Assembly: GCF_041381155.1 (NCBI RefSeq)
Contig: NC_091143.1
Location: forward strand, 35,330,679-35,394,678
From: Argopecten irradians
Taxonomy: Eukaryota > Mollusca > Bivalvia > Pectinida > Pectinidae
Reading direction: 5' to 3'
DNA: 64,000 nt
The notes below the pieces were generated by a model. That model saw nothing but the letters and a program-made list of their open reading frames with translations. It ran no database searches and was not told the origin of the DNA. A program made the translations under genes and the position numbers. Shown piece by piece: positions 1 through 64,000 of this stretch (positions are counted from its first letter, which is position 1; each line of letters opens with the position of its first letter).

Positions 1-717
1 ACAAATGTACTTACTTTGAAGAACAATTACTATCGCGTTTCCATGCATGTAACGCCTTTTATATATGTATGCTTTACACCTGATCTCAACATTTTCACTA
101 TTATTTATTTTTTCGCAATTTCTTTTTGCCCTTGAAACACATTTATCGCACACGATATCAGCATGTTTGTAAATTCTGAATGAAAATAGAAAACAATGCA
201 AAATAATAGAAGACATGAAATAAACTTGATATAACTGGTTTCGTATATGAGTAGATCCTAAACCATGTCCTTAGTTATCTTTTGGACTGAAGAAGGCCCT
301 ATAATGGCTGAATATATATTCCATAGATATGATTTTTGATTTTACTTTGAATTGATTTTGTCCTTTTATTTCGGATTATTAATATACTAGCTTTATACCG
401 TTTTTACCTCATTATGGTTAGTAAACTTTGACCGATCAGTTTATCAATGTACAGACCACTACCCAAGCAATACTAAATAGGGCTTAAGCGAATTGCGGTA
501 TTTTTATTCTCAGCAAACATATTTCATTTCAGTGCATATGATCAGTTTTAAGCGTTGAAATGATATATCGTTTTGGAACCATCTCAAACCCAAAATAAAT
601 TCAAAATTGAACAAAGCGTTCTCAGTGTCTTATAAATTTATAGCTGGTATAAGTTACTTTACAAAGTGGTATTTATTCAAGGTGCAGAACTCATACTACC
701 AATGAAAAGTTAATATC
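1..717. other. AT-rich sequence, no gene seen
   Basis: I see no convincing coding exon, RNA gene or structured repeat here. The base composition is typical of the flanks of this window. Confidence 0.5.
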
Positions 718-959
718 ACTAAACTATATAAGATAAGACGTGTTACATATGCAGGACTCAATCTTAGAAAACCCCGATGAGCAGTTTTTGAATCACGACA
801 TTTGAGTAATGATGGCGGTGTGACCTAGGTAATGTGAACTAAACTTATATAGGGTACGACATGTTTCATATGCAGGACCCAATCTTAGAAAACCCCGATG
901 AGCAGTTTTTGAATCACGACATTTGAGTAATGATGGCGGTGTGACCTAGGCAATGTGAA
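718..959. repeat. Two-copy tandem duplication, period 121 bp
   Basis: Two adjacent copies of a roughly 121-bp segment. Each contains TATGCAGGA, the word AACCCCGATGAGCAG and GGCGGTGTGACCTAGG. The copies differ at only a few bases, mostly in their first 30 bp, so the duplication looks fairly recent. No coding function is apparent. Confidence 0.85.
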
Positions 960-2720
960 TTTCTAGTACCTGTGTGGCAGTCGATCGAAATTAACGGTTT
1001 GTCACGATGTTGTAATTCAATGACATCACGGCTAAACGTTTTAACACATCTTTGCCTACAGACGTGTAAAGCAGTAGGCGTTAAAGCGACAGTGCTTACG
1101 ATACAACGAGACAAGATTGTTATAAAACAGTGTACACAAACGGCTAATCATCGTTAATGTTGTAAGCGACACCCTTTCGTTGTGTGCATAAACGGCACCA
1201 TATTGGTACAGTCACTTAGCAGAGCTTTTAATCTCGCCATTAGTCTGTGTGCCGACGGATAGACAAGCTGGAGTTGTTGTACTAGGAAACTCTGTGTTAT
1301 TTCCTTCTTTGGGGGTTTAGAAATAACACAGAACAGGAAGAGGGAAGTGAAACTTGACACAGATATTCCAGTCTTTTTCCTAAACATCAAACTTGTTGCG
1401 ATTCATTTCTATTAATCTTCAGGAAATGATTAAACTTGAAATCGTTAAAAATATCAATTACCTCAATGCAAATATCACAATTAGTACTTTTTAGTAAAAT
1501 TAGTCATCAACTTACCGGAATGAACTATCTTATTTTAGGTTAAACGAACAAACAAATATCGGGAAATTCAACAGTTTAACAAATCAAAACGCAACAGACA
1601 ATTCCATGTGATTGAAATTTCAGAGAAAAGTGTTTGGACAGAATAGCTATGCCTAATTCACTGTTTCTTTTCTTAAAGCATTCATAGTAAGTCTTAATAT
1701 GGAGAAAGTTGACTTCCGACCATATTGCGTACACCAACCTATAATTTATCCGCGAAAAACCCATATATATTAATAGAAATACAGAGCAAAACGACACATT
1801 CAGACCTTGCAACATCTTTTATGTAGCGTAAACCTAATCAAGAACTACTAACCAATACATTAGATAATTCTGGATTACGATTGAAGAGCTAATAGTATTG
1901 ATGAACATAATTTTGCCTTTTCCTCAATCGATGAATGTTATAAACTAGAAGGATCAAATTTTACCGCTACAGATCATAATTTGGATTCCAAACATTTCTT
2001 TTATTATGATATTATTGTCTTATCCTTTTATGGTTTTATGATAAAAAAAAACATGGGGATGATTTATTATGAACACAAAAACTTGTAATTGCTCTAACCA
2101 TGTCAATCGATATTTTCTCTAATATCTTGTCATTACATACTTCCATCTTTTTTATGATTATTTCGTTTTCCATTTTTCCTTTCCGGCCTTGCATGTCAAC
2201 CTGCTACGATGTATTGTAATGAATTTCTGCTTTTGAAGTTTGTGACATGTTTAAACAATGAACAGATGTAATATCATAGACTAGATTTTATCAAGAAGTA
2301 ATATCTGATTGTCAACAGACGAGGTCACATCTGAATTGTATGTGTCTCAATTTGATTGAACACATGCAGTTTATATTCGTTTTCATTACGGAAAACATAC
2401 ATAGAAACACATTTCATGTTGTAAAATTGATTACACTTTTGATGTTTTTGAGTCATGAGGTGATTTAAATGTGTTATAGTTATAATTTACGGATATATCA
2501 TTATGAATACTGTGCCTTTGAATGGTGATTCATATTTTAGATTTAGGAAATAAAATGTCATTTATGTCATCTAGAATATACATGTAACCTAATGCATCTA
2601 TGATTTGCATTTTCTTGTTATCTTACAAACTACAAATGTACATGTATTTTATTTTTATAAGACAAATTCTTCCCATTTCAAATATATATGACAAAAGATT
2701 ACTAGTTATAATTTTAAGAT
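960..2720. other. AT-rich sequence, no gene seen
   Basis: Only short chance reading frames are present (78 and 79 codons on the minus strand). They lack recognisable motifs, flanking splice signals or repeats. Nothing else is supported. Confidence 0.45.
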
Positions 2721-2723
2721 CTG

Positions 2724-3136
2724 TGTAGTACTGTCAACCAACTTATCTGGGCCCTGTGTTGTACTGTCAACCAACTTATCTGGGGCCTGTGTAGTACTGT
2801 CAACCAACTTAACTGGGGTTGTACTGTCAACCAACTTAACTGGGCCCTGTGTAGTACTGTCTACCAACTTCACTGGGCCCTGTGTAGTACTGTCAACCAA
2901 CTTAACTGGGCCCTGTGTTGTACTGTCAACCAACTTAACTGGGCCCTGTGTTGTACTGTCAGCCAACTTAACTGGGCCCTGTGTAGTACTGTCAAACCAA
3001 CTTAACTGGGCCCTGTGTTGTACTGTCAGCCAACTTAACTGGGCCCTGTGTAGTACTGTCAAACCAACTTAATTGGGCCTTGTGTACTGTCAACCAACTT
3101 AACTGGGCCCTGTGTTGTACTGTCAACCAACTTAAC
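2724..3136. repeat. 33-bp minisatellite, about 13 units
   Basis: The unit is about 33 bp, GTACTGTCAACCAACTTAAC followed by TGGGCCCTGTGTW. I count about 13 copies; one is shortened and two carry an extra A (TCAAACC). Copies 8-9 and 10-11 repeat as a dimer, suggesting growth by a two-unit step. Because 33 is a multiple of three, the minus strand stays open for 118 codons and reads as an 11-residue repeat, STTQGPVKLVD. There is no exon context around it, so I treat it as a satellite and not as a gene. Confidence 0.9.
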
Positions 3137-3309
3137 AACTTATTTTTGGGTGCGATTTTATTTCACGTATTTTGTTGACGATAATAATTCGCGAAAATAA
3201 ATCGACGGGACGACTTTTTAAATACAAGTTCATTGATACTACTGATCAATAAATCGCGATATTAAATCGACGAGAAAACACAAAATGAAGTCTTGCAAAA
3301 ATAAGTTGA

Positions 3310-3792
3310 TTTACAATATATGGGGTTTAGATATATCATCATCAATTATTTATATTTCAGATGTATCTTGCAAGATATTGATATATATTAATTTGATATG
3401 TGAATGAGATAGAGTATATTTTATGTTATAGAGTATATTTTATGTTATTTATATTTTAGATCAAGATGTTAATAACAATTTTATCAATCAATATGTGATC
3501 TAAGAACCGTGTTATTTATATTGTTTATGTGACAAAAGAGGATTTATTTGAATTTTGCTATCTATGGAGGATCTAAAGATAGTTTTATTTATAGTTCAGA
3601 TCTACATGGGATTAAAGAAAACTGGGTTATTTATATTGGCGACTTATGTGACAAAAGATGATTGATATGAATTTTGGTATCTCTATGTGATCTTACAACC
3701 GTGACATGTATATTGCTGATTTATTTGAAAGTTGATGTACATGAATTATGATATCTATCCGGGATCTAAAGATAATTTTATTTATATTTCAG
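3310..3792. repeat. Degraded tandem repeat with TTTATATTTCAGATCTA-like words
   Basis: Several diverged blocks repeat the theme 'TTATTTATA...CAGATCTA...GTGACAAAAGATGATT...GAATTTTGGTATCTATG...GATCTAAAGATA'. The period is irregular, about 90-120 bp. The region runs directly into the possible exon at 3793. Confidence 0.5.
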
Positions 3793-3885
3793 ATCTATTT
3801 GACAAAAGATCGTCCCTAAATGATCCCGTCCTATATATGTCACCGCGGACCTACAACAATCTTCATCATTTCATAAAACGTGGAT
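3793..3885 (+). CDS. Possible isolated internal exon, unknown product
   Basis: A 93-bp open segment is bounded by a good acceptor (TTTATATTTCAG) and a consensus donor (GTAAGTAT). Both ends are in phase 1, so it adds 31 codons without shifting frame. The predicted peptide contains a DKR site near its start and ends FIKRG; basic pairs of this kind occur in secreted prohormones but also by chance. I do not recognise the peptide. The upstream sequence is a degraded repeat that also contains TTTCAGATCTA-like words, so the acceptor may be a repeat by-product. Its phase would permit joining to the candidate exon at 11387 across a 7.5-kb intron, but nothing in the sequence proves the link. Confidence 0.22.
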
Positions 3886-3984
3886 GTAAGTATACTAATT
3901 GTGTCCCTAATCTCTGACTTGGAGTTGAGACATACTTTAGTCTTTAAATCGGATAGTTTCTTTTTTTGTTTAGCACTGTGTATG

Positions 3985-4215
3985 AATGGAGTAGGACGAC
4001 TGGTTTGTCCGTTGTTAGTATAATGTGACCGGGCGGGGTGTGTTTCAGTGAGATTGCACTATAAAAAGGGCAGAAGGTTTACCATAACAGAATTACAAAC
4101 ATGATATACTACAGCCTCCCAAAACACCCATGTACTCATCACAAAGAACACATTACACAAATGGGAGGTCGTCCTCTTTAAATGATCTTAGACATTTATT
4201 GAGCGTTTTAGGTTG
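3985..4215. repeat. Dispersed repeat, family A (copy 1)
   Basis: This shares the sequence of words GAGTAGGACGACTGG...ATGTGACCGGGCGGGGTGTG...CAGTGAGATTGCACTATAAA...ACAGCCTCCCAAAAC...GTCGTCCT with copies at about 4540, 11880 and 18050, and with a segment inside every unit of the 3.7-kb array. It has no coding capacity that I trust. It is probably a non-autonomous mobile element common in this genome. Confidence 0.65.
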
Positions 4216-4539
4216 TTTTTTTTTCAAGTAAATCACAGTATAAACGCTATTCATTTCACGTTCTATAATATTATACGATCAATTCCTATCTTTCATTAAC
4301 TCCCTTTTCAGTTGAACGTGAGCATTGGAATGATACCTGATATTCAGCCCATTACTTTGATCGAAACGACAACTTTATTTGAGATCTAATCCTCTTATTC
4401 TTATCTGACTTTCATCTTACAATTGTTTCTCTTTTGACCTTTATAATTTGATGTTTTACTATATGAATAATGCTTTTGATCCTATCCCCTGACGCCGAGC
4501 ACACGCTGCGTTTTAAAAACACTATTTTCAGCTCCTGAA

Positions 4540-4990
4540 TAACGTTTAACACCAAGGGAGTAGGATAACTGGTGTACATGATGTCAGTATCATGTGAACG
4601 GGTGAGGTGTGCAGTGTGGTGGCTTTTACAGTATGCTTCAGTGAGATAGCACTTTAAAATTACCAAAGGTTTCTACTCTTACATGGAGACACAACACGAA
4701 CACATAACAGTCTCCCAAATCACAAAGGGGCCGCGGTGGCCGAGTGGTTAGGATGTACCGACATATTACCACATGCCCTCCACCTCTGGGTCGCGAGTTC
4801 GAATCCCATGTGAGGCAGTTGCCAGGTGCTGACCGCTGGTCGGTGGTTTTTCTCCGGGTACTCCGGCTTTCCTCCACCAACAAACCTGGCACGTCCTTAA
4901 ATGACCCTGGCTGTTAATAGGACGTTAAACTAATCAAACAAAAATCCCAAATCACACACGCAAGCTACAACACTTCTCAATGGAAGAGGA
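4540..4990. repeat. Dispersed repeat, family A (copy 2), split by a SINE
   Basis: The family A words GGGAGTAGGATAACTGG, TCATGTGAACGGGTGAGG, TTCAGTGAGATAGCAC and ACAGTCTCCCAAATCACA are present, followed after the SINE at 4725-4944 by the resumed sequence CCCAAATCACACACGCAAGC. The nesting shows that this repeat was in place before the SINE arrived. Confidence 0.65.
4725..4944 (+). mobile_element. tRNA-derived SINE, apparently full length
   Basis: The head resembles a tRNA: GTGGCCGAGTGGTTAGGATG (A box) and GGGTCGCGAGTTCGAATCCC (B box). A central part with TTTTTCTCCGGGTACTCCGG and TTTCCTCC follows; this resembles the central domain of widespread metazoan SINEs, although I cannot confirm the family name. 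The 3' end reads GGACGTTAAACTAATCAAAC then AAAA. The element is flanked by a 12-bp direct repeat, TCCCAAATCACA (4713-4724 and 4945-4956). The intact target duplication argues for a fairly recent insertion. Confidence 0.9.
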
Positions 4991-5515
4991 GAACGTCCTG
5001 AAATTCCACTTGGTTAAACTTAATTAATTAAATGAATCACCGATTTAACGTAATAATCATTTGTATCTATAGAATCAGTTTTTTGTGTTAATTGTTATTA
5101 TCATTCATTATTTTTTTGTTAATAAAAAATGATTATTTAAAAATGCCTTTCTAGTACAAATTGTAAATGATGCGAATGTTTCGATGCAATTATCTGCAGT
5201 CATAGAAAACAATTATAAGATAATTGTTTGTTTAAATTTTATACCGGCAACGTCTAAAATGAATCAATAATCGAAATTGATATCATTATAAATTGAATAT
5301 CAACTTTAACGGGTTTTTTTGTAACTTCCTTCTAGATTTCCGTGTTTTGTTGTTGTGTCACGTGTACTACAGATCCACGATTTAATTATAATTATCGATT
5401 ACTATTTATGTTGGTGAAATATTATTATGATTATAAATAAGGTATTATCAACATTTCAATTTACAACGTTCAATCGTTCAGGAAAATCACTGCTTTAACA
5501 TGTTTAAACCGTTTA
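4991..5515. other. AT-rich sequence, no gene seen
   Basis: Nothing beyond AT-rich filler is visible before the inverted-repeat element that begins at 5516. Confidence 0.45.
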
Positions 5516-6424
5516 AAGGTAGGTTTCGCCCAACCAAATAAATGTTTTTTGTAAAATCCGATGAACGGAAGAAAAGATTAAAAAAAATATTAAAAAATAC
5601 CTCAATTTAATTTCTTTATGCGTTTGAGATTGAATAAATGTGTCTTCAATGCCAAATCGAAGGAAATCCTTGATTTATTACGGTGTCCGTCAGACAAAAT
5701 AGTATGCAAATGAAGTTGCGATGGATTGTGTTGTCGAAGTTTCGCGCATGCACATTGTTACGCACTAAAAGTAAACAAAATGACTGAACGAAAGTGTGTG
5801 AGATAAAATGAAATATATCTAAATCGGTAACAAAGTGGAGAAAATTATATTGGAATCGTTAGCACCCTAGAATATCTATAGGGAACTAAATTCAGAGATG
5901 GCATGTAGCAATAGAAGAAACAGAAGCCACATCTCAAGCGGAACTTGCCCGGATCCGTTGGGACTCGTGTAACGGTGTTGCACGTGGTGAGTTAAATTTC
6001 AACACATATGCCAGCGCACAAACAGCCGCAGACTAACTACGTGTATGTTTGATATACTAAGCTAGCGAGCGTATGCAAGTAACATGAAGTGTTTTAGATT
6101 ATGTGATATGCATACACAGTCCATCGCACTTCGATTTTTTAATTTGTTGTTGTTGGTTTTTTAACTAAAAATGTCGTGGCAAACTATCACTGCCATCTGA
6201 CTTCCGTTCGTTGCTGCGGCCTCGTTTTGGAAAAACAAATACGTCATGTTTTATGTAAAGCTTGACTTCGCGCTATTTTAGAGGAGTATTTTCCTGGTCA
6301 AGCTAGGCAACTGACCACCCATATTGTTCGCTGTATGCATTGAAAATGATCCGAAGATTATATCTATGAACAGGATAAATTTCAATTTCGTAGTCTTTAT
6401 ATTTCATTGGGCGGAACCTACCTT
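5516..6424. mobile_element. Inverted-repeat-bounded element, about 0.9 kb, no transposase seen
   Basis: The ends are AAGGTAGGTTTCGCCCAA on the left and the inverse of AAGGTAGGTTCCGCCCAA on the right, matching at about 19 of 22 positions. The flanks are compatible with a TA duplication, which would suggest a Tc1/mariner-like origin, but this is weak. No long reading frame lies inside, so it would be non-autonomous. Confidence 0.55.
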
Positions 6425-8240
6425 TATACTGATACAAAATAGGAATTCACCGATATGAGAACTACTGCTATAGCTTTGATGAATATTATAGATCAGTGTT
6501 CAAAGTATTTATAATCATCAGAATGCAAAAGTCATATAGAAGAGTCAAATATGTCTCTTTTTAATTCAATAAAGCATGGCTCAAAGAGGTACGAAACTCA
6601 ATCGGCTGTCTGACGTTAGCTTTACGTTATCCATGGTGGGGCCACCGAGGGAAGAACTTTGATTAAAATGCCGGGTTAAAGTGGCCAAAAAAGCTTTAAC
6701 TTTTCCTTTAAAAGGCAAACATATATATTCATTTATCTGAATTAAACGTTAATTTTATTTTTTCTACCACACAAAATTTAAATATAAAAACGACGTCCCC
6801 ATCGGTGCCCCATTGTTTCAGCGGGGGCGCCTTGATACGATTTGTCAGCGCTGTAAATGTTCGCATGTAACAAACACTGATTTGTCGTTTAGCTACCGAT
6901 ATCGAGTCTATAAATGGGTGTGATCGGCGGCTCTCAATCGGAAAATTGAGTGTCTTTGACTGATGGGGCGGCTAATAGACTCATCTAAATGACTGTTCCT
7001 CTGGCGTAGGACGAAAGTGAACTGAAGCTGCTCGTCTCTATGCAAAATTACACATTAAAAAGTCTCATATTGCACTGATTAATACCGATTTAAATTAGTA
7101 ATTGGATATTTATTTTACCTAATTACCTGACTTCATAGCGGTTGTTTGAGATAAAGATCTTATTGATGACATTATGCTGTACGATGATACAAATGGAGTT
7201 TGCTTGAACGTAATGACAACAGATCACTAAAAGGCCAAATATAGCTTTGAGCATGAAATGATCAGTTAGATGCTTCAACCAGTATTTTAAAATACAGCGC
7301 CTATTGTAGAAATGAGTTCTGAGGCACAATGGTGTCTTCGGGACAAATCCTCACGTACAGAAGAACAAATAAACATATCGCAAACCGACTATTTGGCTCA
7401 GAGAGGATACAATTGAAGCTGACACACTGATAAGCATCTCGCATGTCATTCGCACAATTTTATCAGCAATACTTCCACTATTATCTTCTACGTATCATCT
7501 CATCACCCTATCCCTATGTTAGCGACACACGTGAATATGCCCGCAAGATATAAATGATCTAATTAACTAAAATTGTTCTGTAATATTTTATGTGGAACAG
7601 AAGAGCGAGTGTAATTGACGCGCGGAACCTTCCGGCGGGTTATCAATCACATCCTGACTGCAATTCAATAATGCTCTCTAGTTATAACTGTTTTACTACA
7701 ACAGGTTTATATTTTACATTTATTTACATAAACATCAATCATTGAAAGTCTTCTTCCCAAGGTGCTCTTGAAATGATTTTTAAAATAATAGTTTCCTATG
7801 AAATTAAAAAAAAATAAAAATATTCCTCTTGAAAACGTTGTAGAAGTGTAGTACCGAATAAAAACTGTTCTCAAATCGACAATTTAAGCTATTGGAGTAT
7901 TAAGAACTTCTGGTTTTAGCCTCTTTATTTTTTTTGTCCAAATAACAAAACATTTAAGTAAACAATTCTGAGTTCAGGTAGTAGCGGCTTCCGAAGTTTG
8001 CTTATTTTATTTTCATTAAACCCTCATTTTAAAATATATCCACGCGCTCACACGCCAACAAGATTAAAATGTGATGTGCTAATAACTATACTACGATGCA
8101 AAGCGCGATAATAATCTCATAATGAAAAGTTAAAAGACTGATCTAGCGAAAATGAACACACAAAACATTAAATACCACATTACCAGTATATTTTTACTGA
8201 CTTGATCCATCCAAAGACTATCCCTAGCAATACTCGTATT
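6425..8240. other. No gene seen; small GC-richer patch with a TATA-like word
   Basis: Most of the stretch is AT-rich. Around 6790-7030 the sequence is richer in G, C and CpG and contains TATAAAT at 6909-6915 on the plus strand. This could be a core promoter, but no coding exon follows that I can support. The 68-codon minus frame near 7123-7329 looks like chance. Confidence 0.3.
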
Positions 8241-8241
8241 A

Positions 8242-8345
8242 TGAAAGTGAATAGTTGGGCAAAGAAAACCAATCCAAAATCGTTCATTTCCAAAAGCCTT
8301 ACATATCAAAACGAAGGCCAGGTTCGGCTTAAGTTGTCCAATTGT
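8242..8345 (+). repeat. Dispersed retroposon-like repeat (old copy)
   Basis: The words GTGAATAGTTGGGCAAAGAA, AACGAAGGCCAGGTTCGGCT and nearby sequence match the poly(A)-tailed element at 61722-61858 in the same orientation. This copy has lost any tail. A 90-codon plus-strand frame (8202-8474) runs through it and is therefore not treated as a gene. Confidence 0.65.
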
Positions 8346-8920
8346 GGTCATTGGATTTATGGAAAAGCGCCCTGTAAATTTAGCACAGTTATTGAAATAA
8401 ACTCATCTAACTCTTTGAAAGTGACGCTGCGTGGAAATGTCAACATGGACATAGCAAGCCGGAAGGACGTTTAAGGATTCATATAATAAGATTAATTTCT
8501 TCGAAAGTAGTGATATTTTGACGGGAAATTAAATTTTCTATTTCATCAGAAATTGTTCTGGATAAATCAACTCAAATTTTTACCGATTTATCCTTCACTT
8601 TTTCGGTATTCACTGTAAAACCAATTTAAATGACGTTATAAGCGACTGTTAGTCCTACGTCATAGTTTTATTGTTTCACTGTAGTATAACTAATTTTTAT
8701 TTTCATACTAAATCCGACTTTCTGATTAGCTGATACTTTTTCTTCATATACTATGAAGAAAAAAATCTGAGAATAGCGCGAAACCCGACGTTATCATGAC
8801 GTCACAATAGAGACGTCGATGTTGCGTATTGATTTAGAAAAACTGATCCATTGGAAAATCAATGGAATCGTACGTTTAAACATATTTTTTATCTTCAAGT
8901 AGTCTGCAAAATTGATTATA
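8346..8920. other. No gene seen
   Basis: AT-rich sequence containing TCATGACGTCACAAT near 8800. A repeat relationship is possible because it adjoins the hairpin at 8921, but no boundaries can be set. Confidence 0.35.
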
Positions 8921-9030
8921 AGCATTGATATCACTATTTTCTAACTTCATCGGGGTATGAAATCAAACAAATGCAAACATAATTTCTTTCATACCCCGAT
9001 GAAGTAAAAAAAATAGTTACTTCAATGCTT
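8921..9030. repeat. Imperfect hairpin repeat
   Basis: The arms AGCATTGATATCACTATTTT...CTTCATCGGGGTATGAAAT and their inverse (TTTCATACCCCGATGAAGT...ACTTCAATGCT) face each other across a loop of about 20 bp. A third, single arm lies at 12655-12699, so the arm is a dispersed repeat. Confidence 0.75.
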
Positions 9031-9983
9031 AAGTAATTTTCAAAGATAGATCAAGTTCAGTCTATTTCGTCTACGTGTCAGTTAATTTAGGAAATACGTG
9101 TAACGAGAACTTAAACGAATTTTCACTCTTTCTAAATTTAACTGAAATTCTAGACAATCGTACAAAAGTTTGATTATAATTGTATTCCATACCTATCAAA
9201 CATTGTCAGATTTAAGTATGGATTCTATCCCTATCAGTTCAGCGTTTGACTTTAAGTTCACGTGGTTAATAAATGGCTTCTCTTCGGAATTAGATGATGT
9301 ATAAATTAAATTAACGGTTTTTGAGGTTTTCTTTCCGTCTCTAACCAGTTTGCTCTTTCTAATACATCTTACAGCCTCGTAAGTTATTTACTTCTTAGCT
9401 TCATCCGATAATGACAGATTGGAATCCTATGATATTCAGGTCGTAATATAATGGCTCACTCATCCTTTTGATGTTATTTCTTAGTTTCTTATTATTCTCG
9501 CCAAAGTTCATCAAGGGATGAAAAAATCAAATCCTGCACTTCTAGGATTGTTTTGTTCAAAGAAATGTCGGTTTACCAGACATTTGATATAATAATTACA
9601 CGGTCAGGGTTTCACAGCTCATTTTATTCTTCTTTAATCTCGTTAAGTTCATTTAATTAATACAGTTCACATTCATATTAATACTAAAACAAAGAGGTCA
9701 AAGTTCAGCGGAAGGTAAAAAAACAAAGTCTTAATTACTTATACATTTTTCCCAAAAATGTTTTGGTTTAACAGATAATTCTTATCGTAGTACAAGGTTT
9801 TTTGCAACCTTTTTATTATTAATTTCTCGTTGAGTTCATATATATTTCATATTCATTAATCATTGATTTAGTCTTTCAAACGGATACTAATACAATATAC
9901 TCCTTATATTCCATTGACAAGTGTGCCATATGCTAACAAAAGTATATCGGATCAAAGAGTTTCATTTTACCTAATTGCGGTCA
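9031..9983. other. AT-rich sequence, no gene seen
   Basis: No reading frame, splice-bounded exon or repeat that I can support. Confidence 0.45.
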
Positions 9984-10173
9984 GGGCCCGGTTGTTCGAA
10001 GCATGGTTAACTTAATCACATGAATTGTGAATTTTTTATTGCTAATTTACAGCAAAATTTGTGATTATATCTTCACTTAACTCAAGTATGTAAATAATGG
10101 AATTATTTTATCTTGATATGAAAATTATCGTAAAACTGTGATAAGCCTTACAACATTTTAAACAACTGATCAG
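9984..10173. mobile_element. Short MITE-like repeat with GGGCCCGGTTGTT end (copy 1)
   Basis: It begins GGGCCCGGTTGTTCGAAG and ends near AAACAACTGATCAG, roughly the inverse of its start. The internal words TTATATCTTCACT and TTATCTTGAT are shared with the copy at 10996. It has no coding capacity. Confidence 0.6.
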
Positions 10174-10995
10174 TATTAGTCTGGAAATTGTACATTCAGA
10201 ACGGTCTTACCATGCTTGTCTTTGGCAAAATACAAATAACAGTAAGTGAGTCGGCTTCTCTCAGGGTTAAAACCTAGTCCAGCAAAGCTAATTATGACTG
10301 ATTTTGTACAGGATAAACTTCATAAATATGCATTGACGGTAAATGTGATCATATTTGGGATCATCTGTTTTTTCTTCTCCATATATGATAGTCTTCTGTA
10401 TTTTCTTCGACAACGTTTCACACTTTTGCATTAAGTTGGGAGATCGCCATTATAAATGTTTTGGGTCTTTTCACCTGGAAGAAACATGCCAAATGGTATA
10501 CCTTTCTTTTGCGTAGCTTTGAGCATAAAAGGCTTGAGATATTTTCTTCGGATGTTTACATAAAGTACCTCTCTGTGTGTTCTATGTGTTTTCTTTGGCA
10601 GTATGATAAAGTGAGATACAAAACTATGAAATAGAAAAGTATTCTTTTTTTACACAGAGACACAATACGAACATACGTCAAGCTCCAAAAACTACAAATC
10701 ACAACGCAACTATGTGAGAAATCATTAAGCTTAATTTTACAATTTAAATTAAATTTTGAAGTTTGTTTAAACTGTCTTCGGCCTATAAAAATACTTATAG
10801 CAGCAATATAAGGACTTTATCTTCTCAAACGTTAATACAGTCATTCATTCTTATCATGGATAATTTCGTCCTTAAATATTGCAGAATCGTCTGCTCTTTC
10901 ATATGGGTAGGCATTATTTTTAACTAATTTGATTATGTGCAAAAACAAAATAGTTTGGTTTTATTAGTTTAACATTCTATTTACTATACCAACTT
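10174..10995. other. No supported gene; weak trace of repeat family A
   Basis: A consensus-like donor (ACAGTAAGTGAG) follows a short frame at about 10212-10241, and an acceptor (TTAAATATTGCAG) lies near 10885. Neither defines an exon with confidence. Around 10585-10700 faint similarity to repeat family A is seen (ACACAGAGACACAATACGAAC). Confidence 0.3.
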
Positions 10996-11214
10996 GGCCC
11001 GGTTATACAAAAGGTGATTAGCTTGATTAGTGAAATTTTCAATTTATATTTGTTCCAAAACTTATTATTATATCTTCACTAAAATAAGTTAGAATGTAAA
11101 AAGTAGAGTTCTTAAGAATCTTTCAGAATTAATTAAATTTGGTTTTACAAGACACCATTTTATCTTGATTTGAAATTTGACGTTAAATAGTAATTGAGCT
11201 AAACAACTGAGCCC
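10996..11214. mobile_element. Short MITE-like repeat with GGCCCGGTT end (copy 2)
   Basis: It shares its end word and internal words (TTATATCTTCACT, TTTTATCTTGATTTGAAA) with the copy at 9984. It ends AAACAACTGAGCCC, the approximate inverse of its start. It lies about 110 bp upstream of the candidate neuropeptide frame. Confidence 0.6.
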
Positions 11215-11322
11215 AGTGTAATAAAAAATGAACATGTTTTTTTTCTGAAAAAATGTGTTTTTCCCCCTCACAAACCTAACACGATACAACTAATACCAAT
11301 CCAAAGAGGCGAATGCGAAAAT

Positions 11323-11511
11323 ATGGCTGTAAAAAGGACAATACTTTTATCCCTACTTAATTGGTTTCCCTCATTTATCATTGCAGATCAAAGCAAACGG
11401 TACAGCCTGAATGACTTGATAGCACGACTTCGTGCCATGGTCGGAAGTGACGAAATACGCCATTCCGGAAGATCGTCATATCTGCGATTCGGCGCAGGTG
11501 GCAAAAGATGA
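11323..11511 (+). CDS. Candidate secreted-peptide (neuropeptide-like) precursor or its last exon
   Basis: There are two readings. As a single exon, the 62-codon frame starts MAVKRTILLSLLNWF, signal-peptide-like with a plausible cleavage after the Ala at residue 21, and continues DQSKR, a dibasic site, then a roughly 37-residue peptide ending SSYLRFGAGGKR followed at once by a stop. A GKR ending is the usual amidation-plus-cleavage signal of neuropeptides. Alternatively, the hydrophobic part is the pyrimidine tract of an intron, and the terminal exon starts at 11387 after TTTATCATTGCAG in phase 1. A poly(A) signal AATAAA lies at 11809-11814. The start YSLNDLIARLRAM loosely recalls molluscan egg-laying hormone or DH44 peptides, but I cannot assign it. 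The nearby TATA-like word is 4.4 kb upstream, so no promoter is secure. Confidence 0.4.
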   Translation: MAVKRTILLSLLNWFPSFIIADQSKRYSLNDLIARLRAMVGSDEIRHSGRSSYLRFGAGGKR

Positions 11512-11808
11512 TAATTGACAAATGACAGAAGAAAAGAAAACGTTTATTTTTATTGGAAAAAAATCGCTGCGTTATTTCCTTCAAAACTACCAACCTACAA
11601 CCCAAAATATCATATAAAAGGCTATATAAGAGAAAATTCAGAAACGATACCCATCTTCTTTGCTCCAATGTCGTTTATCTTATGATACAAACTGTATAAG
11701 ATTTTAAAAAAAAACAATGAACATTATAGAACAATGAAACAAAATGAGATATATTGTATCAGAGATAATATATCATGAAAAGTAATGTCAACAGTTTTGT
11801 TCCAAATT

Positions 11809-11814
11809 AATAAA
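11809..11814 (+). terminator. Poly(A) signal AATAAA after the peptide-like exon
   Basis: This is the first canonical hexamer downstream of the stop at 11511, about 300 bases away, followed by T-rich sequence. It supports a plus-strand 3' end here but could be chance in AT-rich DNA. Confidence 0.35.
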
Positions 11815-11879
11815 ATGCAAATTTCATTATTGATTGCGTTTTTGTTTATTTGTATTTTCGGGCATGCTTCTATAGCCTT

Positions 11880-12160
11880 CAACATAAAGGCAGTGAGACG
11901 ACTGGTTTGTCAGTGTCTGCAATATGTGACTTTGTGCACGTAGAACTCTCCATGGGTTCATTCTCGTCCCCACGTTTACAAGAAATGTCACCGGGACGGT
12001 AATGGACCCCTGGACAGATTGTGATGGGTTGTGCTGTTTTGTGTCGTTGGAAGTATATTCCAGGGAGATAACCCTATAAAAAAGCAATGGTTACACAATA
12101 AAAAGGAGACACAATCAAAGAGGTACAGCAGCCTTCTGCCTAGATGATCTAGATCCAATA
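11880..12160. repeat. Dispersed repeat, family A (copy 3, diverged)
   Basis: It contains GTGAGACGACTGGTTTGTCA, AGGGAGATAACCCTATAAA, GGAGACACAATC and CAGCAGCCT in the same order as the other family A copies, with internal differences. Confidence 0.55.
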
Positions 12161-12169
12161 TGGTTCTTT

Positions 12170-13479
12170 CATGAGCTACATTGTTTTACGATACACAGAT
12201 AAAATATCACATGACGTTTTTTTGGATTTCTCCGGTAAAAAAAATGCAATGGGCACTCGTCGCAATACTCCAAACAGCGTGAGATTCGGTTGATCATAAA
12301 ATTCAAACCTTTACGAAATTTTCTAGAAAATAGATTGAAAAGATGTATTAAACATGTGTTATATAATATTACCTTAAGTTTGATAAACACACATGTACAC
12401 TATAATACATTGTCGCCCGTAAGTCACATGTTTTAGTACATAGCATACCGCAAATGATTGAAATGTCCAGAAATATTTTTTCGCGTTATTTCGTGAGATA
12501 ACTCGAATATCAATTCAAATATTTCGCGAACGTATGAATGCACGATTGTCAGATTGAATTCTTGATTTCGTGTATTTGCGCTTATGCTGAAAATAGAGAA
12601 ATCACAAAATACTGTATGCACGGAAATGAAGCGGTTTGAAGTACTCATTTACTTAGCATTGATGTCACTATTTCTTAAATTTCATCGGGGTATGAAATAA
12701 ATTTTGTTTGCAAACTTTGCGGAAACGGTACTGTGAACGTGGAATTTACGCGATTGGGGATTTACGCTAATTACGCAAAGGTCGATTGATCCCAAAAATC
12801 CCCCCGCTCGTAATATTTTGTATGAACATCGTTGATAAAAGTCTTAAAGTGTGTCTATCGCATAAACAACACCCCGTGAAAGTTGAATGTATGAAAATCC
12901 CGAAAGTATACACGTGCAAAAATATCCACATTAAAATATCTGATACGTTTTAAGTTAAGATCGAAATAGGCTTCATGTAGATTTTAAAATGATCTGTTAA
13001 ACTAAATAACTGTGCTTTATAAATAAAGCCACGATGGATATCACTTAAGAAAATGGATATTTACCACCTTTACGATGGTAGACGATGTGATAAGTTATCA
13101 TATGATAACGTCCTTATACTGTGTATATCTGTATGAACCCACGTGGCCTTGTGTCTCTTACATAATCCTTCTTTATTTCCTCTGTAGTGTCAGACTAATG
13201 TAAAGCATACGAGAACTCTTTCAGCGCTTCAGAGTATATTATAATCATTAAATTAGGGATTATATGATCGGAAGACAATATCTTTGTATCAGTCGACAAA
13301 GGATTATATTTTACAATATACGATAATCTGTATGTAAATCATGTTAAGTATTAATAATGTCCTTCATCATTACGACAGTTCCTCCCCGTCGCCTTTATCG
13401 TCGGTTACCCATGTAAACAAGTATAGTGGAATACTAGTTAAGATACCATGGTTGCGGAGAGTGCATCATTGATCCTTGC
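12170..13479. other. No gene seen; one dispersed hairpin arm
   Basis: The single repeat arm at 12655-12699 (AGCATTGATGTCACTATTTC...CATCGGGGTATGAAATA) matches the hairpin at 8921. The surrounding sequence has words rich in CGCGA and TTTCG of a kind seen also near 3160 and 60110. No exon is supported. Confidence 0.4.
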
Positions 13480-13675
13480 TTTTTTGAGAATCAGTTAGCG
13501 ACCAACTACGTATAAAGGCCACCTATACTTAATAAGACAACTTTCTTGTAGGTTCAAATCGCAACCCAATTATAATGTGTATAAAGGTCATAGGTCATTA
13601 GGTGGTCTTAATAGAGAGCTTTCTCTCAATCTCGGAATTTAATCGCCGTTAGGAAGTCTTCATGCATGGAAAAGT
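13480..13675 (+). repeat. Dispersed repeat, family B (copy 1)
   Basis: The words TTTTTGAGAATCAGTTAGCG, AAATCGCAACCCAATTATAA, GGTGGTCTTAATAGAGAG and TTTAATCGCCGTTAGGAAGT recur in inverted orientation at 16905-17125. Confidence 0.65.
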
Positions 13676-16600
13676 GAAGTCCCAATAAAAAACTGTTGTT
13701 TTAAAATTTGACCCCATTTTTATAAGAATAATTTATCCACTATTAATACATGACTCTTTAAGATGTGCATATGAAGGATAGGGATGGAGTCACCGTATAT
13801 TGTAAACCCAAAGTCTTGCCCTATTCTTTATATCCACATGAGCATATTTTCTCACACCTCGACGTTTTATTGCAATTTTACAATTATGATATCCCGCAGT
13901 TTTGAAATAAGTAAGAAGAAAATCGGAATTGTAAGTATGAAATTTCAATTCATGAAAATTGCGTGCTATTCTTAACGCAAATACCGTTGTTTGCGTATTT
14001 TATTGTAAAAATAACATAGTTTCTGAAACAAATTTTATTCCAAGAAAGTAGTCAATTTATTGACGCCGTGATGCCATGATGCCGTATTGTATGCATATGG
14101 GTAGCCATATAATACAGTCTTAGACGAGTGTATTGAATGGGATAAACCAGTGTCGCACCCATAGGTATGAAAGAAAAAATTTCTTCTCTCATGCATACCT
14201 GTGTAATACTTACTGGTCTAGGGCAATACACTCATGTCGCCTGAAGCTGTTTTGCATGGCTACCAATGCAATAAAACCTCGTGACGTCACAGCGTCAACA
14301 ATTTTATCTACTAACAAAGTTCGAAGATGTTATCAAATGCATGTACATAAAGCAACTTTGTGAAGACTACAATCATATGAATGTACCTGGTATTAAAATT
14401 TGATAAAAAAATTATTTATTGCATGATATAAGATAAAAAAAATACATACCAGTTGTATCAGTTATATGAAAAATATTGTTTCATTGCAATAAATAAATCA
14501 AAAAATTAAAACACAATTATGTCGTTGGCAGCGGAAAAGTTGCATGTTACCTCGAGCCTACATGATCAGCTTCTCGATCGAAGGTGAAATTTTACTATAA
14601 AAGGATTACTTTTGTTTACTGTTTGTTTTCTTTTTGTCTAAGTGACTTTTTAATGATATAATGTTTCAAAGTTAACTAACACAATTATTCTAAACTATGT
14701 TATGTTGTAAATGAGTGCAAATTGCTACCATAAATACCACTAATGAATGCTTATTCCTTCAAAACGTCAAAACGTCAGGCGGGGGGTGGGGGGTGTGTGG
14801 ATTTCAAAAGCTAGTTCAAGCGTACTTCCGGCAAAAGCGTTGACAATAGTCCCTGAAGCCTGCGTAAAGGACCAACCAGGAATATATGATCCCTAGATTT
14901 CGGCCCTCTTATAGGCCGACATAAGCTTTAGGGGAGCTAAATCATCAAGTTACAGATCAATGTTCAAATATCAAATGTTTAAGTGACATATCGTTACAGT
15001 GAAATAAGCATGCAATATAACTTTAAGGGTATTCTTCTCGTATCTAATATATACAGTGGTATTAGACACATGTGTTAAGACTTTTACAGTCATCTCTCAC
15101 TACGATTTAATAAGATACATTTTTATTAAGGCAAAATTTCCAAACCAGAAATTGACAAGAAATTGACCTCAGGTCAATAAATCGTGATTTGAAATTGACC
15201 AGAATTTCTTTCGAGGTGAATTTCAGGTCAATACCTGAAATTCAGATTAGGAAATATTGCCTGTGTATACACAATATGATGTTTAGATATTTTGTTTTAA
15301 AAGTCTATCCGCCCAACCAACACCAGTATAAAGATATAATCTTTTTCAGAACCTTCACTAACGTTTGATATTGCCTGCCTGTGTTAGTTTTAGGCTTTTC
15401 CACTTCTGTCACAGCAATCCAAAAAACAAATCTTTTGAAATAAGACAGTATTTATTTTAAAAATGTTCTAATTGACAAAGGCCAATGTCAGTATAACAGA
15501 ATTAGGGCAATAGCCTAATGCTATAGCATTTATTTCCACATACTAGCGTGCAAATAAAACTTTGGCAGACAGGGAAACAGAGAGAAGACGCCATAATACT
15601 CTTCGCCATAGGCGATTTTATACGCCAACGACACCACATCAAATCTGGTAGACTTCAAATCTCAGGTGTGATTTCAAAACCAGGTCCTTCAGGAAATGCA
15701 ACATTCAAACATAGAGTACCAACGAGTTCAGACACTTCGTCTCACAACTGCCAGCATTGATTCTTGAACAATGCCCAAGGCTTGAGGACATTTAAACACA
15801 TATACTCGTCTGTTGTCGCTTACATACTTAGAAAAATCTATCCTTCAATCATACTGCGATTGTCAGTAATTATTTTTTTCATTTCCAGATGTTCTTTCTC
15901 AATATATTATAAACACTCGTGCGAGTTTTATTGTCAATAAAATGCGTGGGCGTGTTTCAAAGACATCGCTTTTCAGATATATATAATAACAATACATATT
16001 CGTAATTGAAAACTAATACGTCGGTGGAAGAACAAAATCCAGTAAAGATCAATATAAGTAATTATTTGTCAATCAGCGTGTTGTTAAAAGTACATGTGTA
16101 TAATAACCATGTTTACTTCTTGAGAAAGATAATTACAAATCATTATTTTCTGGTCTTTACCAAAGCAATGATAACGATTTATTGTATTGTGTTCGTATTT
16201 CTATCCGAATATCATCGGAGTTTACTGGATAGCTCTTTAAATTTGTGGTAACCAATACGCGACATATTCGGTTAAATTCGGTTATGACCTTTCCTATAAT
16301 TCGTCGCTTTATAAATTATATGCAATTTTATTCTTAGTAACGTCAATGAATTTCTGGATATGGATTTAGGGATTTCAGTAAAAACGCGAAGATAACGAAA
16401 GCAAACCAACGACGAAATTTAACGGCTGCCACTCGTCGTGCTCGCAAACGCACGTGCACTTTTTATTGTCGGAGCAAAACATCGTAGCATCCACAATACA
16501 AAATGCAAAATCAGTTTGACAGACAGCTGGCAATCTATCAATTGACATGGAAATAAAAAACAAAAGGCTCGGCTGATGAAGTGTATAAAACACTGTCGAT

Positions 16601-16904
16601 AAAATTGAACCTAATCTAACATTCTGTGGTATATACGCCCACCACGACTTTACGATAACACATACTAAATTATCTCATTTAAAAGTACACAAAACACACA
16701 CACCAATTACTCTAAATATCAAAATTGTTTGTGATAGCGTGATGATATTAATGTCAGGAGTGGATAGGTTATATAGGTGGACTTAAATCGTATTTTTTGT
16801 ACTTTTTAATGTGTTCAAAGGTGTAAACGCATGATTAATTTAGTAATTATTCATGAAAAATGGAGTTATTTTTAAACCAACCCATTTTCGTGGGGACTAA
16901 ATTT
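13676..16904. other. Long stretch without a supported gene
   Basis: Several 60-80-codon frames occur on both strands (for example 15548-15760 plus and 16375-16593 minus), but none has recognisable motifs or convincing splice-site pairs. A G-rich run lies at 14779-14800. Around 15150-15240 short words (AATTGACC, TTCAGGTCAAT) recur in both orientations without a clear unit. Confidence 0.4.
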
Positions 16905-17125
16905 CGTGTTTCCATGTATAAAGACCTTATAACGGCGATTGCTTCGCTATTACAACGCGAGAGAAACCTGTCTATTAAGATCATCCAAAGAAATATGGCC
17001 TTTAAACACAGGTCATGATTGGGTTTAAAGTTGCGATTTGATTCTACAAATAATTTATTGATTCTCAGAAAAGTATTGTTTTGGATTTGATCACAAATAT
17101 TGTCGCTAACTGATTCTCAGCAAAA
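16905..17125 (-). repeat. Dispersed repeat, family B (copy 2, inverted)
   Basis: The reverse complement reads GAGAATCAATAAATT...AAATCGCAACTTTAAACCCAAT...GATCTTAATAGACAGGTTTC...CAATCGCCGTTATAAG, matching the copy at 13480. Confidence 0.65.
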
Positions 17126-17273
17126 TAAGGTCTGATAAACGTCTCTAAGATTGTGTTGAAATGGAACATTTTGATTCTTTAGAAAATGGTCTTATGAATC
17201 AGGTGGGCTTTATACAGAGATGGTCAATGAGATTGAAGACGGCGTTGGGAACAGGGGTGGTACTGGTAATGAT

Positions 17274-17526
17274 ATAAAATATAAACTTTATTTATTTTAC
17301 ATAGATTGAGAAACAAGTTACACAACTTACATGTATATAAATCACTCTTGATGGCCTGAATTTAAGCGCGCGAGGGGTCTTAGTGTGGGAGGAAACCGGA
17401 GTGCCCGGAGAAAACCCACGTGATCGGGCAAGTGACCCCTGACCTTTTCGCGTCCGTGCCGGGGATCGAACCCCGGCCGGCTAGATGAAAGGCGAGCGGC
17501 TTAACCACTACACCACCCGATCACCC
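17274..17526 (-). mobile_element. tRNA-derived SINE, different tail from the one at 4725
   Basis: On the minus strand the head is tRNA-like, with GGTGGTGTAGTGGTTAAGCC (A box) and CCGGGGTTCGATCCCCGG (B box). The GTGGGTTTTCTCCGGGCACT central domain follows, then AATAAATAAAGTTTATATTT as the tail. A perfect 13-bp target duplication, TACTGGTAATGAT, flanks it (17261-17273 and 17527-17539). The long GC-rich stem words of the head are intact, so the insertion is probably young. Confidence 0.92.
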
Positions 17527-17539
17527 TACTGGTAATGAT

Positions 17540-18040
17540 GAAGGATGGTACTTATACTCATCATGATTTAATGATGATAGTCTTTATTTCCTCCAAACTG
17601 AAGATTATAATATCATTATATAATTATATTTATATAAATAAAAACAAAATATGCAAAATTAAATTATGAGAAAAAAAGAAAAGAAAAAAAATATATCTTT
17701 TGCAAAACAATTTGCACTCGTTATTAAACATGTAGTTGTAATTACAATTTTTCCATGATACACTGAATAAGATTATAATTTAATGACATTCAAATACTTG
17801 ATGAATAAATAACTTTGTTGGTAATATACAGACACAATCTAGTAAAATAGTTATTGTAGAGAGAGAACATATTGTAAATATTTATAACACAGACAATTCT
17901 AAAATCTTCTAAATCTTTTTGCCGTAAACTGAATTCTAGTTTGCTTCCAAAGACTTTATAATATTTCATCTTCAGGTAATGAATGTATATATACTGAATG
18001 AAAGTTAAATCATGAATATTGGCTATATCCTTTGTTTTGT
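17540..18040. other. AT-rich sequence, no gene seen
   Basis: No supported exon or repeat. It contains A-rich runs near 17660-17700. Confidence 0.45.
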
Positions 18041-18590
18041 TTGTTTGTTTGATTAATTAACGTCCTATTAACAGCTATGGTCATGTAAGGACGGCCTCCC
18101 AGGTATGCTGTGTGTTGCGTGTATGTTGTGCGAGGTGCATGTTTTGGGAGACTGCGGTATATTCATGTTGTGTCTTCCTGTATAGTGGAACTATTGCCCT
18201 TTTTATAGTGCTATATCACTGAAGCATGCCGCCGAAGACACCAAGCAACACACCTCACCGGTCACATTATACTGACAACGGGCGAACCAGTCGTCTGACT
18301 CTTATTATGCTGAGCACTAGGCAGGAGCAGAAACTACCATTTTTATAGACTTTGGTGTGTCTCGGCCAGCGGACAGCACCCAGAGCCTTCCTCACAAGGG
18401 CGAACGCTCAACTCAAGGCCAAAAGTGAGGCGGTGCCAAGGGAGGCATTAGGAAAGATAAAGTCAGTTAGGAAGAAGAGAAAAGATAAGATCCTAAATTT
18501 AGTCGCCTTTTACGATCATGCAATAGGGGCAGCAGGTACAATTCTAACGCCCACCTGCAGGGCCTTAGCCATCCATAATTTATTCCTATA
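18041..18590. repeat. Dispersed repeat, family A (copy 4) with an adjoining repeat module
   Basis: The first part (18041-18345) reads, in inverted orientation, the family A words: TTGATTAATTAACGTCCTAT, AAGGACGGCCTCCCAGG, CTATATCACTGAAGCATGCC and GGCGAACCAGTCGTCTGAC. The second part contains AAAGTGAGGCGGTGCCAAGG, GTCGCCTTTTACGATCATGC and CTAACGCCCACCTGCAGGG, which look like a conserved module of the same or a linked element. The 79-codon plus-strand frame through it is not treated as a gene. Confidence 0.65.
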
Positions 18591-18599
18591 GTGGCTAGT

Positions 18600-20070
18600 A
18601 AGATCATAACTTAAAATTACATATTTGGTCAGATCCTGAAAAATCCTTCTACATTTATGATAAAGTTTTGTTGAATTTTCGTTTCTCATTTTTACAATTA
18701 GATTCATAATAAAACATATCTTGACTTAAGAACAGGGTATTTCTTAGATATCATCCATAAACAGTGTGATTTCAACTGGTAATGAATATTTCTAAATTTA
18801 CAAAAATCCTGATCATTTGAAATACGTTCTCTGAAATAATTTTCTTGTTTTGTGGAGACAGACATTTTTACAATAGTTTTCCATTTTCTTTTATTAGGAA
18901 AAATACAGTTATCTATAAAATCATGTACATAACTATTCAAACTATACTTCTGAATAATTCTTAATAAGTCTGAACAAAAACTCTGCTGATGAGTTAAACT
19001 ATTTTTATTTGTCCATAGGACAGATTCACAACTTTCTAAAAAATAACGATTTCTTTGTATTAATGATACATTCAATGGATGACCATCCAATAAGACTGCA
19101 GTACATATCAGTGCGAGTTCTTTTCTCAAATCCCTAATTAGATTTAATTACATAATGATGGGCTCTTTCTAATACAATGATCTCTGATCGGACCAACACC
19201 AAAGTTCACATCTATAAAGTGCTGAGGCATAAACTGTATGTTTGATTATTTTACATGACGTGATTGGATTTAAAGCCCTTAAGTGTTTAACATTTCGTAT
19301 AAGTTTAATGGTATCACTTTTTATTTGGCAACTTGCTCTGGAAATACGGTTGAATGAATTCATCTTTGGATTCAATAGTACACCGACATGAGTAATTTCA
19401 TCGACACATGGCAATGGATTGTCGTACAGAAATAACAAGTCATTTTGTAGCGGCACTTTCTTACTTTTATTATCATAAAATTTCATTATTTTCGTTTTTG
19501 AAGCAAAAAAACGAATCTCCATTTTTTACTGTAATTTTCAGATATACCTAACATGAATTTGAGATCATTGACCCTGTTAGAAATTAATGTTATATCGTCA
19601 GCCTGAGTAGGGACATTCACTGAAATTCCCATTACTACAAACCCTTACCACTTTCCTCTAATTGATCCAAAAGATCATTAATAAAAACTAGATACAATTT
19701 CGCTGACAAAGCACTTCCCTGTAAGATACCTCTTTGAACATTAATCCATCTTGACTTTTGTTTGTTAGCCATTATATAACTTTTTAACATTAGTATACTT
19801 ACATTTTAGAATATCCCAGGTCTTTGATCTCAGACCTATTCGCATAACTTGTACAACAGACCAGCATGCAAAATAGTGTCAAAAGCTGTCAAGAAAAGCT
19901 ACAGTCGGACGTTCCTTATTTTCCATATCATACTTGATGCACTCTTGTAAAGTAAATGAGGTGCATTCGCTACACAGATGTTTCTGATATGCTGTTTGAT
20001 GCTTGTTTGGGAATTTCTCAGAGCTTAAAACTGGTTTAATTCTGTCAGTAATTAACATTTCGAATACCTA
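18600..20070 (-). mobile_element. LINE fragment: reverse transcriptase and downstream domain, inactive
   Basis: Read on the minus strand, the order of motifs is that of a non-LTR retrotransposon. First comes VFEMLITDRIKPVL (about 20065), then AFLD followed by a stop, then QGSALSAKLYLVFINDL (about 19660-19730), then QADDITLIS in place of the YADD-type catalytic box (about 19590-19605). The RT thumb-like ASKTKIMKF...HVGVLLNPKM...ASALYRCELW follows (19169-19522), then a further 141-codon frame (18704-19129) that is probably the C-terminal part. The 5' part (endonuclease and first RT motifs) is absent and the frame is interrupted several times. The clade cannot be fixed by eye; CR1/Jockey-like groups are possible. 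Confidence 0.8.
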
Positions 20071-20429
20071 ATCATAAACGAAGCATTGTATTTTGTTCGC
20101 ATTGTTCAGGAACTCAATTCAACTCAGACTGACAGCTTTCAAATTATTGAAACTATTGAACTTTTGTTTAGATGGAGTTCAGTAACAATCGTGGGCGACT
20201 TCCAAATCACCGTTGTCTTTTTCTTCTTTCTTCTTTGTTTTATATATTGGTTTTGTTCATATTGTTTTACATTTTGCTGAAATAATCATTTTTTTAGAAA
20301 TTGTAAATTAGGGATTATTAATGTCCAAAAAGATGAAAACAAGAACATTGATGAGGTATCGTTAGCAAACAAGCGATATGTTTAAATTGTTTTAAATGTT
20401 TATATTTAAATAATTAACAGTACCATTAT

Positions 20430-20870
20430 ACAATAAAAGGAGTCCCAAGACACCTCCCTGTGGTATCCACCGCATTTATACGACCTGTGTCAAAGTGTAT
20501 GTTCTTTATCAAAACATCTTGTTGGAGCCCAGAAATTTAATTTTTGATAAAAAGAAACACGTTCAAACGCCATGAAAATGTTCCATAAAATAAGACAAAA
20601 TTGGTTTCTTTTCTTATAATGAGCAACCATAAAACCATTTTTTGGAAAAAATTGGTTAAAAAATGAGACATTTTAAAAACAGCTTTGTCCAGAACTTTGC
20701 CAAAGCTAGACATATAGCGTGATTGGTCGATAATTTGGCCAATAGATGTCTATCTTGATCATGTTTCAATATACATACAGGAAGAAAAAATGTCCTTCTT
20801 CCAATTTCCAGGAAAAGATATTTTACAGACATACTGAATAAAAACCATGAAGATTTGTTTTATTATTTTC
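20430..20870 (-). mobile_element. Second, older LINE reverse-transcriptase fragment
   Basis: On the minus strand FPGNWKKDIFSS, NYRPITL, a KVLDKAVFK-like segment and WIPQGGVLG appear in different frames in the order expected for RT motifs 1-4. This copy has more frame breaks than the one at 18600-20070 and carries the N-terminal RT motifs missing there. The two overlap in the QG(G/S) region, so they are separate insertions. Confidence 0.6.
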
Positions 20871-21229
20871 TACATGTATCTATAGACATAAAAAGATAAT
20901 AATTATGATTAGTCTGAGGATTCGGCTATAAAACTGATATAAATGTACCCATCCCTAATACATGTATTATTTTATGGAAGCTATGGACTGCTTTTCACCA
21001 TTTTATCTGTTTTTATACCATAACCGAGTTTGATATATCACTTCCTAATCTGATGATAGTGTCTATTTAATCGTATTTTGTGAAAAAAAAAACGTTCATA
21101 AGGATTTAACGACTCCGTATAAAAAACCTATGGGGTTCATATGAGAACACACGTCGCAACGTAAACATATCTTGAAAACAAGGTTATCTCGTACAATTAT
21201 GAATTAAAAATTTCATAGATGTAGTCTAC
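20871..21229. other. No gene seen
   Basis: AT-rich spacer between the LINE fragments and the left edge of the 3.7-kb array. Confidence 0.4.
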
Positions 21230-21529
21230 CATCATTCCAAACTTTTAGTGTTAAAATTCGTACCAATATTGATAATAAATCTCATAGAATTACACTCGTG
21301 ATCATTTCCGCCTGTAAAAACAGGCATAAAAATCTCGCTATACATTTTACATCTACATGTAATTTCCCAACCCACACATTAAACTTTGAAACTGATTCAC
21401 CCTAAAAACACACCCAGTACGCTCCAAATCATGCACCTCTCTATGAAATATTATGCCCAAAAGGGGATTTCCAGAAATCTATTTTTAGTTTCGTTTTGCA
21501 GTAGACTGGTACACTGGCCTACCCATTAA

Positions 21530-22339
21530 GGTTCATGTAAGGGCTTTACCGTGATATTTTGCAAGCCTAAAACTCATTACTGTGCTGCAATTGAACAGAA
21601 TTAATTTCATTAATTGTTGGTATATACCCTGGCTAACTGTCAGTCTTACTGTTGATATGCAATGTTATGTTTGTTGTAAATGCAAATGGCTGCTTTAAAT
21701 GGCGGATCACAAATATAGCATGTAAGAAGACATTTTAATTGATACAAGTGCTCTTATATACAATATAAGGTACTCTGAACATGACAAGAAGACTATTTAC
21801 GAAAAAAATAGTTAAAATGTGGACTTTGAGGCTTTTTCCGGAAATTTGCATTTTTCGCCCCAAACAGATCGGTTGAACATTTTTTTTCCGTGAAGAGTCT
21901 TCTTGTCATGTTCAGAGTACCTTATGGTGTCTATAAGAACATTTGTATCAATTGAGATGGCTTCATATATGCGATATTTGTGATCCGCCATTTATAGCAG
22001 CCATTTGCATTTACTACAATAGGCTCCTGCGCTATTCGCTGGTGCGATTTTGCCAAACAAACTGTTGGAGTACCTGGCATAGTCACTACTGAACACGATA
22101 GCATGCTTATTTGGTGCCATCAATGCAATTCACACGAGCTCTGTCTTCTCCAGAAATATACATTTTTCTCTTATTTTACTGAAATTTACAAGCAGCTTCA
22201 CAAATTACATATCCACAGTAAGACTGACAGTTAGCACTGGTTCAAACCATCAATTAATGAAATTAGTTTTGTTCAATTGCAGCACAGTAATGACTTATAG
22301 GCTTGCAAACTATCACTGGTTAAAGCCTTTACATGAACC
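21530..22339. mobile_element. Fold-back DNA element with long inverted repeats, in the spacer of unit 1
   Basis: The 810-bp element starts GGTTCATGTAAGGGCTTTAC and ends with its inverse. The terminal arms match for about 90 bp. Further inverted pairs lie inside: GTAAATGCAAATGGCTGC and its inverse, and AAGGTACTCTGAACATGACA and its inverse near the centre. Nearly the whole element can therefore fold into one hairpin, with about 170 bp extra in the right arm. TTAA flanks both sides (21526-21529, 22340-22343); other units have CCCATAAAGCTGC at the matching point, so the insertion is specific to unit 1. TTAA suggests piggyBac-like, or TAA suggests Harbinger-like, mobilisation. No transposase is present. 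Confidence 0.88.
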
Positions 22340-22687
22340 TTAAGCTGCTATGCGAAACAATATGGGCGGACTGGTGTATCAGGTTATGTTGTTATGACAT
22401 AGCATGTAAGTATATTGATACCGAGATTTGATCAAGATACTAAAATGTCTTAAGAGCGAGCTCCAATATACTGTAGCAACTGTAATTAATTATCAGATCC
22501 TTATGCACTATTTTCTCGGATATAATCAAGAGAGTGAACAGCAGTAAATATCGGAGTACGCCAAGGTTCTCTTCTTGATTCACCTAAGTGGATGTACATG
22601 TTCAAACGCATGTGCATCTCATTTGCTGACACACTACGTTATTTAATAGACAAATAGACAATAATGATCAATGGAACTTAAGCAAAA

Positions 22688-22693
22688 TTTATT
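22688..22693 (-). terminator. Poly(A) signal of array gene copy 1
   Basis: AATAAA on the minus strand, about 165 bases after the stop codon at 22859. The equivalent AATAAA is present after the stop in the other units, either as TTTAAATAAATTTTGC (copies 2-6) or TTTAATAAATTTTGC (copies 7-9), so the 3' end is shared across the array. Confidence 0.6.
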
Positions 22694-22858
22694 AAAGGTG
22701 AATCATTTTAAAGAATTTTTTATAAACAAAGTCTAAATTCTTCATGTGTCCAATCCCTTACTGTGGTCAATAATTTATACATGTACGTGTCTGTTATCAA
22801 ATTATTCATGAAAAGATCGTGATCAAGATATACATTTCAGAACGTTTTGTTTATACAA

Positions 22859-24685
22859 TCAATGATCTAGAGGTTCGACTGTCGCTGTTTGGCGAGCAAT
22901 GCAGCAGAGAATATGTTTACGAATCCAATTCCTTCTGTTGTGAGCCTTTGTTGATTTATTATTTGTTTTCGCACTTAGGACGCTGTCGTTAGGTAATGTG
23001 TTCGTAGACTTCTTCTTTTCTTTCTGAAATAGAGAAACACTTTTTAGGTAAGTTAGTTGATATTTTCTGCCCATTTCTGTTTTTCGTGTGTATTTCTTTA
23101 GGTAAACAAAATAGAATGAATCACTTCGAATTTTGATTACCGATAGTAATGTACTAATATACTGACACTGAGATTGTTTTATCATATGACGTTAAACACA
23201 GTTTGCGAAGCGGACACCATATTGGCTGGATAATTAATATTAATATTTCTTCTGTCTTACGCCGACTTAAAAATAACAGAGATATGACTCTACCTTGGCG
23301 TACACCGTATTGACATTTAAAACAGATATTTGACCACTTACTGTAGTTGAGCTAAAATATTCTCTTGAGTTAAATGTACTCACTCCAAAAATTCTGTCAA
23401 AATAGCGCTTGAAAACATTTTTCTGTGCTTTCCCGCCGTCTTCATTCACAATCATAGCCACAAGAGGCTGGCCATCATTTTTGTTATCTGAAGCAGAAAG
23501 AGTTAGCGTGTTAGAAATAGTATTGATCACTTTACGATGATACATTTGTATATTAACCTGTAAAAATGAGTTTCGTGATTGTTAAAAAGTGCGCAGAATG
23601 TAAATTACAAATATTTATTTAGAACGAAATCCTGAACATGATTTTGAACGAAATTAAAAAAACGAAAGACGATAAATTAAGTTACCTCTAAAACATATAT
23701 AAATGTAAAGCAAAATTAGTACACGTACCTCTATCAGATTGATTTGTGCTTGTCATTTCTACTTCCGATTGGTCCATTATTCTGGCCATTATTTCGTCAG
23801 TGGGAGAAGTTTGCCCATGGCGAAGTGCTGAAACAGATCTGCCAATAGTAACATCAACAATATTGCCCAGATCCGTGTCATTTTCACTCATCGCTTCCTC
23901 CATCTTGTAGTGTGTTGGAGACGTTTGACCTTGTCTAAGAGCGGCTATGGACCGCTGGATAGTTAACCTAGCCAGGTCTTCAGCAGCCTGGTCCATCATT
24001 TCATCTGTTTCGGCCTTTCCTGTCATCTTATCGTCCTCTTTCAATTGATTTTTATCCATAATCTAGAATACCACAACCAAAGACTGGAATAAGTTTGTTA
24101 TCAAAATTCAAGATAATCGTATACATAGTCATGTAACAATTAAGGCTACTATTAGTGATCGAACTCGCGACCATTAGTGCTCTTGTCAGTAGTGTATCAA
24201 CACGAATTCCTACTACATCTTTTGTAAGACGAAGTTAATTATATAGAGGGTGATCTATACCAAGAAGCAGGGATCAAATTGCTGAAGCTTCAGTTGATAA
24301 GTTTTAAATGCTCAATAAAGTATAAGAAAATGTAATAAAAATAACTCATTGCGCACTGGACTAACATTGAAGCCATCGACTTTTCGAAATTCTTAATTTG
24401 CCAGCTCAGGGCGACTTTCTTAGTATGAAAATATTAAGAATCCCCATATGAAATATGTTGTAATTATTTGGTTATGCCCCGTAATTTTACTGGACTATAT
24501 TGATGTCGTTCGAATCGCAGCATAGGTTATCAAGTCTGACTCATCTAAATGAAAGGCGCCTGCGCTCGGTGATGGTGACAAACAAGTTGGATTTAAAACA
24601 TACCGTCTTGGATATTTACAGAGTATATTAACATATAAGATACACATTCAGTACTTACCTGTAGTTCATACAAAACATGAAACAT
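22859..24685 (-). CDS. Array gene copy 1: open, most diverged copy
   Basis: Exons run 24659-24685, 23729-24062, 23384-23487 and 22859-23023, with introns of 596, 241 and 360 bp. All donors (GTAAGT, GTACGT, GTGAGT) and acceptors (GTATTCTAG, TCTGCTTCAG, CTCTATTTCAG) are good and the phases agree. The product is 209 residues (199 from the second ATG) with no breaks seen. Against copy 6 it has about 15 replacement and 3 silent codon differences in exons 2-3, but 3 replacement and 6 silent in exon 4. Distinct residues include MTGKAE, AALRQGQ, ARIMDQ, KAQKNVFKRY and DRIFG. Its promoter block has TCTCGCGAGA at 24796 and two perfect TGACGTCA sites (24819, 24836). The family is not recognised. Confidence 0.75.
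24150..24230 (-). repeat. Possible SINE remnant in intron 1 of the array gene
   Basis: On the minus strand GAGCAC...GGTCGCGAGTTCGATCAC resembles a tRNA B box of the SINE type seen at 4725. It recurs in intron 1 of every unit (for example near 27840, 31580, 35300). No matching tail is recognisable, so it would be an old truncated copy fixed before the array expanded. Confidence 0.35.
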
Positions 24686-24759
24686 GCGAGTAGCAATTGA
24701 TAATTAAAGATTAATGTAAAATCCCAAATCGTTTTTCGCAGAGAAGTTTGACCAAGTCT

Positions 24760-24860
24760 GTTTGTTGTCATGAACAAAGAACAATAGATGGAAAATCTCG
24801 CGAGATGTAAAGCATTTGTGACGTCATAGAGTTTGTGACGTCATCCGATTGTGAATTGTC
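24760..24860 (-). promoter_or_regulatory. Promoter-like block of the array genes (copy 1 shown)
   Basis: It contains the palindrome TCTCGCGAGA at 24796-24805, and TGACGTCA (CRE) at 24819-24826 and 24836-24843, with an inverted CCAAT-like ATTGG partly overlapping the latter on its outer side in most copies. TCTCGCGAGA is a known animal core-promoter element, bound by BANP in vertebrates; CRE is the CREB/ATF site. The block sits 110-160 bp upstream of the first ATG in exon 1 in every unit. The box starts at 28519, 32259, 35978, 39691, 43419, 47131, 50862 and 55684 in copies 2-9. The first CRE is perfect only in copies 1, 5 and 8; the others have TGACGTTA. The start site itself cannot be seen. 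Confidence 0.7.
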
Positions 24861-25079
24861 AAAACGTGGTCGTGTGCCTTGGTGGGTGTTGAAACATGTT
24901 GTTTCCATTTTCCAGTTGCCAGTTAGTTTGCTTTTGTGATATCTGGCAAATAATTACGTTAAGTCTATGATTAGTATATACATGTACAACGTATAAGCGC
25001 ATGTGCTATTGTGGATTTCGTATAAAGCTATTTTATGAAGTAAACAAATGTTTTTGTTTGCTCGTCAATATATACATGT

Positions 25080-25275
25080 AAAGTGGTGAAATGTGTGTGT
25101 TGGGCGTCTTGGGCAGCATATACTTCAGTAAGATAACACTATAAACAGAAAAAGAGTTCCACTATCACAAGGAGACACAACATTAATATGGAGCAGCCTC
25201 CCAAAATATTGTAATCATGGAAGGCCGTCCTTAAATAACCCTGGCTGCCAATATATACATGTAGGTCATAAACCG
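25080..25275. repeat. Repeat family A segment inside the array unit (shown in unit 1-2 spacer)
   Basis: It contains CTTCAGTAAGATAACACTAT, ACTATCACAAGGAGACACAA, GGAGCAGCCTCCCAAAATAT and GGAAGGCCGTCCTTAAATAA, in the family A order. It recurs in each spacer (about 28810, 32535, 36255, 39975, 43700, 47415, 51140); the last copy is cut at the array edge (56016). The conserved 61-67-codon minus-strand frames here (starting MNNTKRTW or an extended form) are repeat sequence and not genes. Confidence 0.7.
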
Positions 25276-25610
25276 TCTGAACCAAACCAAGTCCGTTTTG
25301 TATTGTTCAAACCTTTATTAATTACAATATGTATTTAAAGTTTATTTTTTTATCAACATTATATGTCGATCGGTTAATTATCCATGTTTTGCATATGGTT
25401 ATCTGTTTTAATCAACATACAATGTAAATGATAAAAAGTGTTACAGAGCAGGCGTTGTATGTGTTGTTTACATACCAATCTGTTGTGGTAATCACTTTTC
25501 AGCTTATAAGTAGTTATAGGCCTAATTGTTACTAAAGATGACGTGATTTGTTTTCAGTATATAAAGAATGTACATATACATTTTGTGGCTGGAATGTTAA
25601 AGTCAATTTC

Positions 25611-25630
25611 TTTTGCAACGCGTTGCAAAA
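25611..25630. promoter_or_regulatory. Perfect 20-bp palindrome repeated in each unit
   Basis: TTTTGCAACGCGTTGCAAAA reads the same on both strands and is preserved in every spacer (for example 29335, 33077, 36796, 40508, 44238, 47947, 51678, within a few bases). It lies between the poly(A) end of one gene and the promoter of the next. Its role is unknown; it could be a protein-binding site or only a conserved piece of spacer. Confidence 0.5.
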
Positions 25631-26528
25631 TCACAGTATGTGATTCGTTTAATAATAGTAGTTATGAATGGAAAATGTTTAAGATGTTTCGTCTTGCTAA
25701 ACGTTTGAGGCGAGGACTGTCATCTTGTGCTGAATTCCGCACCAAATATTGACCATAAATTTCATAAAATTGGACTCTTGATTATCTCCGCCTGTCATTA
25801 ACAGGCATGAAGCATAAAAATAATCTTTACACATTTAACATCTACAGGAATTGCCCAACTCACACATTAAACATTTGAAACTGATGAACCCGGAATACCC
25901 AATCAGCTGGCTCCAAAACATTCACCTCTCTATGAAATCTTATGCCCAAAAGGGGATTTCCAGAAATCTATATTTAGTTTTGTTTTGCGGTAGCCTGGTA
26001 CCCTGACCTACCCATAAAGCTGCTATGCGGAACATTATGGGCGGGCTGGTGTATCAGGTTAGTTTATTATGACATAGCATGCAAGTATGGTTTTACCGAG
26101 ATTTGATCAAGACCCCTAAAATGTCTTAAGAGCAAGCTCCACTGTAATTAGTTATCAGATCCTTATGCGCTATTTTCTCGGATTTAAAGAGTGTTGTCTA
26201 AGAAAGAAAACACTCTCTTTATCGGAGTACGCCAAGGTTCTGTTCTTGATTCACCTAAGTGGAGATGTACATGTACAAGTGCGTCTCATTTGCTGACACA
26301 CTGCATTATTTAATAGACAAATAGACAATAGTGATCAATGGAACTGAAAGCAAAATTTATTTAAAATTTTTAATTTATTTAAAATTTCTTAAAAATAAAG
26401 TCTATATGCTCCATGTGTCCAATCGCTTGCTGTAGTCGATCATTTATACATGTACGTGTCTGTTATCAAATTATTCATGAAAACGATCGCGATCAAGTTC
26501 CTACATTTCTGAACGTTTTGTGTTCCAA

Positions 26529-28408
26529 TCAATGATCTAGAGGTTCCACTGTTGCTGTCTGTCGAACAAGGCAGCACAGGATATGTTTACGAATCCAATT
26601 CCTTCTGTTGTGAGTCTTTGTTGATTTATTATTTGTTTTCGCACTTAGGACGCTGTCGTTAGGTAATGTGTTCGTAGACTTCTTTTTTCTTTCTGAAAAA
26701 TAGAGAAACACTTTTCAGGTAAGTTAGTTGATATTTTCTGCCCATTTTCTGTTTTTCGTGTGTATTTCTTTAGGTAAACAAAATAGAATGAAGCACTTCG
26801 AATTTTGATTACCGATAGTAATGTATTAATATACTGACACTGAGATTGTTTTATCATATGACGTTAAACACAGTTTGCGAAGCGGACACCATATTGGCTG
26901 GATAATTGATATTAATATTTCTTCTGTCTTACGCCGACTTAAAAATAACAGAGATATGACTCCACCTTGGCGTACACCGTATTGGGATTTAAAACAGATA
27001 TTTGACCACTTACTGTAGTAGAGCTAAAATATTCTTTTGAGTTAAATGTACTCACTCTCACTCATTCTGTCAAATAGCGCTTGAAAAAGTTTTTCTGTGT
27101 TTTCCCGCCGTCTCCATTCACAATCGTAGCCACAAGAGGCTGGGCATCATTTTTGTTATCTGAAGCAGAAAAAGTTAGCGTGTTAGAAACTGGATTGATC
27201 ACTTTACGATGATACATTTGAATATTAACCTGTAAAAATGAGTTTCGTGATTGTTAAAAAGTGCGCAAAATGTAAATTACACATATCTATTTAGAACAAA
27301 ATCCTACATAATCAAATCATGTTATTTGAGTAATTATCAACGTCATATTTCTGCACGAAATTTAAAAACGAAAGACGATAAAATAAAGTTACCCCTAAAA
27401 CATATATAATGGTACAGCAAAATTAGTACACGTACCTCTATCAGATTGATTTGTGTTTGTCATTTCTACTTCCGATTGGTCCAACATTTTGGCTATTATT
27501 TCGTCAGTGGGAGAAGTTTGCCCTTGGCGAAGTGCTGAAACAGATCTGCCAATAGTAACATCTACAATATTGCCCAGATCCGTGTCATTTTCACTCATCG
27601 CTTCCTCCATCTTGTAGTGTGTTGGAGACGTTTGACCATGTTTAAGAGCCGCTATGGACCGCTGGATAGTTAACCTAGCCAGGTCTTCAGCAGCCTGATC
27701 CATCATTTCATCTGTTTCGGCCTTTTCTGTCATCTTATCGTCCTCTTTCAATTGATTTTTATCCATAATCTACAATACCACCACAAACGACTGGAATAAG
27801 TTTTTCATAGTCCAGTAATAGTTACAGCTACTATTTGTGATCGAACTCGCGACCATTGGTGCTCTTGTCAGTAGTGTATTAACACGAATTCCTACTACAT
27901 CTTTTATAAGGCCAAGCTAATCGTATAGAGGGTGATATATACCTAAAATGGAAGAAGTCAGGATCAAATTGCTGAAGCTTCAGTTGATAAGTTTGAAATG
28001 CTCAATAATTAGAAAGCACACTATTACTTCTAGTTCAGAAAAGTATAAGAAAATGTAATAAAAATAACTCATTGCGGACTGGTCTAACATTGGAGCCATC
28101 GACTTTTCGAAATTCTTAATTTGCCAGCTCAGGGCGACTTTCTTATTATGAAAATATTAAGAATCCCCATATGAAATATGTTGTAATTATTTGGTTATGC
28201 CCCGTAATTTTACTGGACTATATTCATGTCGTTCGAATTGCAGCATAGGTTATCAAGTCTGACTCATCTAAATGAAAGGCGCCTGCGCTCGGTAATGGTA
28301 ACAAACAAGTTGGATTTAAAACATACCGTCTTGGATATATACAGAGTATATTAACATATAAGATACACATTCAGTACTTACCTGAAGTTCATACAAAACA
28401 TGAAACAT
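26529..28408 (-). pseudogene. Array gene copy 2: broken in exons 3 and 4
   Basis: Exons map to 28382-28408, 27436-27769, 27056-27159 and 26529-26692. Exon 2 is open and carries the variant IIAKMLDQ, shared only with copy 5. In exon 3 a T is missing from the run in TATTTTGAC and a base is gained a few positions later, so the frame ends KRYLTE-stop after about 152 residues. Exon 4 independently lacks one base in its opening A/G tract. The splice signals and promoter box (28519) are intact, so a truncated product or a non-coding transcript remains possible. Confidence 0.8.
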
Positions 28409-30270
28409 GCGAGTAGCAATTGATAATTAAAGATTAATGTAAAATCCGAATTCGTTTTTCTCAGAGAAGTTTGACCAAGTCTGTTTGTTGCCATGAACAA
28501 AGAACAATAGATGGAAAATCTCGCGAGATGTAAAGCATTTGTGACGTTATAGAGTTTGTGACGTCATCCAATTGTGAATTGTCAAAACGTGGTCGTGCGC
28601 CTTGGTGGGTGTTGAAACATGTTGTTTCCATTTTCCAGTTGCCAGTTAGTTTGCTTTTGTGATATCTGGCAAATAATTACGTAAAGTCTATGATTAGTAT
28701 ATACATGTACAACGTATAAGCGCATGTGCTATTGTGGATTTCGTATAAAGCTATTTTATGAAGTAAACAAATGTTTTTGTTTGCTCGTCAGTATATACGT
28801 GTAAAGTGGTGAAATGTGTGTGTTGGGTGTCTTGGGCAGCATATACTTCAGTAAGATAACACTATAAACAGAACAAGAGTTCCACTATCACAAGGAGACA
28901 CAACATTAATATGGAGCAGCCTCCCAAAATATTGTAAACATGGAAGGCCGTCCTTAAATAACCCTGGCTGCCAATATATACATGTAGGACATAAACCGTC
29001 TGAACCAAACCAAGTCCGTTTTGTATTGTTCAAACCTTTATTAATTACCAATATGTATTTAAAGTTTATTTTTTATCAACATTATATGTCGATCGGTTAA
29101 TTATCCATGTTTTGCATATGGTTATCTGTTTTAATCAACATACAATGTAAATGATAAAAAGTGTTACAGAGCAGGCGTTGTATGTGTTGTTTACATACCA
29201 ATCTGTTGTGGTAATCACTTTTCAGCTTATAAGTAGTTATAGGCCTAATTGTTACTAAAGATGACGTGATTTGTTTTCAGTATATAAAGAATGTACATAT
29301 ACATTTTGTGGCTGGAATGTTAAAGTAAATTTCTTTTGCAACGCGTTGCAAAATTACAGTATGTGATTCGTTTAATAATAGTAGTTATGAATGGAAAATG
29401 TTTAAGATGTTTCGTCTTGCTAAACTTTTGAGGCGAGGACTGTCATCTTGTGCTGAATTCCGCACCAAATATTGACCATAAATTTCATAAAATTGGACTC
29501 TTGATTATCTCCGCCTGTCATTAACAGGCATGAAGCATAAAAATAATCTTTACACATTTAACATCTACAGGAATTGCCCAACTCACACATTAAACATTTG
29601 AAACTGATGAACCCGGAATACCCAATCAGCTGGCTCCAAAACATTCACCTCTCTATGAAATCTTATGCCCAAAAGGGGATTTCCAGAAATCTATATTTAG
29701 TTTTGTTTTGCGGTAGCCTGGTACCCTGACCTACCCATAAAGCTGCTATGCGGAACATTATGGGCGGGCTGGTGTATCAGGTTAGGTTGGTTCTGTGGTC
29801 TCCTATAACATAGCATGTAAGTGTGGTTTTACCGAGATTTGATCAAGACCCCTAAAATGTCTTAAGAGCGAGCTCCAATACTGTAATTAGTTATCAGATC
29901 CTTATGCGCTATTTTCTCGGATTTAAAGAGTGTTGTCTAAGAAAGAAAACACTCTCTTTATCGGAGTACGCCAAGGTTCTGTTCTTGATTCACCTAAGTG
30001 GAGATGTACATGTACACAAGTGCGTCTCATTTGCTGACACACTGCATTATTTAATAGACAAATAGACAATAATGATCAATGGAACTGAAAGCAAAATTTA
30101 TTAAAAGAAGCAAAATTTATTTAAAATTTCTTAAAAATAAAGTCTATATGCTCCATGTGTCCAATCGCTTGCTGTAGTCGATCATTTATACATGTACGTG
30201 TCTGTTATCAAATTATTCATGAAAACGATCGCGATCAAGTTCCTACATTTCTGAACGTTTTGTGTTCCAA

Positions 30271-32148
30271 TCAATGATCTAGAGGTTCCACTGTTGCTGT
30301 CTGTCGAACAAGGCAGCACAGGATATGTTTACGAATCCAATTCCTTCTGTTGTGAGTCTTTGTTGATTTATTATTTGTTTTCGCACTTAGGACGCTGTCG
30401 TTAGGTAATGTGTTCGTAGACTTTCTTCTTTTCTTTCTGAAATAGAGAAACACTTTTCAGGTAAGTTAGTTGATATTTTCTGCCCATTTCTGTTTTTCGT
30501 GTGTATTTCTTTAGGTAAACAAAATAGAATGAAGCACTTCGAATTTTGATTACCGATAGTAATGTATTAATATACTGACACTGAGATTGTATTATCATAT
30601 GACGTTAAACACAGTTTGCGAAGCGGACACCATATTGGCTGGATAATTAATATTAATATTTCTTCTGTCTTACGCCGACTTAAAAATAACAGAGATATGA
30701 CTCCACCTTGGCGTACACCGTATTGAGATTTAAAACAGATATTTGACCACTTACTGTAGTAGAGCTAAAATATTCTTTTGAGTTAAATGTACTCACTCTT
30801 AAAATTCTGTCAAAATAGCGCTTGAAAAAGTTTTTCTGTGTTTTCCCGCCGTCTCCATTCACAATTGTAGCCACAAGAGGCTGGGCATCATTTTTGTTAT
30901 CTGAAGCAGAAAGAGTTAGCGTGTTAGAAATTGTATTGATCACTTTACGATGATACATTTGAATATTAACCTGTAAAAATGAGTTTAGTGATTGTTAAAA
31001 AGTGCGCCAAATGTAAATTACACATATATATTTAGAACAAAATCCTACATAATCAAATCATGTTATTTGAGTAATTATCAGTCATATTTCTGCACGAAAT
31101 TTAAAAACGAAAGACGATAAAATAAAGTTACCCCTAAAAACATATATAATGGTACAGCAAAATTAGTACACGTACCTCTATCAGATTGATTTGTGTTTGT
31201 CATTTCTACTTCCGATTGGTACATCATTTTGGCCATTATTTCGTCAGTGGGAGAAGTTTGCCCTTGGCGAAGTGCTGAAACAGATCTGCCAATAGTAACA
31301 TCTACAATATTGCCCAGATCCGTGTCATTTTCACTCATCGCTTCCTCCATCTTGTAGTGTGTTGGAGACGTTTGACCATGTTTAAGAGCCGCTATGGACC
31401 GCTGGATAGTTAACCTAGCCAGGTCTTCAGCAGCCTGGTCCATCATTTCATCTGTTTCGGCCTTTTCTGTCATCTTATCGTCCTCTTTCAATTGATTTGT
31501 ATTCATAATCTACAATACCACCACAAACGACTGGAATAAGTTTGTCATAGTCCAGTAATAGTTAAAGCTACTATTTGTGATCGAACTCGCGACCATTGGT
31601 GCTCTTGTCAGTAGTGTATTAACACGAATTCCTACTACATCTTTTATAAGGCCAAGCTAATCGTATAGAGGGTGATATATACCTAAAATGGAAGAAGTCA
31701 GGATCAAATTGCTGAAGCTTCAGTTGATAAGTTTGAAATGCTCAATAATTAGAAAGCACACTATTACTTCTAGTTCAGAAAAGTATAAGAAAATGTAATA
31801 AAAATAACTCATTGCGGACTGGTCTAACATTGGAGCCATCGACTTTTCGAAATTCTTAATTTGCCAGCTCAGGGCGACTTTCTTATTATGAAAATATTAA
31901 GAATCCCCATATGAAGTATGTTGTAATTATTTGGTTATGCCCCGTAATTTTACTGGACTATATTCATGTCGTTCGAATTGCAGCATAGGTTATCAAGTCT
32001 GACTCATCTAAATGAAAGGCGCCTGCGCTCGGTAATGGTAACAAACAAGTTGGATTTAAAACATACCGTCTTGGATATTTACAGAGTATATTAACATATA
32101 AGATACACATTCAGTACTTACCTGAAGTTCATACAAAACATGAAACAT
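30271..32148 (-). pseudogene. Array gene copy 3: exon 4 frameshift, shortened product
   Basis: Exons map to 32122-32148, 31176-31509, 30797-30900 and 30271-30436. Exons 1-3 are open (exon 2 begins MNTNQ and has MYQSE, as in copy 4). One extra A in the opening tract of exon 4 changes KEKKKSTNT to KEKKKVYEHIT-stop, giving about 166 residues and losing the basic Cys-containing tail. The original exon 4 frame is still open after the indel. Promoter box at 32259. Whether this is a dead copy or a tail-less variant cannot be told from sequence alone. Confidence 0.7.
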
Positions 32149-33989
32149 GCGAGTAGCAATTGATAATTAAAGATTAATGTAAAATCCGAATTCGTTTTTC
32201 TCAGAGAAGTTTGACCAAGTCTGTTTGTTGCCATGAACAAAGAACAATAGATGGAAAATCTCGCGAGATGTAAAGCATTTGTGACGTTATAGAGTTTGTG
32301 ACGTCATCCAATTGTGAATTGTCAAAACGTGGTCGTGCGCCTTGGTGGGTGTTGAAACATGTTGTTTCCATTTTCCAGTTGCCAGTTAGTTTGCTTTTGT
32401 GATATCTGGCAAATAATTACGTAAAGTCTATGATTAGTATATACATGTACAACGTATAAGCGCATGTGCTATTGTGGATTTCGTATAGAGCTATTTTATG
32501 AAGTAAACAAATGTTTTTGTTTGCTCGTCAGTATATACGTGTAAAGTGGTGAAATGTGTGTGTTGGGTGTCTTGGGCAGCATATACTTCAGTAAGATAAC
32601 ACTATAAACAGAACAAGAGTTCCACTATCACAAGGAGACACAACATTAATATGGAGCAGCCTCCCAAAATATTGTAAACATGGAAGGCCGTCCTTAAATA
32701 ACCCTGGCTGCCAATATATACATGTAGGACATAAACCGTCTGAACCAAACCAAGTCCGTTTTGTATTGTTCAAACCTTTATTAATTACAATATGTATTTA
32801 AAGTTTATTTTTTTATCAACATTATATGTCGATCGGTTAATTATCCATGTTTTGCATATGGTTATCTGTTTTAATCAACATACAATGTAAATGATAAAAA
32901 GTGTTACAGAGCAGGCGTTGTATGTGTTGTTTACATACCAATCTGTTGTGGTAATCACTTTTCAGCTTATAAGTAGTTATAGGCCTAATTGTTACTAAAG
33001 ATGACGTGATTTGTTTTCAGTATATAAAGAATGTACATATACATTTTGTGGCTGGAATGTTAAAGTAAATTTCTTTTGCAACGCGTTGCAAAATCACAGT
33101 ATGTGATTCGTTTAATAATAGTAGTTATGAATGGAAAATGTTTAAGATGTTTCGTCTTGCTAAACGTTTGAGGCGAGGACTGTCATCTTGTGCTGAATTC
33201 CGCACCAAATATTGACCATAAATTTCATAAAATTGGACTCTTGATTATCTCCGCCTGTCATTAACAGGCATGAAGCATAAAAATAATCTTTACACATTTA
33301 ACATTCACAGGAATTGCCCAACTCACACATTAAACATTTGAAACTGATGAACCCGGAATACCCAATCAGCTGGCTCCAAAACATTCACCTCTCTATGAAA
33401 TCTTATGCCCAAAAGGGGATTTCCAGAAATCTATATTTAGTTTTGTTTTGCGGTAGCCTTGTACCCTGACCTACCCATAAAGCTGCTATGCGGAACATTA
33501 TGGGCGGGCTGGTGTATCAGGTTAGGTTGGTTCTGTGGTCTCCTATAACATAGCATGCAAGTATGGTTTTACCGAGATTTGATCAAGACCCCTAAAATGT
33601 CTTAAGAGCAAGCTCCACTGTAATTAGTTATCAGATCCTTATGCGCTATTTTCTCGGATTTAAAGAGTGTTGTCTAAGAAAGAAAACACTCTCTTTATCG
33701 GAGTACGCCAAGGTTCTGTTCTTGATTCACCTAAGTGGAGATGTACATGTACAACAAGTGCGTCTCATTTGCTGACACACTGCATTATTTAATAGACAAA
33801 TAGACAATAGTGATCAATGGAACTGAAAGCAAAATTTATTTAAAATTTCTTAAAAATAAAGTCTATATGCTCCATGTGTCCAATCGCTTGCTGTAGTCGA
33901 TCATTTATACATGTACGTGTCTGTTATCAAATTATTCATGAAAACGATCGCGATCAAGTTCCTACATTTCTGAACGTTTTGTGTTCCAA

Positions 33990-35867
33990 TCAATGATCTA
34001 GAGGTTCCACTGTTGCTGTCTGTCGAACAAGGCAGCACAGGATATGTTTACGAATCCAATTCCTTCTGTTGTGAGTCTTTGTTGATTTATTATTTGTTTT
34101 CGCACTTAGGACGCTGTCGTTAGGTAATGTGTTCGTAGACTTCTTCTTTTCTTTCTGAAATAGAGAAACACTTTTCAGGTAAGTTAGTTGATATTTTCTG
34201 CCCATTTCTGTTTTTCGTGTGTATTTCTTTAGGTAAACAAAATAGAATGAAGCACTTCGAATTTTGATTACCGATAGTAATATATTAATATACTGACACT
34301 GAGATTGTTTTATCATATGACGTTAAACACAGTTTGCGAAGCGGACACCATATTGGCTGGATAATTAATATTAATATTTCTTCTGTCTTACGCCGACTTA
34401 AAAATAACAGAGATATGACTCCACCTTGGCGTACACCGTCTTGAGATTTAAAACAGATATTTGACCACTTACTGTAGTAGAGCTAAAATATTCTTTTGAG
34501 TTAAATGTACTCACTCTTAAAATTCTGTCAAAGTAGCGCTTGAAAAAGTTTTTCTGTGTTTTCCCGCCGTCTCCATTCACAATTGTAGCCACAAGAGGCT
34601 GGGCATCATTTTTGTTATCTGAAGCAGAAAGAGTTAGCGTGTTAGAAACTGGATTGATCACTTTACGATGATACATTTGTATATTAATCTGTAAAAATGA
34701 GTTTCGTGATTGTTAAAAAGTGCGCCAAATGTAAATTACACATATATATTTAGAACAAAATCCTACATAATCAAATCATGTTATTTGAGTAATTATCAAC
34801 GTCATATTTCTGCACGAAATTTAAAAACGAAAGACGATAAAATAAAGTTACCCCTAAAACATCTATAATGGTACAGCAAAATTAGTACACGTACCTCTAT
34901 CAGATTGATTTGTGTTTGTCATTTCTACTTCCGATTGGTACATCATTTTGGCCATTATTTCGTCAGTGGGAGAAGTTTGCCCTTGGCGAAGTGCTGAAAC
35001 AGATCTGCCAATAGTAACATCTACAATATTGCCCAGATCCGTGTCATTTTCACTCATCGCTTCCTCCATCTTGTAGTGTGTTGGAGACGTTTGACCATGT
35101 TTAAGAGCCGCTATGGACCGCTGGATAGTTAACCTAGCCAGGTCTTCAGCAGCCTGATCCATCATTTCATCTGTTTCGGCCTTTTCTGTCATCTTATCGT
35201 CCTCTTTCAATTGATTTGTATTCATAATCTACAATACCACCACAAACGACTGGAATAAGTTTGTCATAGTCCAGTAATAGTTAAAGCTACTATTTGTGAT
35301 CGAACTCGCGACCATTGGTGCTCTTGTCAGTAGTGTATTAACACGAATTCCTACTACATCTTTTATAAGGCCAAGCTAATCGTATAGAGGGTGATATATA
35401 CCTAAAATGGAAGAAGTCAGGATCAAATTGCTGAAGCTTCAGTTGATAAGTTTGAAATGCTCAATAATTAGAAAGCACACTATTACTTCTAGTTCAGAAA
35501 AGTATAAGAAAATGTAATAAAAATAACTCATTGCGGACTGGTCTAACATTGGAGCCATCGACTTTTCGAAATTCTTAATTTGCCAGCTCAGGGCGACTTT
35601 CTTATTATGAAAATATTAAGAATCCCCATATGAAATATGTTGTAATTATTTGGTTATGCCCCGTAATTTTACTGGACTATATTCATGTCGTTCGAATTGC
35701 AGCATAGGTTATCAAGTCTGACTCATCTAAATGAAAGGCGCCTGCGCTCGGTAATGGTAACAAACAAGTTGGATTTAAAACATACCGTCTTGGATATATA
35801 CAGAGTATATTAACATATAAGATACACATTCAGTACTTACCTGAAGTTCATAAAAAACATGAAACAT
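33990..35867 (-). CDS. Array gene copy 4: open
   Basis: Exons map to 35841-35867, 34895-35228, 34515-34618 and 33990-34154. All four are open with matching phases, giving 209 residues. Exon 1 reads MFHVFYELQ (Phe in place of Leu). Exon 2 starts MNTNQ and has MMYQSE, like copy 3, so these two neighbours share a recent history. Promoter box at 35978, with a degraded first CRE (TGACGTTA) and a perfect second. Confidence 0.75.
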
Positions 35868-37705
35868 GCGAGTAGCAATTGATAATTAAAGATTAATGTA
35901 AAATCCGAATTCGTTTTTCTCAGAGAAGTTTGACCAAGTCTGTTTGTTGCCATGAACAAAGAACAATAGATGGAAAATCTCGCGAGATGTAAAGCATTTG
36001 TGACGTTATAGAGTTTGTGACGTCATCCAATTGTGAATTGTCAAAACGTGGTCGTGCGCCTTGGTGGGTGTTGAAACATGTTGTTTCCATTTTCCAGTTG
36101 CCAGTTAGTTTGCTTTTGTGATATCTGGCAAATAATTACGTTAAGTCTATGATTAGTATATACATGTACAACGTATAAGCGCATGTGCTATTGTGGATTT
36201 CGTATAGAGCTATTTTATGAAGTAAACAAATGTTTTTGTTTGCTCGTCAGTATATACGTGTAAAGTGGTGAAATGTGTGTGTTGGGTGTCTTGGGCAGCA
36301 TATACTTCAGTAAGATAACACTATAAACAGAACAAGAGTTCCACTATCACAAGGAGACACAACATTAATATGGAGCAGCCTCCCAAAATATTGTAAACAT
36401 GGAAGGCCGTCCTTAAATAACCCTGGCTGCCAATATATACATGTAGGACATAAACCGTCTGAACCAAACCAAGTCCGTTTTGTATTGTTCAAACCTTTAT
36501 TAATTACAATATGTATTTAAAGTTTATTTTTTTATCAACATTATATGTCGATCGGTTAATTATCCATGTTTTGCATATGGTTATCTGTTTTAATCAACAT
36601 ACAATGTAAATGATAAAAAGTGTTACAGAGCAGGCGTTGTATGTGTTGTTTACATACCAATCTGTTGTGGTAATCACTTTTCAGCTTATAAGTAGTTATA
36701 GGCCTAATTGTTACTAAAGATGACGTGATTTGTTTTCAGTATATAAAGAATGTACATATACATTTTGTGGCTGGAATGTTAAAGTAAATTTCTTTTGCAA
36801 CGCGTTGCAAAATTACAGTATGTGATTCGTTTAATAATAGTAGTTATGAATGGAAAATGTTTAAGATGTTTCGTCTTGCTAAACTTTTGAGGCGAGGACT
36901 GTCATCTTGTGCTGAATTCCGCACCAAATATTGACCATAAATTTCATAAAATTGGACTCTTGATTATCTCCGCCTGTCATTAACAGGCATGAAGCATAAA
37001 AATAATCTTTACACATTTAACATCTACAGGAATTGCCCAACTCACACATTAAACATTTGAAACTGATGAACCCGGAATACCCAATCAGCTGGCTCCAAAA
37101 CATTCACCTCTCTATGAAATCTTATGCCCAAAAGGGGATTTCCAGAAATCTATATTTAGTTTTGTTTTGCGGTAGCCTGGTACCCTGACCTACCCATAAA
37201 GCTGCTATGCGGAACATTATGGGCGGGCTGGTGTATCAGGTTAGGTTGGTTCTGTGGTCTCCTATAACATAGCATGTAAGTGTGGTTTTACCGAGATTTG
37301 ATCAAGACCCCTAAAATGTCTTAAGAGCAAGCTCCACTGTAATTAGTTATCAGATCCTTATGCGCTATTTTCTCGGATTTAAAGAGTGTTGTCTAAGAAA
37401 GAAAACACTCTCTTTATCGGAGTACGCCAAGGTTCTGTTCTTGATTCACCTAAGTGGAGATGTACATGTACAAGTGCGTCTCATTTGCTGACACACTGCA
37501 TTATTTAATAGACAAATAGACAATAGTGATCAATGGAACTGAAAGCAAAATTTATTTAAAATTTCTTAAAAATAAAGTCTATATGCTCCATGTGTCCAAT
37601 CGCTTGCTGTAGTCGATCATTTATACATGTACGTGTCTGTTATCAAATTATTCATGAAAACGATCGCGATCAAGTTCCTACATTTCTGAACGTTTTGTGT
37701 TCCAA

Positions 37706-39580
37706 TCAATGATCTAGAGGTTCCACTGTTGCTGTCTGTCGAACAAGGCAGCACAGGATATGTTTACGAATCCAATTCCTTCTGTTGTGAGTCTTTGTTG
37801 ATTTATTATTTGTTTTCGCACTTAGGACGCTGTCGTTAGGTAATGTGTTCGTAGACTTCTTTTTTTCTTTCTGAAATAGAGAAACACTTTTCAGGTAAGT
37901 TAGTTGATATTTTCTACCCATTTCTGTTTTTCGTGTGTATTTCTTTAGGTAAACAAAATAGAATGAAGCACTTCGAATTTTGATTACTGATAGTAATATA
38001 TTAATATACTGACACTGAGATTGTTTTATCATATGACGTTAAACACAGTTTGCGAAGCGGACACCATATTGGCTGGATAATTAATATTAATATTTCTTCT
38101 GTCTTACGCCGACTTAAAAATAACAGAGATATGACTCCACCTTGGCGTACACCGTATTGAGATTTAAAACAGATATTTGACCACTTACTGTAGTAGAGCT
38201 AAAATATTCTTTTGAGTTAAATGTACTCACTCTTAAAATTCTGTCAAAATAGCGCTTGAAAAAGTTTTTCTGTGTTTTCCCGCCGTCTCCATTCACAATT
38301 GTAGCCACAAGAGGCTGGGCATCATTTTTGTTATCTGAAGCAGAAAGAGTCAGCGTGTTAGAAATTGTATTGATCACTTTACGATGATACATTTGTATAT
38401 TAACCTGTAAAAATGAGTTTCGTGATTGTTAAAAAGTGCGCAAAATGTAAATTACACATATCTATTTAGAACAAAATCCTAAATAATCAAATCATGTTAT
38501 TTGAGTAATTATCAGTCATATTTCTGCACGAAATTTAAAAACGAAAGACGATAAAATAAAGTTACCCCTAAAACATATATAATGGTACATCAAAGTTAGT
38601 ACACGTACCTCTATCAGATTGATTTGTGTTTGTCATTTCTACTTCCGATTGGTCCAACATTTTGGCTATTATTTCGTCAGTGGGAGAAGTTTGCCCTTGG
38701 CGAAGTGCTGAAACAGATCTGCCAATAGTAACATCTACAATATTGCCCAGATCCGTGTCATTTTCACTCATCGCTTCCTCCATCTTGTAGTGTGTTGGAG
38801 ACGTTTGACCATGTTTAAGAGCCGCTATGGACCGCTGGATAGTTAACCTAGCCAGGTCTTCAGCAGCCTGATCCATCATTTCATCTGTTTCGGCCTTTTC
38901 TGTCATCTTATCGTCCTCTTTCAATTGATTTTTATCCATAATCTACAATACCACCACAAACGACTGGAATAAGTTTTTCATAGTCCAGTAATAGTTACAG
39001 CTACTATTTGTGATCGAACTCGCGACCATTGGTGCTCTTGTCAGTAGTGTATTAACACGAATTCCTACTACATCTTTTGTAAGGCCAAGCTAATCGTATA
39101 GAGGGTGATATATACCTAAAATGGAAGAAGTCAGGATCAAATTGCTGAAGCTTCAGTTGATAAGTTTGAAATGCTCAATAATTAGAAAGCACACTATTAC
39201 TTCTAGTTCAGAAAAGTATAAGAAAATGTAATAAAAATAACTCATTGCGGACTGGTCTAACATTGGAGCCATCGACTTTTCGAAATTCTTAATTTGCCAG
39301 CTCAGGGCGACTTTCTTATTATGAAAATATTAAGAATCCCCATATGAAATATGTTGTAATTATTTGGTTATGCCCCGTAATTTTACTGGACTATATTCAT
39401 GTCGTTCGAATCGCAGCATAGGTTATCAAGTCTGACTCATCTAAATGAAAGGCGCCTGCGCTCGGTAGTGGTACAAACAAGTTGGATTTAAAACATACCG
39501 TCTTGGATATTTACAGAGTATATTAACATATAAGATACACATTCAGTACTTACCTGAAGTTCATACAAAACATGAAACAT
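37706..39580 (-). CDS. Array gene copy 5: open
   Basis: Exons map to 39554-39580, 38609-38942, 38231-38334 and 37706-37870. All are open (209 residues). Exon 2 carries IIAKMLDQ as in copy 2, three units away, which points to unequal exchange or conversion inside the array. The exon 4 tract is AAAGAAAAAAAGAAGTC, which differs from its neighbours but keeps the length and frame (KEKKKS). Promoter box at 39691, with both CREs perfect, unlike most inner copies. Confidence 0.75.
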
Positions 39581-41432
39581 GCGAGTAGCAATTGATAATT
39601 AAAGATTAATGTAAAATCCAAATTCGTTTTTCTCAGAGAAGTTTGACCAAGTCTGTTTGTTGTCATGAACAAAGAACAATAGATGGAAAATCTCGCGAGA
39701 TGTAAAGCATTTGTGACGTCATAGAGTTTGTGACGTCATCCAATTGTGAATTGTCAAAACGTGGTCGTGCGCCTTGGTGGGTGTTGAAACATGTTGTTTC
39801 CATTTTCCAGTTGCCAGTTAGTTTGCTTTTGTGATATCTGGCAAATAATTACGTTAAGTCTATGATTAGTATATACATGTACAACGTATAAGCGCATGTG
39901 CTATTGTGGATTTCGTATAAAGCTATTTTATGAAGTAAACAAATGTTTTTGTTTGCTCGTCAGTATATACGTGTAAAGTGGTGAAATGTGTGTGTTGGGT
40001 GTCTTGGGCAGCATATACTTCAGTAAGATAACACTATAAACAGAACAAGAGTTCCACTATCACAAGGAGACACAACATTAATATGGAGCAGCCTCCCAAA
40101 ATATTGTAATCATGGAAGGCCGTCCTTAAATAACCCTGGCTGCCAATATATACATGTAGGACATAAACCGTCTGAACCAAACCAAGTCCGTTTTGTATTG
40201 TTCAAACCTTTATTAATTACAATATGTATTTAAAGTTTATTTTTTTATCAACATTATATGTCAATCGGTCAATTATCCATGTTTTGCATATGGTTATCTG
40301 TTTTAATCAACATACAATGTAAATGATAAAAAGTGTTACAGAGCAGGCGTTGTATGTGTTGTTTACATACCAATCTGTTGTGGTAATCACTTTTCAGCTT
40401 ATAAGTAGTTATAGGCCTAATTGTTACTAAAGATGACGTGATTTGTTTTCAGTATATAAAGAATGTACATATACATTTTGTGGCTGGAATGTTAAAGTAA
40501 ATTTCTTTTGCAACGCGTTGCAAAATTACAGTATGTGATTCGTTTAATAATAGTAGTTATGAATGGAAAATGTTTAAGATGTTTCGTCTTGCTAAACTTT
40601 TGAGGCGAGGACTGTCATCTTGTGCTGAATTCCGCACCAAATATTGACCATAAATTTCATAAAATTGGACTCTTGATTATCTCCGCCTGTCATTAACAGG
40701 CATGAAGCATAAAAATAATCTTTACACATTTAACATCTACAGGAATTGCCCAACTCACACATTAAACATTTGAAACTGATGAACCCGGAATACCCAATCA
40801 GCTGGCTCCAAAACATTCATCTCTCTATGAAATCTTATGCCCAAAAGGGGATTTCCAGAAATCTATATTTAGTTTTGTTTTGCGGTAGCCTGGTACCCTG
40901 ACCTACCCATAAAGCTGCTATGCGGAACATTATGGGCGGGCTGGTGTATCAGGTTAGGTTGGTTCTGTGGTCTCCTATAACATAGCATGTAAGTGTGGTT
41001 TTACCGAGATTTGATCAAGACCCCTAAAATGTCTTAAGAGCGAGCTCCAATATATTGTAGCAACTGTAATTAGTTATCAGATCCTTATGCGCTATTTTCT
41101 CGGATATAAAGAGTGTTGTCTAAGAAAGAAAACACTCTCTTTATCGGAGTACGCCAAGGTTCTGTTCTTGATTCACCTAAGTGGAGATGTACATGTACAA
41201 GTGCGTCTCATTTGCTGACACACTGCATTATTTAATAGACAAATAGACAATAGTGATCAATGGAACTGAAAGCAAAATTTATTTAAAATTTCTTAAAAAT
41301 AAAGTCTATATGCTCCATGTGTCCAATCGCTTGCTGTAGTCGATCATTTATACATGTACGTGTCTGTTATCAAATTATTCATGAAAACGATCGCGATCAA
41401 GTTCCTACATTTCTGAACGTTTTGTGTTCCAA

Positions 41433-43308
41433 TCAATGATCTAGAGGTTCCACTGTTGCTGTCTGTCGAACAAGGCAGCACAGGATATGTTTACGAATCC
41501 AATTCCTTCTGTTGTGAGTCTTTGTTGATTTATTATTTGTTTTCGCACTTAGGACGCTGTCGTTAGGTAATGTGTTCGTAGACTTCTTCTTTTCTTTCTG
41601 AAATAGAGAAACACTTTTCAGGTAAGTTAGTTGATATTTTCTGCCCATTTCTGTTTTTCGTGTGTATTTCTTTAGGTAAACAAAATAGAATGAAGCACTT
41701 CGAATTTTGATTACCGATAGTAATGTATTAATATACTGACACTGAGATTGTTTTATCATATGACGTTAAACACAGTTTGCGAAGCGGACACCATATTGGC
41801 TGGATAATTAATATTAATATTTCTTCTGTCTTACGCCGACTTAAAAATAACAGAGATATGACTCCACCTTGGCGTACACCGTCTTGAGATTTAAAACAGA
41901 TATTTGACCACTTACTGTAGTAGAGCTAAAATATTCTTTTGAGTTAAATGTACTCACTCTTAAAATTCTGTCAAAATAGCGCTTGAAAAAGTTTTTCTGT
42001 GTTTTCCCGCCGTCTCCATTCACAATTGTAGCCACAAGAGGCTGGGCATCATTTTTGTTATCTGAAGCAGAAAGAGTCAGCGTGTTAGAAATTGTATTGA
42101 TCACTTTACGATGATACATTTGTATATTAACCTGTAAAAATGAGTTTCGTGATTGTTAAAAAGTGCGCAAAATGTAAATTACACATATCTATTTAGAACA
42201 AAATCCTAAATAATCAAATCATGTTATTTGAGTAATTATCAAGTCATATTTCTGCACGAAATTTAAAAACGAAAGACGATAAAATAAAGTTACCCCTAAA
42301 ACATATATAATGGTACAGCAAAATTAGTACACGTACCTCTATCAGATTGATTTGTGTTTGTCATTTCTACTTCCGATTGGTCCATCATTTTGGCCATTAT
42401 TTCGTCAGTGGGAGAAGTTTGCCCTTGGCGAAGTGCTGAAACAGATCTGCCAATAGTAACATCTACAATATTGCCCAGATCCGTGTCATTTTCACTCATC
42501 GCTTCCTCCATCTTGTAGTGTGTTGGAGACGTTTGACCATGTTTAAGAGCCGCTATGGACCGCTGGATAGTTAACCTAGCCAGGTCTTCAGCAGCCTGGT
42601 CCATCATTTCATCTGTTTCGGCCTTTTCTGTCATCTTATCGTCCTCTTTCAATTGATTTGTATCCATAATCTACAATACCACCACAAACGACTGGAATAA
42701 GTTTGTCATAGTCCAGTAATAGTTAAAGCTACTATTTGTGATCGAACTCGCGACCATTGGTGCTCTTGTCAGTAGTGTATTAACACGAATTCCTACTACA
42801 TCTTTTGTAAGGCCAAGCTAATCGTATAGAGGGTGATATATACCTAAAATGGAAGAAGTCAGGATCAAATTGCTGAAGCTTCAGTTGATAAGTTTGAAAT
42901 GCTCAATAATTAGAAAGCACACTATTACTTCTAGTTCAGAAAAGTATAAGAAAATGTAATAAAAATAACTCATTGCGGACTGGTCTAACATTGAAGCCAT
43001 CGACTTTTCGAAATTCTTAATTTGCCAGCTCAGGGCGACTTTCTTAGTATGAAAATATTAAGAATCCCCATATGAAATATGTTGTAATTATTTGGTTATG
43101 CCCCGTAATTTTACTGGACTATATTCATGTCGTTCGAATCGCAGCATAGGTTATCAAGTCTGACTCATCTAAATGAAAGGCGCCTGCGCTCGGTAATGGT
43201 ACAAACAAGTTGGATTTAAAACATACCGTCTTGGATATTTACAGAGTATATTAACATATAAGATACACATTCAGTACTTACCTGAAGTTCATACAAAACA
43301 TGAAACAT
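41433..43308 (-). CDS. Array gene copy 6: open, used as reference for the family
   Basis: Exons map to 43282-43308, 42337-42670, 41958-42061 and 41433-41597; introns are 611, 275 and 360 bp. Exon 1 gives MFHVLYELQ; its ATG has a poor context, while the next in-frame ATG (ATTATGG, in exon 2) is stronger, so the product is 209 or 199 residues. From the second Met: an acidic region (residues 1-32), then TIQRSIAALKHGQTSPT (33-49) and TIGRSVSALRQGQTSPT (71-87), a 38-residue repeat whose SP steps could be phosphorylated. A middle part follows (PLVATIVNGDGG...FFKRYFDRILR), then a Lys-rich tail with NRRNWIRKHILCCLVRQ. There is no signal peptide and no clear membrane segment. A cytoplasmic or nuclear role is a guess; I recognise no family. 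Confidence 0.8.
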
Positions 43309-45169
43309 GCGAGTAGCAATTGATAATTAAAGATTAATGTAAAATCCAAATTCGTTTTTTCCAGAGAAGTTTGACCAAGTCTGTTTGTTGCCATGAACAA
43401 AGAACAATAGATGGAAAATCTCGCGAGATGTAAAGCATTTGTGACGTTATAGAGTTTGTGACGTCATCCAATTGTGAATTGTCAAAACGTGGTCGTGCGC
43501 CTTGGTGGGTGTTGAAACATGTTGTTTCCATTTTCCAGTTGCCAGTTAGTTTGCTTTTGTGATATCTGGCAAATAATTACGTTAAGTCTATGATTAGTAT
43601 ATACATGTACAACGTATAAGCGCATGTGCTATTGTGGATTTCGTATAGAGCTATTTTATGAAGTAAACAAATGTTTTTGTTTGCTCGTCAGTATATATAC
43701 GTGTAAAGTGGTGAAATGTGTGTGTTGGGTGTCTTGGGCAGCATATACTTCAGTAAGATAACACTATAAACAGAACAAGAGTTCCACTATCACAAGGAGA
43801 CACAACATTAATATGGAGCAGCCTCCCAAAATATTGTAAACATGGAAGGCCGTCCTTAAATAACCCTGGCTGCCAATATATACATGTAGGACATAAACCG
43901 TCTGAACCAAACCAAGTCCGTTTTGTATTGTTCAAACCTTTATTAATTACAATATGTATTTAAAGTTTATTTTTTTATCAACATTATATGTCGATCGGTT
44001 AATTATCCATGTTTTGCATATGGTTATCTGTTTTAATCAACATACAATGTAAATGATAAAAAGTGTTACAGAGCAGGCGTTGTATGTGTTGTTTACATAC
44101 CAATCTGTTGTGGTAATCACTTTTCAGCTTATAAGTAGTTATAGGCCTAATTGTTACTAAAGATGACGTGATTTGTTTTCAGTATATAAAGAATGTACAT
44201 ATACATTTTGTGGCTGGAATGTTAAAGTAAATTTCTTTTGCAACGCGTTGCAAAATTACAGTATGTGATTCGTTTAATAATAGTAGTTATGAATGGAAAA
44301 TGTTTAAGATGTTTCGTCTTGTTAAACGTTTGAGGCGAGGACTGTCATCTTGTGCTGAATTCCGCACCAAATATTGACCATAAATTTCATAAAATTGGAC
44401 TCTTGATTATCTCCGCCTGTCATTAACAGGCATGAAGCATAAAAATAATCTTTACACATTTAACATCTACAGGAATTGCCCAACTCACACATTAAACATT
44501 TGAAACTGATGAACCCGGAATACCCAATCAGCTGGCTCCAAAACATTCACCTCTCTATGAAATCTTATGCCCAAAAGGGGATTTCCAGAAATCTACTTTT
44601 AGTTTCGTATTGCGGTAGCCTGGTACACTGGACTACCCATAAAGCTGCTATGCGGAACAATATGGGCGGGCTGGTGTATCAGGTTATGTGGTCTCCTATA
44701 ACATAGCATGTAAGTGTGGTTTTACCGAGATTTGATCAAGACCCCTAAAATGTCTTAAGAGCGAGCTCCAATATATTGTAGCAACTGTAATTAGTTATCA
44801 GAATTATGCGCTATTTTCTCGGATATAAAGAGTGTTGTCTAAGAAAGAAAACACTCTCTTTATCGGAGTACGCCAAGGTTCTGTTCTTGATTCACCTAAG
44901 TGGAGATGTACATGTACAAGTGCGTCTCATTTGCTGACACACTGCATTATTTAATAGACAAATAGACAATAATGATCAATGGAACTGAAAGCAAAATTTA
45001 TTAAAGATGAATCACTTTTAAGAATTTCTTAAAAATAAAGTCTATAATGCTCCATGTGTCCAATCGCTTGCTGTAGTCGATCATTTATACATGTACGTGT
45101 CTGTTATCAAATTATTCATGAAAACGATCGCGATCAAGTTCCTACATTTCTGAACGTTTTGTGTTCCAA

Positions 45170-47019
45170 TCAATGATCTAGAGGTTCGACTGTTGCTGTC
45201 TGTCGAACAAGGCAGCACAGGATATGTTTACGAATCCAATTCCTTCTGTTGTGAGTCTTTGTTGATTTATTATTTGTTTTCGCACTTAGGACGCTGTCGT
45301 TAGGTAATGTGTTCGTAGACTTATTCTTCTTTTCTTTCTGAAATAGAGAAACACTTTTCAGGTAAGTTAGTTGATATTTTCTGCCCATTTCTGTTTTTCG
45401 TGTGTATTTCTTTAGGTAAACAAAATAGAATGAAGCACTTCGAATTTTGATTACCGATAGTAATGTATTAATATACTGACACTGAGATTGTTTTATCATA
45501 TGACGTTAAACACAGTTTGCGAAGCGGACACCATATTGGCTGGATAATTAATATTAATATTTCTTCTGTCTTACGCCGACTTAAAAATAACAGAGATATG
45601 ACTCCACCTTGGCGTACACCGTATTGAGATTTAAAACAGATATTTGACCACTTACTGTAGTAGAGCTAAAATATTCTTTTGAGTTAAATGTACTCACTCT
45701 TAAAATTCTGTCAAAATAGCGCTTGAAAAAGTTTTTCTGTGTTTTCCCGCCGTCTTCATTCACAATCGTAGCCACAAGAGGCTGGGCATCATTTTTGTTA
45801 TCTGAAGCAGAAAGAGTCAGCGTGTTAGAAATTGGATTGATCACTTTACGATGATACATTTGTATATTAACCTGTAAAAATGAGTTTCGTGATTGTTAAA
45901 AAGTGCGCAAAATGTAAATTACACATATCTATTTAGAACGAAATCAAATCTGAACATAATTTTGCACGAAATTTAAAAACGAAAGACGATAAAATAAAGT
46001 TACCCCTAAAACATATATAATTGTACAGCAAAATTAGTACACGTACCTCTATCAGATTGATTTGTGTTTGTCATTTCTACTTCCGATTGGTCCATCATTT
46101 TGGCCATTATTTCGTCAGTGGGAGAAGTTTGCCCTTGGCGAAGTGCTGAAACAGATCTGCCAATAGTAACATCTACAATATTGCCCAGATCCGTGTCATT
46201 TTCACTCATCGCTTCCTCCATCTTGTAGTGTGTTGGAGACGTTTGACCATGTTTAAGAGCCGCTATGGACCGCTGGATAGTTAACCTAGCCAGGTCTTCA
46301 GCAGCCTGGTCCATCATTTCATCTGTTTCGGCCTTTTCTGTCATCTTATCGTCCTCTTTCAATTGATTTTTATCCATAATCTACAATACCACCACAAACG
46401 ACTGAATAAGTTTGTCATAGTCCAGTAATAGTTAAAGCTACTATTTGTGATCGAACTCGCGACCATTGGTGCTCTTGTCAGTAGTGTATTAACACGAATT
46501 CCTACTACATCTTTTGTAAGGCCAAGCTAATCGTATAGAGGGTGATATATACCTAAAATGGAAGAAGTCAGGATCAAATTGCTGAAGCTTCAGTTGATAA
46601 GTTTGAAATGCTCAATAAATAGAAAGCACACTATTACTTCTAGTTCAGAAAAGTATAAGAAAATGTAATAAAAATAACTCATTGCGGACTGGTCTAACAT
46701 TGAAGCCATCGACTTTTCGAAATTCTTAATTTGCCAGCTCAGGGCGACTTTCTTAGTATGAAAATATTAAGAATCCCCATATGAAATATGTTGTAATTAT
46801 TTGGTTATGCCCCGTAATTTTACTGGACTATATTCATGTCGTTCAAATCGCAGCATAGGTTATCAAGTCTGACTCATCTAAATGAAAGGCGCCTGCGCTC
46901 GGTAAGTGGTAGGAAACAAGTTGGATTTAAAACATACCGTCTTGGATATTTACAGAGTATATTAACATATAAGATACACATTCAGTACTTACCTGAAGTT
47001 CATACAAAACATGAAACAT
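45170..47019 (-). CDS. Array gene copy 7: open, one residue longer
   Basis: Exons map to 46993-47019, 46047-46380, 45698-45801 and 45170-45337. All are open. Exon 4 has a three-base gain in its opening tract (KEKKNKSTN), giving 210 residues; it is the only length change in this tract that keeps the frame. Exon 3 has NEDGGK, as in copies 1, 8 and 9. Intron 2 lacks the roughly 30-bp segment present in copies 2-6, as in copies 1 and 8. Promoter box at 47131. Confidence 0.75.
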
Positions 47020-48891
47020 GCGAGTAGCAATTGATAATTAAAGATTAATGTAAAATCCGAATTCGTTTTTTCTCAGAGAAGTTTGACCAAGTCTGTTTGT
47101 TGTCATGAACAAAGAACAATAGATGGAAAATCTCGCGAGATGTAAAGCATTTGTGACGTTATAGAGTTTGTGACGTCATCCAATTGTGAATTGTCAAAAC
47201 GTGGTCGTGCGCCTTGGTGGGTGTTGAAACATGTTGTTTCCATTTTCCAGTTGCCAGTTAGTTTGCTTTTGTGATATCTGGCAAATAATTACGTTAAGTC
47301 TATGATTAGTATATACATGTACAACGTATAAGCGCATGTGCTATTGTGGATTTCGTATAGAGCTATTTTATGAAGTAAACAAATGTTTTGTTGTTTGCTC
47401 GTCAGTATATACGTGTAAAGTGGTGAAATGTGTGTGTTGGGTGTCTTGGGCAGCATATACTTCAGTAAGATAACACTATAAACAGAACAAGAGTTCCACT
47501 ATCACAAGGAGACACAACATTAATATGGAGCAGCCTCCCAAAATATTGTAAACATGGAAGGCCGTCCTTAAATAACCCTGGCTGCCAATATATACATGTA
47601 GGACATAAACCGTCTGAACCAAACCAAGTCCGTTTTGTATTGTTCAAACCTTTATTAATTACAATATGTATTTAAAGTTTATTTTTTATCAACATTATAT
47701 GTCGATCGGTTAATTATCCATGTTTTGCATATGGTTATCTGTTTTAATCAACATACAATGTAAATGATAAAAAGTGTTACAGAGCAGGCGTTGTATGTGT
47801 TGTTTACATACCAATCTGTTGTGGTAATCACTTTTCAGCTTATAAGTAGTTATAGGCCTAATTGTTACTAAAGATGACGTGATTTGTTTTCAGTATATAA
47901 AGAATGTACATATACATTTTGTGGCTGGAATGTTAAAGTAAATTTCTTTTGCAACGCGTTGCAAAATTACAGTATGTGATTCGTTTAATAATAGTAGTTA
48001 TGAATGGAAAATGTTTAAGATGTTTCGTCTTGCTAAACTTTTGAGGCGGGACTGTCATCTTGTGCTGAATTCCGCACCAAATATTGACCATAAATTTCAT
48101 AAAATTGGACTCTTGATTATCTCCGCCTGTCATTAACAGGCATGAAGCATTAAAAATAATCTTTACACATTTAACATCTACAGGAATTGCCCAACTCACA
48201 CATTAAACATTTGAAACTGATGAACCCGGAATACCCAATCAGCTGGCTCCAAAACATTCATCTCTCTATGAAATCTTATGCCCAAAAGGGGATTTCCAGA
48301 AATCTATATTTTAGTTTTGTTTTGCGGTAGCCTGGTACCCTGACCTACCCATAAAGCTGCTATGCGGAACATTATGGGCGGGCTGGTGTATCAGGTTAGG
48401 TGGTTCTGTGGTCTCCTATAACATAGCATGTAAGTGTGGTTTTACCGAGATTTGATCAAGACCCCTAAAATGTCTTAAGAGCGAGCTCCAATATATTGTA
48501 GCAACTGTAATTAGTTATCAGATCCTTATGCGCTATTTTCTCGGATATAAAGAGTGTTGTCTAAGAAAGAAAACAACTTCTTTATCGGAGTACGCCAAGG
48601 TTCTGTTCTTGATTCACCTAAATGATGTACATGTACATGCATGTGCGTCTCATTTGCTGACACACTGCATTATTTAATAGACAAATAGACAATAATGATC
48701 AATGGAACTGAAAGCAAAATTTATTAAAGATGCATCACTTTTAAGAATTTCTTAAAAATAAAGTCTATATGCTCCATGTGTCCAATCGCTTGCTGTAGTC
48801 GATCATTTATACATGTACGTGTCTGTTATCAAATTATTCATGAAAACGATCGCGATCAAGTTCCTACATTTCTGAACGTTTTGTGTTCCAA

Positions 48892-50751
48892 TCAATGATC
48901 TAGAGGTTCGACTGTTGCTGTCTGTCGAACAAGGCAGCACAGGATATGTTTACGAATCCAATTCCTTCTGTTGTGAGTCTTTGTTGATTTATTATTTGTT
49001 TTCGCACTTAGGACGCTGTCGTTAGGTAATGTGTTCGTAGACTTCTTCTTTTCTTTCTGAAATAGATAAACACTTTTCAGGTAAGTTAGTTGATATTTTC
49101 TGCCCATTTCTGTTTTTCGTGTGTATTTCTTTAGGTAAACAAAATAGAATGAAGCACTTCGAATTTTGATTACCGATAGTAATGTATTAATATACTGACA
49201 CTGAGATTGTTTTATCATATGACGTTAAACACAGTTTGCGAAGCGGACACCATATTGGCTGGATAATTAATATTAATATTTCTTCTGTCTTACGCCGACT
49301 TAAAAATAACAGAGATATGACTCCACCTTGGCGTACACCGTATTGAGATTTAAAACAGATATTTGACCACTTACTGTAGTAGAGCTAAAATATTCTTTTG
49401 AGTTAAATGTACTCACTCTTAAAATTCTGTCAAAATAGCGCTTGAAAAAGTTTTTCTGTGTTTTCCCGCCGTCTTCATTCACAATCGTAGCCACAAGAGG
49501 CTGGGCATCATTTTTGTTATCTGAAGCAGAAAGAGTCAGCGTGTTAGAAATTGGATTGATCACTTTACGATGATACATTTGTATATTAACCTGTAAAAAT
49601 GAGTTTCGTGATTGTTAAAAAGTGCGCAAAATGTAAATTACACATATCTATTTAGAACGAAATCCTGAACATAATTTTGCACGAAATTTAAAAACGAAAG
49701 ACGATAAAATAAAGTTACCCCTAAAACATATATAATTGTACAGCAAAATAGTACACGTACCTCTATCAGATTGATTTGTGCTTGTCATTTCTACTTCCGA
49801 TTGGTCCATCATTCTGGCCATTATTTCGTCAGTGGGAGAAGTTTGCCCATGGCGAAGTGCTGAAACAGATCTGCCAATAGTAACATCTACAATATTGCCC
49901 AGATCCGTGTCATTTTCACTCATCGCTTCCTCCATCTTGTAGTGTGTTGGAGACGTTTGACCATGTCTAAGAGCGCTATGGACCGCTGGATAGTTAACCT
50001 AGCCAGGTCTTCAGCAGCCTGGTCCATCATTTCATCTGTTTCGGCCTTTTCTGTCATCTTATCGTCCTCTTTCAATTGATTTGTATCCATAATCTACAAT
50101 ACCACCACAAAAGACTGGAATAAGTTTGTTATCAAAATTCACGATAATCCAGTACATAGTCATGTTACAATTAAGGCTACTATTAGTGATCGAACTCGCG
50201 ACCATTGGTGCTCTTGTCAGTAGTGTATTAACACGAATTCCTACTACATCTTTTGTAAGGCCAAGTTAATTATATAGAGGGTGATCTAAATACCAAGAAG
50301 TCAGGATCAAATTGCTGAAGCTTCAGTTGATAAGTTTGAAATGCTCAATAATTAGAAAGCACACTATTACTTCTAGTTCAGAAAAGTATAAGAAAATGTA
50401 ATAAAAATAACTCATTGCGCACTGGTCTAACATTGAAGCCATCGACTTTTCGAAATTCTTAATTTGCCAGCTCAGGGCGACTTTCTTAGTATGAAAATAT
50501 TAAGAATCCCCATATGAAATATGTTGTAATTATTTGGTTATGCCCCGTAATTTTACTGGACTATATTCATGTCGTTCGAATCGCAGCATAGGTTATCAAG
50601 TCTGACTCATCTAAATGAAAGGCGCCTGCGCTCGGTAATGGTAACAAACAAGTTGGATTTAAAACATACCGTCTTGGATATTTACAGAGTATATTAACAT
50701 ATAAGATACACATTCAGTACTTACCTGAAGTTCATACAAAACATGAAACAT
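48892..50751 (-). pseudogene. Array gene copy 8: exon 2 frameshift, mosaic copy
   Basis: Exons map to 50725-50751, 49761-50093, 49417-49520 and 48892-49056. One base is missing in exon 2 (AGAGCGCTATGG where others have AGAGCCGCTATGG), so the frame leaves the family after RSIA and stops about 20 codons later. The rest is open from an internal Met (MEEAM, 49935), and exons 3 and 4 are intact. Exon 2, intron 2 and part of intron 1 carry copy 1-like features (LRHGQ, ARMM, TSTNQ, and the ATCAAAATTCACGATAAT segment), while exon 4 matches the inner copies. Promoter box at 50862, both CREs perfect. Confidence 0.8.
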
Positions 50752-52609
50752 GCGAGTAGCAATTGATAATTAAAGATTAATGTAAAATCCGAATTCGTTT
50801 TTCGCAGAGAAGTTTGACCAAGTCTGTTTGTTGTCATGAACAAAGAACAATAGATGGAAAATCTCGCGAGATGTAAAGCATTTGTGACGTCATAGAGTTT
50901 GTGACGTCATCCAATTGTGAATTGTCAAAACGTGGTCGTGCGCCTTGGTGGGTGTTGAAACATGTTGTTTCCATTTTCCAGTTGCCAGTTAGTTTGCTTT
51001 TGTGATATCTGGCAAATAATTACATTAAGTCTATGATTAGTATATACATGTACAACGTATAAGCGCATGTGCTATTGTGGATTTCGTATAGAGCTATTTT
51101 ATGAAGTAAACAAATGTTTTTGTTTGCTCGTCAGTATATACGTGTAAAGTGGTGAAATGTGTGTGTTGGGTGTCTTGGGCAGCATATACTTCAGTAAGAT
51201 AACACTATAAACAGAACAAGAGTTCCACTATCACAAGGAGACACAACATTGATATGGAGCAGCCTCCAAAAATATTGTTAACATGGAAGGCCGTCCTTAA
51301 ATAACCCTGGCTGCCAATATATACATGTAGGACATAAACCGTCTGAACCAAACCAAGTCTGTTTTGTATTGTTCAAACCTTTATTAATTACAATATGTAT
51401 TTAAAGTTTATTTTTTGATCAACATTATATGTCGATCGGTTAATTATCCATGTTTTGCATATGGTTATCTGTTTTAATCAACATACAATGTAAATGATAA
51501 AAAGTGTTACAGAGCAGGCGTTGTATGTGTTGTTTACATACCAATCTGTTGTGGTAATCACTTTTCAGCTTATAAGTAGTTATAGGCCTAATTGTTACTA
51601 AAGATGACGTGATTTGTTTTCAGTATATAAAGAATGTACATATACATTTTGTGGCTGGAATGTTAAAGTAAATTTCTTTTGCAACGCGTTGCAAAATTAC
51701 AGTATGTGATTCGTTTAATAATAGTAGTTATGAATGGAAAATGTTTAAGATGTTTCGTCTTGCTAAGCGTTTCAGGCGAGGACTGTCATCTTGTGCTGAA
51801 TTCCGCACCAAATATTGACCATAAATTTCATAAAATTGGACTCTTGATTATCTCCGCCTGTCATTAACAGGCATGAAGCATAAAAATAATCTTTACACAT
51901 TTAACATTTACAGGAATTGCCCAACTCACACATTAAACATTTGAAACTGATGAACCCGGAATACCCAATCAGCTGGCTCCAAAACATTCATCTCTCTATG
52001 AAATCTTATGCCCAAAAGGGGATTTCCAGAAATCTATATTTAGTTTTGTTTTGCGGTAGCCTGGTACTCTGACCTACCCATAAAGCTGCTATGCGGAACA
52101 TTATGGGCGGGCTGGTGTATCAGGTTAGGTTGGTTCTGTGGTCTCCTATAACATAGCATGTAAGTGTGGTTTTACCGAGATTTGATCAAGACCCCTGAAA
52201 TGTCTTAAGAGCGAGCTCCAATACTGTAATTAGTTATCAGATCCTTATGCGCTATTTTCTCGGATTTAAAGAGTGTTGTCTAAGAAAGAAAACACTCTCT
52301 TTATCGGAGTACGCCAAGGTTCTGTTCTTGATTCACCTAAGTGGAGATGTACATGTACAAGTGCGTCTCATTTGCTGACACACTGCATTATTTAATAGAC
52401 AAATAGACAATAGTGATCAATGGAACTGAAAGCAAAATTTATTAAAGATGCATCACTTTTAAGAATTTCTTAAAATTAAAGTCTATATGCTCCATGTGTC
52501 CAATCGCTTGCTGTAGTCGAGCATTTATACATGTACGTGTCTGTTATCAAATTATTCATGAAAACGATCGCGATCAAGTTCCTACATTTCTGAACGTTTT
52601 GTGTTCCAA

Positions 52610-55573
52610 TCAATGATCTAGAGGTTCCACTGTTGCTGTCTGGCGAGCAAGGCAGCAGAGAATATGTTTACGAATCCAATTCCTTCTGTTGTGAGTCTTT
52701 GTTGATTTATTATTTGTTTTCGCACTTAGGACGCTGTCGTTAGGTAAATGTGTTCGTAGACTTATTCTCCTCTTTCTGAAATAGAGATAAACACTTTTCA
52801 GGTAAGTTAGTTGATATTTTCTGCCCATTTCTGTTTTTCGTGTGTATTTCTTTAGGTAAACAAAATAGAATGAAGCACTTCGAATTTTGATTACCGATAG
52901 TAATGTATTAATATACTGACACTGAGATTGTTTTATCATATGACGTTAAACACAGTTTGCGAAGCGGACACCATATTGGCTGGATAATTAATATTAATAT
53001 TTCTTCTGTCTTACGCCGACTAAAAAATAACAGAGATATGACTCCACCTTGGCGTACACCGTATTGAGATTTAAAACAGATATTTGACCACTTACTGTAG
53101 TAGAGCTTAAATATTCTTTTGAGTTAAATGTACTCACTCCAAAAATTCTGTCAAAATTGCGCTTGAAAAAGTTTTTCTGTGTTTTCCCGCCGTCTTCATT
53201 CACAATCGTAGCCACAAGAGGCTGGGCATCATTTTTGTTATCTGAAGCAGAAAGAGTCAGCGTGTTAGACATTTGATTGATCACTTTACGATGATACATT
53301 TGTAATATTAACCTGTAAAAATGAGTTTCGTGATTGTTAAAAAGTGCGCAAAATGTAAATTACAACATACAGTAAAACCCCGTTATATCGCCACCTTCTG
53401 TTTTCCTAGATTTTGGCGATATATCGAGTTTGGCGGTATATCGGATTTGTCGCTGAAATCTTAATTAGGCCTAACTAAAGGTAGTCCCTCGGTGCCGTAC
53501 TGAAACAGACTTTCAAGTCAGTCTGTGGACTTGTACGGCCACTTCGTATTTTGTAATATGAATAGTTCCAAAATTAAAGTATTATGTCTTAAAAAGCATT
53601 TAACAATTTAATGTAACCAACTAAAACCAAACATGCGTTTGATTAGAAATTGCCAAAAATTCCACTAATTTTTCGTTACATGATATTTTTTTATCATTAT
53701 TTAAAACAAATGAGTTTTGCTGGAATTGATGTTGACCAATAGTTAAGTTATTTTTCTTTTGCAAATTGTTTCGAGAACGTGACCTTAAAAGAATATATTC
53801 TTAGCAAAAATCAAAACATTTTCCGGTAAATTTCTTCTCAGACAAGATTTTGATCTTACTAATAAACGGCGGATTAATCTGCACGTTTTAATAATATTTA
53901 TCATTTGAAATGCTAGAATGAAAGCAAAATTGAAAACATTTTAGTTTATATTAATGTTACAATTTCCATATATAAATTTTTTAAACGAGATAACGAGATT
54001 AATAGACTTGTTGGTTCCTTTTTGTCAATAAATAACTAAAGTTACGATAGTGCGTAAAAACACATGTACAGAAATGAGTTTTATATTCACCACAACTTGC
54101 GACACCTACCTGTAAAACAATAACAAAGGTGTACCATATTGTTAATTGATTTGTGTACACACGGTCGTACACGCGGCCATAGTCTGTGTAGCTGATTACC
54201 TGTCAGTCGGCAGTTGAGCACCTTACGAAAACATGTGTCCCTATCAACAATTTGGCGATATTAACGAGGTCATTATAGTGTTTATTTTAAATCATTTGTT
54301 CCGCAAATGTGATGGCGGATGGCGGTAGGCGGGTTTGGCGGTATAACGGGTGTAGTTGTATTGGAGGGAAATCCGTTCTGAATAAATTCATGGCGATAAG
54401 CGAGTTTGGCGGTAAAACGGGTGGCAATATAACGGGGTTTTACTGTATCTATTTAGAACAAAATCCTACATAAGCAAATCATGTTATTTGAGTAATTATC
54501 AACGTCATATTTCTGCACGAAATTTAAAAAACGAAAGACGATAAAATAATGTTACCCCCTAAAACATATATAATGGTACAGCAAAATTAGTACACGTACC
54601 TCTATCAGATTGATTTGTGCTTGTCATTTCTACTTCCGATTGGTACATCATTTTGGCCATTATTTCGTTAGTGGGAGAAGTTTGCCCTTGGCGAAGTGCT
54701 GAAACAGATCTGCCAATAGTAACATCTACAATATTGCCCAGATCCGTGTCATTTTCACTCATCGCTTCCTCCATCTTGTAGTGTGTTGGAGACGTTTGAC
54801 CATGTTTAAGAGCCGCTATGGACCGCTGGATAGTTAACCTAGCCAGGTCTTCAGCAGCCTGGTCCATCATTCCATCTATTTCGGCCTTTTCTGTCATCTT
54901 ATCGTCCTCTTTAAATTGATTTTTTATCCATAATCTAGAATACCACAACCAAAGACTGGAATAAGTTTGTCATAGTCCAGTAATAGTTAAAGCTACTATT
55001 TGTGATCGAACTCGCGACCATTGGTGCTCTTGTCAGTAGTGTATTAACACGAATTCCTACTACATCTTTTATAAGGCCAAGCTAATCGTATAGAGGGTGA
55101 TATATACCTAAAATGGAAGAAGTCAGGATCAAATTGCTGAAGCTTCAGTTGATAAGTTTGAAATGCTCAATAATTAGAAAGCACACTATTACTTCTACTT
55201 CAGAAAAGTATAAGAAAATGTAATAAAAATAACTCATTGCGGACTGGTCTAACATTGGAGCCATCGACTTTTCGAAATTCTTAATTTGCCAGCTCAGGGC
55301 GACTTTCTTATTATGAAAATATTAAGAATCCCCATATGAAATATGTTGTAATTATTTGGTTATGCCCCGTAATTTTACTGGACTATATTCATGTCGTTCG
55401 AATTGCAGCATAGGTTATCAAGTCTGACTCATCTAAATGAAAGGCGCCTGCGCTCGGTAGTGGTAGGAAACAAGTTGGATTTAAAACATACCGTCTTGGA
55501 TATTTACAGAGTATATTAACATATAAGATACACATTCAGTACTTACCTGAAGTTCATACAAAACATGAAACAT
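52610..55573 (-). pseudogene. Array gene copy 9: broken, with a transposon in intron 2
   Basis: Exons map to 55547-55573, 54600-54934, 53138-53241 and 52610-52775. An extra A near the start of exon 2 makes the usual start read MDKKSI-stop. However, the second, out-of-phase ATG of exon 1 (MFCMNF) would then read through into NQFKEDDK, so translation is not strictly excluded. Exon 4 has a changed opening (KEENKSTNT) and an extra T that gives FT-stop, removing the tail. Intron 2 is 1358 bp because of the insertion at 53370-54445. Promoter box at 55684. Confidence 0.8.
53370..54445. mobile_element. Tc1/mariner-type non-autonomous DNA transposon in intron 2 of copy 9
   Basis: It starts CAGTAAAACCCCGTTATATC and ends with the inverse of CAGTAAAACCCCGTTATATT, about 25 bp of terminal repeat, flanked by TA (53368-53369, 54446-54447). 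Copies without it read ACATATCTATTTAG at the same place. CAGT...AACCCCGTTAT ends are typical of pogo/Tigger-like members. Words of the form TTTGGCGGTATAWCGG repeat several times near both ends, including GGCGATATATCGAGTTTGGC on the left and TGGCGATAAGCGAGTTTGGC on the right. No transposase frame is visible in 1076 bp. Confidence 0.9.
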
Positions 55574-56016
55574 GCGAGTAGCAATTGATAATTAAAGATT
55601 AATGTAAAATCCAAATTCGTTTTTCTCAGAGAAGTTTGACCAAGTCTGTTTGTTGCCGTGAACAAAGAACAATAGATGGAAAATCTCGCGAGATGTAAAG
55701 CATTTGTGACGTTATAGAGTTTGTGACGTCATCCAATTGTGAATTGTCAAAACGTGGTCGTGCGCCTTGGTGGGTGTTGAAACATGTTGTTTCCATTTTC
55801 CAGTTGCCAGTTAGTTTGCTTTTGTGATATCTGGCAAATAATTACGTAAAGTCTATGATTAGTATATACATGTACAACGTATAAGCGCATGTGCTATTGT
55901 GGATTTCGTATAGAGCTATTTTATGAAGTAAAAAATGTTTTGCTTGCTCGTCAGTATATACACGTAAACTGGTGGAATGTGTGTGTTGGTTGTCTTGGGC
56001 AGCATATGCTTCAGTA

Positions 56017-57516
56017 AGTACTGTTCCCTGATTGATTGGCCAATCAGAAAAGTTTGGCAAACTGATCGTCGCCGAGCTGTGCAGGAGATCAAAGGAATCC
56101 AAACTATTTACCGTTACAAGTTTTGCTAAATAATAAGCGGTATGGCTGTATAATGAAGTTCACTTCTAGTAGTATGTTTCATTCTGTCTTTCAAACACAA
56201 GTGCATAATGCACCAAGGTGTAATCAAAGCTCCCCCTTAACCCTGATTGACCTTCCCGTATGCTTGCCCAAATGTAAATGTAGTTTGTTACAGTGTACTA
56301 ATACTACTCTTACATCTATGTTTGTCTGTTTCCTTCGTTGGTGAGTGGCTCGGATGTCCCTAATATGGTACGGCTAGGTGACTTCTCAAAGGATACACCT
56401 AGCTACCACATAGGATACAAATACCAGCTATTGTGTCCTTGGGGGACCCCTTTTTGTTTTGGCATGTGTGATTAATATGTGGTAAGCTGACAGTGAGCTT
56501 GAAGATGGTGGGTAATTTAATGCTGAATCGGTGAGTGAACTGAAGAAAGGGGAGTAATGGTGTTGAATGAACCAGAGAGGGGGTGTCTTATGGTGAGAGT
56601 TAAAAGTGAGAGAGATGAAGGGTAAAAGAATAGAAAAATGCAGTAGTGCGATGTGTAATAGACTATTTTGAAAATAAAACTGTACTTATCATCACAGTTG
56701 TTGAATAAAAACATTTATTTCTTTACAAATTGTTGATGCTATGGCACGAATTTAATTAACCTCTGAATACACCTACAGTACTAAAAAAGTCCAGAAATTC
56801 AGGGACAGAAATCCTGATTTTCAGTATTTATTAACATTTTAAATACTGTCTCATTGTTATACATGTGTATGAAAAGCTGAGTCGTAGAAATTTGATCCGG
56901 TTTCCTGGATTGTTTGAACGGATTCGGCAGGAAATAACTTTGCATCCATATTGTTTCAACCCTGACGACGCTCCTGAATAGCAATATTTTTTTTTAAATG
57001 ACTAGCGAATAATGAAAATATCAATATTCATAGAATATAGCAGCCTTGAATTTACCGTATGCCTATATGATATAAAATAATATATATTCCTGTCAATTTA
57101 CAGATTGCATACAAATAACGCCGCTTGCGCTAATGTGAAATGTCATCACGTAATCAAATAAATTTAAATCGTGTATTTAACTGTCGCCGATATGATATGA
57201 TTTCATATCGAACAACACTGACAGCGAAATGAAACTACGCCGTTTCTTTATTAAACGACACACTAAAGCGCTTTTAATAGATACATTTATGGATAATCGT
57301 TTTTTGACATCAAATCAATTGATTTAGCGAAACTATCATAAAATGATATACACTTGTGTATGAAAACAATTAAGGATTTGTCATCATTCTCAAAAGAAGA
57401 GATTATCGCGAGGCGGGTAAATTTCATTTTCATTACCATCTGTATGAAATGACATTTCTTGTTCGATTTTGCAAACAAAATTTCTGAGTCACCAAAGTTA
57501 AAAAGTTTTAGGTCTA
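56017..57516. other. Right flank of the array, no supported gene
   Basis: Unique-looking sequence starts abruptly at 56017. The 86-codon minus and 73-codon plus frames near 55842-56344 have no motifs and cross the array edge or lack splice context. Around 56500-56690 the plus strand is GA-rich and ends AATAAAACTGTACTTATCAT, which could be a retroposon 3' end, but no boundaries are clear. Confidence 0.35.
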
Positions 57517-57524
57517 TTGGCTGT

Positions 57525-57840
57525 CATCCTTGAAACTCCAGGGGTTCCGATCACTTACGATCTCTACATCACTGGGATATTTTTCATAGTTAAACTGAAG
57601 GCAGCTCAAGTGAACCAATCTGAACCAATCACAGGCCTGCAAAAATTGTCTTTGAAGATTACAGAGAGAGCGACATCAAAGCTACACAGTCAGAACAGTG
57701 CTACCAGTATACGGCTCTTTTGATGTACATCAAAGGACTCAAATACATTTTCTTTTCTGTTGTCTTCAGGTTTTTGCTATGGTATAGTCCAGGGGTGTAT
57801 AGATCGTAAGTGATCGGTACCCCTGGAGTATCGAGGATGC
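57525..57840. mobile_element. hAT-like MITE with 8-bp target duplication
   Basis: The terminal inverted repeats are about 45-50 bp: CATCCTTGAAACTCCAGGGG...CGATCACTTACGATCT on the left and its inverse on the right (AGATCGTAAGTGATCGG...CCCCTGGAGTATCGAGGATG). The 8-bp TTGGCTGT flanks both sides (57517-57524, 57841-57848), as expected of hAT transposases. The element is 316 bp with no transposase; the 68-codon plus frame inside is a by-product. Confidence 0.88.
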
Positions 57841-58718
57841 TTGGCTGTATAATGGAAGGACAATTCAAATTAAGTACACGACACCATAGATAATCACAAA
57901 AAATACGCTTATAGATTATAGATTAATCCAAGGACGTACACAATGTATATGAGACTTTTACATTTTGCCTGTATCCATTATATACTTAATGTACAACCGG
58001 TGTAAGATTGAAAATGGACCCCCGTTGAAAAACTGACCTCGGGTCATTTTTTAACGCTGAAAAATGACCCCAAATGCCGTTGAAAACTGAACTTTAAGTG
58101 CACTTTACACAGCAAACCGTTTAAAAATGGCCCCCGTTGAAAAGTGACCCTATACGAACTCGTTTATCATTACGTACATGTAATCCAACGCTAAAAACTA
58201 GATCTCGACAAAAGCTTTCCCAATGACTCGATCTAACTTTGAGGGAAACATTAAAAAAATGAATTTCAATATTCAAGATCATTATTTTCAATGGTCAAGA
58301 TTCATTTTTGTACATTTTCATCGATTTTGTTACGATTATATGAAGCAAATAAAATATAAGTGGAAACTAAACTAAACATGACATATTTATCTACTAGGCA
58401 TCGATTGTTTGTTGTATAAATGGACGTGTGTCACAATATAATACCGATGATGTTTTTTGTTTAGAAGTTTTAGGTAACATTTACGAATTGACGAAATCGC
58501 ACTGTCGTGTACATGGTTTACGGCGAATTGGTTGCAACTAATTATAATTAACCCGATGATCGTTGCGAGATCATGATATCACGTACAGTGGCTAGGCCTA
58601 AACGTTACGGTACGGCGTACTACCGTTATAATGAAACAAATGTGACATGTAATAATTAGAAAGTGTAATCAACTCAGATGTATAGACATTATATGCTGAT
58701 TACAATCGGGTAGTAATA

Positions 58719-59309
58719 CAAGTCACGTGCTTATACCTCATTCATGCCATTGGCCGAAATATAGAATTGAATCATGGGTAACTAGCTGATCACATGATTG
58801 TGTGTTTACTTCCAAATATAGTGATAGATTGCTAGCCAATATTCGGAAAAAATGATTTATTTGAAAATATTTAGACTCCAAAATGTTATTTATATTGCAT
58901 GCATGTCATTTTTACTTGCACGTGTGTACTGTTTTTACTATAAATAATGGACTGGAATGAGTTATAAAACTGCCATTTCTATTTTTTATCTACAAACGAT
59001 ATAATGCGAATTGACAAATTTAATCGGTCTAACCGTCTAATCTAGGATCAACGAAGATCGGCTTCTCCCGGTTAAATTCTTAGAATTCTAAATTCATGTT
59101 TACTTACTTTAGGTTTCAGATTAGATAAATATAACACAAAGAAACTATGATCTCCGTCAAAAGGCCTAATTATATACTAGTACTAAATATCGGGTAAGAG
59201 AAATCAAAGTCAAAGTAAAAACACACAACAATCATGTGATCACTAGTTACCCCTAAACCAATTCCATATTTCGGCCAATGGCATGAATGAAGTGTAAGCA
59301 CGTGACTTG
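58719..59309. mobile_element. Nested fold-back element, arms about 95 bp
   Basis: The left arm CAAGTCACGTGCTTATACCT...ATGCCATTGGCCGAAATAT...TGATCACATGATTGTGTGT faces its inverse (ACACAACAATCATGTGATCA...ATATTTCGGCCAATGGCAT...AAGCACGTGACTTG). Arm identity looks like 80-90% by eye. No target duplication is clear and there is no coding capacity. Confidence 0.75.
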
Positions 59310-59669
59310 TTTTACTACGTTTTACTCCACAGAACGCATGTTTTGTACCGTTATGGTCCCCCGCAGATCGTTGTTTAATTTCCAACATTTTAAATTGCTA
59401 AGCAATATATTATCATATCATTGTTTAATTTTATATTCTTTCCAATCAAATGGTTAAGCTTCCGCATAGCCCAATTAGCTTTTTGGGAAGCTACATTGTA
59501 ATTATACTTACAGACATTATATATGTACACGTTATACATAGCACAGGTGAAATTCACAGGTAAATCCATGTGTACTTCTCTGAAATAGACTTTAATGCTT
59601 GTCACAGCATTCTGCTAATTATAAAAAGTGGGCAAGTTATGGAGAAACATATATACATATGTAAATATG

Positions 59670-59849
59670 TTTCTGCACTAGCCCTCTACGTCTGAGTCGC
59701 GAATCTCACGTGGGGCAGTTGCATGATACTGGCCGTAGCTCGGTGTTTTTTTCTCCGAATACTCTGGTTTTCATCCATCTTCTAAACCTTGCACGTCATT
59801 AAATTACCCTGGTTGTTTAACAGGACTTAAAACAAAATTAACCAAACCT
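59670..59849 (+). mobile_element. Diverged SINE of the same type as 4725-4944
   Basis: It has TGAGTCGCGAATCTCACGTG (B-box region, decayed), GGGGCAGTTGC, TTTTTTTCTCCGAATACTCT, CTTGCACGTCATTAAATTAC and CAGGACTTAAAACAAAATTA in the order of the intact SINE. The A-box part is mostly unrecognisable. It is much older than the copy at 4725. Confidence 0.75.
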
Positions 59850-61308
59850 TTTACAATATAAGACGTGATATACAAGTTTATCATACATGTTCAAACTGTG
59901 ATTTTAAAATACAATTAAGCCTCTAAACAGTTTTATTTATGTAGAAACAAGTCTTTTCTATTGTTCCAATCATTATTAAACTGTGTAAAATAAGTTACCC
60001 CTTACGAGGAGAAATGCACATTTGAGTGTGATATGTGTCATAAGTAGTTTTTAAAGCTGATATCTGGTTTTTTTAAACAAAAGTATTCAGGTTAAATCTA
60101 AGCCACACAGCACTAATTATTACGCGTAAGTTTCGAAAAATAACGCATTGTTTAGCATTACGCGAAAGTTTTGCGAAATTACATGCTGGATGCGCTTTTT
60201 ATTCCGCGATTTTGTTCTTTCTTACAGCTTTGTCAGTTTTTAAGTTTAAATTTCGTTAAAAATCATCCCCTTCTTGTTTATTAAGGAATTAAAATTAATT
60301 TAATTAAATATGACTTTTTACCCATAGGATGGATTTTCTAGCTCCCATTTATTCTCTTCCCTAGAACGAATATACGTACCCGGCCTACCGCATTTATCTG
60401 CCTAAAAGTCTTGAGCTACAATATTGCAGCTATCCCTTCACCAACTTCCTCACTAACCAAGAGAATAACGAAACAATTAACAAAACAATTTTGAATTGGT
60501 TACAAACTTACTCTTTCTAACCAGGACGTGGGTTCAAGTGTCTCTATCAGATATGATACGGGTTGTAAATATATCGTCGGCGAAAATATAAAGTAATATG
60601 TTTTGTTAACATTAAGCTAATTAATAATATCCCATAATTATAGTTTTGTAACATAATCCACTGGTACTCAGAAGTGAACATAACATACAAACTGCACGTG
60701 CATGCAGTAAATAACTACAATTTCCTTTTTATTTACTGTGTTACGATAAAAAAAATTGCGCCACATTAGTGACCTCAGAGTGTGATATCTCAATCAGGTT
60801 GTGATAAAGAATTCCGCAGTTTGAGAACACTCACAATTAACTCCACGAACGGACAGAGTGATTACTTAGGAAAAATTAAAACTTTGAAATGCCGTAATTT
60901 CCGTAATAAAGCCCAGGCACCTCAAATGTTTAAATGAAATATTTGTTACGATAGCAATAAAAAGAATTTAAATCGCGATGATTCCTTAATTTTGATACCA
61001 ACACAGAAGAGGCGCCTACAGCATGTACATGTATACGGGGAAAAGGCGATAACAGAACTCGTGAATTATGTTTGTGAACAACTCATGGTATACCACGATC
61101 ATTTTCCAACAGACCATCCGTTTAGAGTATGCTACGGTCATTTTTCAACGTTTATTTTTCAACAAAACTGCTATTGAGAAATGACCCTAAAAGGTGTCAA
61201 TTTTTCAACGGCATGTTCAATTTTCAACGGCATTCGGGGTCACTTTTCAACATTGAAAAATGACCCAAGTCAATTTTCAACAGAGGTCCATTTTCAACGT
61301 TACACCGG

Positions 61309-61699
61309 CAATTTTCGAGGGGATTATATTTTCGTAATTTCACGGTTCAATTGCTTTAATCGCAAAAATCTTAATAGCGAAATTCTGAGAAATGGTTGAA
61401 TCATATAATTTAAGCAACCCACATCACGAAATATTTATATAAGTAACACATATTACGCAAAAGTAAAACCGCTTCAATTTAAGTTCTTCTAAAATTTTCA
61501 CCGCGTAGAAAATATTTGCTTTTAGTCCTGCCCCTAAGGTTTTTAGGGGTCAGCACAGCTATTTATTAAAAAATTAATCCCCACTGCATAATTTAAAGGG
61601 TTATATCAACCAAATTAGGTTCATTATTCTAGAACAAGAAAGACCCAATGAAGAAGTACACCGTACAAAAAAACAAAAACAAAAAACAAAAAAACCCAA
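61309..61699. other. No gene seen
   Basis: AT-rich sequence ending in an A-rich run (61665-61695). Confidence 0.4.
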
Positions 61700-61721
61700 C
61701 AACAACATGGAAACACTTAAA

Positions 61722-61858
61722 GTGAATAGTCGGGCAAAGAAAACCAGTCTAAATGCTTTCATTAGCCTTCCAAAAGTTATCACATATTAATACGAAGGTC
61801 AAGTTCGGCTTAGTTTCCAAGTTTGACATTGAATAAAAAAAAAAAAAAAAAAAAAAAC
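61722..61858 (+). mobile_element. Short poly(A)-tailed retroposon with 22-bp target duplication
   Basis: A 137-bp body begins GTGAATAGTCGGGCAAAGAA and ends TTGAATA followed by an A run of about 24. It is flanked by a perfect 22-bp repeat beginning CAACAACATGGAAACAC (61700-61721 and 61859-61880). It matches the old copy at 8242. A poly(A) tail and a long duplication indicate LINE-type retroposition. No tRNA-like head is visible, so it may be a truncated copy. Confidence 0.85.
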
Positions 61859-61880
61859 CAACAACATGGAAACACTTAAA

Positions 61881-62805
61881 TAGTTTTCGGAACCTAGCAA
61901 CAAGAACCTAGCATCAAAATATTGGTCTCAACCCAACTGACTGCCAAAGCAAAACCATGATAATTTAGGACATTGGAATTATGAAAGGAAAAGGAAACAG
62001 TATTGGTAACATGATTATCCGTATATCCGAATTTCATAAAAAATAATCATTTTCCCTTTTGGATTATCAATAGAGATATATTTAATTTCTAATCGGAAAA
62101 AGACCAGTAAAATGGCAAATTGTTTCTAAAAACAGAAACGGGAAATCAAGTTTGTTTCTCGACCAATAAGTCAGGTTATTGAAACTGATTCCCATAAGTG
62201 TACGGATGATGAGACATTTACTATCAAAGACAACCAGAGGTCGGTTTCATTCATAAAAAGGACACTCGAACATCGTGATTTTGAGAAAACACAATTATCT
62301 GAATTTGTAATGATTTCTGGTATAAGACTTAATTAATTTTGTTCTTCCGAAACGAAAACAAACTCTAGAACACAATACAAAGAAATGTATTTCTTTATAT
62401 GCATTATTATCAATTACTATCCGACCGGATTATTAATGTGTCAAATATCATCTGACGTTAGAATGTTTATAGCTTAAAATATTTATACTATTAAAAATAT
62501 CGATGTTTCTGACGTAGAATAGTTACTTATTTACCGGTTTATTACAGTTTTAATTCAAGATGAAATATTAAAGATAAAGTTGTGTCCGAAAAAATCATAT
62601 ACTATAAAATAAAGTACTGGCGTAAAGATATCCACCAAAAGCAAAACAATGTTTTTTTTTAATGTTAATTAGACATAAATTTACATGATGAAAAAAACAC
62701 AATTGATTGTTCAAAATTGATGAGTATCGTTTATGCTTTGCCGGCGGCGGAACATCTTTAATCTTGGCATTGGCAATTATCATTAAAGACATATTACAAC
62801 GCGAA
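61881..62805. other. AT-rich sequence, no gene seen
   Basis: No supported exon, RNA or repeat. Confidence 0.45.
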
Positions 62806-63260
62806 TACGGTAATGATATGGATAATAATGGACGAAAACGATTATACGACGATGACGATGGATGATAATGATGACGGCGGGTGTTGTTTTTGCTGCCTGC
62901 TGCTGCTGATTGATGATCCGATGGTTATAATGATGATGATTATGGGACGTGATCGACAATATATGATGATATATATTGATGATGACGATGACAATGATGA
63001 TGACTTGTATTAAATGATGATGGCTGTAATGATGATACTAGTGTTTGTTGATGATGGATGATGAAGGAAGAACGAAGATTGTGATTGCCCATGTATGATT
63101 GATGATGATGTTAGATGCGATGATGAATGTGGGGTGTTGACGTCGATGCTAATGCTGACTGCTGATAGATAATGACGTTTCCCCTCTCCTACTGCTAATT
63201 TATCATCCCCCCGAAGATGATGGTTGTTGATGATGAAAAGTGTTGTTATTGATGATGCCT
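62806..63260. repeat. GAT/GATGAC-rich low-complexity tract
   Basis: It is dominated by GATGATGAT-, GATGACGAT- and TGTTGATGATG-type words. The 66-codon plus frame through it is Asp-rich and is explained by the repeat. Confidence 0.8.
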
Positions 63261-64000
63261 ATGCTGTTGTTTATGATAATGTTGCCTACCCCCCCCACAT
63301 CAGTTTTGCCCTTTTTAGGACTTGTTAAAGAATGGTATTTTTTTGGAATGTAGTATGTTCCATCTCGCTGATTTCTGTCCGCGCGCTCTCAGACCACTGT
63401 AGAGAACCTGTTCCACCTCTCTCACAAGCAACGGAATTAATTGAGATAGCTCATCTCTCTCTCACGCTCATAACTCACGTTGGTGTAGTGATATGCTTGT
63501 AAAAATGTAGATTGGAGAACAGTCGGTTTGGACGCCATTATGAGTATGAGCACCACCACCCAGTCGCCCCACACCCGCCCCCCCCCCACCACCCACCACC
63601 ACTCCCCCCCCCCCCCCCCATTTTCTTCCCCCCGCCCGCCGTGCGCGTCACGCTCGCTGTGTTTTCTAGAGCACGAAAATTAAATCTTAATTAGTCAATT
63701 CAATCATAACGCGCTAACGCGAGTTATATAAGTTTATGTTCTGCAGTTTCTGGGGAAATTATAGGAACCAACTAAACCCCCGAAGAAGGGCAATTAAATG
63801 CTTAATGAAACAGAAGCACACACCAATACAAGGAAATCATCAGAACCATAGCCATGTCTACCGATACAAATGAATCTAACATTATGTTTCTCTTTACCCC
63901 CCTGGTTGCCTCATCTCTCCCCCCCCTCCTCCCGCCCCTCCCCAGTAACATAAATGTGTGTGTGTGTTAGAGATGAAGATGGGCCCCACAATAGTACTCT
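63261..64000. repeat. C-rich low-complexity stretches, no supported gene
   Basis: C runs and CCACC words lie at 63291-63298 and 63541-63650, and again at 63890-63945, followed by a short GT run (63955-63970). A Pro/His-rich 60-codon plus frame results from the C-rich tract. Confidence 0.7.

Follow-up and report, generated by a model that had tools for sequence, protein, structure and literature searches.

A nine-copy tandem array of a small four-exon gene in Argopecten irradians, probably a gene-bearing macrosatellite

Gene-bearing macrosatellites such as RS447 (USP17), D4Z4 (DUX4) and the TAF11-Like array are described as kilobase-scale units that are arranged head to tail at few genomic locations, with an open reading frame in each unit (PMC3018141). 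For RS447, a functional promoter has also been reported. Tandem gene arrays with mixed copies are also known from the Drosophila Stellate/Su(Ste) system (PMC7874207 and other accounts). Lastly, a consensus of LxxxAxxIVxxAIxxA has been given for the helices of A-kinase anchoring proteins (AKAPs) (PMC3682517).

The locus described here, in a stretch of 64,000 nucleotides from the bay scallop (the window), resembles the human macrosatellites in that it consists of kilobase-scale head-to-tail units found at few loci. Each unit contains a reading frame with its exon set and a promoter element (nine of nine units), and the full frame is retained in five of the nine. It differs from the human examples in that splicing is needed to join the open reading frame from several exons, the host is a non-human one, the copy number of nine is low and the frames are often broken. 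The likeness to Stellate/Su(Ste), a system marked by testis, CK2 and piRNA features, lies in array anatomy.

Anatomy of the array and its promoter

Self-comparison of the window and a blastn search with one unit against it placed the nine units in a single array, array A (21255-56018, minus strand), which bears out the original prediction of a nine-copy head-to-tail array. The gene strand, which had not been given before, is the minus strand. The spacings between promoter elements are 3723, 3740, 3719, 3713, 3728, 3712, 3731 and 4822 bases, so that the predicted unit size of 3.71-3.74 kb holds for seven of the eight spacings and fails for one of 4.82 kb. The latter reflects some 1.08 kb of sequence inserted into the second intron of U9, seen as a gap between unit matches (53370-54445). 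U1 carries an insertion of its own at 21527-22341, a TTAA-flanked, MITE-like inverted repeat that was recognised from a gap between unit matches and an inverted repeat in the self-comparison, its ends being set by eye.

All nine genes are on the minus strand. Five have an open frame: U1 (22859-24805; exons 2, 3 and 4 at 23729-24062, 23384-23487 and 22859-23023), U4 (33990-35987; 34895-35228, 34515-34618 and 33990-34154), U5, our reference unit (37706-39700; 38609-38942, 38231-38334 and 37706-37870), U6 (41433-43428; 42337-42670, 41958-42061 and 41433-41597) and U7 (45170-47140; 46047-46380, 45698-45801 and 45170-45337), the last with one additional codon. The exon-1 donor lies after 24659 in U1, which has its CGCG element at 24796-24805, and after 39554 in U5. 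The other four are frameshifted, namely U2 (26529-28528; 27436-27769, 27056-27159 and 26529-26694) in exon 3, U3 (30271-32268; 31176-31509, 30797-30900 and 30271-30436) in exon 4, U8 (48892-50871; 49761-50093, 49417-49520 and 48892-49056) in exon 2, and U9 (52610-55693; 54600-54934, 53138-53241 and 52610-52775) early in exon 2. The claim of a complete four-exon gene in every copy is correct for the anatomy, which is present in nine of nine units, but not for the 209-residue product, which is open in just four of them (U1, U4, U5 and U6), with a 210-residue version in U7. The breaks in U2, U3 and U9 each involve a single base within a homopolymer run and may have arisen in the assembly; the shifted peptide of U8 is also encoded by one copy of a second array, array B.

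Other predicted features were confirmed. Donor and acceptor dinucleotides are found at the proposed splice sites in all nine units, and the first AATAAA follows the stop codon at 149-167 nt in each of them, at a chance level of 37% of random 350-nt windows containing this signal. No tRNA gene (ARAGORN) and no RNA family (Rfam) was found in the window. The translation start appears to differ from that implied by the 209-residue product: exon 1 contains an in-frame ATG that is probably not used for initiation, and a 199-residue product from the ATG in exon 2 is probably the better candidate, because in both paralogs on C2 the ATG of exon 2 is present and is preceded by an in-frame TGA, as read by eye in an inferred exon 1.

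Each copy also has the predicted promoter-like block. Each of the nine units has a single exact copy of the palindrome TCTCGCGAGA, which is absent from the rest of the window (in shuffled sequences the mean was 0.03 and the maximum 1). It precedes the exon-1 donor by 137-138 bases (39691-39700 in U5), with TGACGTCA sites nearby, and CRE-like sites are present in the promoter of every unit. We propose that the promoter is of the TATA-less type. A 29-base block around TCTCGCGAGA has 31 exact matches in the genome (14 on C10, 12 on C462, 4 on C14 and 1 on C11), all of them located at copies of this gene family, and a reversed-pattern control gave none.

These searches bear on the idea that the unit represents a mobile element, or a transposon-derived satellite, with a captured gene. 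Short words that look reverse-transcriptase-like occur in intron 3 and in the 3' region. However, neither the corresponding open reading frame in intron 3 nor those at 18704-19525 had a convincing Pfam match (best E 0.013), and a 447-base stretch of promoter and exon-1 DNA is not dispersed, since 37 of at least 38 genomic places lie in arrays and one on C11; these counts are lower bounds, as the search skips very common words. This stretch was the sole non-coding part used for the dispersal test, other parts of the unit being searched as protein. We consider a mobile origin barely credible.

Relatives elsewhere in the genome

The assembly searched comprises 846 Mb in 1508 contigs. Relatives of the array gene were found in array B, 60 kb from array A, on the unplaced contig C462, in an array on C14 and as a gene pair on C2. 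The C14 sister array is tandem, but its units lack exon 2 and their exon 3 is not in frame; it carries tRNA-His genes. In total, the full frame is kept in 9 of the 30 exon-2-bearing copies or pieces found.

Could the array be an artefact of assembly, in which copies were multiplied or haplotypes set side by side? The one observation in this direction concerns C462. Its eight copies share 99.3-99.9% identity among themselves and 99.1-99.4% with a single array-B copy, and the contig and array B are collinear for 6-7 kb. C462 is therefore probably another allele, or an incompletely assembled piece, of array B. This hints, in the one assembly examined, at a longer array-B allele. Array A itself does not behave in this manner: units U1 to U8 differ from each other by 0.7-7.1%, and U1 and U9 have their private insertions. 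In the alignment of the gene part, which was made for U1 to U8 and leaves out U9, identities were 96.6-99.3% among U2 to U8 and 92.9-95.6% between U1 and U2 to U8. Array B as a haplotype duplicate of array A was considered and rejected. The two arrays have a common right flank, the identity of which falls from 97% to about 80-85% across 11 kb, and of the 12.4 kb to the left of array B, only two segments (131 and 170 bases) match the left flank in the window. An artefact is thus improbable.

C462 also contains an inverted junction. Together with the mixture of intact and broken copies and the CRE-like promoter sites, this would fit a selfish or germline array of the Stellate kind, where small RNAs made from broken or inverted copies would restrain a tandemly amplified derivative of a signalling protein. 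The junction, however, looks like a fold-back of a read, the sequence past it being poor, and we regard such a system as very improbable here.

Constraint on the family and apparent decay in the arrays

Comparisons between distant members of the family show, on few codons, a long-standing constraint on the protein. For exon 2 of U5 and the C2 genes, dN was 0.52, with a dS of about 2.8 in one comparison and saturation in the other. The pN/pS values for the 23 codons of exon 4 were 0.29 against C14, 0.28 against C2 and 0.16 against C11. Between the two C2 genes pN/pS was 0.56, a modest constraint.

Within the arrays, piN/piS was 0.96 (17 of the 30 copies, 21 variant codon changes), and among 25 copies 35 of 37 gap patterns in coding sequence were not a multiple of three, as compared to 82 of 100 in introns. 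These small counts point to a present constraint on the array copies that is apparently weak. The proportion of variable columns was 9.6% in exon 2, 21.2% in exon 3, and 21.3%, 25.9% and 8.1% in introns 1, 2 and 3, respectively. In two comparisons with U5, exon 2 diverged by 3.6% and introns 1 and 2 by 5.3-12.0%. The low variability of exon 2 relative to introns 1 and 2 is a point against relaxed constraint. U5 and U1 differed by 1.0% in the upstream part, by 5.4% in intron 1 and by 13.1% at their 3' ends, and intron 3 (2.8%) was below exon 3 (8.7%).

Our best reading of the array, with a probability of roughly 0.6, is a gene-bearing macrosatellite on which constraint has relaxed. A four-exon gene, complete and equipped with a promoter, would have been duplicated in tandem, and its copies would then have spread and been shuffled by unequal exchange and gene conversion, as suggested by the mosaic identities between units. 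Some copies may stay intact and others decay, because constraint is seemingly weak.

The original prediction had favoured dosage demand or diversification, meaning that several copies are expressed and selected and that the broken ones represent turnover. This explanation can draw on the five open copies, the promoter and splice sites retained in all nine, the ancient constraint on the family, the low variability of exon 2, and the existence of a second array as well as the near-identical copies on C462. Most tests did not support it: four of the nine copies are frameshifted and only 9 of 30 have the full frame, the piN/piS within the arrays is 0.96, and the C14 array persists in tandem with exon 2 missing and exon 3 shifted out of frame. 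With about half of the copies broken, recent copying and drift are a better fit than a tuned increase in dose. We therefore consider adaptive amplification unlikely, albeit worth keeping in mind.

A possible anchoring function

As stated in the original prediction, the protein is not recognised: no Pfam family and no PDB relative was found for the product. The best matches, with E values of 0.013 or worse, were treated as noise. Four peptide words from the window protein had no match in a literature text search. AKAP or RII-binding models were absent from the Pfam matches at E values up to 10; a curated family model is not required of AKAPs, whose motif is short.

AKAP7/AKAP18 alpha is a small membrane AKAP. 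The C2 paralogs resemble it in having a putative amphipathic helix that fits the AKAP consensus and a cysteine pair in a hydrophobic and basic setting, but they have several such helices instead of one, and the cysteine pair is near the C-terminus instead of the N-terminus. This likeness is one of features, and binding would be a prediction from it. In a scoring scheme for AKAP-type helices, the weights of which were picked after the sequences had been seen, each C2 paralog has three windows with scores of 11-12 and a relic at C2:51803 has two with a score of 11. The window protein (U5) scored 9 and 8, the former being reached by 0.5% of its own shuffles, and had no match to a broader AKAP-type pattern. 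In a control with 64 six-frame open reading frames of at least 200 residues from E. coli, none of 24238 windows reached 11 and 8 of the 64 frames reached 9. Among five AKAP helices, three reached only 9, 7 and 5. Amino acid changes in the C2 pair (2 of 48 within the helices, 17 of 130 elsewhere) show no significant deficit in the helices (Fisher p-value of 0.105). AlphaFold2 models of exon 2 from U5 and a C2 paralog were poor (pLDDT 55), with values of 79-87 for the first 30 residues of the paralog. A C-terminal ILCC is common to the family, and the genome has six RIIa-domain matches.

Our best functional guess, a tentative one that is weaker for the window copies, would be an AKAP-like, membrane-tethered role for a small docking protein of helical structure. 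The amphipathic helices of the C2 paralogs may bind PKA regulatory subunits, or relatives of these, at their docking/dimerisation domains, and the basic C-terminal tail with its ILCC pair may tether the protein to the membrane by acylation; the window copies would be a reduced version with two weaker helices. More doubtful is the fuller proposal that small PKA-docking proteins, tethered to the membrane and with several AKAP-type helices in tandem, form an undescribed family, of which one branch became an expanding macrosatellite and another, having lost its gene, persists as a tandem array with tRNA-His genes.

The gene is small, anciently conserved and undescribed. If it is true that the helices bind PKA docking domains, an undescribed family of anchoring proteins would be added. 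The one genome presents a series, from a constrained older gene pair, via partly intact arrays, to an array of a degraded gene that persists with a tRNA gene, and it offers a way to examine whether selection on the product is required for tandem expansion.

Layout and promoter of the array

Self-comparison and a one-unit search placed a head-to-tail array, array A, at about 21255-56018 of the window, which spans C10:35330679-35394678, with the gene on the minus strand. Its nine units (U1-U9) were counted from nine TCTCGCGAGA promoter elements in the window, the spacings of which are 3723, 3740, 3719, 3713, 3728, 3712, 3731 and 4822 bases. The original prediction of units of 3.71-3.74 kb holds for seven of the eight spacings but not for the last one, which is lengthened by a 1.08-kb (approximate size) insertion in intron 2 of U9 (window 53370-54445). 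U1 carries a MITE-like insertion with inverted repeats and flanking TTAA (window 21527-22341). TCTCGCGAGA is described as the CGCG element of vertebrate TATA-less promoters (PMC6192621). In every unit it lies upstream of the donor of exon 1, at a distance of 137-138 bases, in line with the promoter-like block predicted for each copy. The shared splice sites were also recovered, the splice dinucleotides being present in 9/9 units. TGACGTCA sites adjoin TCTCGCGAGA, and 12 of the 14 sites in the window fall inside units, with at least one per unit. A poly(A) signal is present 149-167 nt past the stop codon in 9/9 units, which should be read against the occurrence of AATAAA in 37% of random 350-nt stretches.

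Elsewhere in the window, an inverted fragment (18142-18259) is 78-80% identical to the unit region upstream of the promoter. Two long ORFs on the minus strand (18704-19525) look like the remains of a LINE reverse transcriptase, and a Pfam search with these ORFs gave no convincing match. Lastly, an open frame of 126 codons on one strand and another of 120 codons on the opposite strand overlap a 33-bp minisatellite of 12.8 copies (2721-3136).

Relatives across the genome

A protein search of the genome, which is eukaryotic and comprises 846 Mb across 1508 contigs, returned at least 129 exon-level matches with E-values up to 10. Besides the nine copies of array A on contig C10, the family is represented by five copies in array B on the same contig (C10:35446-35463k), sixteen exon-2 copies or pieces on the unplaced 56-kb contig C462, eight units on C14, a pair of related genes on C2 that lie about 1.07 Mb apart on opposite strands, and relics at C2:51803 and C11:39.13M. 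Arrays A and B have a common right flank, with identities of 96.8% near the array and, outward, 93.7, 88, 82-84 and 80-85%. Across the 12.4 kb examined to the left of array B, only one piece of 131 bases and another of 170 match the left flank of array A. A tandem repeat of another kind, which matches itself over stretches of about 0.9 kb, adjoins array B on the left (C10:35443-35446.4k).

C462 probably represents another allele of array B, or else an unresolved segment of it, as judged from identity, order and collinearity. Eight of its units are 99.1-99.4% identical to the array-B copy c10b_6702, one further unit is 99.1% identical to the neighbouring copy c10b_10462 with the order being the same, and collinear matches of 6-7 kb are 97.5-98.2% identical. 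The orientation of the array in C462 flips at a fold-back at 44.81 kb, where the arms are 84% identical and the sequence of the inverted part is poor; the inverted part past this point is probably an assembly or read artefact.

On C14, tandem units of about 3 kb (C14:35333000-35363000) combine a family relic with the promoter block. The promoter/exon-1 block is retained in all eight units, as are remnants of exons 3 and 4, with the former of these exons out of frame in 8/8, and no exon 2 was found in this array by protein search or in the one unit that was fully read. ARAGORN detected eight tRNA-His genes across the same region, one after each of the first seven units and the eighth about 7 kb past the last unit; three of these were confirmed by Rfam (62.2 bits). 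The C14 tandem array persists without need of the protein.

Gene model and possible role of the protein

The predicted spliced product was recovered with 209 residues in U1, U4, U5 and U6, and with 210 residues in U7. U1 was counted by the full gene model, since its BLAST match stopped early and hence looked short. Frameshifts are present in U2, U3, U8 and U9. Those in U2, U3 and U9 are single-base changes within homopolymers, and they may be assembly errors. As the shifted peptide of U8 is identical to that of c10b_14175 in array B, the U8 shift is probably real. Altogether, full frames are found in 5/9 copies of array A, 1/5 of array B and 3/16 on C462. A product of 199 residues that starts in exon 2 is better supported, because the C2 paralogs have the exon-2 ATG and, by eye, an in-frame TGA upstream of it in the inferred exon 1. 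An earlier out-of-frame ATG was seen by eye within exon 1 in 8/9 units.

The description of the protein as unrecognised stands, as searches with the family protein matched no Pfam family and no relative in the PDB. Structure models are helical, with low confidence. Exon 2 encodes repeats at a 38-residue spacing with a core like IxRSxxAxRxGQTSPT, of which there are two in the window copies and three, plus an extra N-terminal helix, in the C2 paralogs. A C-terminal KHILCC is common to the C10, C2 and 7/8 C14 copies and partial in C11, and we infer that its Cys pair is acylated. The AKAP consensus LxxxAxxIVxxAIxxA, as given in PMC3682517, was scored with weights picked once the sequences had been seen; the C2 paralogs each have three fitting stretches with scores of 11-12, the C2:51803 relic has two with a score of 11, and the scores in U5 are 9 and 8. 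Among 64 six-frame E. coli ORFs of at least 200 aa used as a control, 0/24238 windows reached 11 and 8 ORFs reached 9; AKAP helices scored 13, 12, 9, 7 and 5. There are six RIIa-domain matches in the genome. Our guess is that the family might serve in membrane-tethered PKA docking, and the C2 paralogs give this guess a firmer basis than the window copies do.

Past and present constraint

Comparisons among the C10, C2, C14 and C11 sequences indicate that the family was formerly a constrained protein. For exon 2, U5 and the C2 paralogs differ with a dN of 0.52 and a dS of 2.8 versus one paralog and saturated versus the other. For the 23 codons of exon 4, pN/pS was 0.28-0.29 versus C2 and C14, and 0.16 versus C11; between the two C2 genes it was 0.56. 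Within the arrays, the mean piN/piS of exon 2 was 0.96 in 17 standard-length copies, 13 of the 30 copies having been left out for length changes or truncation. Gap patterns that are not a multiple of three made up 35/37 in coding sequence versus 82/100 in introns (25 copies, without U9 because of its insertion and without four copies missing exons), and gap density was 61 per kb in coding exons versus 80 per kb in introns, counts that stem partly from the poor end of C462.

Variable columns amounted to 9.6% in exon 2, 21.2% in exon 3 and 15.2% in exon 4, and to 21.3%, 25.9% and 8.1% in introns 1, 2 and 3, respectively. The lower value of exon 2 compared to introns 1 and 2 counts against relaxation, an argument tempered by the values of exon 3, exon 4 and intron 3, and exon 2 of the array copies may be under some constraint. 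When U5 was compared with U1 or with a C462 unit, divergence in intron 3 and the upstream region was below that of all coding exons; between U1 and the C462 unit, it was lowest in exon 2. This pattern along the unit is ascribed more to mosaic conversion than to selection on the product.

In anatomy, the array is comparable to RS447 and D4Z4, as portrayed in PMC3018141. We read it as a gene-bearing macrosatellite on an old protein family, undescribed as judged by searches of Pfam, the PDB and the literature, and the array is now probably under weak constraint.
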